The notes beneath the pieces were generated by a model. The model saw only the letters and a list, made by a program, of their open reading frames with translations, ran no database searches and was not told the origin of the DNA. Below, one piece after another: positions 1-47,836 of a stretch of 47,836 nucleotides of DNA (its first letter is position 1; each line of letters starts with the position of its first letter). The position numbers and the translations under genes were made by a program. The DNA comes from Actinomyces oris (GTDB lineage: Bacteria > Actinomycetota > Actinomycetes > Actinomycetales > Actinomycetaceae). The DNA lies in the NCBI RefSeq assembly GCF_001929375.1, contig NZ_MSGO01000042.1, forward strand, positions 1 to 47,836, in the 5' to 3' direction.

Positions 1-402
1 GACTCCGGCAGGCTCGACGAGGCCATCCCCCTGTACGAACAGACCCTCGAAGACCGCACCCGCATCCTGGGACCCCACCACCCCGACACCCTCATCTCAC
101 GCAATAACCTCGCAGGCGCCTACCAGGACTCCGGCAGGCTCGACGAGGCCATCCCCCTGTACGAACAGACCCTCGAAGACCGCACCCGCATCCTGGGACC
201 CCACCACCCCCGCACCCTCATCTCACGCAACAACCTCGCCTACGCCTACCAGGCCGCCGGCAGGCTCAACGAAGCCATCACCCTGCACGAACAGACCCTC
301 GAAGACCGCACCCGCATCCTCGGCCCTGATCACCCCGACACCCTGGCCTCACGCAACAACCTCGCAGGCGCCTACCAGGCCGCCGGCAGACTCGACGACG
401 CG
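1..402 (+). repeat. 126-bp tandem coding repeats in the TPR gene
   Basis: Units begin at 1, 127, 253 and (partial) 379, each 126 bp or 42 codons. Units 1 and 2 are almost identical at the nucleotide level, including synonymous positions; unit 3 differs at more sites (start GCCGCCGGC in place of GACTCCGGC). Such homogeneity suggests recent duplication or gene conversion and a potentially variable repeat number between strains. Confidence 0.9.
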
Positions 403-486
403 GATAAGCTCTTTGAGACGCCGTCGGGCTCCGAGGACGAGCAGGACGGGACCGAGGAGGACCCGGACCAGGAAGCCGGTCACTGA
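1..486 (+). CDS. TPR-repeat protein, C-terminal fragment (5' end outside window)
   Basis: An open frame runs from base 1 to TGA at 484-486 (161 residues) with no start in the window, so the gene begins upstream. It consists of 42-residue tetratricopeptide repeats of the kinesin-light-chain/TPR_10-TPR_12 type: each has RLDEAIPLYEQTLEDRTRIL, then GP-HHPDTL and SRNNLAGAYQ. Three full repeats and the start of a fourth are visible, followed by an acidic tail rich in Glu, Asp and Gly ending in EAGH. TPRs of this type are protein-protein interaction scaffolds; in actinobacteria they often follow NB-ARC/STAND ATPase or peptidase modules, but nothing here shows what lies upstream. It is separated from sbcD by 51 bp and is probably functionally unrelated. 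Confidence 0.85.
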   Translation, partial: DSGRLDEAIPLYEQTLEDRTRILGPHHPDTLISRNNLAGAYQDSGRLDEAIPLYEQTLEDRTRILGPHHPRTLISRNNLAYAYQAAGRLNEAITLHEQTLEDRTRILGPDHPDTLASRNNLAGAYQAAGRLDDADKLFETPSGSEDEQDGTEEDPDQEAGH

Positions 487-537
487 CCGCCGCAGGCCGC
501 CGTCATTGATGTCGGTGGGCTGTGAGACAGTGTCGGC

Positions 538-1863
538 ATGCGGATCCTCCACACCTCCGACTGGCACCTGGGGCGCGCCTTCCACGGGCGCGTGCTCGAT
601 GACGCGCACGCCGCCTTCGCCGACCACCTCGTCGAGCTCGTCACCGCCGAGTCAGTCGACGCCGTCCTCGTCTCCGGGGACGTCTACGACCGCGCCATCC
701 CACCCAATGACGCCGTCGCACTCCTCGATGAGACGCTGCGCCGTCTGACCGAGCGCACCCGGGTGGTCCTGACCCCCGGCAACCATGACTCCGCCCGCCG
801 CCTCGGCTTCGCCGCCGATCTCATGCGCGAGGGCCTCATCATTCGGGCCCGCACCGCTGGCCTCGACCGCGGCATCATCCTGCCCGACGCCGATGGCAAC
901 GATGCCGCCATCGTCCACGCCCTGCCCTACCTCGACCCCGACGCCGCCCGCGAGATCCTCCCGCCCCTCCTCGCCGAGCGCCTCGGCGAGGAGCTCCCCG
1001 CGAAGCACACAGCAGGGGAATACCAGGCCGAGGGCGAGGGCACCGCCCTGCAGCCCGGCCCGCCAGAGCGCCCGCGCCTGCCCCGCTCCCACGAGGCCGT
1101 TGTCTCCGCCGCCCTGCGCCTCGTGGCCGCAGACCTGGACCGCCTGCGCTCGGCCCGCAGTCGGCGCCTGCCGAGCCTGCTCATGGCCCACGCCTTCGTC
1201 GTCGGTGGTGAGGCGTGCGAGTCTGAGCGGGACATTCGCGTCGGCGGCGTCGACTCCGTGCCCTCCGGCGTCTTCACCACCCTGGGCGGCTCGCCCCTGG
1301 CCGAGCGCAGCGGCGGCCTCGACTACGTGGCCCTCGGCCACCTCCACCGGCCCCAGGAGCTCACCCGGCCCACCGGCCCGCGCCTGGTCTACTCCGGCTC
1401 ACCCCTGCCCTTCTCCTTCGACGAGGCCGAAGGCGCCCGCAACTCTGCCACCAAGTCCTCCGTCCTGCTGGACCTGGACGCCGACGGCATCACCGGGCTG
1501 GAGCGCATCCCCACCCCGGTCCTGCACCAGGTGCGTACCCTGACCGGCACCCTGCCCGAGCTCCTCTCCCCCGCCTTCGACGACGCCACCGGCGCCTGGG
1601 TGCGCGTCATCCTCCAGGGCGAGCGGCCACCCGGCGCCCTGGCCACCCTCAAGGAGCGTTTCCCCAGCCTCCTGGCCTTCCAGCACGAGGCCCCCACGCG
1701 CACCGCCCGCGAGCGCATCGCCGTCACCGCCGCGGCCGACCCGCTGCGTATCACTGAGGACTTCTTCGACGACGTCTGCGGGCGCGCCCCGCAGCCCTCC
1801 GAGCACGGCGTCCTGCGCAGCGCGTACGAGTCCGCCCTGGCGGGCGCGAGGAGCGAGCGATGA
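538..1863 (+). CDS. sbcD: Exonuclease subunit SbcD (Mre11-type nuclease)
   Basis: A 441-aa metallophosphoesterase of the Mre11/SbcD family, the nuclease half of the SbcCD complex that opens and trims hairpins and protein-blocked DNA ends. Visible motifs in order: DWH (residues 8-10), GDVYD (about 46-50), GNHD (81-84), a His in LLMAHAF (about 217) and GHLH (267-270); these are the metal-binding and catalytic positions of the family. Length is slightly above the usual 380-410 aa. The ATG at 538 lacks a clear Shine-Dalgarno site, but the protein starts directly with the conserved MRILHTSDWHLG, so the start is secure. The stop overlaps the sbcC start (ATGA at 1860-1863), which indicates translational coupling. 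Confidence 0.97.
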   Translation: MRILHTSDWHLGRAFHGRVLDDAHAAFADHLVELVTAESVDAVLVSGDVYDRAIPPNDAVALLDETLRRLTERTRVVLTPGNHDSARRLGFAADLMREGLIIRARTAGLDRGIILPDADGNDAAIVHALPYLDPDAAREILPPLLAERLGEELPAKHTAGEYQAEGEGTALQPGPPERPRLPRSHEAVVSAALRLVAADLDRLRSARSRRLPSLLMAHAFVVGGEACESERDIRVGGVDSVPSGVFTTLGGSPLAERSGGLDYVALGHLHRPQELTRPTGPRLVYSGSPLPFSFDEAEGARNSATKSSVLLDLDADGITGLERIPTPVLHQVRTLTGTLPELLSPAFDDATGAWVRVILQGERPPGALATLKERFPSLLAFQHEAPTRTARERIAVTAAADPLRITEDFFDDVCGRAPQPSEHGVLRSAYESALAGARSER

Positions 1864-4800
1864 GGATCCATTCCCTGACCATGACCGGTATCGGCCCCTA
1901 CGCGGGGCGGGAGCACATCGACTTCGACGCGGTGGGCGCCTCCGGCCGATTCCTGCTCACCGGCCCCACCGGCTCAGGCAAGACCACCATCATCGACGCG
2001 ATCGTCTTCGCCCTCTACGGGGACGTGGCCGACTCGGCCGACTCCTCCAAGGAGCGCATCCGCTCCACCCTCGTGGGCCCGCACACCGAGAGCGTTATCG
2101 AGCTCGTCTTCTCCACCGGCGCCGGCGTCTACCGGGTGCGCCGCACCCCCACCTACGAGCGGGCCAAGCGGCGCGGCCAGGGCACCACCACCCAGAACGG
2201 CACCGTCAAGCTCTGGCATCTGGCCGAGGTCGGCGGGGAGCCGCTCGATGAGCCCGTCACCCGCGTGGGCGACGCCGACGCGGAGATCGCGCGCGCCGTG
2301 GGCTTAAGCCGGGAGCAGTTCACGCAGACGGTCGTCCTGCCGCAGGGCAAGTTCGCCCGGTTCCTGCGCGCCGACTCCTCCGAGCGCCAGCACCTCCTCA
2401 AGGACGTCTTCGGCACCGGCATCTACGACGCCATCCAGGACGCCCTCATCCAGGCCTCCCGGGACGGGGCCCGGCGGGTCGCGCAGGCCGCCGCCGACCT
2501 GCGCGGACAGGTCGCCGCCCTGGGACGGCACCCCCTCCTCACCGAGGCGCCCTCCCCCGCTGAGACCACAGATGCCGGCGAGGAGACCGCCGACGTCGAT
2601 CAGGTGACGCTCCCGGAGGACTCACCGCAGGAGGCCCCGCCTGGGGGGACCCAGGAGGCGCTGCCGTTGCCCGCTCACGACGCCGACCGTGAGGAGCCGG
2701 AGGAGGTCGACGCCGGCCCTGCTCCGACGCCGGCCCAGGCCTTGGAGGCGGCGATGGCGGGAGCCGCCCCGGACCTGGCGGCTCTTCGCCGCGTCGGCAC
2801 CCAGACACTGAAGGCCTCCCGCAACCGGGTCGCGCTGGCCGAAGCCCGCTCTGAGGCCGCAGGAGAGGTCCTCGCCCGGGCGCAGTCGGCCCGCGAGGAG
2901 GCCCAGAGCCTCCACGACCTCCTGGAGCGACGCCGGGCCCTAGTGGAGGAGAACGCGCGACTGGCTGAGCGTGCCGAGCAAGAAGCCGACGACGCCCAGC
3001 GACTCCAGGCCGCCGAGCGCGCCTCCCGGGTGCGGCCCTACCTGGTCGCCGAGCAGGCCGCCCGTCACCGCGCCCAGCAGGCCGTCGCCGCACTGGCCGC
3101 TCGCGCCGACCAGAGCGGGCTGGCCCACCTGGCCGAACAGGCCGGAGTCACCAGTGCCGGCAGCGCGGAGGATGCCACCGGCAGCGACGCTCACAGCAGC
3201 CATGACGCCGCGGTGACACCCGCCGCCATCATCGAGCCCCTGGTCCGTGAGGCGCAGCGCCAGCTCACCACCCTCGAGGATGAACCCAGCCAGGCGAGGG
3301 CCGGCGCTACCGCAGCGGACGCGGCCCCGCAGGACTCCGACGCGGCAGAGACCCCCGTGGCGGCCGAAGCGTCCGAGAAGACCCAAGCCGGGGCCCTGAG
3401 CCCCCACGACCTCGACGACCTGGCGCACCACTGCCGTCGCGAGCACGGGCAGCTCGAGGCCCTCGTGAACCTCGAGGCCGGCCTCCCCGAGCGCGAAAGC
3501 GCCTTACAGCAGCGGGAGGCGGAACTACAGCGCGCCGCCGCTGACCTGGAGCAGCGCGCGGAGAAGCTCGCCGAGCGCCCCGCGCAGCGCACCGCCCTGG
3601 TGGAGACGCTGGAGGCGGCGCGCGCGGCCCACGAGCGCCTCGACGGCCTTCAAGACCGCCGGGCCCGGGCCGAGGAGCGCCACCGGGCGGCCCTCGCCGT
3701 CGAGCAGCTCAGCGCCCAGCTCGCCCAACGGGACGCCGCCTGCGCTGAGGCGGCGGCACTCGCGAGGGAGGCGACCAAACAGGTTCATGCCACCCGCCTG
3801 GCCTGGATCTCCGGGACCGCCGGAGCGCTCGCCGGTGAGCTCACAGAGGGCGAGCCCTGCCCCGTGTGCGGCTCGACCACGCACCCCTCCCCCGCCAACG
3901 CCGGCACCGACGGCGCCACCCGTCAGCAGGTCGAGGTCGCCGAGGAGCACCAGCGGCAGGCCGACGAGGCGCTCAGCGGTGCCGTCCGACAGCGCGACAC
4001 CTGTGCCGCCCGGCTTCAGGAGGTCCAGCGAGCCAGTGACGGCATGGATGCCCCCGCCGCCAAGGAGTCGCTGGAGGCTGCCGCCGCCGCCCTGGCCACG
4101 GCGCGGGCAACAGCCGACGGCGTCGAGGACCTGGCCGGGCGCCTCGAGGCCTTCGATGCGGGCACCGAGCAGGAGCGTGCCGCGCTCGATGCCGCCCGCT
4201 CCGCCCAGGAGTCGGCCCGCAGCCGCCTGGAGGCCGAGCGCGAGGCCCTCGCCCAGGACCAGCGGCGCTGCCTGGAGGCGCGCGGGACCTGGCCGAGCGT
4301 CACTGCCCGCGCCGCGGCCCTCCTCGTGCGGGCCAAGGAGGCCGAGGACGCCTCCCAGGACGTCGACACTGCCCGCACCGCCCTGGCCCAGGCCCGCAGC
4401 GCCCTGGCCGACCTGGCCGCCGCGCTGACGGAGGAGGACTTCACCGGCGCGGCCCAGGCAACAGCGGCCCTCATGGAACGCGGTGCCATCGAGGCCCTGT
4501 CGGCCGGCGTGCGGGCCGCCGCCACCGCCCACGAGCGGGTCCGCCTGGGCCTGGAGGACCCGCAGATCGCCGCCCTGAGCGGCCAGGAGGAGGACCTCCT
4601 CGAGGCTGCCGCCGCCGAGCTCGCCCAGGCGGACGCCGCCGCCCGGCAGGCCGCCTCCGTTCAGGCGCGCACCGCCGAGTCCCACGAGCACCTGCGTCGG
4701 GCCGTCGACGGCGTCGAGCAGGCGGCCACCGCCTATGAGGAGGCGGCCGGCTCCAGCGCCGACCTCATCCGGGTGGCGAACCTCGCCCGCGGGGAGAACG

Positions 4801-5303
4801 AGGCCGGCACGCCCCTGGCCACCTGGGTGCTGCAGGCCCGCTTCGAGGAGGTCCTCGTCTTCGCCAACGAGCGCCTGTCCCAGATGTCCTCCGGGCGCTA
4901 CGAGCTCATCCGGGTCGCCGAGGAGACCAGCCAGCGCCGGCGCCGCAAAGGACTCGGCCTGGCCGTCGTCGACCACCTCGGAGACGAGCGCACCCGCGAC
5001 CCCCGGACCCTCTCGGGCGGGGAGACCTTCTACGTCTCCCTGTCACTGGCCCTCGCCCTGGCCGACGTCGTCTCGGCCGAGTCCGGGGGCGTGAGCCTGG
5101 AGACCCTCTTCATCGACGAGGGCTTCGGCACCCTGGACGCCGACACCCTCCAAACAGTCATGACCCAGATCGACCACCTGCGCGCCGGCGGGCGCACCGT
5201 CGGCATCGTCTCCCACGTGGCCGAGCTGCGCGACCAGATCGCCGAGCGCATCGCAGTGCGGCGCGTCGCCTCGGGCGGATCCACCCTGAAGGTGACCGCC
5301 TGA
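1860..5303 (+). CDS. sbcC: Exonuclease subunit SbcC (Rad50-type ATPase)
   Basis: A 1147-aa SMC/Rad50-family ATPase that pairs with SbcD. The N-terminal ABC half carries Walker A GPTGSGKTT (about residues 35-43); a Q-loop-like segment follows (VVLPQGKFARFL). The middle is long Ala/Glu/Arg-rich coiled coil broken by a zinc hook, CPVCGS (about 667-672), through which two molecules dimerise. The C-terminal half has the ABC signature LSGGETF (about 1050) and Walker B TLFIDEGFGTLD (about 1080). Two stretches of the coiled coil (about residues 230-290 and 430-510) are acidic, proline-rich and low in complexity, as is common in actinobacterial SbcC. It starts with ATG inside the sbcD stop (4-bp overlap) and is followed by a hairpin terminator. 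Confidence 0.97.
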   Translation: MRIHSLTMTGIGPYAGREHIDFDAVGASGRFLLTGPTGSGKTTIIDAIVFALYGDVADSADSSKERIRSTLVGPHTESVIELVFSTGAGVYRVRRTPTYERAKRRGQGTTTQNGTVKLWHLAEVGGEPLDEPVTRVGDADAEIARAVGLSREQFTQTVVLPQGKFARFLRADSSERQHLLKDVFGTGIYDAIQDALIQASRDGARRVAQAAADLRGQVAALGRHPLLTEAPSPAETTDAGEETADVDQVTLPEDSPQEAPPGGTQEALPLPAHDADREEPEEVDAGPAPTPAQALEAAMAGAAPDLAALRRVGTQTLKASRNRVALAEARSEAAGEVLARAQSAREEAQSLHDLLERRRALVEENARLAERAEQEADDAQRLQAAERASRVRPYLVAEQAARHRAQQAVAALAARADQSGLAHLAEQAGVTSAGSAEDATGSDAHSSHDAAVTPAAIIEPLVREAQRQLTTLEDEPSQARAGATAADAAPQDSDAAETPVAAEASEKTQAGALSPHDLDDLAHHCRREHGQLEALVNLEAGLPERESALQQREAELQRAAADLEQRAEKLAERPAQRTALVETLEAARAAHERLDGLQDRRARAEERHRAALAVEQLSAQLAQRDAACAEAAALAREATKQVHATRLAWISGTAGALAGELTEGEPCPVCGSTTHPSPANAGTDGATRQQVEVAEEHQRQADEALSGAVRQRDTCAARLQEVQRASDGMDAPAAKESLEAAAAALATARATADGVEDLAGRLEAFDAGTEQERAALDAARSAQESARSRLEAEREALAQDQRRCLEARGTWPSVTARAAALLVRAKEAEDASQDVDTARTALAQARSALADLAAALTEEDFTGAAQATAALMERGAIEALSAGVRAAATAHERVRLGLEDPQIAALSGQEEDLLEAAAAELAQADAAARQAASVQARTAESHEHLRRAVDGVEQAATAYEEAAGSSADLIRVANLARGENEAGTPLATWVLQARFEEVLVFANERLSQMSSGRYELIRVAEETSQRRRRKGLGLAVVDHLGDERTRDPRTLSGGETFYVSLSLALALADVVSAESGGVSLETLFIDEGFGTLDADTLQTVMTQIDHLRAGGRTVGIVSHVAELRDQIAERIAVRRVASGGSTLKVTA

Positions 5304-5328
5304 GACGACGCGCCGCGAACGCATCCTG

Positions 5329-5364
5329 CTGGTCGGTGCCGCCCCAGCGGCCGGCACCGACCAG
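5329..5364. terminator. Bidirectional hairpin between convergent genes
   Basis: A perfect 13-bp inverted repeat, CTGGTCGGTGCCG at 5329-5341 and its complement at 5352-5364, with a 10-nt loop. It lies in the 66-bp gap between the sbcC stop and the stop of the convergent 942-aa membrane protein gene. There is no long T tract on either side, as is usual for GC-rich actinobacterial terminators. Confidence 0.75.
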
Positions 5365-5369
5365 TCGTC

Positions 5370-8198
5370 CTAGAAGATGCTGTTGTTGGAGTAGATCGTG
5401 ACGGTGGGCTCACCGTCGCCCTCCGGCAGCTCCACCTTCCCGGAGAAGGTGAACTTCACCTTGCGGGGGGCGGGGTTCTTGTCGAAGGCCGTCGGCTTGG
5501 GAGACCCGGAGATGTTGATCTCGTCAGAGGTGAAGGACAAGTCATTGCCGCCCTCGGAGAACTCCACCTTCGTGGCGTCCTTCTCCACCGACAACGAGGT
5601 CATGTCCGAGGAGGTCTGGACGGGGCAGATGTTGTCCATGTTCGTTGGAACAGTCGCACAGGTCTTCGTCTGCTCCTTAACCTTCTCCAGCGCCTTGGTC
5701 TTCAGCTCGTCAGTGGGAGTCGCATCCACCTTCTGGGTGCCCACCGACTCGGCCTCCGAGCTCGCACCCTGCCCCGAAGGAATCAGCGTGACCGAGGCCT
5801 CCTTCGCAGTGAGGTACTTGCTGACGGAGTCCGGCGCCGCCACCGGGTACACACCGGGGTAGGCGAACTGGGTCGCGGTGCGAGACCCACTCCACCCGCC
5901 ACTCTCCTTAGCCAGGTCGATGGCGACCCCTGCGACCTTCAGCCCCGGAAGCAAGGAGGAGCTGAAGTCCGCGGAGACCACGAGAGGCTTATCCACCTTC
6001 CAGCTGTCCAGGCCGAAGGAACCCGACGTCTTCGAGGCGGTGAAGTTGTACTCGAAGGCCTTCCCGTCCAGGGACAGATGAGCCTTAACCGTGGCGGAGT
6101 CACCAGAGATGGTGGGCTTGTCGATCTTGGTGACCTTGATCCTCGCCTTGGCGGCCTTGAGGGCGTCGTCGGTCAGCAGCTTGCGCTGGTCATTGGGGAC
6201 ACCGGGGTCCACCATCTTGGTGGCCTCAGCGGCCTTGCCCTCCGACAGGAGCGTCAGGTAGCTCTCAACCGCCTTGTCAGGGCCGCGCATGCCGTTGACG
6301 ACATTGAGCCCGACGACGCCGGCAACCACCAGCGCCACCACGACCCCGAAGGCCGACAGTCCCAGAATGACCTTCTTGCGCGAGGCCGCACTCATCGGGG
6401 CGGGCTCGGGCAACGCGCCCGCAGCAGTCGTGCCCGCGGTGGCTGCGCCGTCAAGACCGGGAGCCGGGGCCTGCGAGGCCGGCGTGGTCTCCACCCACTG
6501 CCCGGTCGCCGGGTCCATGGAGAAGACGGCGCCGGTGGCCGGGTCCATGGCGATACTGGCCCCGGTGGCCGGGTCCGTGCTGTACGCCCACTGCTGGGAC
6601 GGCGTCGTCGACCGGACACCGGAGGTGCCCGCACGCCAGGCCGCACTGGCCTTCTTCCCGCCGACCAGCTGCAGCACCGCCGGGAAGACGGAGTAGACCC
6701 ACAAGGGCAGCAGCTCCGCCAGCACCGAGACGATCGCCACCACAACCCCGAACAGGAAGAAGGTCAGGACGTTGGGCTGCATACTGACAGACATGTGGAG
6801 GCCGGCCCCGCCGCCCGAGGAGCGCATCGGGGTGTCAGCGCCTGAGAAACGCAACGGGAGCAGCCCGTAGAAGACGATCGCCCCCAGGACCAGCGACACG
6901 AGCGGAAGCTGCCAGACGCGCGCCCACTCGGTCCGCCCCGTGCGGGCACGCCTGACGCCCACGCGCACCGCCGCCGCCGCGATGGCCACGATCATGGCCA
7001 CGAACAGCAGGATCGACCAGCTGCCGAACCAGGTCCAGGCGTAGGCGTCGCCGTCCTTCTCGCCGCCCAGGGACGGCAGGAAGTAGGCCAGAGCCTCCGC
7101 GGCCTCGCTCTTGTCCAGGGTGAGGCCTCCCAGGGACCCCATGCCCAGGGCGAGCAGCACCAGGTTCGGCAGGAAGACCGGCAGCAGAAGAATCGAGGCC
7201 AGGCTCCACCCCTGGGTCAGCGCCGCAACGATGTAAGCGACGATGACGAAGACCCCCAGGACCACACCCAGTGCGGTACTCAAGGCGCCCAGCTCACGGC
7301 CAAGCTGCACCACCGGGCTCGGCAGTCGCTCGAGCAGCGACCCGCCACTACGAGCCACCACCAGCGCTACGAAGACCACCACAGTCACCAACAGGATCGT
7401 CATCAGCGCGGAGGAGGAGACCGTCATGACCTTCAGCCCCATCATCTCGGCGGTCGCGGAGAACGGAGCCGTCACCAAGCAGGCCACCAGCGCCACAGCC
7501 AGGGCCTCGGCTCCGGCCCGCGCCAGAGTCGGGACCAGCGGGGCCGCCGAACCATCAACTGCGCTCCGGCGGCGCGCCAGCCAGAAGACCCCGATACCGG
7601 CGGCGGTCAGTGCCCCCATGGGCAGCAGCGTGAAGGTCAGGGTGATGGTCTCGTACTCGTTCGACCCCGACATGACGAACTGCCCGCCCAGGCTCCAGCC
7701 CATGAGCAACGGCAGCGTGGAGAAGGTCGTCGGGAACGTCTTCGTCGTCGTCCCCATGGTCGAGATGGCCACAAGCGTGAGGATCGCGCTGACGGCCGCC
7801 GATCCGAGCACGATCGCGAGCGTCAGGGCCGTGGAGGTCAGACCCGGGGCACGGAACCAGGCGGTGAAGGTCTGCGCCAGAGGCGAGGACTGAGCGACCT
7901 GCCCGGGCTGCACGAACCCGCCTTGAGCCTGCGGCGCCGGCGCTCCAGGGGCGGAGGCGCCGGCGACCGGAACACCCATCGTGTGCGGGGCGGCCACGGG
8001 GTCGGCTCCAGCGGCGGCCGGAGGCGGCGGAGGGGCCTCAGTCACGCTGTACGCCTCAGGCGCGGGAGCACCCGGCGGAGGCGGCACGGGCACAGCGGGG
8101 AAACTGCCGGTCTCCGGCCCCGACGTCGTCGGGGGCGTAGGGGCTGGAACCTCACCAGTGCCATGCGAAGGATCGGGAGAAAAACTGCTGTTGGACAC
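5370..8198 (-). CDS. Large polytopic membrane protein with DPATG repeats and extracytoplasmic C-terminal domain
   Basis: A 942-aa protein I cannot name. The first ~115 residues are Pro/Ala-rich and disordered. About ten hydrophobic segments follow between residues ~120 and ~505. A soluble stretch then carries three 10-residue repeats (DPATGASIAM, DPATGAVFSM, DPATGQWVET; about 533-566). One more transmembrane helix (about 612-635) leads to a ~305-residue C-terminal region, likely extracytoplasmic, that begins GPDKAVESYLTLLSEGKAAEA, reminiscent of lipoprotein-type DUF4878-like folds. Start is GTG at 8198 with AAAGG 7 nt upstream. It is the last gene of the long minus-strand run, 161 bp after its neighbour, so it could also be independently expressed. 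Possible roles are transport, channel or signal relay; none is proven. Confidence 0.85.
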   Translation of the reverse strand: MSNSSFSPDPSHGTGEVPAPTPPTTSGPETGSFPAVPVPPPPGAPAPEAYSVTEAPPPPPAAAGADPVAAPHTMGVPVAGASAPGAPAPQAQGGFVQPGQVAQSSPLAQTFTAWFRAPGLTSTALTLAIVLGSAAVSAILTLVAISTMGTTTKTFPTTFSTLPLLMGWSLGGQFVMSGSNEYETITLTFTLLPMGALTAAGIGVFWLARRRSAVDGSAAPLVPTLARAGAEALAVALVACLVTAPFSATAEMMGLKVMTVSSSALMTILLVTVVVFVALVVARSGGSLLERLPSPVVQLGRELGALSTALGVVLGVFVIVAYIVAALTQGWSLASILLLPVFLPNLVLLALGMGSLGGLTLDKSEAAEALAYFLPSLGGEKDGDAYAWTWFGSWSILLFVAMIVAIAAAAVRVGVRRARTGRTEWARVWQLPLVSLVLGAIVFYGLLPLRFSGADTPMRSSGGGAGLHMSVSMQPNVLTFFLFGVVVAIVSVLAELLPLWVYSVFPAVLQLVGGKKASAAWRAGTSGVRSTTPSQQWAYSTDPATGASIAMDPATGAVFSMDPATGQWVETTPASQAPAPGLDGAATAGTTAAGALPEPAPMSAASRKKVILGLSAFGVVVALVVAGVVGLNVVNGMRGPDKAVESYLTLLSEGKAAEATKMVDPGVPNDQRKLLTDDALKAAKARIKVTKIDKPTISGDSATVKAHLSLDGKAFEYNFTASKTSGSFGLDSWKVDKPLVVSADFSSSLLPGLKVAGVAIDLAKESGGWSGSRTATQFAYPGVYPVAAPDSVSKYLTAKEASVTLIPSGQGASSEAESVGTQKVDATPTDELKTKALEKVKEQTKTCATVPTNMDNICPVQTSSDMTSLSVEKDATKVEFSEGGNDLSFTSDEINISGSPKPTAFDKNPAPRKVKFTFSGKVELPEGDGEPTVTIYSNNSIF
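6501..6590 (-). repeat. Three 30-bp coding repeats (DPATG units)
   Basis: Units start at 6501, 6531 and 6561 on the plus strand, each containing a near-identical GGCCGGGTCCATG-like core. They encode the consecutive DPATG decapeptides of the 942-aa membrane protein, with drift between units only in the second half. Confidence 0.85.
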
Positions 8199-8359
8199 AG
8201 GGCTGCCTTTGATAGGGAATCAAACACGGCAGTTCTACCCCATGGAAACCAGCCGCGCACCAGTTTCGTCCCCCAGTCTTGACATGCGATCCACGCTGTC
8301 CGCGAATAAGCACGGACAGAGCCTCCCCCGGTGCGCCCAACGTCCTACTGCACCCGAAG
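8199..8359 (-). other. Intergenic spacer upstream of the 942-aa membrane protein gene
   Basis: A 161-bp spacer. It holds one small inverted repeat, CTGTCCG at 8296-8302 and CGGACAG at 8313-8319, without a T tract. I see no convincing -35/-10 pair. Confidence 0.5.
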
Positions 8360-9382
8360 CTAGCCCTCGCCACCGGCCGAGTCGCCCTCACCCTGCTGGC
8401 CGTCGCCGCCTTCCTGAGAGCCGTCCTGCTGGCCCCCGGACTGGTCGGCACCCTGCGAACCCGAGTCCGGCGAGGCAACGCCCTGCTCGGCGGCCTTCTC
8501 CTTGACCGTGTTGAGGATGCTGATGAGGTCGTCCCGTCCGGGGAAGGACACTCCGGACTCCAGGGCCTTGAGGGCCTGGTCGACATTGCCGATCTTGAGC
8601 TGACCGGAGAAGCTCTCCGCATCGGCCAGGGTCTGCGTTTTGAGAACGCCCGCCCCGTAGTAGACGCCTGCCCCCGTGGCCACCAGGGGCAGGAACAGTG
8701 CCGCCAGGACCAGCAGGGCGGCAGGCCCCTTCGGCTTGGCTCTGGCCAAGGCCGAGCAGGACACGAGGAAGGCGAAGAAGGCCAGCACCGCGCCACCGCC
8801 GACAGCACCGATCGCCGCCCAGTTGGGCGTCCAGCTCCGAGTCGAGAGAATCTCGAAGACGTGCAGCGTGCTCAGCAGCGTGTAGGTCCCCCATCCCAGG
8901 GCTCCGCAGGCCGCCAGCACCATGATCGTCCCCACCGGCAGGGCGGCGGTACGACGGCGCTCAGGCGGGCGAGGAAGCTCCACCGGGGGCTCCGGCTCGG
9001 GCTCCCCCCAGGTCTCCTGCACCGGCACCTGGGAGACCGTGCGCCTTGCGGGCTCGGGGCTGGCGTAGACCGGCTGCACCGGCGTCGACATCGTCTGCCG
9101 CGCGGGCACGGGCTGAAGGACCTGGGTGTACTGGCTGCGCTGGTCCGGGGAGGCGGCCAGCTGCGGGGTCGACGTCGACGGCGGCAGGTACCCCCACCCC
9201 TCGCCCCCCGGCGGCATGGCGATGGCCTCCGTGACCCCCGGCTGTGCCTCCAACTGGTCAAGGTCGATCCGCTCGGTGGGCCGTCCGCGGTCAATGTGAT
9301 CGATGCGGTCGGTGCGATCGACGGCCGCGTCCGCCTCTGCGTCGTCGTCGAACTGCGGCCCACGGGAGAGAGGACGGGACAC
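8360..9382 (-). CDS. Three-TM membrane protein, paralogue 1 of a local family
   Basis: A 340-aa protein of unknown function. The N-terminal ~150 residues are hydrophilic, Pro/Glu-rich and start with SRPLSRGPQFDDDAEADAA; a membrane block follows with three hydrophobic helices (about 155-180, 195-220 and 227-250), beginning near LAACGALGWGTYTLLSTLHVF. A short conserved tail (VDQALKALESGVSFPGRDDL) and an acidic Gly/Gln-rich low-complexity end complete it. The membrane block and tail align by eye with the proteins at 26618-27205 and 29233-29904. Start is GTG at 9382, supported by AAGGAG 8 nt upstream. It lies 101 bp downstream of the GTPase gene in the same orientation, so probably belongs to the same transcript. 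Confidence 0.88.
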   Translation of the reverse strand: MSRPLSRGPQFDDDAEADAAVDRTDRIDHIDRGRPTERIDLDQLEAQPGVTEAIAMPPGGEGWGYLPPSTSTPQLAASPDQRSQYTQVLQPVPARQTMSTPVQPVYASPEPARRTVSQVPVQETWGEPEPEPPVELPRPPERRRTAALPVGTIMVLAACGALGWGTYTLLSTLHVFEILSTRSWTPNWAAIGAVGGGAVLAFFAFLVSCSALARAKPKGPAALLVLAALFLPLVATGAGVYYGAGVLKTQTLADAESFSGQLKIGNVDQALKALESGVSFPGRDDLISILNTVKEKAAEQGVASPDSGSQGADQSGGQQDGSQEGGDGQQGEGDSAGGEG

Positions 9383-9463
9383 GATGAGGCTCCTTGCCTG
9401 AGGATACCGATGGGGTCTCTACGTCCCCGAGGCTACGCCACCGGCGCCCCGGACACGAGGAGC
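9331..9463 (-). repeat. Copy 1 of dispersed repeat A (5' region of paralogue 1)
   Basis: This stretch covers the first ~17 codons, ribosome site and upstream spacer of the 8360-9382 gene. It matches 29050-29181 in the same orientation, nearly base for base over the first 70 bp and with decreasing identity after that. The shared part includes the GTG start and the AAGGAG site. Confidence 0.85.
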
Positions 9464-9483
9464 CGACGACCTCGCCGACGACG

Positions 9484-10674
9484 TCACAACGACAGATCTC
9501 TGACGTGCATGCCCCACAGCAGCGGATCGAGCACCCTGAACGGGGAGATACCTCGTTCTGTGAGCTGCTCGTTGTGCCGCGGAGACTCACCGACCGCGGA
9601 AACAGCGAAGTGCCGATACTCATGGATCTGCCGGTTCGCCTTGGCCTGCTCAGCCAGGAGCGTCACCGACTTCTCTCCGATCAGCTGGAAGAGCGCCCTC
9701 ACCTCTGCGTCCAGGAAATCGAGGTCTTCCATGAGCGCCTTGCCGGCGGCAGGTTCCTGCATTCCCGCCAGGATCATGGTGTCATCCCGGTTGATATGTG
9801 CCGCCGGATTGGCCAGCGCCGGCGCCATCGGACTCATCGCCTGGGGCAGCTGATGAAGAGAATCGAACTTGGAGACCGTCAGGGCCAGGAGCGCCCGGCC
9901 GGACTCCATGAGCCCCATAATTGCCGGCAGCACCTCCCCGGATCGCGCGCCCAGTCGCCCCTTATCGACGTCCGGAATGATCCCGGAGAGCACCTGCCGC
10001 ACCGAGTCCAGCAGAATCGGGTCGAAGAGGAATATGACCAGGTCGGCTCGATCATGGAAGCTGAACGCAGGCGGCCGACCAGTGAGGCTCTCCATGTCCT
10101 CACCCGGAACATCACGCATCACGATATACAGACGTCCCGATCGAGCCCCTGAGACCTCCCAGATGAGAGGATCACTCTCGAAGGACGCCGCCACGCCCAG
10201 CGGGTGGGTGCCCTCCATGGCCACATTCTCTTTGAACAGCGGCCGATAGTACATGGCGTTATAGGCGTCCTGGGTGCGGCGCGTGTACGGCTGCACCGTG
10301 CACGCCCTCTCCTGCGCATACCGACGCAACACGTTGACCATGACGGCGATATAAACAGATTTACCGGCCCCCCGCGCTCCCGTGATAGCCATGGTGAACA
10401 CATTGGCATCACGCCAGCCCTGCGGAAGGTCCCGATGGCAGACGCGACAGATTTCCTGAACGCACATCGACTGGCAACGCCGACACTTCACTGCACTCGG
10501 AAGAACCTTGACTTCCTGCCTCAGAGTCTCCCGATAGAAAGGAGTGCACCTCGTCTCATAACCAGCGTAGGAAGACGCCTGAGGATCCGGCGCGTCAGCA
10601 CACCCGCCGGTGCACCTCAAGAATATCTCGGACGGAGAGATCGGAGTGAAACAGTATGGGCACGCAGAACTCAT
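9484..10674 (-). CDS. Zinc-ribbon plus TRAFAC-type GTPase (DO-GTPase2-like)
   Basis: A 396-aa predicted cytosolic GTPase. The N-terminal ~90 residues hold Cys pairs typical of zinc ribbons (CPYC at 5-8, CTGGC, then CRRC...C...CRVC). The GTPase core shows G1/P-loop GARGAGKS (about 97-104), a G3-like DVPGE (about 186-190) and a G4-like SKFD (about 264-267), so GTP rather than ATP is the likely nucleotide. The arrangement fits the double-GTPase 2 (DO-GTPase2) family that has been predicted to act in bacterial conflict systems alongside GAP1 and vWA proteins; this assignment is from recall of the family, not a search. ATG at 10674 overlaps the preceding gene's stop (ATGA, 10671-10674), indicating coupled translation with the vWA protein. 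Confidence 0.85.
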   Translation of the reverse strand: MSSACPYCFTPISPSEIFLRCTGGCADAPDPQASSYAGYETRCTPFYRETLRQEVKVLPSAVKCRRCQSMCVQEICRVCHRDLPQGWRDANVFTMAITGARGAGKSVYIAVMVNVLRRYAQERACTVQPYTRRTQDAYNAMYYRPLFKENVAMEGTHPLGVAASFESDPLIWEVSGARSGRLYIVMRDVPGEDMESLTGRPPAFSFHDRADLVIFLFDPILLDSVRQVLSGIIPDVDKGRLGARSGEVLPAIMGLMESGRALLALTVSKFDSLHQLPQAMSPMAPALANPAAHINRDDTMILAGMQEPAAGKALMEDLDFLDAEVRALFQLIGEKSVTLLAEQAKANRQIHEYRHFAVSAVGESPRHNEQLTERGISPFRVLDPLLWGMHVRDLSL

Positions 10675-11594
10675 GATGACGTTCCAATCGACGCATTAGA
10701 TGAAGCAGGGTGAGAGAGCCAGTCCAGAAGGGGGTCCATGGTGGCAAGAGTCTGCGAGGTGAAAGCCGTGTCCTCCCGCAGAAGCTCATTCCACACATCA
10801 CCATCAGGAACGAAGTAGGGCGCCCCGCTGTGGGGGGCGAGCGCACGAACGATCTCCGGGCTCCCCACGACAAGGCACTCGCAACGCCCCGCCTCCAGGG
10901 GAATGTCAGTCACCACGATGCGCCTGCCCCGAGCATCGGGGTCCATTTGCACTGAGCCAACCCCACCCATCCCCGTTGAGGAGGCGCCGACCGAGCCACC
11001 GACACCGAAGGAACGGACAGGAGGTGCAGCAACGCCGATAGCTGCGCACGAGTCGGCCACAAAAGCCAGGAACGACTCCACGCGGGGCTGATGCTGCACC
11101 ATGGACGCGGAGGCGTCAACAACGATCTCCGTGATCGTTGGCGCCAAGGACGCCCCGGACTCCTCTCTGCGCTTGGCGCACCAGCCTCCCAGCCCGAGCG
11201 TCGCCGCACCCCCCTCACCTGGACGGACACGAATCGAGCCACCCTCCAGCGTGAGCTGGAGGAGTGGGGCGCTGGCCTGGCCCGCCACCGGGATTCCCCT
11301 GATGAGGTAGGCGTGCTCGCCACCGGCTGCGTCGAAGGACAGGTCGACGACGCAGTCGCCGGGGAACGCCTCCTGGGATGACGCGTTGGCACGAACGGTG
11401 ACAGGCCGTTCAGCCGAGACCGCTCTTCCAGGGAACGCGACGGCATCACGCGAGACCCCGAGATACTTCGGGGCGCTCGAGGTGCCCACGACCTCCAACG
11501 TGGCGGGCACGGGAGCGACCAGGCCGATCTCAAGAGCGCCTCGATTGCTCACCGAGAACTCTTTCCACTGCCCACTCGCGAGGATGTCAGACAT
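10671..11594 (-). CDS. Cytosolic vWA-domain protein
   Basis: A 307-aa protein without signal peptide or membrane helix. The N-terminal ~145 residues look like a beta-rich domain (alternating short hydrophobic strands, GCAKRREESG linker). A von Willebrand A-like domain follows, with a MIDAS-type DASAS in EIVVDASASM (about 158-167) and a later strand RIVVTDIPL. vWA domains bind partner proteins through a chelated metal; in bacterial ternary systems they typically partner a NTPase. Start ATG at 11594 has AAAGGA 6 nt upstream. It begins 30 bp after the GAP1-like gene and overlaps the GTPase gene by 4 bp, which argues that vWA and GTPase are made together and interact. Confidence 0.82.
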   Translation of the reverse strand: MSDILASGQWKEFSVSNRGALEIGLVAPVPATLEVVGTSSAPKYLGVSRDAVAFPGRAVSAERPVTVRANASSQEAFPGDCVVDLSFDAAGGEHAYLIRGIPVAGQASAPLLQLTLEGGSIRVRPGEGGAATLGLGGWCAKRREESGASLAPTITEIVVDASASMVQHQPRVESFLAFVADSCAAIGVAAPPVRSFGVGGSVGASSTGMGGVGSVQMDPDARGRRIVVTDIPLEAGRCECLVVGSPEIVRALAPHSGAPYFVPDGDVWNELLREDTAFTSQTLATMDPLLDWLSHPASSNASIGTSS

Positions 11595-11624
11595 TGGTTT
11601 TCCTTTCCCATAGCAGTCTCAGTA

Positions 11625-14429
11625 TCATCTCAGTATCCTCCGACGACTTCCGGAGCCACGACCCGCAGCAGACAGCAGGGCCTTATCGACCCAGCGGCGC
11701 GCCCCAGCATCATTATTGAACAGGCCATAAAGAATCGGTTGTGACAGCTCGACTCCCCCAGCGCCGCCGCGAGCGAAGACGGCACGAACTATCGCTAAAG
11801 CCGCATCATCCTTACTTGAGAACAGGGCAGAGGACTCCATTTCAGTTCGCTCCAGCTGACTCACCTTCTCATCAACCAGCATCCCCATGTCCTCGGACAT
11901 GCGAACGCCACTGCTGAAGTAGAGACTCTGGACCAAAGGCGGGATCAACGCACCCAACCCGTTGTCCTCGTCGGCGATCAGGTACTCCGGGTGACGTTGG
12001 AGAATATCAGGAAGCTCCGTCATCACCTGGGTCAGTTCCTGTTTCACCAGCAGGACCTCGGGACCGTTCCCCCTCAAGACGAAGTCCTCGAGAACGATGC
12101 GCCTACCGCCCCAGACTCCGGCCAGCAGCACCCCAACGGCCTTGACCATGGCTCGATGCACCGGATCGCGGCGGAGATCTCGACGTTGAGCCGCCAGCAC
12201 ACGGATGGCGATCAGCACGTTTCCAGCGTAGTTCAGGGCGGCATCGACACCCAGCTTGCTCATCAAGGGCATCTTCCGACTGAGCACGACCAGGCTCATG
12301 GCAGCAGAAGGGGAGACACGGTGAGCTAGCTCGGTAGTGAGGAGGCGCTCAGTGAGCCCGCAGCTGTTGAGGTGGTTCCGGACCACCTTTTCCACATTCT
12401 TCGAGCCATGGTTCCTGGCCAGGACCTCGGTGAAGATCTCGTGGAAATTCTGACAGCCATGAGGGAGGTGCTGCACCATGTCGGGCGTCGCCCGCCGTGA
12501 CAGTGCCTTGACCACCGTGGGCTGAAGACTGAAGACGCCTCCCAGGCGCTCCAGCGCCAGGCATGCCCGGCCGACGTCATTCCCACCAGCGGCGACCGCC
12601 GTCACGGCGACCTGCGCTTCAATCTGTACTCGATTCCCGGGTTCGTTGTCCTGGCTCAGCCAGTCCAGGACCTCGCGACTGAGGCTGGGCAGGACCCTCG
12701 GTCGCCCAGAGTGCTCCTCACTATCGAGCTGCCAGTTCACCCGGTCAGCCAGCAGGCTACGGCTGAGCGGCGTCGCCGGCACAGCAAGAATCTCACGCTG
12801 CTCACGAGAACCGTTGGCGGCCGGCTGCATCATGTCGGCGTACCCCTGCAGGAGAGAATCACACGTCCTCGTCGAGACGTTGACGTGCTCGCGCAGCATA
12901 CGATCCAGGACGCGCAGGCCCCCCGCAGTTCCCGGTTGCTCGGCCTCGACACGCTCTTTGGCGTGCACCAGTGCTGCATCGACCTTGGAGCGATGCTCCG
13001 GCATCCCGCTCCACTCACGCAGGCAGCGGTTGGCCTGCTCAGAGACGGGGCGTTCGAGGTCGGTCAGCCACCGGGCCTCGCGGCACGCGGCGTCAAGATA
13101 GCGTTCGCAGAGTCCACTGACGAGTCCACTCACTGGTGCCCACCGAGGAATCTGAGAGAGCCGCTCATACCAGGCGGCAGGGTTCCGCGTTGAAGAGCCG
13201 AGTACGCGATCGGTCACTACTGCCGCGAGGTAGTCATTACCGACCATGGACCTCGGATAGCACGACACGAGCTCAACCTCGATGAGCTCCGTCTCGTCCC
13301 CCGTCCGCTCCCCCACGTCCTGTGAAGAGCGCGGCGCCTCCTCCCGCTGAGACTCGAGGAGTCCAGGATCGCAGGCCTCGGCCACAGCCAGCGGCCACCC
13401 CGGGCTGAGATCGGAATGATCAGGCAGAAGGCTGAGGACGTCCTTCATTCCTTCGTAGGCGGCAACCCACGCTCCCAGATCCTGACTCATCAGGGCCACC
13501 AGGCGTCCCCACGACGTCGTTGGCGCCGGCTCGACGTCGCCGCCGCCCTCATTCGGGTCGATGACGACCAGGCCCGCTCGAGACTCCCCAATGTTCTTCA
13601 GGTCCTGTCTCGGGACGCAGGCCACGTCGATGCGAGACTGCACAAGCATCTCGACGTCCGAGGGCGTCAGGATCCTCTGGAGGACGGAATAGCTCAGGTG
13701 CCGTCCGGTGGCCGGGGCGCAGGTGCGCAGCAGCGCTCCGATCCACAGGGCGGCTTCATCGGTCGAGGACACCGCGAGGACCACAGTGTTCCTCCTGCTT
13801 GACCGGTCAGGCGGCACACCACCCCATTGGGCACGGATGGCCTGGACCAGCCCCGGCTCGAGAGCATCGGCCATGGCTACGAGGGCTGGGCTCCGCGAGC
13901 CGTCGGAGAGGAACTCGGCCACCGTGTCGTCGTCGACGCTGGTGCCGGGTCGCAGCGACGCCGGCTCGGGCAGCTCCGCCTGTCTCACCTGCTCGGGCCC
14001 GAAGGGAGTCACCCAGCCGGGTGACCTCCACAGATCGATGGTTCGTAGGTCGGGTGCCGGCTCATGGTGCTTCAGAAGCACCACATGAGTCATGGTGTTG
14101 GGCCGCCCCGTTGTGTCGTTCCCCGCCGGAGCGGTGTGGACGAGTACCAGCCCCTCGTCCGTCGAGAACTGCGCCAGGCGTCGATCAGCTGCCGCCACCT
14201 CCTGTGCCGTGGGAAATCCGGACAGGGGCGTCACGGGGTTGAGAGTGGGGTCGATCAGCGCGTACAGCGTGCTTGTGTCGCCTTCACTCAGTCCGGGAGA
14301 GTGCACCATCGTCTGCCACCCCGACCGTTCCACGCCGTCGACGACATGATCGACATTGGTGTAGAGAAGCTGCTCGCATCCCGACATCAAGCCGGCCTTC
14401 GGATCAGAGTCGTCTCCCACGAATGTCAC
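11625..14429 (-). CDS. GTPase-associated protein 1 (GAP1)-like protein
   Basis: A 934-aa cytosolic protein. The N-terminal part (CEQLLYTNVDHVVDGVERSGWQ, then LVLVHTAPAGNDTTGRPNTMTHVVLL and DLWRSPGWVTPFGPEQV) has the look of the GAP1-N2 domain, with a conserved middle (GRHLSYSVLQRI) and a long helical C-terminal half. GAP1 proteins are predicted from genome context to regulate the DO-GTPase class encoded next to them; no biochemical role is known to me. Start is GTG at 14429, inside a GTGA overlap with the stop of the upstream gene (14426-14429), preceded by AAGAAGG. Family assignment is from recognition and should be tested with profile searches. Confidence 0.75.
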   Translation of the reverse strand: MTFVGDDSDPKAGLMSGCEQLLYTNVDHVVDGVERSGWQTMVHSPGLSEGDTSTLYALIDPTLNPVTPLSGFPTAQEVAAADRRLAQFSTDEGLVLVHTAPAGNDTTGRPNTMTHVVLLKHHEPAPDLRTIDLWRSPGWVTPFGPEQVRQAELPEPASLRPGTSVDDDTVAEFLSDGSRSPALVAMADALEPGLVQAIRAQWGGVPPDRSSRRNTVVLAVSSTDEAALWIGALLRTCAPATGRHLSYSVLQRILTPSDVEMLVQSRIDVACVPRQDLKNIGESRAGLVVIDPNEGGGDVEPAPTTSWGRLVALMSQDLGAWVAAYEGMKDVLSLLPDHSDLSPGWPLAVAEACDPGLLESQREEAPRSSQDVGERTGDETELIEVELVSCYPRSMVGNDYLAAVVTDRVLGSSTRNPAAWYERLSQIPRWAPVSGLVSGLCERYLDAACREARWLTDLERPVSEQANRCLREWSGMPEHRSKVDAALVHAKERVEAEQPGTAGGLRVLDRMLREHVNVSTRTCDSLLQGYADMMQPAANGSREQREILAVPATPLSRSLLADRVNWQLDSEEHSGRPRVLPSLSREVLDWLSQDNEPGNRVQIEAQVAVTAVAAGGNDVGRACLALERLGGVFSLQPTVVKALSRRATPDMVQHLPHGCQNFHEIFTEVLARNHGSKNVEKVVRNHLNSCGLTERLLTTELAHRVSPSAAMSLVVLSRKMPLMSKLGVDAALNYAGNVLIAIRVLAAQRRDLRRDPVHRAMVKAVGVLLAGVWGGRRIVLEDFVLRGNGPEVLLVKQELTQVMTELPDILQRHPEYLIADEDNGLGALIPPLVQSLYFSSGVRMSEDMGMLVDEKVSQLERTEMESSALFSSKDDAALAIVRAVFARGGAGGVELSQPILYGLFNNDAGARRWVDKALLSAAGRGSGSRRRILR

Positions 14430-16630
14430 CCCTTCTTGATGAGATCAGAGAGGGACGGATCGATCAGACCGAAGTGCTCGAGCGCCAGATGCCGAGCCTC
14501 CTCGTCAATGGCGCTCAGCGGATGGGAGTCGACAACCAGCCTGAAGTATCCGGCAGGAAAGTCCGAGTGATCGAACCACAGCGACAGCGGCTGTCCGTTA
14601 GGCGGCACCCGGACAGACGTGACAGCCTCCTGGTGATTGTCCTTGGTGGGACGCTCCAAGAAGAAGCCGACTCTCTGCCCGTCAGCGGCGTGGAGAGGAA
14701 GGTGCGAGGGGTTGTGCAGCAGCGTCAGTCCGATAGCCCCTGACTCATCGCAGACCCCCTTGAGGGCCTCAACGGTGATCTCCACGACGGTATGCCCGAA
14801 ACGCGCCACCGCTTGACGCATAAAACCGCCCATGACCTTCACGTCACCCGGCCACTTGAGAGAATACTGGTAGGTCCACAATGAGGGAACCTCGATGCTC
14901 ACTGGCGGTGAGGAGATCTGGGTGCCGGACATGTAGGTGATCGCATTGAGGTAGAGGCACCCGCCGGGAGCGGGCAGGCCGTTCTTGATGACGCAGCCAC
15001 CATCGGCCTGGTAGTCCTCATGGGTCACGGACATGAAAGGTGTTGTCGAGTCATCGAACGGGGCGTCCAGGGCAGTCATGCGCAGCTCCACGAGAGTCGC
15101 ATCGCCCGGCCAGGTGAATGTCACCAGATCCCAGTTCAAACGGCGAGTCAGCGTGACGTTCTCGATGCTGGCGGCACGTTTGCGCTGGACGGTCGTCCCG
15201 ATAGTCACCTCACCGTCGCCGTGGAAGGTCACCGGGGTGAAGTAGATGGTGTCCCACTCATGTCCATCAGGCCATGGAACCGCAGAGATCGTGCGCAGCT
15301 GCCGGGCCGGGGTGTCGAGCTCCTCGATGCCTGCGGCCGCGGTGATAGCCGCATCCTGGGGAAGGCCCGCGCTAGCCAGTGCCTCCTCGGGAACAGTGGC
15401 TCGATCGGATGCCGCCGGGTCCACGGGCCTCTGGGTGCGGTAGACCGTCACGGAGGACTGAGACAGCTGGGTCCACGTGAGTCTCAGAGCCGATCCGCGC
15501 GTCCCGTCGACGCCCTGGTCGTCAACAATGCCCAGGTCGACGATCTTCTCACGTTCCACCTCGGGAGTGATCTGCTGGCGGATCGGCGTGGAGGTGTAGG
15601 TCTCCCCGGAGATCTGGACCTCGACGGCGGCAACGTAGTTGTACTGCTTTCCCCCCACGAGATTCTCAGAGTCCTGAAATCCTGCCCCATTATTCGGGAT
15701 CTCGCAGCTGAGCCAGGCGCTCCCGCGTAGATAACGCCCTACTGGCTGTTCCAGAGGAAGGCGGGCGGTACGCACCTTCACCGTGGCCCCGGGAGGAGCC
15801 ACCGGAGGTTCCCAGGAGGAGTCAACGCACCGGGACTCGGAGTTGAAGCCCAGGGACCACTGAGCCACGGGGTGAACGACGACGCGACTGGCAACTCGCC
15901 GGCACTGCCCCAGATACCTCTCATCATCACCAAGGCGCTCGTAGCCCCACACGGTGACGAAGCGCACGGCCGTTGTCCACGGAGCCGAATCCAGTGCATT
16001 CAGCCCCTCAGTGACAGCCGCCTCGTCGAAGTCATCCGGGCTATAGGGATCCTCCAGATCAGAGATGACGACCCGATAGACCTCAGACTGTCCCGCGTCG
16101 GGCCAGGTGTACCGAAGACTGCCCCCGACGTCACTGACGGTGACCGGGACTCGTCCTCCTTCCTCCGGACGGTCAAGATCCTCGCGAGAATAGTCGTAAG
16201 CGGGAAAGATCCAGTCGATCGCCTCCTCATCGGAAGGGGACTGCGACGCCAGGTCCGGCTCCGTCGTCGGCTCCTCGTTGGCAGCCTCCTGCATGACGTG
16301 CGCCTCAGGCGAGGGGGCGCCCCCGGACAGGCTGTCATCGGAGCCGGCTCCCTGCCCCTCCGGCGGGGCCTCGCTCCCCTCCTGGGGACCGAACCTGCTG
16401 TTGAGCATGAGCGAGACCGGCACGGCCACGGTCATGGTCAGATCATCGCGTCCGTCCAGTACACGGTCGACGATCTCCTGAGGGGAGAAGACCGTTCCAC
16501 CGTCGACGTCCTTGCCGGTGAGCATGAGGGACTTCCATGACGAGGCCCGTAGGTGCTGCTTGACCTCGTCGGGTGCCTCGGTCATCCATTGCGTCATTGC
16601 ATGCGTGAATTCACGAAAACTGATAGCCAT
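14426..16630 (-). CDS. Cytosolic multi-domain beta-sandwich (Fn3/Ig-like) protein
   Basis: A 734-aa protein with no signal peptide or membrane helix. Residues 1-70 form a helical head (MAISFREFTHAMTQWM); 75-160 are acidic, Pro/Ser-rich and disordered. The rest shows repeated beta-sandwich-like blocks recognisable from phrases such as SLRYTWPD, ALRLTWTQL, LVTFTWPGDATLVEL and YSLKWPGDV, similar to fibronectin-III or Ig-like units. Start is ATG at 16630: GAGG lies 9 nt upstream and the protein-like composition begins here. An in-frame start at 16957 would overlap the preceding gene and add Arg/Trp-rich residues typical of a wrong frame. Function unknown; the position between the membrane partner and GAP1 suggests an adaptor or scaffold. 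Confidence 0.82.
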   Translation of the reverse strand: MAISFREFTHAMTQWMTEAPDEVKQHLRASSWKSLMLTGKDVDGGTVFSPQEIVDRVLDGRDDLTMTVAVPVSLMLNSRFGPQEGSEAPPEGQGAGSDDSLSGGAPSPEAHVMQEAANEEPTTEPDLASQSPSDEEAIDWIFPAYDYSREDLDRPEEGGRVPVTVSDVGGSLRYTWPDAGQSEVYRVVISDLEDPYSPDDFDEAAVTEGLNALDSAPWTTAVRFVTVWGYERLGDDERYLGQCRRVASRVVVHPVAQWSLGFNSESRCVDSSWEPPVAPPGATVKVRTARLPLEQPVGRYLRGSAWLSCEIPNNGAGFQDSENLVGGKQYNYVAAVEVQISGETYTSTPIRQQITPEVEREKIVDLGIVDDQGVDGTRGSALRLTWTQLSQSSVTVYRTQRPVDPAASDRATVPEEALASAGLPQDAAITAAAGIEELDTPARQLRTISAVPWPDGHEWDTIYFTPVTFHGDGEVTIGTTVQRKRAASIENVTLTRRLNWDLVTFTWPGDATLVELRMTALDAPFDDSTTPFMSVTHEDYQADGGCVIKNGLPAPGGCLYLNAITYMSGTQISSPPVSIEVPSLWTYQYSLKWPGDVKVMGGFMRQAVARFGHTVVEITVEALKGVCDESGAIGLTLLHNPSHLPLHAADGQRVGFFLERPTKDNHQEAVTSVRVPPNGQPLSLWFDHSDFPAGYFRLVVDSHPLSAIDEEARHLALEHFGLIDPSLSDLIKKG

Positions 16631-16721
16631 AATGAGTGTCCTCAGGATCGGTATGAGATGGCGAACAACGGGTTCAGTGACGCCGCCGCTGTCGATGTGC
16701 GCAGGCGCGGCCCGTCGCCCA

Positions 16722-19451
16722 CTAGTACTCGAGAGGACCGGACAAGGATTCCGGCCCTGCGGGCGCGTCGCCCAGAGCCCCGTTGGAGGAGGAACCAGCG
16801 CCGGCAGGAGGCGCCGTCTGGTCCCCTCCGACGTTGAAGTAGTCCATCCCGGAGAGCGGGCCACTCGGGCCCTGGTCGTGATCCGGGTAGATGAAGTCAG
16901 CCGGCGCAATCGGGTTCGTGGTCTCCACCAGCACCATCGTCGGAGACAACCCGTCATTCCACTGGCTGAGCCAGGACTGTTCCGGCACCGTCAGGGACTG
17001 CGGCCCCGAACGGGCCACCGGACCGAGAACATCGAGCACCACTGATCGTGAGCCCCCGGTCGTCAGGTCGTGGCAGTAGGCGGAGACCTGACGTCTCTCC
17101 CCCGAGGGCGTCATCACCGTGAGCCGGGGGTCGGGGCCCTGATCCCCCGAGAGGATCGCCAGGCACTTCTGCCAGATACGACCCGCCTGACCCGAGCGCA
17201 CCCCCTTGGTCTCCAGGCCCTGCGCCCAGTTGCTCAAGGCGCTTCCCGCCTCACCGGACTCCGCAGTCAGCACCAGCTGCCGGGTGGCAAGACGGTTGCG
17301 CTGCTCAGGGTCCAGGTCCACGCCGATACCGGCCCGCATCGTCTCCCAGGCCTGGGTGAGCCAGCCGACGGTGAAGACACTGGTGCGCAAGGAGGCAGCG
17401 GCATCAGCGAGGTGCTCAGGCGAGGCTTCGGCCTCGACCCGCTGGATGGCATCAGGAAGCGCAACCTTCTGCGTGGTTCGGTCGGGTCCTGCGTCACGTG
17501 CACCGAGCGGGTCGTCCAAGAAGGCGGAGACGATCGTCGCCCAGCGCCTGAACTGTGAGTACGCGGCCCCCTGGGCGGCGAGGTCCTCCACCGCCAGACG
17601 AAGGTTCGCGGTGAGCAGGGGGATGCGTTGGTCGCGTTCCTCGATCCTGAACAGGATTCGGAAGACCTCGCGCTGCTGCGACACGAAGGTTGATATCGAG
17701 GCGGCCAGCCAGCCGATGACCGTCACGACCGCAAGGAGCGCGAAGTACAGCCAGCCGATGCGGCCCATGGTCTTGCTCACCACCAGGACCACCAGGACGA
17801 TCGCGAGGATCAGCAGGAACAGGCGCAGAATCCTGGCCAGCCTGCGCTGACGCTGCTCCAGCTCCCCACCGGGCTCCTGCCCGAGAAGCGACTGGAGCTC
17901 GTGGGACAGGGCGGCGACGTCGTTCCTGGTTGAGGTGAAGCAGCTGGAGAGAACGGCACCCAGGCGCGGGAGGAGACGACGACTGTTGTCGGCTCGCCAC
18001 CGGTCTATCTCCGCAAGCCGACGTGCCGCCTCTGGGGCCTGGGAGTGCTGGGACTGAGAGAGCTGCTGCAGATAGGTGCGGACGCGGTCGACCTCGAGCT
18101 GGTCCCAGGAGTGGAGCGCGGTGCCGGCCGGCAGGTCGCCCAGTGGCTCGGTGATCTCAATGCGATTCTTCGGGCCGAGAGGCGCAGCGATGGCGTCACG
18201 GCGCGGCAGGTACCCCTCGTAGGCCTGGATGCCCAGCGGGGGGTGGGCCGAGCCGTCCAGCAGGGCGATCGTTCCTGAGACCAGGTCCTGCCACAAGGCT
18301 CCGAAATCACGTTGGACGGGCTGACCCGACCGCGGGAAGTCCGCGGGCAACGTGTCGCTGGCGCGCTTGGCGGCATCAGTCAGCTCGTTCCAGCCGACGG
18401 TCCGCCCGTTGGAGTCCACGCCTCCGACGACGACCTGCACCGCGGATCCTTCACCGAAGACCGCCGACGCCACTCCGGAGGCTATCGAGGCCTTGGCGGC
18501 CCGCACACGGCTGCGGAGCCATTCGCCGGGAGCTCCGATGAGCGCCTTGACGAGGAAGGAGAAGAAGAGCTTGAGCGCCTCGAGGGCCCCCATGCGGCGC
18601 TGACCGGCGCGTTCTGGCATCGGCACCTGCGGACGCCTCAGCGAGTGGACGTGGCGCTCCTGCCAGGCCTGTGCCACAGCGGCGACCCTGGCCTCGGGAT
18701 CCGCATATGCCGGAACCCGGACACCGGTGTCGGCGCGGGTGGGTTGCGGGAAGCTCTCGCCGACCTCGGTGACCTGACGGCGCAGCTGGTCCTCCACGCA
18801 GTGGGCGTCAACGATGCGGACGAAGCTGCGCACGACGTTGATGTCGTAGGAGACGTCTTCACGCTGTCCGTCATGCGGTGCTGCGTTCACCGCCCCGCAC
18901 AGACCGGCCTGCACCGCCAGGCCGACCGCTGCCGCTCCCGGCATCGTCTCCGGCCTGGTCCACCACGGGATGGCGCTGTAGGCCGGATCGGATGTGGACT
19001 CCGGGGAGAGCATGATCTTCCGCCAACCGATGCGCCCCAGCTCGGCGGCCAGCGGCTGCGCGGAGTAGGGGACCATGACCCGCAGGCTCTCCCGGCGTGC
19101 GTGCTGCGGCACCCCCAGGAGCTGATAGAACTGCTCCGCGCTGGCGGGCAGGGCGTCCTGAGCGGGATGCCCCACAGGTACGACGACGAGCAGCCGGACC
19201 GTTTCCAGGTCATGACGGTTGACGATCCGGGAGAAGGTGCTCACTGTCACCTGTCCTTGATCGGCCCACACGGCGACGGGGTCGTAGCGGTCCGGAGCCT
19301 TGTCCGGCTCGCTGTCGCTCTCGATCCAGGCGAAGGGGGCGAGCAGCCCAGCGGCGGACAGATCGACAAGCGCGGACAGAACAGGCCGTTGGCTCGGCGG
19401 AGCAACGAAGACCGATACCGACCGGGACGCGGCCGGCCCTGATGATTCCAT
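16722..19451 (-). CDS. Membrane-anchored protein partner of the tubulin-like GTPase
   Basis: A 909-aa protein I cannot place in a named family. The N-terminal ~540 residues appear soluble (early block VSVFVAPPSQRPVLSALVDL), then two adjacent transmembrane helices (about 541-562 and 566-586) form a hairpin, so both termini should lie on the same, probably cytosolic, side. The C-terminal ~320 residues are soluble and end SGPLEY. Start ATG at 19451 lies 1 bp after the tubulin-like gene's TGA (TGACATG), a stop-restart arrangement implying strong coupling and possibly fixed stoichiometry. An upstream in-frame start at 19574 lies wholly inside the preceding gene and is rejected. It is the likely membrane tether for the tubulin-like protein. 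Confidence 0.83.
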   Translation of the reverse strand: MESSGPAASRSVSVFVAPPSQRPVLSALVDLSAAGLLAPFAWIESDSEPDKAPDRYDPVAVWADQGQVTVSTFSRIVNRHDLETVRLLVVVPVGHPAQDALPASAEQFYQLLGVPQHARRESLRVMVPYSAQPLAAELGRIGWRKIMLSPESTSDPAYSAIPWWTRPETMPGAAAVGLAVQAGLCGAVNAAPHDGQREDVSYDINVVRSFVRIVDAHCVEDQLRRQVTEVGESFPQPTRADTGVRVPAYADPEARVAAVAQAWQERHVHSLRRPQVPMPERAGQRRMGALEALKLFFSFLVKALIGAPGEWLRSRVRAAKASIASGVASAVFGEGSAVQVVVGGVDSNGRTVGWNELTDAAKRASDTLPADFPRSGQPVQRDFGALWQDLVSGTIALLDGSAHPPLGIQAYEGYLPRRDAIAAPLGPKNRIEITEPLGDLPAGTALHSWDQLEVDRVRTYLQQLSQSQHSQAPEAARRLAEIDRWRADNSRRLLPRLGAVLSSCFTSTRNDVAALSHELQSLLGQEPGGELEQRQRRLARILRLFLLILAIVLVVLVVSKTMGRIGWLYFALLAVVTVIGWLAASISTFVSQQREVFRILFRIEERDQRIPLLTANLRLAVEDLAAQGAAYSQFRRWATIVSAFLDDPLGARDAGPDRTTQKVALPDAIQRVEAEASPEHLADAAASLRTSVFTVGWLTQAWETMRAGIGVDLDPEQRNRLATRQLVLTAESGEAGSALSNWAQGLETKGVRSGQAGRIWQKCLAILSGDQGPDPRLTVMTPSGERRQVSAYCHDLTTGGSRSVVLDVLGPVARSGPQSLTVPEQSWLSQWNDGLSPTMVLVETTNPIAPADFIYPDHDQGPSGPLSGMDYFNVGGDQTAPPAGAGSSSNGALGDAPAGPESLSGPLEY

Positions 19452-19452
19452 G

Positions 19453-22400
19453 TCAGTACTCGATTCCGGATCCGAATGATGTCGGCGAGGCGCCCAGTTC
19501 CGAGGCGGGCGGAACTGAGGCGACAACACCACGAACACGACTGAGCTCGTCGTACATGTCCTGGGCGAGATCAATGGTCAAAGGCGTCGTCTCCACCAAG
19601 GAGCGTCTGCGGTAGTTGGTGAAGTGCCCGGGTTCATCGGCCTTTCCAGGACCAGGCAGGTAGTTCTGCTCCAGGTCGCCGAGAATCACGTCGCAGTAGC
19701 TCAAGAGCTTTTCACGTCGAAGCTCGGGATCCGCGAGCTGATCGATTCCGGCGGCCGGAGTGAGCCCGTCGACCTGCCCCCGTCCCAGGAGCGTTGATAC
19801 CGCCTCGTCCACCGGAGTCGTCACCCCGAAGGCGATCTGCGGCTCGTTGACGGAGGCGTCGGCCCATCGGCGCAGCACCCGCCAGGGCCTGAAGGCTTGC
19901 AGACCGTCCTCGCCCACCCGCAGATACGCCAGAAGGGATGACTCCAGCACCGCGGGCAGCCAGGCATTGGCGGTGATCATTCGTGACGGCGGAGTGAGCA
20001 TGGGAGCGGGGAAGGCCACCCACTCCTGCTCCTCGGTGTCCCAGACACGCACCGGCTGGGTGTCGGAGTGGCCGCCCCACGGTGCCCGTTCGATCCCTCC
20101 GGCCAGGGTGGCCATCCACCAGCCGCGCACCATGGTGAGGCGTTCTGCGTCGCCGAGGGGCAGTCCTCCGCTCAGGGGACGTGCTCGCCTGAACCGCCAG
20201 AACGCGTCCCGGGCTCCCGCCGAGCCGAGGGCCCGGTCCCAGGACTCGCACACGGAGCGCAGCAGGCCGGAGTACGCCACGGGAAGAGTGCGGGGGTAGG
20301 AGCCGAAGACGTCAATGCGGGCCACGTCCTCGTCCCCCAGGGCCTTGTCGACTCGGTCGTGCACCAGCTCACGATCGATCGTCGACTCCTGATCGAGGTA
20401 GTCGAGGAAGTCCTGGGCAACGCTCTGATTGCGCAGAGGGATGGGAGAGAAGGTGTATGCCAGCGCGGGCGTGTCACCGTTGTGAAGAGAGCGGTAGGTC
20501 TCGGTGCTGATCTCCACCAGAGGCCGCGCCATCTCCAGCGTCCGTTTCAGGCCGGCGAGAACGGCCTGCGAGCGCTGAGAGCGCTCATGCTCCCCCACCG
20601 TCTCGTCGGTGAGGAAGCTGCGCAGGGACTGGCTGCAGAAGACCTCGAAGGCCTCACCGCGCCGTGCGACGAACGCTCGGGCGCGGCCCAGGACTTCTGA
20701 GGGGCGTAGGCGCAGCTCGTAGCGCGCCGGCGTCGGAAGCGCGCTTCCGGTGGCGCCCTGGAGGCCTGCGGGGACCCATGCGGTCGTCACGGTGAGCAGA
20801 TCCTCCGGAGGCTTGTCCCCCGCCCCCTGCTCCCAGGTCCCCGAGATGACCTCCTGGACAGTACGGGAGTACGCCTGGTGGAAGTCGCGTTCACCGCCGA
20901 CGGCGTCGGCGATGTGCTCCTCGAACCGTCCGGGATACTGTTCCACCGGCATGAGGACGACCTCGTTGTGGGCGGTGGCGAACCGCTGCGGCACGATGCT
21001 GCCGTCGGCCTGGCCGGGTTGAGGCTCCTGGGGCCATGCGCTGTAGACGTCCGTGGCGACGTCGGCGATGCCCTGCTGGCTGGCGCGGACCGCCCGCGCG
21101 TCCACGAGGACCTTGCGGGCGTCGTCCAGGACGTCCTCCAAGGGCTTGACGGCTGAGGTCATCATGTCGCGCATCGCCGTGGCGAGGTGAGCGGCGGTTC
21201 GCGCGCTGAGCCAGTGGAACGCCGACTGCTGCAGCTCGGACTCGAGCTTGCCGGTCACTTCCCCGAGCCCCGCTCCACCGAGAACCGCCTTCCCCATGCC
21301 GCGCAGCTGGTTCAGGAGGGAGTCAGGGAAGGACAGGGGGTGCTGGGGCGCCAGATGCTCCATCGCCGAGACCCGGGGAATGAGCGTGTCCAGGACGCCC
21401 CCGGGCTGACGCAGCCGCCCCAACAGATACAGGGCGTAGGGCAGTCCGAGGTCGGCGATCGCCTGCCGGGTGGTGGCAACGAGGCGGTCAGACATCTCCT
21501 CGACTCGTTTGAGAGCGTAGTTGAGGCTGGCACGCTCGAGCTCGGAGACGAGGGCCGATTCCTTGGAGGTGATCAGCCACCGGTTCATCCCGTCAGCCCA
21601 TTCGGTCACCGGCATTCCCTCGGCCTGAGGCCGTTGAGCCAGCACGGCCTTGACCGCGTCCTTGGCGTGGCCCCCCAGGACGGACTTGTTGACGGTCGAG
21701 GAAGCCGTATCGCTCAGGAACCAGTCGATCGTGGCCTGGTCCACCGCCGAGCTTCCCGCCAGGACCGGGGCACCGGAGGAGGAGGGGAGTCCCAGGCTGT
21801 TCAGCTCGCTGTCCTGACGATGCGCCCACAGGTCGGCAAGTCGCTGGGTGTCACCGGTGGTGTCGCCCACCAGACGGAATCCGTCCAGGCTGTGGTCGAC
21901 GGTACGCCGAGCAATGCGTTGGGCGGCGTACTCGGCGTAGCGGTCCCTCCCAGTGCTCAGCGACGCGTACCCGAAGGATCCCCACGCCGTGTCCGTGGGG
22001 TCCACTCCCCAGCTTGTCATGTCTCGACCCGGAATGGAGACCTGGTTGGCGATGTCGTAGGAGACATAGTCGTCGAAAGCCGACGACGAGATGTAGCGCG
22101 CCAGGCCGCGCCCCATCCCCCGGAAGACTCCCTCGGTGGTGCCGTCCCCGAAAACCGCACCGGAGCCCCCGGCGCGCAGGCCGATCGGGGTGACTCGCTT
22201 GAACGCCCGCCCCGCCCGATTCGTCAGTCCGAGTGTCTCGTAGAGCCGCTGATCGAGCATGGCCGCGGCGCCGTCGGCCCCCGCCTGGGCAGCCACGATC
22301 TCCCCCAGCATGGCCAGGGTGTTGCCCGGCATGCCCGAGCGCATGTGTGCAGGCACCGAGGCGAAGGCCTCCGCGGTGTAGAGGAACACCGAGATCAGCT

Positions 22401-23034
22401 GGGGGTCGATCGCCGGCGTCGAGTTGACTCCGGCGATGAGGCGACACACATCCAGGGTCATGGAGGCCCCGGACCCTCCAGCCATCGAGGAGACGACGAG
22501 CACCAGAGGCGGAGCTGTGGTGTCGGGGGCGGGACCGGCTCCAGGCACCGCCTGCGACACCAGGGCCGCCTGCTCCTGAGACCTGGGGCTCACCATACGT
22601 GCGAGAGCCGACTGCACGGCCTGCGAGATGTCGCGCAACCGCGTCAGAACCAGCAGACGACCGATCCCCCGGAACTGTCCGGCACCCACCGTCACGGGGA
22701 AGGCGACGTCCTTGGGGCGGCGGGGCATCCAGGTGGCCAGCTGTCGCAGACCCTGGCTGCCGTTACGTTGAACCGACTGGGTCAGAGCCTCATCGACGAC
22801 GCGGTACTCACCGTTGGCGACGCCGCAGGCCACATAGGAGCCCCCTTGACGGCTCACCGAGGCCACGGCCTCACCCTGCTCCTCCTGGAGGGGGGTGTCG
22901 ACGTTGAGGAACTGCCAGCAGCCCGGCACCTCATCGATCCCGTGGACGGCCAGGTCCGCGTGCAGCTGGTCCAGCATGTAGGACAGCGTTCTGGCGCCCG
23001 ACCCACCGCATCCGACAACGAGGACCTTGTGCAT
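19453..23034 (-). CDS. Tubulin-like (Tubulin_2 family) GTPase
   Basis: A 1193-aa protein. The N-terminus has a nucleotide-binding loop VVGCGGSGARTL (residues 6-17). At about 177-192 comes SSMAGGSGASM, the counterpart of the tubulin/FtsZ G-box GGGTGS. This pair of Gly-rich loops at this spacing is characteristic of the bacterial Tubulin_2 proteins, which are much larger than FtsZ (~400 aa). The remaining ~900 residues are mixed alpha/beta with no membrane helix and end in SGIEY. Start ATG at 23034 has AAAGGA 11 nt upstream. A perfect TATAAT lies 33 bp before the start. Whether it polymerises is unknown; binding of GTP is inferred from the G-box. Confidence 0.85.
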   Translation of the reverse strand: MHKVLVVGCGGSGARTLSYMLDQLHADLAVHGIDEVPGCWQFLNVDTPLQEEQGEAVASVSRQGGSYVACGVANGEYRVVDEALTQSVQRNGSQGLRQLATWMPRRPKDVAFPVTVGAGQFRGIGRLLVLTRLRDISQAVQSALARMVSPRSQEQAALVSQAVPGAGPAPDTTAPPLVLVVSSMAGGSGASMTLDVCRLIAGVNSTPAIDPQLISVFLYTAEAFASVPAHMRSGMPGNTLAMLGEIVAAQAGADGAAAMLDQRLYETLGLTNRAGRAFKRVTPIGLRAGGSGAVFGDGTTEGVFRGMGRGLARYISSSAFDDYVSYDIANQVSIPGRDMTSWGVDPTDTAWGSFGYASLSTGRDRYAEYAAQRIARRTVDHSLDGFRLVGDTTGDTQRLADLWAHRQDSELNSLGLPSSSGAPVLAGSSAVDQATIDWFLSDTASSTVNKSVLGGHAKDAVKAVLAQRPQAEGMPVTEWADGMNRWLITSKESALVSELERASLNYALKRVEEMSDRLVATTRQAIADLGLPYALYLLGRLRQPGGVLDTLIPRVSAMEHLAPQHPLSFPDSLLNQLRGMGKAVLGGAGLGEVTGKLESELQQSAFHWLSARTAAHLATAMRDMMTSAVKPLEDVLDDARKVLVDARAVRASQQGIADVATDVYSAWPQEPQPGQADGSIVPQRFATAHNEVVLMPVEQYPGRFEEHIADAVGGERDFHQAYSRTVQEVISGTWEQGAGDKPPEDLLTVTTAWVPAGLQGATGSALPTPARYELRLRPSEVLGRARAFVARRGEAFEVFCSQSLRSFLTDETVGEHERSQRSQAVLAGLKRTLEMARPLVEISTETYRSLHNGDTPALAYTFSPIPLRNQSVAQDFLDYLDQESTIDRELVHDRVDKALGDEDVARIDVFGSYPRTLPVAYSGLLRSVCESWDRALGSAGARDAFWRFRRARPLSGGLPLGDAERLTMVRGWWMATLAGGIERAPWGGHSDTQPVRVWDTEEQEWVAFPAPMLTPPSRMITANAWLPAVLESSLLAYLRVGEDGLQAFRPWRVLRRWADASVNEPQIAFGVTTPVDEAVSTLLGRGQVDGLTPAAGIDQLADPELRREKLLSYCDVILGDLEQNYLPGPGKADEPGHFTNYRRRSLVETTPLTIDLAQDMYDELSRVRGVVASVPPASELGASPTSFGSGIEY

Positions 23035-23066
23035 GGTTCGATCGTTCCTTTCTGCCGACCTTCGGC

Positions 23067-23072
23067 ATTATA
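23067..23072 (-). promoter_or_regulatory. Possible internal promoter (-10 TATAAT) before the tubulin-like gene
   Basis: The minus strand reads TATAAT at 23072-23067 inside the 128-bp gap between the vWA and tubulin-like genes. This is a perfect consensus in a GC-rich genome where chance occurrence is low. No good -35 is visible 16-18 bp upstream. A small hairpin, GCCGA/TCGGC, lies between the hexamer and the ribosome site. Confidence 0.4.
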
Positions 23073-23162
23073 TGAAGTGGCTGTATTACCGCAGATCACG
23101 AACTGATGACCGGCGTGATATCGGCGTGCTCCGCCCGAGGCGGGACTCCCTTTGACAAGACG

Positions 23163-26000
23163 CTATAACGTGGGGAAGGCGGTCGGAGGGTCCTGGGGGC
23201 TGGAGCTGGACGAGGGACGCTGCGCCGCCTCCTGCGCCTCAGGGCTGGACGCCTCCTGCGACGATGTGCCCGAGCCGGTCGGGAAGCCGGCGAAAGGGTT
23301 GTCGTCGACGGGGTCGAGGGAGCCGAAGCCACCCCCGGCGTCCGGCATGGACGTCCCCGCGGTGGGCAGGGTCCCGATCCGCCCCTGGGCCGCCGAGCTC
23401 GACGCCCCGGTCGGCTTGGCGGGAAGGATCGAGTCAACGCGAGAGACGAGATGGGCACGGGCGTCGTCCACAACCTTGGCCAGGACGGCGTCGTCCATGG
23501 AGGCTGCCAGCACGATCAGGGTAACCCGCCGTACATCGTCCGACTGCGACGACTGGTCGGCAACCGCGATCCACTGGCCCCGGACCCCCAGGGGCAGGAC
23601 CGCTCTGCCCCCGCGCGATCCGGGTGTCGCCCCGGACACCGATGGCGCCTCCGGCTCGACGAGCTCAACCCTGGGGACTGCGGCAGGCGAGGCCCCCATG
23701 ATGGCGCGCAGACGATAGCCGTCCATCTCAAAGGTGCGCGTACGGCCTCGAAGGGAGTACATCCTCATCCGCTGGGAGGGCAGCTCGATCCTGGGAACGG
23801 TTCCGTCACCGGGAACCTCCACGACGGTCGTGCCCACGACCAGTGAGCCCGAGGGGATCACGGCCGACAGGTACTTGAAGAGGTAGAGAACTCCGATCGG
23901 GATCAGCACTCCGCACAGCAGCGCGATGACGAAGGCCGTCCATGCGGTGCCGACGTTGAGCGGGCAGCGCATATCGGCTTTGAAGGGGACGGCGACGCCT
24001 TGGGGCTCTCCCTGACTGTTCAGCGGAGCCACCGTAACGGTCACGGTTCCTGTCACCGCGCCGTTCGCGTGCTCCTGAGCCGCCAGCTTGACCGGCACCG
24101 TCCCCGTCTGCCCCTCCTCGACCTTGACGCACGTGTCCTTCGACGACGCCTGAGCCGAGAGCGTGACGGTTCCGGCCTCCTTCGGAGACCCGGTGAGCGT
24201 GGTCTGACCGTCCCCGATCCAGACACAGCCCGGGCCGGTGACCTTGAGGTCGGCGCTGGCCGAGGTCTGACCATCCATGCGACCGAAATCGATCTGATCT
24301 CCCAGAGTCGGATAGTTCGACGGCGGTGAGACGGTCACCGAGGTGGAGGCCAGCGATGGCGAGAGCGTTGTGCCTTTGACGGGTGAGCCACTGGCGCCGG
24401 TGGCATCGCCTGTCGTCACGGTGAGGCTGGTGGTCACGGTGCCGCTGCCTAAAGCGGCGTCCTTGGGGACAGTGATCCGTTGGGGCTTGGACAGTGAGGT
24501 CGGGTCGGTGCTGTTGAAGAGGGTGTGCTCCTTGCCCTTCGCATCCTTCAGCGACACGCTCAGGGAGACTGGACCGGTGAGATCGGAAGGCGGAACCTCA
24601 CGACCTCCGACTCCGTCAACCAGCTTCAGGTCGGCGTTCGGCACCGCCTCCCCCTGACGCAGCGTCGTCTGCCCCAGGTTCTTCCAGGCCATCGTCAACG
24701 GCGAGCTGAGGTGGAGATTGACATGAACCTCATGCCCTGCCGAAGCTGCCCGCCTGTCAACGAAGACCAGGCGCCACTGCCCGGCCCATGCGCCGGCGCT
24801 GCTGGAGTCAAGATCGATTCGTAGTGTCCGCCCTGTCATCCACTCGTATGAGACACCCTGCTTGTTCTGCGGCCCGGTGGAGTCCGGTGTCATCGCGATG
24901 GGCGTCTGAGAGCCAGGAGCGTAGAGGTCGGCCTCCAGTCCTTGCGTATCCGATGAGGCCAGAATGTGCACGCTGCGCAGCGAACGATCCAGGACGAAGC
25001 TGGTCTCGCCGTCGGAGCACACGTCTCCCTGACAGATCTTGGTCACGCTGCTGGAGACGGAGCGCCCCGGGGCGGAGATCGAGTCAAAAGCCATGAGCAG
25101 CGAGTCAATATCCGTCACGGGATAGAATCCGCCCGGAGGATCGGATACATTGCCGCACGACTCAACGGAGTTCTTAGCGGCATTCGCCCCTCCACCCAAC
25201 GTGATTCTCTTCATGAAATCGAAGTTGGAGTCTCCGTTGCTCAATCCAATGCCCAGCAAGGTGATGTGGGAGGAACGCAGCTGGTCAGCGAGTCCGGTCG
25301 GCCGGCACATGTCCTGCTTTCCCGCGGACTCGGCCGTCTTCACGCCTGACTCGTCAGTCAACGCGGAGCCAGGGGCATAGGGCTTGGCGGTACCGAACTC
25401 CTGCTGGGACTGCTCAGAGTCCCGCACATCGAGGTCGTAGGCGCCGTCCGAGAACCAGGCCACCGCGCGACACTCTGATCGGTCATGTCCCGCGAGGTCC
25501 TGACGCGCCCCCTCCAGAGCGGTCCAGTAGTCTGTGTCGTAGTCCTTGAGATCGTCTCCGGCCACGGTGATCTGCTTGTCGACCTCAGCCAGGGAACCTG
25601 AGTTGATAGTGACCCAATCTCCCAGTGCGTGATAGTCGGAGGCGAATCCCGCAACCCTCACCTTCAACGTGACCTTGGAGGAGTCGGCGAAGGCTGCAAG
25701 ACGCTGCACAAGATACTTGCTCGCCCTCACTCTCGCCTTCTGCGGATCCGACTGCCGCAGGGAGCCCGACTGGTCCATCAGGAGGACCAATGACCCCTCG
25801 CCCTTACCTGACAGGCAGGCCCCGAATGCACTCAGAGGTCCAGGGGACTGATCCTCCTGAGGTGCGGCGAGAGCCTGAGGAGCAGTCGACAGAGCGCCCC
25901 CTGCGAGCACGAGGAGCGTGACGCCCAGAGCTGACAGGACGTTGACGGCCAACCGCCTCAATCGATGGATCAGTTCACAGCAACTGCGACGCGGGATCAT
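23163..26000 (-). CDS. Secreted/anchored vWA-domain protein with C-terminal membrane helix
   Basis: A 945-aa predicted type I membrane protein. It has an Arg-rich N-terminus and hydrophobic core LSALGVTLLVLAGGAL ending STAPQALAAP (signal peptide, about 1-45). A vWA domain follows with MIDAS DQSGS (about 75-79) and a strand ending FSDGAYDLD. A central beta-rich region (about 290-680) contains Cys pairs, and a transmembrane helix FVIALLCGVLIPIGVLYLF sits near 687-708. The ~235-residue cytosolic tail ends in a Pro/Ser-rich segment. Start ATG at 26000 lies 7 bp after the upstream gene's stop; longer in-frame starts would run through that gene. Likely role: extracytoplasmic sensing or adhesion, coupled through the tail to the tubulin/GTPase components encoded downstream. 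This is inference. Confidence 0.85.
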   Translation of the reverse strand: MIPRRSCCELIHRLRRLAVNVLSALGVTLLVLAGGALSTAPQALAAPQEDQSPGPLSAFGACLSGKGEGSLVLLMDQSGSLRQSDPQKARVRASKYLVQRLAAFADSSKVTLKVRVAGFASDYHALGDWVTINSGSLAEVDKQITVAGDDLKDYDTDYWTALEGARQDLAGHDRSECRAVAWFSDGAYDLDVRDSEQSQQEFGTAKPYAPGSALTDESGVKTAESAGKQDMCRPTGLADQLRSSHITLLGIGLSNGDSNFDFMKRITLGGGANAAKNSVESCGNVSDPPGGFYPVTDIDSLLMAFDSISAPGRSVSSSVTKICQGDVCSDGETSFVLDRSLRSVHILASSDTQGLEADLYAPGSQTPIAMTPDSTGPQNKQGVSYEWMTGRTLRIDLDSSSAGAWAGQWRLVFVDRRAASAGHEVHVNLHLSSPLTMAWKNLGQTTLRQGEAVPNADLKLVDGVGGREVPPSDLTGPVSLSVSLKDAKGKEHTLFNSTDPTSLSKPQRITVPKDAALGSGTVTTSLTVTTGDATGASGSPVKGTTLSPSLASTSVTVSPPSNYPTLGDQIDFGRMDGQTSASADLKVTGPGCVWIGDGQTTLTGSPKEAGTVTLSAQASSKDTCVKVEEGQTGTVPVKLAAQEHANGAVTGTVTVTVAPLNSQGEPQGVAVPFKADMRCPLNVGTAWTAFVIALLCGVLIPIGVLYLFKYLSAVIPSGSLVVGTTVVEVPGDGTVPRIELPSQRMRMYSLRGRTRTFEMDGYRLRAIMGASPAAVPRVELVEPEAPSVSGATPGSRGGRAVLPLGVRGQWIAVADQSSQSDDVRRVTLIVLAASMDDAVLAKVVDDARAHLVSRVDSILPAKPTGASSSAAQGRIGTLPTAGTSMPDAGGGFGSLDPVDDNPFAGFPTGSGTSSQEASSPEAQEAAQRPSSSSSPQDPPTAFPTL

Positions 26001-26007
26001 ATGCCAC

Positions 26008-26520
26008 TCACATCCTACCCACGAACAAAGCGATTCTGACAGAGGCGGCCACAATGGCCAGGAAGCATAGCAGCACCGACAGTCGGTACAGGAGCTGGGG
26101 GCGCGAAGAATAGAGATACCATGGGCTTGTCTGACGTTTGGCGTTCTGAACGACGAAGACCGTGGCGGTCCCCAGTCCCACCAGCACCGCAAGCACCCAG
26201 CCGATCCCGGCCACCACGACGGACTCGAATAATGCGGACAAGGCGATCGCGATGACGGCTGCTGTCAAAGCGACGTAGAGGAGCCCTTCGGGGGCCTTGG
26301 TCACGTGGATCGAGGTGCTCTCGGAACGCCAGGTCGAGCCGTCGGTCCCGGAGCCGAATCCGATACCACTGCGCGTATCGCCGTCCCTCGACCGGAGGCT
26401 GCCGGACGCCCCCTGCGTTGCAGCTGCCTGTGAGGGCGCTCCACCTGTACTGCTGAAGTCCCCCGCGGAGGGCTGCTTCGACCAGGATCCCGCACTAGGA
26501 ACCTTGGGAAACTGCGCCAT
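26008..26520 (-). CDS. Small membrane protein, first gene of the tubulin/GTPase operon
   Basis: A 170-aa protein with a hydrophilic Ser/Gly-rich N-terminus (about 1-78) and three hydrophobic segments: VALTAAVIAIALSALF, then VVVAGIGWVLAVLVGLGTATVFVV, and, after a Tyr/Arg-rich loop, LSVLLCFLAIVAASVRIALFV. No family recognised. Start ATG at 26520 follows AGAGGATGATGAG. It ends 7 bp before the vWA protein start, so the two are co-translated. Function is unknown; the context suggests a membrane component of the same complex. Confidence 0.78.
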   Translation of the reverse strand: MAQFPKVPSAGSWSKQPSAGDFSSTGGAPSQAAATQGASGSLRSRDGDTRSGIGFGSGTDGSTWRSESTSIHVTKAPEGLLYVALTAAVIAIALSALFESVVVAGIGWVLAVLVGLGTATVFVVQNAKRQTSPWYLYSSRPQLLYRLSVLLCFLAIVAASVRIALFVGRM

Positions 26521-26539
26521 GATCGCTCATCATCCTCTC

Positions 26540-26565
26540 ATCTGCTCGACGCCGCCAGAGCAGAT
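26540..26565 (-). promoter_or_regulatory. Inverted repeat in the leader of the ten-gene operon
   Basis: ATCTGCTC at 26540-26547 and its perfect complement GAGCAGAT at 26558-26565, spaced by 10 nt, lie just upstream of the first gene's ribosome site. Without a T tract it is less likely a terminator for the preceding gene than an operator or an mRNA leader hairpin. Confidence 0.35.
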
Positions 26566-26617
26566 CAATACCATCGCGTTCTTTGTTCCGCGACACATTT
26601 CACCATCTTGAACACGA

Positions 26618-27205
26618 TTATGAGACTCCTTCCTTGCTCTCGCGCAGCAGCGCGACAAGATCGTGCCGCCAGGGCACAGGAATCCCCGTCTCCTCAACCT
26701 TGGCAAGGACCGCATCGACGCTCTCGGGGCGCACCTCGCCCATATAGTGCCGAGCCTCGGTGAAGGTGTTCCTCCGTAACGCCTCAGCTCCCGCGTACCC
26801 GCCGGAGCCTGCCACGATTGCGGGTAGAAATACGCCGCACAGGAGGACAACCACGGCAAGTACCTTCGGCCTGGATCTCACAATCGCGATGATCGCCATG
26901 ACAACGGCAACGAATGCCAGCAGAGCCCCGGCAATCACAGCGATGATCGCCTTCCAGCTGACAAAAGGCGCACCATCGAACACGATGGCGAACACATGGA
27001 TCGACGTGAGGAACGCGTAGACACCCCACCCGAGCAGGCAGCATCCGATAACGGTAAGCAGAATACTGGCCGACATCGCCCTGCTGCGCCGAGCGATCTT
27101 CACCGAAAGCTCAGCTGAAGATGGCTCAGCCTCACCGGATGAACTTCTCTGAAGCATCTGCAAGGAAGAACCGGCGGACGGCTCAGACAATGAGGGGAAG
27201 CTCAT
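26618..27205 (-). CDS. Three-TM membrane protein, paralogue 2
   Basis: A 195-aa protein. It has a short Ser-rich hydrophilic N-terminus (about 45 residues), then the family's membrane block with VIGCCLLGWGVYAFLTSIHVF, a second helix AIIAVIAGALLAFVAVVMAI and a third VLAVVVLLCGVFLPAIVAG. The conserved tail VDAVLAKVEETGIPVPWRHD follows. The best match in the window is the protein at 29233-29904, then 8360-9382. Start ATG at 27205 has GGAGG 8 nt upstream; a start further out would add Cys/Arg residues atypical of the family. It lies 97 bp upstream of the ten-gene operon in the same orientation and could share its transcript. Function unknown. Confidence 0.82.
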   Translation of the reverse strand: MSFPSLSEPSAGSSLQMLQRSSSGEAEPSSAELSVKIARRSRAMSASILLTVIGCCLLGWGVYAFLTSIHVFAIVFDGAPFVSWKAIIAVIAGALLAFVAVVMAIIAIVRSRPKVLAVVVLLCGVFLPAIVAGSGGYAGAEALRRNTFTEARHYMGEVRPESVDAVLAKVEETGIPVPWRHDLVALLRESKEGVS

Positions 27206-27277
27206 CCTCGACGCCTCCCGACAACAAAAACAGCGCAATCAGCCCACGCTGCACCGTCAGTACTCCGAACCCCATAG

Positions 27278-28105
27278 TCAGAAGAGCCCATAAGAGTTCC
27301 TGTTCAAGGTGAAACCTTTTCCTGTCCATTGATTCCAGCACTTCACGCCGTCCTCACTGGATGAACAGGCATAGTTCCCGTCCGAGCTCTCACCCGTCGT
27401 TCCATACTCCAGGGTTTGCATGTTCTCACCCTCATGTCCGGCCAGAACGAGTCCGCACGCCACCGCAGCGTCGCCGTTGCCGACGCTCAGGGCGAACAGG
27501 GTTTCTTCACAGTCCTGCTGGCCGTTCTCAGCATAGAAGCGCTCATTGATGAAGCAGTTCAGTTGGCCGTCCTTGACCTCGCACACGATATTCTTCGAGG
27601 GTGTCTGAAAGAGATCCGTAGTAATCGCGCCCTCAGGTGCCGGACTCTTCTTGTCCGACGTAGCGCTAGCACCCGACCTGGAACTCGAGGAGCCGAGCTT
27701 ATCAATGGCGTGGATGCAACCGTACATCAGCGCCATGACAACCACTGAGATGACGAGGCAGCCCAGTGCCATCCCCCCGCAAGACGAGTTGGCGCCGGAT
27801 TTCGCTCGTACAGGGGCTTGCTGCGCCCCCTGCGGCGAAGCCTGCACCGGAGACATCTCCCGGGTCTGGTGAGACTGCACAGGAATAGTCTGGGTGGCAG
27901 CCTGCCTGGCCTGATATCGGCTCCACGCCTCCGCCGCCTCCTTGGACCCCCGTTCCTCGATGATCCACTGGCGCAGTGCCGGGGGGCACGAAGGATTCAT
28001 CACGATGAGGGCGTACAGCTCGGGATACAGATCCGCCAGCTGCTCAAGCCTGTCCGCGGAGGTCTCCGGATCACGAGCCTCAGCGGCTTCAGGAATCTCC
28101 TTCAT
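27278..28105 (-). CDS. LRV-like N-terminal domain, single TM helix, exported C-terminal domain
   Basis: A 275-aa protein. Residues ~1-55 (RDPETSADRLEQLADLYPEL, then ALIVMNPSCPPALRQWI) match the leucine-rich-repeat-variant type domain common in actinobacterial membrane proteins. A Gln/Ser-rich linker follows, then one transmembrane helix MALGCLVISVVVMALMYGCI (about 110-130). The ~145-residue C-terminal domain has six or more Cys (IVCEVKDGQLNCFI, QQDCEETLF, AVACGLVL, YACSSSEDGVKCW), pointing to disulfides outside the membrane. Start ATG at 28105 has GAGG 9 nt upstream. No enzymatic motif is visible; ligand binding or cell-envelope sensing is plausible. Confidence 0.82.
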   Translation of the reverse strand: MKEIPEAAEARDPETSADRLEQLADLYPELYALIVMNPSCPPALRQWIIEERGSKEAAEAWSRYQARQAATQTIPVQSHQTREMSPVQASPQGAQQAPVRAKSGANSSCGGMALGCLVISVVVMALMYGCIHAIDKLGSSSSRSGASATSDKKSPAPEGAITTDLFQTPSKNIVCEVKDGQLNCFINERFYAENGQQDCEETLFALSVGNGDAAVACGLVLAGHEGENMQTLEYGTTGESSDGNYACSSSEDGVKCWNQWTGKGFTLNRNSYGLF

Positions 28106-28257
28106 ATCATTTTACCTCAACCAAACGATCGTACTCCGAGAGCCGCTCACTCATTGGAGCCCCTCCTCAATCGGCATGGGCTTCGTCGCCCATGCAGCAC
28201 TCATTGTCTTGCTTGATGGGCCAGCGATCTTCACGCAGTCGCGCCCACGGCTGTTGA
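28106..28257 (-). other. Spacer between two small membrane-protein genes
   Basis: A 152-bp spacer with an 8-bp perfect hairpin, GCATGGGC/GCCCATGC, at 28174-28195 (6-nt loop). It could act as a weak terminator for the upstream gene but has no T tract. Nothing else is recognisable. Confidence 0.4.
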
Positions 28258-28767
28258 CTAGTTCAAGAATACACGCCACAAGTGCCTGGCAACCGAGAAC
28301 ACTAGTGCGGGAACGCCAATTATCACAGCCAAACCAACTTTGACAGCATACAGCATTAACGGCAGAATGATGAGCAAATTCAAAAACACCAGGATATCGC
28401 CTCTGAACCTGAACGAGAACCCAAGTGAAGCAATGATAGAATTCATAAACGATAGCGCGCGCCACCCGAAGGGGAATCCAGCCCCCAAGCCGAAGAAGAC
28501 CGCATAGCCGGCCAGATCGTCAAAGGACCTGGTCACGGCGTAGAACAGTCCCACACCGGCAAGGGCCCCCAGAATCATCATGACAGCATCCTTGATGATG
28601 CTGTGGGAGATCTCCGGCGTCATGTTCATTCGAGAGCGGAGGGGTTGACGCCCGACCGGTTGTGAGGATGGCACCGCCTCTTCCGTGAACGCATAGGGAT
28701 GTGCCGTCGGCGACTGGTTCATGTAGTACTGCGACAAGTCTTCAGGGACGTCAGTGGGGATCGTCAT
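28258..28767 (-). CDS. Small membrane protein, low-GC, possibly leaderless
   Basis: A 169-aa protein. It starts MTIPTDVPEDLSQYYMNQSP, with a polar N-terminus of ~75 residues and several hydrophobic segments (IIKDAVMMILGALAGVGLFYAV, GYAVFFGLGAGFPFGW, ILVFLNLLIILPLMLYAVKVGL, VIIGVPALVFSVA). No family recognised. The coding DNA is visibly richer in A/T than its neighbours, especially 28300-28450, a sign of possible acquisition. ATG at 28767 has no ribosome site close by, but TACACT sits exactly 6 nt upstream, so the transcript could begin at the start codon. An in-frame start at 28857 is possible but adds residues of unlikely composition. Confidence 0.7.
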   Translation of the reverse strand: MTIPTDVPEDLSQYYMNQSPTAHPYAFTEEAVPSSQPVGRQPLRSRMNMTPEISHSIIKDAVMMILGALAGVGLFYAVTRSFDDLAGYAVFFGLGAGFPFGWRALSFMNSIIASLGFSFRFRGDILVFLNLLIILPLMLYAVKVGLAVIIGVPALVFSVARHLWRVFLN

Positions 28768-28773
28768 GGCGAC

Positions 28774-28779
28774 AGTGTA
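28774..28779 (-). promoter_or_regulatory. Possible -10 element giving a leaderless mRNA
   Basis: The minus strand reads TACACT, then GTCGCC, then ATG. A -10 hexamer 6 nt from the start codon would put +1 at or next to the A of ATG, the usual geometry of leaderless actinobacterial genes. No clear -35 is seen. Confidence 0.35.
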
Positions 28780-28900
28780 GACGCCATCACCTCCGTGCGA
28801 TGTCCTGTTGAGCAGCTGCTGCGCATTCAATGGCCGTGACGGCCTCCCTACCGGCAAGGACTCACCACCGGGCGCGTTTTGTCGTTGCTACTGATTGACA

Positions 28901-29101
28901 TCAGACATGTCCCGTGCAGGCCTGGCCGGTCAGCAGGTCGGTGCCCACGACTCCGGACACCTCAGCGGCCCGGTCGGCGTGGTTGAGCAGGAAGAGGATC
29001 CCCCCACGCCGCTGCGCCTCGACGCCGTCGGGCAGGTCGGCGGCCACGCCCGCCTCTGCGTCGTCGTCGAGCTGCGGCCCACGGGAGAGAGGACGGGACA
29101 C
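28901..29101 (-). pseudogene. Chimeric remnant: paralogue-family start fused in frame to beta-galactosidase end
   Basis: A 66-codon open frame from GTG at 29101 to TGA at 28901. The first ~17 codons (SRPLSRGPQLDDDAEAG), the AAGGAG ribosome site and the upstream spacer are those of the 8360-9382 gene. The remaining ~49 codons (ADLPDGVEAQRRG, then LLNHADRAAEVSGVVGTDLL) copy the C-terminus of the GH42 beta-galactosidase, ending TGHV where a stop follows instead of the normal last 11 residues. The fusion is in frame, but neither half carries a complete domain, so I treat it as a recombination scar. It could still be translated because its ribosome site is intact. Confidence 0.72.
28905..29043 (-). 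repeat. Copy 2 of dispersed repeat B (beta-galactosidase 3' end)
   Basis: About 139 bp almost identical to 30009-30147 in the same orientation, offset 1104 bp, with only a handful of substitutions. It forms most of the chimeric remnant. The two copies bracket the paralogue 3 gene. Confidence 0.9.
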
Positions 29102-29181
29102 GATGAGGCTCCTTGCCCGAGGGGACCGATGGGCCTCTACGACCACGAGGCACGCCACCGATGCCGTGGGTACGAGGAGCC
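29050..29181 (-). repeat. Copy 2 of dispersed repeat A
   Basis: Matches 9331-9463 (start region and upstream spacer of paralogue 1). Repeat A meets repeat B at about 29044-29050, which is the fusion point of the chimeric remnant. Confidence 0.85.
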
Positions 29182-29232
29182 CGAGGTCCCTCCGAGAACC
29201 TCACGACCACAGCCCCTCGCACGGCAGCACCG

Positions 29233-29904
29233 TTACGACACGACGTCCTTGGCTGAACGAATGGTCTTGATGATCTCATCACGCCAGGGAATCGGGACTC
29301 CCAGGTCCTCGACCTTGCCAAGTACTGTGTCGACCTGCTCGGGCTCCACCTTCCCCGCGTACTCCAGAGCCTGATCCATCGTGTGGTCCTTCAGCGCCGA
29401 GGTGCCGTAGTGACCGCCGGCCGCCATCGCGGCGGCGGGGAGAACCAGTGACGCCAGGACCAGGACAGCCGCCATGGTCCTGGGGCGGGTCCTGACCACT
29501 GCGACGATGGAGATGACGACAGCAACGAAAGCCAGGAAGGCACCGATCACCACCGCCGCGACGGACGGCCAGCTGATCAGCCCGGCCCCGTGGAAGATCA
29601 CGTCGAATACACGGATCGAGGCGAGGAAGGCGTACGAGCCCGCCCCCAGAAGCGCACAGGCCAGGGCCACCATGACGATCCCCGTCCAGAGTGCCCGGGA
29701 ACGCCGGGGCTCAGGAGACGTGGTGACGGCTGTTCCCGGTGCGGGCTGCGCAGACATGTCAGGGGAGGCCCCCGCCCCTTCTTCCGAGACAGTGACCTGA
29801 GAGCCTGCGGGAGGCAAAGGCGATAGCGACGGGGAGGAGGAAACAGACATGGGACGCTCTTTCGGAGGTGAGGACACGTCGAACCTGAACGGCGCCGACG
29901 ACAT
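29233..29904 (-). CDS. Three-TM membrane protein, paralogue 3
   Basis: A 223-aa protein of the same local family. The Ser/Pro-rich N-terminus (about 70 residues) is followed by IVMVALACALLGAGSYAFLA, VAAVVIGAFLAFVAVVISIV and MAAVLVLASLVLPAAAMAAG, with the tail VDTVLGKVEDLGVPIPWRDE. Close similarity to paralogue 2 (LGVPIPWRDE versus TGIPVPWRHD) shows common descent. Start ATG at 29904 has AAGGA 11 nt upstream; an alternative in-frame ATG at 29850 has a weaker site. It sits between the beta-galactosidase gene (67 bp upstream) and the chimeric remnant, bracketed by the two copies of repeat B, so it may have arrived or duplicated as a cassette. Function unknown. Confidence 0.8.
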   Translation of the reverse strand: MSSAPFRFDVSSPPKERPMSVSSSPSLSPLPPAGSQVTVSEEGAGASPDMSAQPAPGTAVTTSPEPRRSRALWTGIVMVALACALLGAGSYAFLASIRVFDVIFHGAGLISWPSVAAVVIGAFLAFVAVVISIVAVVRTRPRTMAAVLVLASLVLPAAAMAAGGHYGTSALKDHTMDQALEYAGKVEPEQVDTVLGKVEDLGVPIPWRDEIIKTIRSAKDVVS

Positions 29905-29971
29905 GAGTATGGCGTTCCTTCGGCTTGCGAGGAATGGAAAGGCCTCCCCATGAAACAGCGTCGGGGGAGCT

Positions 29972-32206
29972 CTAACGCACCACGAGCGCCGAGCGTGGGG
30001 ACAGGATCACATGTCCCGTGCAGGCCTGGCCGGTCAGCAGGTCGGTGCCCACGACTCCGGACACCTCAGCGACCCGGTCGGCGTGGTTGAGCAGGAAGAG
30101 GACCTCCCCACGCCGCTGCGCCTCGACGCCGTCGGGCAGGTCGGCGACAACGGGTCGCAGCCGGGCGTGCGCGCACACCAGTGTCAGCAGTGCCGCCCGA
30201 CTGAGGACGTCGAGATCGGCGGCCACGTACCAGCCTGCTCCTGCTCCTTCCGCGGTCCGTCTGGTGATGGCGGGCCGCCCGGCCAGGTCGGCTCCTCCAC
30301 CGCGGCCGTCGAAGACCGCGACGACCTCCACCGTCTGCCGGCCCCGCCCGGCCCGGGTATTCTCGGCTGCCTCCTCGGTCGCCCCGTCGATACGGACCTC
30401 CTCGGCCCAGCCGCCGGCGCGCAAGTCGGGGGTGGGAGTGCCCATCCGGTCCAGGATGCGGCGCAGCGGCTCGCTGATGGCCTCCAGTCCCGTCCAGGTC
30501 TCTGCGCCGGGAGTCCCGACGGCGCGGCTGAGGCGGTTGACGAGCTCGCCCCGGGGATCGCCCTGCCCGATCGGGCCGGTCAGGGCGGCGTGATCGGTGA
30601 CCCGCACCCCCAGCAACGGCCGCAGGGTTCCCAGGTAGCCGCCCAGGACAGCGCCCGCGTTGGCGTCGACGACCCCGGTGGGGCCGGCCACCACGACCTG
30701 GGCGCCCGCGGCGACCGCCCGCTCCAGGTGCCCGGCGAGCTCGGGGCGGTCGATGAACACGGCGGGAACGACGATGAGGCGATAGCCGTCCAGCCTCCGG
30801 CCCACCGGGACGATATCGGTGGCGATCCCGGCCTCCCACAGGCTGCGGTGCCAGGCGCGAGCCGCCTCGAAGCGCTCGCCGACCTCGACCGGGCCGATGG
30901 CTGTGCTCAGGGCCCACTGACTCTCCCAGTCCAGGACGAGGGCCGCCTCGGCCCGCACCGGCTCCCCCAGGACCGGCCCGAGCCGTTGGAGCGCCCGCCC
31001 GGTGGCCACGGTCTCCTCCCAGGTGCGGCTGTGGCGCCCGGCATGGGGGACCATGCCGGAGTGGAAGGTCTCGGCGCCCTGGCGGGACTGGCGCCACTGG
31101 AACTGCAGGACGCCGTCGGCGCCGTGGGCCACGCGGGCCAGGGACCACAGGAGGAGCTGGCCGGGACGCTTGGGCGAGTTGCGCCTGCGCCACTGGACGG
31201 CGCCGGGCGCCTGCTCCATGAGGATCCAGGGGCGCCCGTCGGCCAGGCCCCGCATGAGGTCACCGGCCCAGGCGACCTCGTGGGCGGCGGCGGGGTCGGC
31301 GGGGTCGGGGTAGGAGTCGTCGGAGATGACATCGAGCGCCTCTGCCCAGCGCCAGTAGTCGGTGGCAGGGAAGTCGCCCATGAAGTTGGTGGTCACCGGC
31401 CGTGTCGAGCGCTCCCGCAGGACGCGGGCCTCGGTCTCCATGAGGCTGCGCAGCTGGTGGTCGCTGAAGCGCCTCCAGTCCAGCATCTGGGCGGGGTTGG
31501 GGAAGGTGGGCATGGCGGCGGGCGGGGCGACCTGCTCCAGGCTCGCATAGCGCTGGGACCAGAAGTCGGTGCCCCAGGCGGCGTTGAGGCGCTCGACGTC
31601 GCCGTAGTGCTCGGCGAGCCAGGCCCTGAAGGCCCGGGCGCAGGCGGGGCAGAAGCACTCGGCGGTGTGGCAGCCGTACTCGTTGCCGATGTGCCACATG
31701 ACGACACCCGGGTGCTCTCCCAGGCGCTCGGCCAGCGCCGCGGCCAGGGCGGCGGAGCGCTCCCGGTAGACGGCGGAGCTGGGGCAGTACTGCTGGCGCG
31801 AGCCCAGGCCCAGGCGCACGCCGTCGGCGTTTATCGGCAGGGACTCGGGGTGGTCGGTGGCCATCCAGGCGGGCGGGGAGGCGGTGGCGGTGGCCAGGTC
31901 GACGGCGATGCCGGCGTCATGGAGGCGGCCCACGATCTCCACCAGCCGGTCGAGCTCGTAGACGCCCTCGCGCGGCTCGAGGCGCGCCCAGGAGAAGATG
32001 CCTAAGGAGACCAGGTTGACGCCGGCCTCGGCCATGAGCTCGAGGTCCTCGGCGAAGGTGGCCTCGTCCCACTGCTCGGGGTTGTAGTCGCCGCCGTAGG
32101 CGGGGCTGGTCAGCCCCAGCAGCTCGTGCGGGGCGCGGCGGGGCGCGGCGGCACCCGGTGCCTGCTCGGGCCGGGGCGTGGAGGCTGAGGGCGAGGGGAT
32201 CGTCAT
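29972..32206 (-). CDS. Beta-galactosidase, glycoside hydrolase family 42
   Basis: A 744-aa GH42 enzyme, expected to hydrolyse terminal beta-galactosides by a retaining mechanism. The N-terminal TIM barrel opens YGGDYNPEQWDEATFAEDL, with acid/base Glu in HIGNEYGCH (about residue 175) and nucleophile Glu in ILMEQAPG (about 330). A Cys cluster just after the acid/base (CHTAECFCPAC) is the zinc site found in many GH42 enzymes. The trimerisation and C-terminal beta domains follow. There is no signal peptide, so it acts on imported sugars. Start ATG at 32206 has GGGAG 9 nt upstream and starts the Pro-rich head. It lies 75 bp after the sialidase gene in the same orientation, probably one operon. Its last ~150 bp are duplicated at 28905-29043. 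Confidence 0.95.
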   Translation of the reverse strand: MTIPSPSASTPRPEQAPGAAAPRRAPHELLGLTSPAYGGDYNPEQWDEATFAEDLELMAEAGVNLVSLGIFSWARLEPREGVYELDRLVEIVGRLHDAGIAVDLATATASPPAWMATDHPESLPINADGVRLGLGSRQQYCPSSAVYRERSAALAAALAERLGEHPGVVMWHIGNEYGCHTAECFCPACARAFRAWLAEHYGDVERLNAAWGTDFWSQRYASLEQVAPPAAMPTFPNPAQMLDWRRFSDHQLRSLMETEARVLRERSTRPVTTNFMGDFPATDYWRWAEALDVISDDSYPDPADPAAAHEVAWAGDLMRGLADGRPWILMEQAPGAVQWRRRNSPKRPGQLLLWSLARVAHGADGVLQFQWRQSRQGAETFHSGMVPHAGRHSRTWEETVATGRALQRLGPVLGEPVRAEAALVLDWESQWALSTAIGPVEVGERFEAARAWHRSLWEAGIATDIVPVGRRLDGYRLIVVPAVFIDRPELAGHLERAVAAGAQVVVAGPTGVVDANAGAVLGGYLGTLRPLLGVRVTDHAALTGPIGQGDPRGELVNRLSRAVGTPGAETWTGLEAISEPLRRILDRMGTPTPDLRAGGWAEEVRIDGATEEAAENTRAGRGRQTVEVVAVFDGRGGGADLAGRPAITRRTAEGAGAGWYVAADLDVLSRAALLTLVCAHARLRPVVADLPDGVEAQRRGEVLFLLNHADRVAEVSGVVGTDLLTGQACTGHVILSPRSALVVR
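30009..30147 (-). repeat. Copy 1 of dispersed repeat B (source, in the beta-galactosidase gene)
   Basis: The intact version, encoding residues ADLPDGVEAQRRG to ACTGHV near the enzyme's C-terminus. The partner copy is at 28905-29043. Confidence 0.9.
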
Positions 32207-32281
32207 GGGATGATTCTCCCCCACCTCTCCCCCCCCCGCCCTGTGCACCGCGGGCGCCCGGGTCGGCGGGGTCGGGAGGGC

Positions 32282-34732
32282 TCAGCTGATGGTCGAGCGC
32301 GAGCTCGTCAGCCAGGCCAGCGGCACGGTGGTCAGGAAGAGCCCCTGCCACTCGCGCTCCCACAGCAGGGCGATGTCACCGCTGGGCAGCTGGGCCATGC
32401 ACTGGTAGACGTAGTGGCGCGGGTTGATGACCCGGTTGTGGGGCCAGGTGGCGCCGTCGTCCTGGCTCAGGCGCAGAACGCCACAGCCGCGGAAGGGCAG
32501 CATCCGGGAGGCGTTGGCGAAGACGATCCCCCGGCCGGCCGTATCCTTAGCGCCGTCAGTGACGCCATCGCCGCCTCCGTCCCCTGCACTCGCTGCGCGC
32601 TCCAGGCCGGTGATGGCGATGGCGTTGGGCTGGGAGAAGATCTCGGGGAGCTGCTCGTCGTAGTCGACCTCCCCCCAGGTGACGCCCCCGTCGTGGGAGA
32701 CGGCGTGGGCGACCCTCCCCGAGGGGTGCTGGTTGCGAGCCCACACGTGCACGGCGCCGTCGGATCCTTCGACGAGGACGGACTCGTACAGGCCGGCCCG
32801 CTCGTCGGCCAGGTCCCGGGAGGAGACGACGGCGCCCAGCACCTCGCGTCCGTCATTGGGTGAGGTGCCCAGGGTCCAGGTGGCCCCGCCGTCGTCGGAG
32901 TAGATGGCGGCGCAGGACAGGCAACCGGTGCCGCCGGCCTCGTGGCTGTAGTAGACGGGTGCGAGGATGCGTCCGGCGTGCTCCGGCGCGGTCAGCTGGA
33001 TGGCGTTGCCGGGGCCGGTGCCCAGGAAGCACATCCAGTCGGCCTTGACCTGGGCGGTGATGTCGAGCGGCTCGGACCAGGTGGCGCCGTCGTCGTCGGA
33101 GGTGATCATGAGCAGGTGGGAGCCGCGGTGCTGGAAGAGGCAGCCCTCGGGGGCCTGCTCGTGGGCCAGGTAGATGCTGCCGACCGCCCGGCCGGCCAGG
33201 AGCACGTCACCGGCGCGGGCTCCGGTGGCATCGTCGTCGCTGACGACGATGCGGTAGTCGGTGGCCTCGCCTGCGGCGGTGCGGACGCTGCCGTCGGGCT
33301 CGACGGCGAAGAGCTCGCCGTCGCGGTTGTGCAGCACGCGGCGCCCCTGGGCATCGAAGCCGGTGCCGACGGTCGCGTTGGGCTGGCCGATACCGCCGGG
33401 GAACTGGTCGACCAGGCAGATGACGCGCCCGGTGGAGCGGTCCTGGACCAGGACGGAGTCGATGAGGCTGGCGCCCAGCGCCCCGGTGCCCGGGAGGCTG
33501 ATCAGGGTGCGCATCTCCTCCCAGGTGGTCCCGCCATCCAGGCTGCGGCGCATGACGAGGTTGATGTCGTTGGGGGCGTCGTTGGGGATGGAGACGCGCT
33601 GGTCGGCGCCGGCCAGGATGACGCCGCTGTCCAGGGTGAGCAGGGAGGGGATCCGGTAGGACCGGGCGCCGTGGTAGCCGGTGTCGAACAGGGCGCGCGT
33701 GGGCAGCGGGGCGGCCCCGGCCAGGCGCTTGACCTGGGCGTCGGTGAGGGCGGCGTCGTAGATCATGGCGGTCTGCGCCTCGCCGAAGAGGCGCCTGCCG
33801 TCCAGGTCCGCGCCCACCACGACGCGGGTCACCGGCGCGATGTCGGCCAGGAAGGCGCCGCCGGGGGCCAGGGCCACCTGGTAGCCGTCGACGTGGATCT
33901 CCACTGCTCCGCGCCCCGAGGTGACCACGACGTCGTGCCAGTTCCCGTCGTCCCAGTGGCCCGGGGCGCGCACCTCGATGAGGGGCTCGTCCTCGGGTGA
34001 GTCCTCACCGGGGAGCACCCGGTAGCTCAGGCCTCCCGCGTCGATGTCGAGGTGCAGGGTGCCGCCCTGACCGCTTGCGGCGATGATGGTGCCGCCCTGA
34101 CCGCGACCACGGGTGCGCAGCAGCGCCCGGATGGAGCCGGTGGCCAGGGCGCCGGTGCGGCGGGCGTCGCGGGCGGAGAGCTCACTGGCCGCGAACTGGA
34201 CCAGCGGGGTGGCGGCCAGGGACTGGGCCATGACGGCGCGGTCGCTGAGCGGCTCGTCCCAGGCGGTCAGGCGGGTGACCGTGGCGATCCCGTCGGGGTC
34301 GATGCGCACGTCGGTCAGCCCTATCTGGGCGAGGAAGGCCGGCAGCGTCGTGGAGAAGCACTCGTAGCCGTCGGCGTAGAGGTGGGTGCCGGTCTCGTTG
34401 ACGGTCACGACGATCGTGTGGGGGCGGCCGTCGTCCAGGCCCAGGGCGTCCTCGGCGTCGAGCACCCGCCGCCGGGCCCCTCCCTCATCCCCTGTTCCGG
34501 GGGCCTCCTCCGGCAGGCCCGCCGCACCGAGGACCTGCTCTCCGTCGAGGCGGCCGGCGCGAAGCGACAGCGTGATCCGTCCGTTGGTGCCGGTGAGCGC
34601 GATGAGGGTGGCGTCGGCGCGGGCGGCGACATCGAGAAGAATCGTGCCGCGCCCGCAGGCGGCCAGGGCGGCGACATCCTGCTCGCTGAGGCTCAGGGGG
34701 GAGGTCTCGGATGCGGTGAGATCGAAGAGCAT
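32282..34732 (-). CDS. Sialidase (exo-alpha-sialidase), GH33, apparently cytoplasmic
   Basis: An 816-aa sialidase releasing terminal sialic acid. The N-terminal ~340 residues contain lectin-like jelly-roll segments. The six-bladed propeller follows, opened by the arginine-triad motif YRIPSLL (about 361). Five Asp-boxes are readable: SLDGGTTW, SDDDGATW, SDDGGATW, SHDGGVTW and SQDDGATW. Start ATG at 34732 has AAGGA 7 nt upstream and gives MLFDLTASETSPLSLSE, which has no signal peptide, and there is no C-terminal LPXTG or membrane anchor. This differs from secreted, wall-bound sialidases of oral Actinomyces and suggests action on imported sialo-oligosaccharides, or non-classical export. It is divergent from DUF4862 and followed by the beta-galactosidase. 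Confidence 0.95.
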   Translation of the reverse strand: MLFDLTASETSPLSLSEQDVAALAACGRGTILLDVAARADATLIALTGTNGRITLSLRAGRLDGEQVLGAAGLPEEAPGTGDEGGARRRVLDAEDALGLDDGRPHTIVVTVNETGTHLYADGYECFSTTLPAFLAQIGLTDVRIDPDGIATVTRLTAWDEPLSDRAVMAQSLAATPLVQFAASELSARDARRTGALATGSIRALLRTRGRGQGGTIIAASGQGGTLHLDIDAGGLSYRVLPGEDSPEDEPLIEVRAPGHWDDGNWHDVVVTSGRGAVEIHVDGYQVALAPGGAFLADIAPVTRVVVGADLDGRRLFGEAQTAMIYDAALTDAQVKRLAGAAPLPTRALFDTGYHGARSYRIPSLLTLDSGVILAGADQRVSIPNDAPNDINLVMRRSLDGGTTWEEMRTLISLPGTGALGASLIDSVLVQDRSTGRVICLVDQFPGGIGQPNATVGTGFDAQGRRVLHNRDGELFAVEPDGSVRTAAGEATDYRIVVSDDDATGARAGDVLLAGRAVGSIYLAHEQAPEGCLFQHRGSHLLMITSDDDGATWSEPLDITAQVKADWMCFLGTGPGNAIQLTAPEHAGRILAPVYYSHEAGGTGCLSCAAIYSDDGGATWTLGTSPNDGREVLGAVVSSRDLADERAGLYESVLVEGSDGAVHVWARNQHPSGRVAHAVSHDGGVTWGEVDYDEQLPEIFSQPNAIAITGLERAASAGDGGGDGVTDGAKDTAGRGIVFANASRMLPFRGCGVLRLSQDDGATWPHNRVINPRHYVYQCMAQLPSGDIALLWEREWQGLFLTTVPLAWLTSSRSTIS

Positions 34733-34820
34733 GGGGAGGTCCTTCGTGCCGGCATCAGCTCTCCACCGGCGTTGCACGACCGGCCGTGCCGTGCGCGACG
34801 GTGCGCCACCACACATCCAG

Positions 34821-34841
34821 TCATATGATGTCTGACGTATC
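34821..34841. promoter_or_regulatory. Candidate operator in the divergent sialidase/DUF4862 promoter region
   Basis: The 148-bp gap between the divergent starts carries the 8-bp palindrome TCATATGA (34821-34828), followed by ATGTCTGACGTAT. The GTCTGAC core fits the GT-N3-AC pattern recognised by FadR-type GntR regulators, which commonly control sialic acid and sugar-acid genes. No regulator gene is in the window, so this is a weak inference. Confidence 0.3.
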
Positions 34842-34880
34842 GCGCACTGTAGCACGATCCCTGAACCTCAAGGAGACCAC

Positions 34881-35837
34881 ATGTCCGCCACCTCAGAGAA
34901 TCGGACTGAGACACCCGCCCAGACCCGCACCGTGCCCTTCGTCGTCGGCGCCTACCCCATGCTTCCGCCCGACGACGAGGACCGCCGCGGGGCCGCCGCC
35001 CTGTACGCCGCCCTGGGCGACCTCGGCTGGGTCGACGGTATCGAGCTGCCCTTCCGGGAGGCCCTGGACGCACCCGAGCCGTGGCTGGCCGAGCAGCTGG
35101 CCGGGCGCTTCCACCAGTGCGTCGTCACCGCGATCCCGGGAACCATGGGGCGCGCCGGGGCCGACCCCGCCTTCGGGCTGGCCTCCCCCGACGACGACGG
35201 ACGGGCTCAGGCGCTGGCCTACACCCGCACCCTGCTGGAGGCCGTCGACCGCCTGCACGAGGCCGCCGGCGAGCAGCTGGTCACCCGGGTGGAGCTGCAC
35301 TCGGCGCCGCACCACCAGGCCACCCCCGAGGCCTTCCACGCCTCCTTGAGCGAGCTGAGCGAGGACTTCGCCTCCCGCGGCCTGGGGATGATCGTGGAGC
35401 ACTGCGACGCCGAGGGCGGCGTGGGCCCCTCCGAGAAGGCCTTCCTCCCGCTGGACCAGGAGATCGCCGCCTGCCGGGACACCGCGGCGCTCATCACCGT
35501 CAACTGGGGCCGCTCCGTCATCGAGACCCACGACCCGGCCACCCCTGAGATCCACGTGCGCGAGCTCGTCGAGGCGGGTCTGCTGGGCGGCGTCATGATC
35601 TCGGGCGCCGGGCCTGAGGAGACGCAGTGGGCCTGGGCCTGGGCCGACGCGCACCTGCCGCTGGCCGAGCACGAGCCGACCAGCTGGCTCACCCCGGAGC
35701 GCGTGGCCACCACGATGCGGGCCGCCGACGGCGCCCAGGTCTACGAGGGCCTCAAGATCAACACTCCGGCGAGCGCCTCCCTGGAGGACAAGCTCGCCTG
35801 GGTCGGCCGCCTGCGCGAGACCATGCTCAGCGCCTGA
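34881..35837 (+). CDS. DUF4862 family protein (TIM-barrel-like, sialic acid cluster)
   Basis: A 318-aa protein of the DUF4862 type: early VVGAYPMLPPDDEDRR, the EHCDAEGG segment, TVNWGRSVIE and a late YEGLKINTP. The repeated short strand/helix pattern with scattered Glu, His and Asp on strand ends fits a sugar-isomerase-like TIM barrel, but no activity is known to me. The family is often found in sialic acid and glycan utilisation loci of actinobacteria, which agrees with its position divergent from the sialidase. Start ATG at 34881 has AAGGAG 6 nt upstream. It ends before a strong hairpin shared with the convergent rpoC. Confidence 0.85.
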   Translation: MSATSENRTETPAQTRTVPFVVGAYPMLPPDDEDRRGAAALYAALGDLGWVDGIELPFREALDAPEPWLAEQLAGRFHQCVVTAIPGTMGRAGADPAFGLASPDDDGRAQALAYTRTLLEAVDRLHEAAGEQLVTRVELHSAPHHQATPEAFHASLSELSEDFASRGLGMIVEHCDAEGGVGPSEKAFLPLDQEIAACRDTAALITVNWGRSVIETHDPATPEIHVRELVEAGLLGGVMISGAGPEETQWAWAWADAHLPLAEHEPTSWLTPERVATTMRAADGAQVYEGLKINTPASASLEDKLAWVGRLRETMLSA

Positions 35838-35869
35838 GTCCCGCGTCACCGCACCCGGCCTCTGACGAC

Positions 35870-35905
35870 GTGCGGCCCGCTCCCCTGCTGGGGAGCGGGC
35901 CGCAC
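35870..35905. terminator. Bidirectional terminator between DUF4862 and rpoC
   Basis: A perfect 16-bp stem, GTGCGGCCCGCTCCCC at 35870-35885 and its complement at 35890-35905, with a TGCT tetraloop, centred in the 110-bp gap between convergent genes. There is no T tract, but the stem is very stable. Confidence 0.85.
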
Positions 35906-35947
35906 GCTATGCGAGCCTCAGGTCCCGTGGGCCCGGTGGGGGCTCGA

Positions 35948-39901
<3,954 letters not shown>

Positions 39902-40081
39902 AGTTCCTACTTCCGATGGTGAAATCTCATCAGGTGGTGGTCTGGGGGCGTTCCGTCGTCGTTGTTCCATGACTCCGACGGCGCCTGCGAGCCTGGTGGG
40001 AGGGCGAGCGGCGGCTGGGCCACCCGCCCTCAACCGGGGCTCGATGAAGTTGTCACGAAGTCGTCACCAGGCGGTGGCCAC

Positions 40082-43000
40082 TCAGATCTCGTCAACCGTG
40101 GAGGCCATGGCCCCGCCCGGACGCCGGCCCAGGTCGAAGCCGAGCTCATCGACGGCGCGCGAGCCGTCGTCGTCGGTGTCGTCCAGGGCGATGGCGACGC
40201 CCTCGGCGTCCAGGGCCTCGACGTTCAGGCACAGCGACTGCATCTCCTTCATGAGCACCTTGAAGGACTCGGGGATGCCGGGCTCGGGGATGTCCTCGCC
40301 CTTGACGATGGCCTCGTAGACCTTGACACGGCCGTTGACGTCGTCGGACTTGACGGTGAGGAGCTCCTGGAGGGCGTGAGCGGCGCCGTACGCCTCCATG
40401 GCCCACACCTCCATCTCACCGAAGCGCTGACCACCGAACTGGGCCTTACCACCCAGCGGCTGCTGGGTGATCATGGAGTACGGACCCGTGGAGCGGGCGT
40501 GGATCTTGTCGTCCACGAGGTGGTGGAGCTTGAGGATGTACATGTAGCCCACCGAGATGGGGTACGGGAAGGGCTCGCCGGAGCGGCCGTCGAACAGGCG
40601 GGCCTTGCCGTTGGGCTCGACCAGCTGCAGGCCGTCGGGGGTCGGCAGCGTGGAGCCCAGCAGCCCCATGAGCTCGTTGTCCCGTACGCCGTCGAAGACG
40701 GGCGTGGCCACGGGCGTGCGGGGCTCGGCCTTGATGCCGTTCTCGGGCAGGTTGGCGGTCCAGGCCTCGCCGGCCTCGCGGGCGGCGGTGGCGTCCCAGC
40801 CGCGGGAGGCGACCCATCCCAGGTGCAGCTCGAGGACCTGACCGACGTTCATACGGCTGGGCACGCCCAGCGGGTTGAGGATGACGTCGACCGGGGTGCC
40901 GTCGGCCAGGAAGGGCATGTCCTCCACGGGCAGGATCTTGGAGATGACGCCCTTGTTGCCGTGGCGGCCGGAGAGCTTGTCACCCACGGTGATCTTGCGG
41001 CGCTGGGCGATGTAGACGCGCACCATGCGGTTGACGCCCGCGGGCAGCTCGGCGTCGTCGGAGGCGGCGTCGATCTCGCGCACGCCGGTGACGATGCCGT
41101 ACTCCCCGTGGGGCACGCGCAGGGAGGTGTCGCGCACCTCGCGGGCCTTCTCGCCGAAGATGGCGCGCAGGAGGCGCTCCTCGCTGGTCAGCTCGGTCTC
41201 CCCCTTGGGGGTCACCTTGCCCACGAGGATGTCGCCGCTGCGGACCTCGGCGCCGATGCGGATGATGCCGCGCTCGTCGAGGTTGGCCAGGGTCTCCTCG
41301 CTGACGTTGGGGATGTCGCGGGTGATCTCCTCGGCGCCCAGCTTGGTGTCGCGGGCGTCGACCTCGTGCTCCTCGATGTGGATCGAGGTGAGCATATCCT
41401 CGGCGACCACGCGCTGGGAGATGACGATGGCGTCCTCGTAGTTGAGGCCCTCCCAGGTCATGAAGGCGACCAGGAGGTTCTGGCCCAGGGCCAGGTCGCC
41501 CTCGTTGGTGGCGGGGCCGTCGGCCAGGACCGTGCCGACCTCGACGCGCTCGCCCTCGGTGGCCACGACCCGCTGGTTGTAGCAGTTGCCCTGGTTGGAG
41601 CGGCGGAACTTGGCGACCTTGTAGACGATCTCGGTGCCGTCGTCGTTGGCCACGCGCACGAAGTCCGCGCAGACCTCGGTGACGACACCGGCCTTGTCGG
41701 CCACGAGGACGTCACCGGCGTCGACGGCGGTGCGCCGCTCCATGCCCGTGCCCACCAGCGGGGCGTCGGGGCGGATGAGCGGCACGGCCTGGCGCTGCAT
41801 GTTGGCTCCCATGAGGGCACGGTTGGCGTCGTCGTGCTCGAGGAAGGGGATGAGGGAGGTACCCACCGACACCATCTGGCGCGGGGAGACGTCCATGAGG
41901 TCCACCTGCGAGGAGGGCACGAGGGCCGGCTCACCGCCGGTGACGCGGCACAGGACGTGGTCCTCGGCGAAGTGGCCGTCCTCGGTGAGGGTGACGTTGG
42001 CCTGGGCGATGACGTGGCGGTCCTCGTCGTCGGCCGTCAGGTAGTGGGTCTCGTCGGTGACCCGGCCGTCGACGACGACGCGGTAGGGGGTCTCGACGAA
42101 GCCGAAGGGGTTGATGCGCCCGAAGGTCGCCAGCGAGCCGATGAGGCCGATGTTGGGGCCCTCGGGGGACTCGATGGGGCACATGCGCCCGTAGTGCGAG
42201 GTGTGGACGTCGCGGACCTCCATGGAGGCGCGCTCACGGGACAGACCGCCGGGGCCCAGGGCGCTCAGGCGGCGCTTGTGGGTCAGGCCCGCCAGCGGGT
42301 TGTTCTGGTCCATGAACTGGCTGAGCTGGGAGGTGCCGAAGAACTCCTTGATCGCGGCCGTCACGGGCCGGATGTTGATGAGGGTGTTCGGCGTGATGGC
42401 CTCGACGTCCTGGGTGGTCATGCGCTCGCGCACCTGGCGCTCCATACGGCTCATACCGGTGCGCACCTGCGCCTGGATGAGCTCGCCCACCGCACGGATG
42501 CGGCGGTTGCCCAGGTGGTCGATGTCGTCGTACTCGACGGCGATCTCGGTGATCTCGCCGTCGCGCACGCCCTCGACGGTCTCGGCGCCGGAGTGCAGGG
42601 CCAGCAGGTAGCGCAGGGCCGCGACGATGTCCTCGATGCGCAGGGTGGACTCGGTCAGGTCCGAGGCCAGGCCCAGCTTCTTGTTGATCTTGTAGCGGCC
42701 GACCTTGGCCAGGTCGTAGCGCTTGGGGTTGAAGTAGAAGTTCTCCAGCAGGGTGCGCCCGGCCTCGACGCTCGGCGGCTCGCCGGGGCGGATCTTCTTG
42801 TAGATGTCCAGGAGCGCCTCGTCCTGGGTGGTGATCTTGCGGTCCTCGTCCAGGGCGGAGGTCAGGGCCGGGAAGTCGGCGAACTCCTTGCGGATCTCCG
42901 ACTCGTCCATGCCCAGGGCCAGCAGGAAGACGGTGACGTCCTGCTTGCGCTTGCGGTCGATGCGCACCGCGACGCGGTCGGACTTGTCGATCTCGAACTC

Positions 43001-43603
43001 AAGCCAGGCGCCGCGCGAGGGGATGAACTTGACGTTGTAGACGTACTTGTCCGTGGCCTTCTCGGTGGTGCGCTCGAAGTACACGCCCGGCGAGCGCACG
43101 AGCTGGGAGACGACGACGCGCTCGGAGCCGTTGACGATGAAGGTGCCCTTGTCGGTCATGAGCGGGAAGTCGCCCATGAAGACCGTCTGGGACTTGATCT
43201 CACCGGTGGAGAAGTTCTCGAAGTCCGCCACCACGTAGAGGGGGGCGGAGTAGGTGAGGTCCTTCTCCTGGCACTCCTCGGCCGTGTACTTCGGCTCCTC
43301 GAAGCGGTGGTCGTGGAAGGACAGGGCCATGGTCTCCCCGAAGTCCTCGATCGGGGAGATCTCGTCGAAGATCTCCTCCAGACCGGAGGTCTCGGGCAGG
43401 GAGCCCGGGTGCGCCTTGTTGGCGGCGATCATCCGCTCGCGCCACCTCTCGTTACCGACGAGCCAGTCGAAGCTCTCGGTCTGAAGGGCAAGCAGATTCG
43501 GAGCCTGCATGGGCTCGGCGATCTTGGCAAAGTTGATACGACGCGACGCGGTACGGGCGGCGATGTCAGCAGCAGTGGGTGCGGAGGTGCGCGAGGCAGC
43601 CAA
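40082..43603 (-). CDS. rpoB: DNA-directed RNA polymerase subunit beta
   Basis: A 1173-aa RpoB. The rifampicin-binding cluster is readable at about residues 420-456 ([32 protein letters not shown]). The Asp, His and Ser positions most often changed in resistant strains are the susceptible residues, so rifampicin sensitivity is predicted. Other hallmarks: [31 protein letters not shown] and [11 protein letters not shown], and a C-terminal [19 protein letters not shown]. Start is TTG at 43603 with AAGGA 7 nt upstream ([10 protein letters not shown]); a TTG start is noteworthy for such a highly expressed gene. The usual rplJ-rplL-rpoB order is interrupted upstream by an inserted gene. Confidence 0.98.
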
Positions 43604-44059
43604 AGGGGGATCCTTCCCTCAGATCGGGGATCACACAACGCACACCGCGAGCACCGGGTTGAGTAGAATCTCCGTTGCCGGGATCACGCCCGCCAGGGTT
43701 CCGACGGGCCGGAACCCGTGCGGAGGGCAGATACTCCTCGCACCAATACACACAATGCACGCAAAGCGCTAGCGTACACGGCCCACGTCAAGGACTCCAC
43801 GCCGATCCCCACCAGATCCTTGCGATTCCCACCACAGTCGCGCATACTGCCCCACCCGTGTCCGCCGCGTGACCTGAGTCCCTCAGTGGGCGCCGTCCTC
43901 TGAGCGGCTACCGGCCGGATCGCACCCGGCACGCCCAGCCCCTGCAGCACGCCCGGCCAGCCGCCCCCCCTGCCCCGACAGCCCTGCACGTACCCGGCCC
44001 CCGCAGCCTCTGCGCCCGCCCGACCTGCCCCGTTCCCCCGGCTGGCGCCTTTGCCGACG
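43604..44059 (-). other. Long rpoB leader/intergenic region
   Basis: No gene is supported here. On the minus strand a TTGACG (43791-43786) resembles a -35 element, followed 14 bp later by TAGCGC. The spacing is short, so the promoter call is tentative. Nearer rpoB an 8-bp hairpin, GGGTTCCG/CGGAACCC (43696-43717), could structure a leader of ~150 nt. The remainder up to the 109-bp element is C-rich with nothing recognisable. Confidence 0.45.
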
Positions 44060-44168
44060 TCGGGGACGTACTTTCCGATCGGCGACTGCGTTCTCCCCCA
44101 GACCACTGGGGGCGGACCTCAGTCGTCTGGAGGACATCGCAGTCCTCGACGCACATGTACGTCCCCGA
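44060..44168 (+). ncRNA. 109-bp structured repeat element, copy 1
   Basis: The ends are inverted repeats (TCGGGGACGTAC and GTACGTCCCCGA, 12 bp). Inside is a second stem (GACTGCG with CGCAGTC, 7 bp). Within that lie a hairpin, CCCCCAG-acca-CTGGGGG, and a smaller one, GTC-tggag-GAC. The nested layout resembles a three-way-junction RNA. A second 109-bp copy lies at 45573-45681, same orientation, with a compensatory change in the small hairpin. It could be a small RNA, a regulatory leader or a MITE-like element; no transposase is nearby. Confidence 0.65.
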
Positions 44169-44399
44169 TCCCCACCGGAACGTCCACCGGCCGGCCGTCC
44201 CAGCCCGAGAACGACCACCGCCCCGAGCCCGACGCCGTCGCGACGAGCGCATCGCCCCCTCCCCTTCGACCAGGACTCCGAAGACCAGCGGCCACCCCGG
44301 GAGCCACAGCGAAGGCCTCCTTCGGTCAGACGCCGCCGACCCCACAGCCACGGAGATCTGCGCTCGTCATGCCCCGTTCCTCTTGAGAAGACTCGCTGC
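44169..44399. other. Spacer upstream of the DUF559-like gene
   Basis: A 231-bp C-rich stretch between the first 109-bp element and the ATG at 44400. I find no clear promoter, repeat or gene in it. Confidence 0.4.
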
Positions 44400-45521
44400 A
44401 TGAGCCCCCTCGCCACCACTGCCAGCCGCCCCACCCCCATCTGCCCGGTCCCGGCGCGCCTCCGGCCGACCATCATCTACTCGGGCCGCCGCAAGCGCTT
44501 CCAGCCATCACGCGATCCTGGTCTGCTACGACTCATGCCGGGCGCCTACCTGCGCCCAGTCCCGGGCGGACGACGCTGGGAGCAACGGTTCATGGTGTCT
44601 CTGGCGCGAGCGATCGCCGCCCAACAGCTCCTGCCCTCCGCCACCTGCCTGTCTCACACATCGGCCGCCCTGATTCACGGGCTGGCGATGTGGACAGGCG
44701 AGCCGGATGTCTACCTCGCCGTCTCCGGCCACCCGCGCCTGACCACGACGACACTGCCCGCGTTCCGGTACCCATCATCGGGGATACCGGCCCCCATCGA
44801 GGAGACGCCCGCCGAGGCCGCTCCGATCCGAATGCATCGTCGCAGGCTTCGGCTGCGGGACGAGGAGATCGAGGTGGTCGGGGGAGTTCCCGTCACGTCC
44901 GTGCTGCGCACCGCCTTCGACTGCGCCTGCGACGAGCCCCCGCACAACGCGCTCTCCATCGCAGATGCGGCCCTGAACCGGCACTGCCGACCTGATCCGT
45001 GGCACCGTGGCTCCTGCGCCACGCGGCTGAGCTCGGCTCACGCCTGCTGGGAGGAGCTCATCGCACGCCATCGGGGGCGGCGAGGGATAGCGCAGGCGCG
45101 GGCGGTACTCGCCGCCGCCACCCCTTGGGCGGTTTCGCCCGGGGAGAGTGTGCTGCGGTGGATGACGCTCGTGGTGGGGCTGCCCGAGGCCGTTGCCCAG
45201 TACCCGGTTCCGGGGCTGTCGAAGGACCGGTTCCTGGACCTGGGCTGGCCCGATCACCGTGTCGTGGCGGAGTTCGACGGTCGCGCCAAGTACCACAGCG
45301 AGGAGGACGTCTTCCTCGAGAAGCTCCGCCAGGACGAGCTCGAGTCGCTGGGGTGGAGGTTCTTCCGGGTGACGTGGTCGTCGCTCGGGGACATGCGCAC
45401 CCAGGCCGACCGGCTGCTGTCGATGTTCCCCCTGGAGGTGGTCTCCCGTCTCTCGCCGGTGGCCGGGCTTCAAGGTGGCGGGCTGTGGGGCGAGTGCCCG
45501 CCCGGAGTGCTGGTCCCGTGA
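44400..45521 (+). CDS. DUF559/AbiEi-type protein with PD-(D/E)xK endonuclease-like C-terminus
   Basis: A 373-aa protein typical of actinobacterial 'AbiEi antitoxin/DUF559' annotations. The N-terminal ~190 residues resemble the AbiEi-like winged-helix and middle region (LMPGAYLRPV, SHTSAALIHGL, VTSVLRTAFDCA). The C-terminal ~110 residues have the Vsr/DUF559 nuclease-like core: FLDLGWPDHRVVAEFDGRAKYH, with D, ExDG and K as candidate catalytic residues, and LESLGWRFFRVTW. Start ATG at 44400 has only a weak GAGAAG 9 nt upstream. It is transcribed against rplL and rpoB and flanked by the two 109-bp elements, so it is probably an insertion into the rpl-rpo cluster. Whether it is a true antitoxin, nuclease or domesticated protein is unknown. 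Confidence 0.83.
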   Translation: MSPLATTASRPTPICPVPARLRPTIIYSGRRKRFQPSRDPGLLRLMPGAYLRPVPGGRRWEQRFMVSLARAIAAQQLLPSATCLSHTSAALIHGLAMWTGEPDVYLAVSGHPRLTTTTLPAFRYPSSGIPAPIEETPAEAAPIRMHRRRLRLRDEEIEVVGGVPVTSVLRTAFDCACDEPPHNALSIADAALNRHCRPDPWHRGSCATRLSSAHACWEELIARHRGRRGIAQARAVLAAATPWAVSPGESVLRWMTLVVGLPEAVAQYPVPGLSKDRFLDLGWPDHRVVAEFDGRAKYHSEEDVFLEKLRQDELESLGWRFFRVTWSSLGDMRTQADRLLSMFPLEVVSRLSPVAGLQGGGLWGECPPGVLVP

Positions 45522-45572
45522 GATCACGGCTCCCGGCGTCGTCTTCTGGCTCATCAACCGCACCCACCGGCG

Positions 45573-45681
45573 TCGGGGACGTACTTCCGGCTCGGCGACT
45601 GCGTTCTCCCCCAAATCACTGGGGGCGAACCTCAGTCATCTGCGGGATATCGCAGTCCTCGACGCACATGTACGTCCTCGA
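45573..45681 (+). ncRNA. 109-bp structured repeat element, copy 2
   Basis: Same length and layout as 44060-44168. Relative to copy 1 the small inner hairpin reads ATC-tgcgg-GAT in place of GTC-tggag-GAC, a G:C to A:U pair exchange. The outer stem has one C-to-T change that leaves a G:U wobble if the plus strand is transcribed but an A:C mismatch on the minus strand. Loops vary more freely. This pattern supports an RNA structure read from the plus strand. Confidence 0.65.
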
Positions 45682-45740
45682 GCCCGACGACGCGCCGAAG
45701 CGCTCCAACGTCGGACAGCGCCCGGGCTCCTCGGAACACG

Positions 45741-45778
45741 ACCGGGTCCCGCCCACCTCATGGTGGACGGGACCCGGT
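45741..45778. terminator. Terminator between rplL and the DUF559-like gene
   Basis: A 17-bp stem with one mismatch: ACCGGGTCCCGCCCACC at 45741-45757 pairs with 45762-45778 across a TCAT loop. It lies 60 bp downstream of the rplL stop and serves the minus-strand rplJL transcript and perhaps the convergent plus-strand gene. Confidence 0.8.
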
Positions 45779-45838
45779 GAAGCTGGACCTCCCCAGCCGT
45801 CGGCGCCCCTCAGGCCGCCTCAGGCAGCGGGGAGAGAC

Positions 45839-46228
45839 TCACTTGAGGGTGACGGTGGCGCCGGCGCCCTCGAGCTGCTCCTTGGCCTTCTCGGCGGCCT
45901 CCTTGTTGGCGCCCTCGAGGACGGGCTTGGGAGCGCCGTCGACGAGCTCCTTGGCCTCCTTCAGGCCGAGGGAGGTCAGGGCGCGCACCTCCTTGATGAC
46001 CTGGATCTTCTTGTCGCCGGCGGCCTCGAGAATGACGTCGAACTCGTCCTTCTCCTCGGCAGCGGCGTCGCCACCGGCAGCGCCGGGGGCGGCGGCAACG
46101 GCCACGGCGGCCGGAGCGGCGGCGGTAACGTCGAAGGTCTCCTCGAAGGCCTTGACGAACTCGGACAGCTCGATGAGGGTGAGCTCCTTGAACTGCTCGA
46201 TGAGCTCTTCGGTGGTCAGCTTCGCCAT
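45839..46228 (-). CDS. rplL: 50S ribosomal protein L7/L12
   Basis: A 129-aa L7/L12, the multimeric stalk protein that recruits translation factors. The N-terminal dimerisation domain ([19 protein letters not shown]) is followed by the Ala/Pro/Gly hinge and the C-terminal factor-binding domain ([30 protein letters not shown]). Start ATG at 46228 has AAGGA 9 nt upstream. It lies 63 bp after rplJ in one transcript and is closed by the hairpin at 45741-45778. In most bacteria rpoB would follow directly; here a 1.1-kb opposite-strand gene intervenes. Confidence 0.98.
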
Positions 46229-46291
46229 GATGGGCGTTCCTTCCTTATCAGGTTCCTGCGCGCGCAGGGTTGGTGGATGACGCGTGCGGCC

Positions 46292-46813
46292 TCAGGCCGC
46301 GGTCTCCTGCTTCTCGCGCAGGGCGTCGACGGTGCGCACGGCCTTGGAGGCCGGTGCGGCGAAGAGGTACGCAGCCTTGGACAGGGACGCCTTGATGGCG
46401 CCCGCGGTCTTGGCGAGCAGCACCTCACGGGACTCGAGAGAGGCAAGCTTGTCAACGCCGTCGGCGGACAGCACGGCGCCGTCCATGACACCGCCCTTGA
46501 TGACGAGCTGCTGGTTGTCCTTGGCGAAGTCACGCAGAGCCTTGGCGGCCTCGACCGGCTCACCGGTGACGAACGTCAGGGCGGAGGGGCCCGTGAGGTC
46601 GTCGGCGAAGCCCTCGAGCCCGACCTGGCGGGCAGCGATCGCAGCAAGCGTGTTCTTCACCACGGTGTACTCGGCGTTACCGGCGAGGGAACGACGCAGC
46701 TCCTTGAGCTGGGCGACGCTCAGTCCCCGGTACTCAGTCAGCAGGACCGCGTCAGCCTGGCGGAACTTGTCCGCCAGCGCAGCAACGGCTGCTTCCTTGT
46801 CAGGCCGTGCCAT
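46292..46813 (-). CDS. rplJ: 50S ribosomal protein L10
   Basis: A 173-aa L10, which anchors L7/L12 dimers to 23S rRNA and autoregulates its own operon through the leader. Recognisable segments are [35 protein letters not shown] and the C-terminal L12-binding helix. Start ATG at 46813 has AAGGAGG 4-5 nt upstream and gives [10 protein letters not shown], the family's normal start. A longer in-frame start at 46897 lies inside the attenuator and is rejected. Confidence 0.97.
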
Positions 46814-46984
46814 GGGCCCTCCTTCCGTGGTATGCCGCAGGGGTCCATTCACTGGAAAAGCCCCGCGCCGGTGGGCACGGGGCTCGAATTCGGGCACGCC
46901 CGAAGAAGTCTCGTTCTCACCTGCGCCGGCTCCACCTGACGTGGACTTGGTCCCGCCGGAGCGGGCGACCTGCGGTCTTTGGCA
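46814..46984 (-). ncRNA. L10-type leader of the rplJL mRNA
   Basis: If transcription starts just downstream of the promoter at 46991-47021, a ~170-nt leader precedes rplJ. It ends in a terminator-like hairpin (46859-46884) and contains several GC-rich stems before that. Such leaders bind L10(L12)4 and repress the operon when ribosomal protein is in excess. The assignment rests on position and the hairpin; I cannot confirm the L10-binding kink-turn by eye. Confidence 0.6.
46856..46884 (-). terminator. Attenuator hairpin in the rplJ leader
   Basis: On the minus strand AGCCCCG (46884-46878) pairs with CGGGGCT (46865-46859) and is followed by TTTT ending at 46856. It is an intrinsic terminator placed inside the leader, 43 nt before the rplJ start, as expected for attenuation control. 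Confidence 0.75.
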
Positions 46985-46990
46985 GAGAGC

Positions 46991-47021
46991 ACCATACCCG
47001 GCAGCGGGCCCCGCCGCGCAA
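46991..47021 (-). promoter_or_regulatory. Probable rplJL promoter
   Basis: On the minus strand TTGCGC (47021-47016) and TATGGT (46996-46991) are separated by 19 bp, one or two more than ideal, upstream of the leader. The -10 is good for a GC-rich genome; the -35 is only partial. Confidence 0.5.
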
Positions 47022-47085
47022 GGCAGGCGGCCGTGGAACTGGTCACGTCGCCGCGAGCGCTCGCCGGAAGCGCCCCCGGCAGTGT

Positions 47086-47589
47086 TCAGACTCCGAGGCT
47101 CTCGGCCAGTGCCTCCCGCTCCGTGACGTCGTACCAGAGCAGGTCGGCCTCGGCGGCACGCTCGAAGGCGTCCTCGTCGCCGAGTCTGGCGGCTCGCACA
47201 TCGGCCTCGGCCTCGGCCTCGTCCACGAGCAGGGCGGCGACATCCTCCCAGGTGATCTCACCGGAGACCTCGATCGTGCCGGGCAGGACATCGCCCTCCA
47301 CGGGAAGCTCGCGCACGTTGTCGCCATCGACGTCGGCCGCGATGACGATACGCCGGTCAGCCAGACCCGCGGCCTCGGGCTCGGCCAGCAGGACGACAGA
47401 GGCGTCGGCGGCGCACAGTGAGGCGGAGACCTCCAGCCCCTCCTCATCCTCCTCGGGCAGGGCCTGGGCGAGAGCGGGGGTGGCGGCGTGAGCCGTGAGC
47501 GGCTGGTGCGAGGAGCCCAGGACGCTCGCACGCAGGTGGGCGGCGGTGGCGGGCAGGTAGATGCGCATGCGCCCAGTCTGCCCTACCAC
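47086..47589 (-). CDS. DUF6912 family protein
   Basis: A 167-aa small cytosolic protein whose segment [12 protein letters not shown] matches the typical beginning of DUF6912 proteins, conserved in actinobacteria without a known function. It is acidic, with Ala/Glu-rich helices. Two starts are possible: ATG at 47568, which opens the conserved region but has no ribosome site, and GTG at 47589, which has GGGGGAGG 9 nt upstream and adds 7 residues. I prefer GTG 47589. No transmembrane segment is seen. It is transcribed in the same direction as rplJL but is separated by the rplJ promoter. A 12-bp perfect palindrome, GCGAGCGCTCGC (47053-47064), lies just after its stop. Confidence 0.8.
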
Positions 47590-47669
47590 CGCACTCGACC
47601 TCCCCCGAAGCGCACGGTGTCAGCGCGCACGGTGTCTGCGCGCACGGCACCGCTCGCGCGCGCCCGGTC

Positions 47670-47836
47670 TCAGTAGCGGTGTCGCCCGGCTCCCGGCGGC
47701 ACCGGCGGAGGGCCGCCCGAGCCCCGATGATCGCCCCCGCCCGGGGCGCGGCCGGCCTGCGGCCCTTGCGCCACCCCTGGGGGCGCTCCTGTGCCCGGAG
47801 CCGCCCGCGCGCCGGGCCACCGCGCAGCCCAGGGCC
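47670..47836 (-). CDS. Possible C-terminal end of a further minus-strand gene
   Basis: One minus-strand frame runs from the window edge to TGA at 47672-47670 and encodes a Pro/Gly/Arg-rich tail ending GGPPPVPPGAGRHRY. Such disordered tails are common at the ends of actinobacterial proteins. With extreme GC all frames tend to stay open, so this is weak. The rest of the gene lies outside the window. Confidence 0.3.
   Translation of the reverse strand, partial: PWAARWPGARAAPGTGAPPGVAQGPQAGRAPGGGDHRGSGGPPPVPPGAGRHRY

Follow-up and report, generated by a model that had tools for sequence, protein, structure and literature searches.

Matching C-terminal tails on a tubulin-fold GTPase and a membrane protein in a two-module Actinomyces operon

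The window analyzed here, a 47,836-nucleotide stretch of Actinomyces oris DNA, holds a conserved core of eight minus-strand genes (A to H) that consists of two modules, one with a vWA protein, a tubulin and a membrane protein, and one with a protein in the FNIII place, GAP1, a second vWA protein and a DO-GTPase. The tubulin-fold GTPase (C) and the two-TM protein encoded next to it (D) both end, past disordered linkers, in matching peptides (SGIEY and GPLEY in the window), and the way in which these tails change together suggests how parts of the machine recognize each other. The type of system is known, having been predicted twice before (2010 and 2020), and taken by itself the operon is an unremarkable example of it. 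The claim that it represents a variant rests on the tails; their matching and the split into two modules are our additions to the published descriptions.

The original prediction of ten minus-strand open reading frames at positions 5370–26520 was confirmed for all ten, and its 4-bp overlaps (14426–14429 and 10671–10674), the 1-bp gap between the tubulin gene and the 909-aa gene (19452) and the 7-bp gap between the first and second genes (26001–26007) were exact. The remaining gaps are wider (B–C, 128 bp; D–E, 91 bp; F–G, 30 bp), and 101 bp and 161 bp precede the 340-aa gene I and the 942-aa gene J, respectively. A check of gene-order conservation, which had been proposed along with the prediction, showed that the order A–H is identical in the window and in each of the 10 other intact Actinomyces loci. 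However, because I and J are relocated or missing in relatives, an eight-gene core with movable accessories is a better reading than the ten-gene operon first put forward. Movable accessory genes are also found upstream of A, beyond position 26520. Between positions 5000 and 24900, neither promoter-like sites (0 versus 1.3 by chance) nor terminator-like sites (5 versus 6.3 by chance) were in excess.

The first module begins with A (26008–26520, minus strand), a 170-aa putative membrane protein without a Pfam match, whose N-terminus is rich in Pro, Gly and Ser and whose hydrophobic helices lie towards the C-terminus. B (23163–26000, minus strand) is a 945-aa vWA protein (VWA_2, E = 1.7e-06) with the MIDAS motif DQSGS; to judge from its sequence, it is signal-anchored with the vWA domain outside, and has one further TM segment, a cytosolic region and a tail containing DNPF. 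The one feature that points to sensing outside the membrane, as originally envisaged, is this probably extracytoplasmic vWA domain. D (16722–19451, minus strand; 909 aa) was modeled by AF2 with a mean pLDDT of 86.2 and comprises an N-terminal alpha/beta domain, a helical part, two TM-like segments at about 536–580, a C-terminal domain and a disordered tail (861–909). As a candidate SLATT two-TM effector D was rejected, DUF4231 matching only 2 of 47 family members (best E = 0.0073).

C (19453–23034, minus strand) is a 1193-aa GTPase of the FtsZl1/Tubulin_2 family, whose N-terminal Tubulin_2 domain scored well above the curated Pfam cut-off (E = 1.1e-38; 133.9 bits versus 27). The predicted G-box GGSGAS is present and its glycines are conserved in relatives, with Gly186, Gly187, Gly189, Ala190 and Ser191 invariant across 41 aligned members. 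The modeled structure aligns across the tubulin/CetZ fold and spans both tubulin-fold domains around long inserts, and its long helices within the fold (476–529 and 587–648), together with a mostly helical end, agree with the extended coiled coil and the C-terminal helical region expected of the family. We did not locate the catalytic T7 loop in C. According to the model, C thus has the whole tubulin fold, with inserts, whereas T6-H7 and any C-terminal-domain similarity were not confidently identified in FtsZl1 in the sections cited here of Makarova and Koonin 2010 (Biol Direct 5:33, PMC2875224). With the FtsZl1 operons predicted in those sections the locus shares a Tubulin_2 protein with a coiled coil, a vWA partner, a divergent GTPase and membrane proteins. 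We found no experimental study of FtsZl1/Tubulin_2 proteins in the open-licence literature.

In the second module, E (14426–16630, minus strand; 734 aa), which was found in 10 other Actinomyces loci, sits where GAP1-N2 systems have their FNIII-repeat protein, although Pfam gave no fn3 or HRDC match; in actinobacteria one such protein is described as fused to HRDC (Kaur et al. 2020, eLife 9:e52696, PMC7159879). F (11625–14429, minus strand) is a 934-aa GAP1 protein that matches GAP1-N2 (E = 3e-16; 60.1 bits versus a cut-off of 24) and falls just under the cut-off of 24 for GAP1-M, at 21.3 bits; GAP1-C had no match in Pfam. G (10671–11594, minus strand) is a 307-aa vWA protein with an intact MIDAS motif (D-x-S-x-S-M, unchanged in all 11 aligned members) and no vWA match of its own in Pfam. 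It lacks a signal sequence, in agreement with the prediction that one vWA protein is extracytoplasmic and the other cytosolic. H (9484–10674, minus strand) is a 396-aa zinc-ribbon DO-GTPase2 in which GARGAGKS, DVPGE and SKFD are present as predicted; relatives conserve the P-loop Lys, DxxGE and KFD. H alone lies below the cut-off for DO-GTPase2 (E = 0.011), and 17 of its 20 aligned family members match (best E = 4.5e-11). The Walker-B glutamate is present in the family, Lys105, Asp188, Gly191, Glu192 and Asp193 being invariant in all 20. In the two N-terminal zinc ribbons, Cys5/Cys8 and Cys76/Cys79 are invariant in 10 members and Cys21/Cys25 and Cys64/Cys67 nearly so; in a wider set, the Corynebacterium rows are without these cysteines, and the mycobacterial rows and L077 retain the first and last pair only.

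Kaur et al. place an actinobacterial tubulin theme within GAP1-N2/DO-GTPase systems, which they predict to be conflict systems. In the sections cited here, their system has GAP1-N2, a zinc-ribbon DO-GTPase, a single tubulin with a C-terminal helical part, a membrane vWA protein and an FNIII-place protein in common with ours, whereas D and the cytosolic vWA protein G are additional parts of the present locus. The main text of that paper uses neither “C-terminal motif” nor “C-terminal tail”. The statement that several members match no family holds by Pfam, although the system as a whole had already been predicted.

In support of one conserved unit, GAP1 was present at 45 of the 52 named actinobacterial loci, and at the remaining 7 the contig stops short of the position where it would lie. 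The two modules are also separable: at six minimal vWA–tubulin–D operons, where the first module occurs alone, no GAP1 or DO-GTPase was detectable within the fetched stretch. Among 296 genomes of the class, 20 had Tubulin_2, 32 had GAP1-N2 and 8 had both, near each other on one contig in 3 and on separate contigs in 5. The laboratory organism Corynebacterium glutamicum matches both families. These results speak against the two GTPase families as obligate partners, and the independent occurrence of homologues that had been named as grounds for doubt is seen in part, at the level of families. What stands of the single membrane-associated machine is a conserved unit with a tubulin-fold GTPase and parts that probably lie on both sides of the membrane.

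The C-terminal peptide of C (19456–19485, minus strand; PTSFGSGIEY-COOH, with residues 1180–1193 modeled as disordered) matches that of D (16725–16754, minus strand; PESLSGPLEY-COOH). In Corynebacterium, the two tails change in step between species, and none of 10,000 shuffles reached the observed match. The match is strong in Actinomyces, in Corynebacterium (exceptions L196, L198 and L201) and in 5 of 6 minimal systems (exception L138). It is weak in Mycobacteriaceae, where C and D share the terminal Phe in 14 of 14 loci and the last two residues in none of 14, and absent from most Gordonia and Rhodococcus (same last residue in 1 of 7 Gordonia and 2 of 5 Rhodococcus/Williamsia). Mapped on the tree, changes to the same residue in both tails are clear only at −1 (10/10) and partial at −2 (6/13); the counts at −3, −4 and −5 are 1/5, 2/7 and 0/8. 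When all frames of at least 80 codons were compared, the D tail came first as a match to the C tail at no more than 51 of the 99 loci, and it ranked second of 294 frames in the window. Covariation analysis singled out no receptor.

The tail of C adjoins the start of D, so that the same sequence also serves translation initiation, and the similarity might then be an artefact of gene conversion, of ribosome-binding-site constraint at gene ends or of composition. We consider this very improbable, since it is largely refuted by the gene-pair and codon tests: no other core gene pair had a tail score clearly above zero, codons at identical residues were not more alike than expected, and the similarity is limited to the last 8 residues, stopping at −8. 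In addition, the match persists in minimal operons in which D is the last recognized gene. The shared tail might instead be a degradation or targeting signal for a housekeeping factor such as a protease adaptor or the secretion machinery, with C and D merely co-regulated substrates. Short, disordered hydrophobic ends resemble C-terminal signals in general, and those of C and D are short, disordered and hydrophobic (94 and 91 of 99, respectively). However, tails that diverge widely within one genus yet stay matched are hard to reconcile with a conserved housekeeping receptor, and this explanation appears improbable.

As to function, a conflict (immunity) system of the kind predicted by Kaur et al., in which the DO-GTPase/GAP1 pair would act as a switch, FNIII and vWA proteins would sense the invader, and tubulin and membrane proteins would form a multimeric effector, seems to us rather unlikely. 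Most of the published description is found here (GAP1-N2, DO-GTPase2 with its Walker-B glutamate, the tubulin and a membrane vWA protein), accessory membrane genes vary between loci, and C is patchily distributed: it was found, in one case as a fragment, in 11 of 36 further genomes of the genus, and in the Corynebacterium genus to which G743 belongs it was found in 49 of 161. On the other hand, the core genes keep a constant order throughout the Actinomyces genus, Pfam recognized no toxin- or nuclease-like effector, PADLOC-DB 2.0.0 gave one marginal match among the ten proteins (HEAT-ARM_XIII, E = 0.013, 10.8 bits), and there are tubulin modules for which no GAP1/GTPase switch was detected. 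A machine for membrane remodeling or for vesicles (Makarova and Koonin 2010), in which the tubulin would polymerize without any part in immunity, is a possibility that we hold with less than even confidence; what the systems examined here share is the vWA–tubulin–membrane protein module, and the model of C has a tubulin fold, although accessory status in most genomes speaks against a housekeeping envelope role. The tail wiring is compatible with the conflict system and likewise with remodeling.

The reading that we prefer, with about an even chance of being right, is a membrane-tethered tubulin machine of the FtsZl1/GAP1-N2 kind, with two modules and one receptor for both tails. In module 1 (A–D), B would expose its vWA domain on the outer side of the membrane and have another part on the inner side, C is predicted to be a cytosolic GTPase that polymerizes with GTP, and both ends of D are predicted to be cytosolic. 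Since the tails are matched within a genome and change between genomes, the simplest mechanism would be one operon-encoded, co-evolving receptor site that reads both, most parsimoniously the core of C itself, much as the core of FtsZ is bound by its own tail, or the cytosolic part of B. D might then anchor polymers at the membrane, or compete with the C tail and gate assembly. Module 2 (E–H) would time this assembly, through the DO-GTPase/GAP1 switch together with the cytosolic vWA protein and the protein in the FNIII place.

Like C, FtsZ has a tubulin-fold core, a disordered linker and a short terminal peptide, for which receptors are described (SepF, PMC3418248; tail–core binding, PMC12747378); the difference is that here a membrane protein has an almost identical peptide too, which co-varies with that of C. 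Eukaryotic alpha-tubulin and the end-binding protein EB1 share -EEY tails bound by CAP-Gly proteins (PMC3303835), and here too a tubulin and another protein share an acidic-aromatic C-terminal peptide, a likeness that we draw as analogy only, claiming no homology of the tails. Pfam reported no CAP-Gly domain among the ten proteins. Tentatively, and with some doubt, we suggest that D mimics the tubulin C-terminal peptide, so that filament and membrane anchor would compete for, or be bridged by, one co-evolving receptor, an independent counterpart of the -EEY tails. The co-varying tails offer a short handle of 8 residues for a receptor search, for example in C. glutamicum, and the questions of the whole tubulin fold and of what binds what become testable.

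Among the accessories, I (8360–9382, minus strand; 340 aa) is a putative multi-TM protein with paralogues at 26618–27238 (minus strand; 206 aa, multi-TM, immediately upstream of A) and 29233–29904. A 275-aa LRV_2 protein (27278–28105, minus strand; E = 2e-13) recurs upstream of A. J (5370–8198, minus strand; 942 aa) is a multi-TM protein whose C-terminal region is weakly similar to the Rv0361 family, and genes resembling J are found upstream of the core in G033, G012 and, in a short form, G029.

The ten minus-strand genes of the operon (5370-26520), designated A to J in order, were all present, and the overlaps, gaps and motifs of the original prediction proved exact. They encode A (170 aa), B (945 aa, an extracytoplasmic vWA protein, 23163-26000), C (1193 aa, the tubulin), D (909 aa, the adjoining membrane protein), E (734 aa), F (934 aa, GAP1), G (307 aa, a cytosolic vWA protein), H (396 aa, a zinc-ribbon GTPase), I (340 aa, multi-TM, 8360-9382) and J (942 aa, 5370-8198). 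Pfam profiles of VWA_2 in B, Tubulin_2 in C and GAP1-N2 in F, as predicted, were all over the cut-off, and the MIDAS of G is invariant in 11/11 members. The assignment of H to DO-GTPase2 held for the family, of which 17 of 20 members match, although the window protein alone falls below the cut-off. PADLOC returned nothing convincing for the operon proteins. The genome is 3.1 Mb in size, the host is an Actinomyces, and C shares 77% identity with its A. bowdenii counterpart. J carries repeats of the type DPATGA..MDPATG, and its C-terminal part weakly resembles Rv0361_Cterm (E 5.4e-05, below cut-off).

In alignments, C of the window ends in GSGIEY and D in SGPLEY. We compared such tails in loci where both ends could be read, keeping 54 of 55 after setting aside a broken copy. 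The C-D similarity of 8.28 was the only clearly positive value among 28 gene pairs; C-H came next at 0.72, and all others were negative. For 47 distinct C-D pairs the last six residues scored 8.74, as against 1.81 for D tails shuffled across all loci and 5.49 for shuffling within genera (0/5000 reaching the observed value in either case). A within-genus set, overlapping the first in some genomes, was drawn from the genus to which the C. striatum genome G743 belongs, where C occurs in 49 of 161 genomes; 45 regions were fetched, giving both tails from 44 (37 distinct). These Corynebacterium pairs, such as GLV/GLV, GLM/GLM, GLD/GLD, DDTF/DETF, GEF/GEF and DDI/GDI, scored 15.76 versus 1.88 (sd 1.37) shuffled, a value reached in 0/10,000 shuffles; clear mismatches are L196, L198 and L201.

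The match does not reach beyond the final eight residues (z 6.6 and 4.5, then ≤1.5; in Corynebacterium 9.7 and 6.5, then ≤1.2). Identical C and D residues share a codon no more often than expected, which argues against DNA copying as the source of the likeness. Because the match ends at residue eight and codons are not shared beyond expectation, we attribute the likeness to selection at the peptide level. In a phylogeny of 99 non-identical C proteins, the final residue changes jointly in C and D on 10 branches, in 10/10 to the same residue, while 14 branches change in C only and 12 in D only. At position -2, 6/13 joint changes are to the same residue, and the signal fades farther in.

The strength of the rule varies among lineages. 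The last residue is the same in C and D in 13/13 Actinomyces, 37/47 Corynebacterium, 1/7 Gordonia, 2/5 Rhodococcus/Williamsia, 3/6 minimal operons (small vWA-tubulin-D loci) and 5/7 others; in Mycobacteriaceae it is the same in 14/14, but the last two residues agree in 0/14, and own pairs score no better than other pairs (1.4 vs 1.2). Own pairs of Actinomyces exceed others of the genus modestly (11.8 vs 9.4), since EY is the usual ending there; G016 and G020 (both proteins ending in F) and L045 (both in VY) are the telling cases. Among all long frames, the D tail is the best match to the C tail in 51/99 loci, and in the window it ranks second of 294.

C was found in 11 of 36 other same-genus genomes, complete in 10 and as a fragment in G008. 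The lone fragment (L042, ~9991-10899; 98 residues, 57% identity) is apparently what remains of a lost operon. Of the predicted ten-gene operon, A to H stand in identical order in the window and the 10 complete loci, while I and J vary. J-like genes lie upstream of the core in G033, G012 and G029 (short), downstream in G006, G003 and G028, and were not found at the loci of G034, G014, G016 and G020. Paralogues of I lie at 26618-27238 and 29233-29904, and genes related to it occur on either side of the core; an LRV_2 gene (27278-28105) recurs upstream. The unit is thus a core of eight genes flanked on each side by membrane accessories. The three paralogous multi-TM proteins flanking the core matched no Pfam family over cut-off, and relatives lie beside it in 10/10 other intact Actinomyces loci.

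Searching named genomes with the C alignment yielded a sample of at least 52 loci, those listed being all actinobacterial (Actinomyces, Mycobacteriaceae, Gordonia, Rhodococcus, Corynebacterium and others). The gene-order check bore out the association of GAP1 with the tubulin: GAP1 follows C in 45 of the 52 loci listed, and in the remaining 7 the contig ends before its place. A gene of 308-363 aa comes after GAP1 in 8/8 loci examined for gene order. Among 296 genomes of the class, Tubulin_2 occurs in 20 and GAP1-N2 in 32, with 8 carrying both. The two GTPase families are not obligate partners: Tubulin_2 and GAP1-N2 lie close on one contig in 3 of these 8, the other 5 having them on different contigs, where distance is unreadable, and tubulin operons lacking E-H matches also exist. 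These are the minimal operons of six distant C relatives (L114, L115, L116, L137, L138, L139), in whose fetched stretches the E-H profiles gave no match at an E-value threshold of 0.05. A large gene precedes C, a vWA protein in 4/5 examined (L114 left out; no vWA match in L137), and D follows, recognised with two TM-like segments in 6/6; in L115 and L116 it is divided between two genes. Their tails read EREFL/DREFL, TTGIL/PTGIL, DTGV/DSGI, DPLI/NDLI and GIVV/NLVI, with no match in L138 (SLHD/FDAI). Since tubulin and D occur there without E-H matches, the tubulin-membrane module is separable from the GAP1/DO-GTPase module, a split that fits the themes of GAP1-N2 systems in Kaur et al. 2020 (PMC7159879).

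A disordered C-terminal peptide that drifts between species yet stays alike in two proteins is best explained by one receptor drifting with both. With little else recognised in minimal operons, the receptor is probably B, C or D. By analogy with FtsZ, whose tail is described in PMC12747378 as binding its own core and thereby gating polymerisation, the core of C is the leading candidate, followed by the cytosolic part of B; the covariation test does not decide between them. At the membrane, D would display the same peptide as the flexible arm of C, thereby perhaps anchoring the polymer or freeing C from self-inhibition, with E-H supplying an added GTPase switch. Such wiring is compatible with conflict and remodelling roles alike.

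The operon fits well into a known, predicted kind of system (Makarova and Koonin 2010; Kaur et al. 2020), to which we add the co-varying tails and a modelled tubulin fold over the whole C model. In the open-licence literature consulted, we found neither mention of shared C/D tails nor an experiment on these systems.

Across the window and L043-L094, many B proteins terminate in long Pro/Gly-rich linkers that carry [DN]P[FW] or FG motifs (DDNPFAGFP in the window), possibly another binding motif. In Streptomyces-type Tubulin_2 loci (L119-L126, L215-L217, L220), the genes on both sides of the tubulin often terminate in acidic-tryptophan motifs, as in L123 (...SSDPWNETQF and ...VDEEDDLW) and L126 (...DGEENPW alongside tubulin ...NPWEREPE), which are missing in several (e.g. 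L121, L122, L217). These endings suggest that a shared C-terminal peptide may be a wider rule with other partners.

Downstream of the operon lie plus-strand SbcD/SbcC-like genes (538-5303), and upstream a GH42 beta-galactosidase (29972-32248) and a BNR/laminin-G (sialidase-like) protein (together 29972-34855). Between two small genes, a fragment at 28904-29047 matches residues 700-747 of the beta-galactosidase at 92% identity; with a nearby stretch of 33 aa resembling the beginning of I, it is a trace of local duplication.
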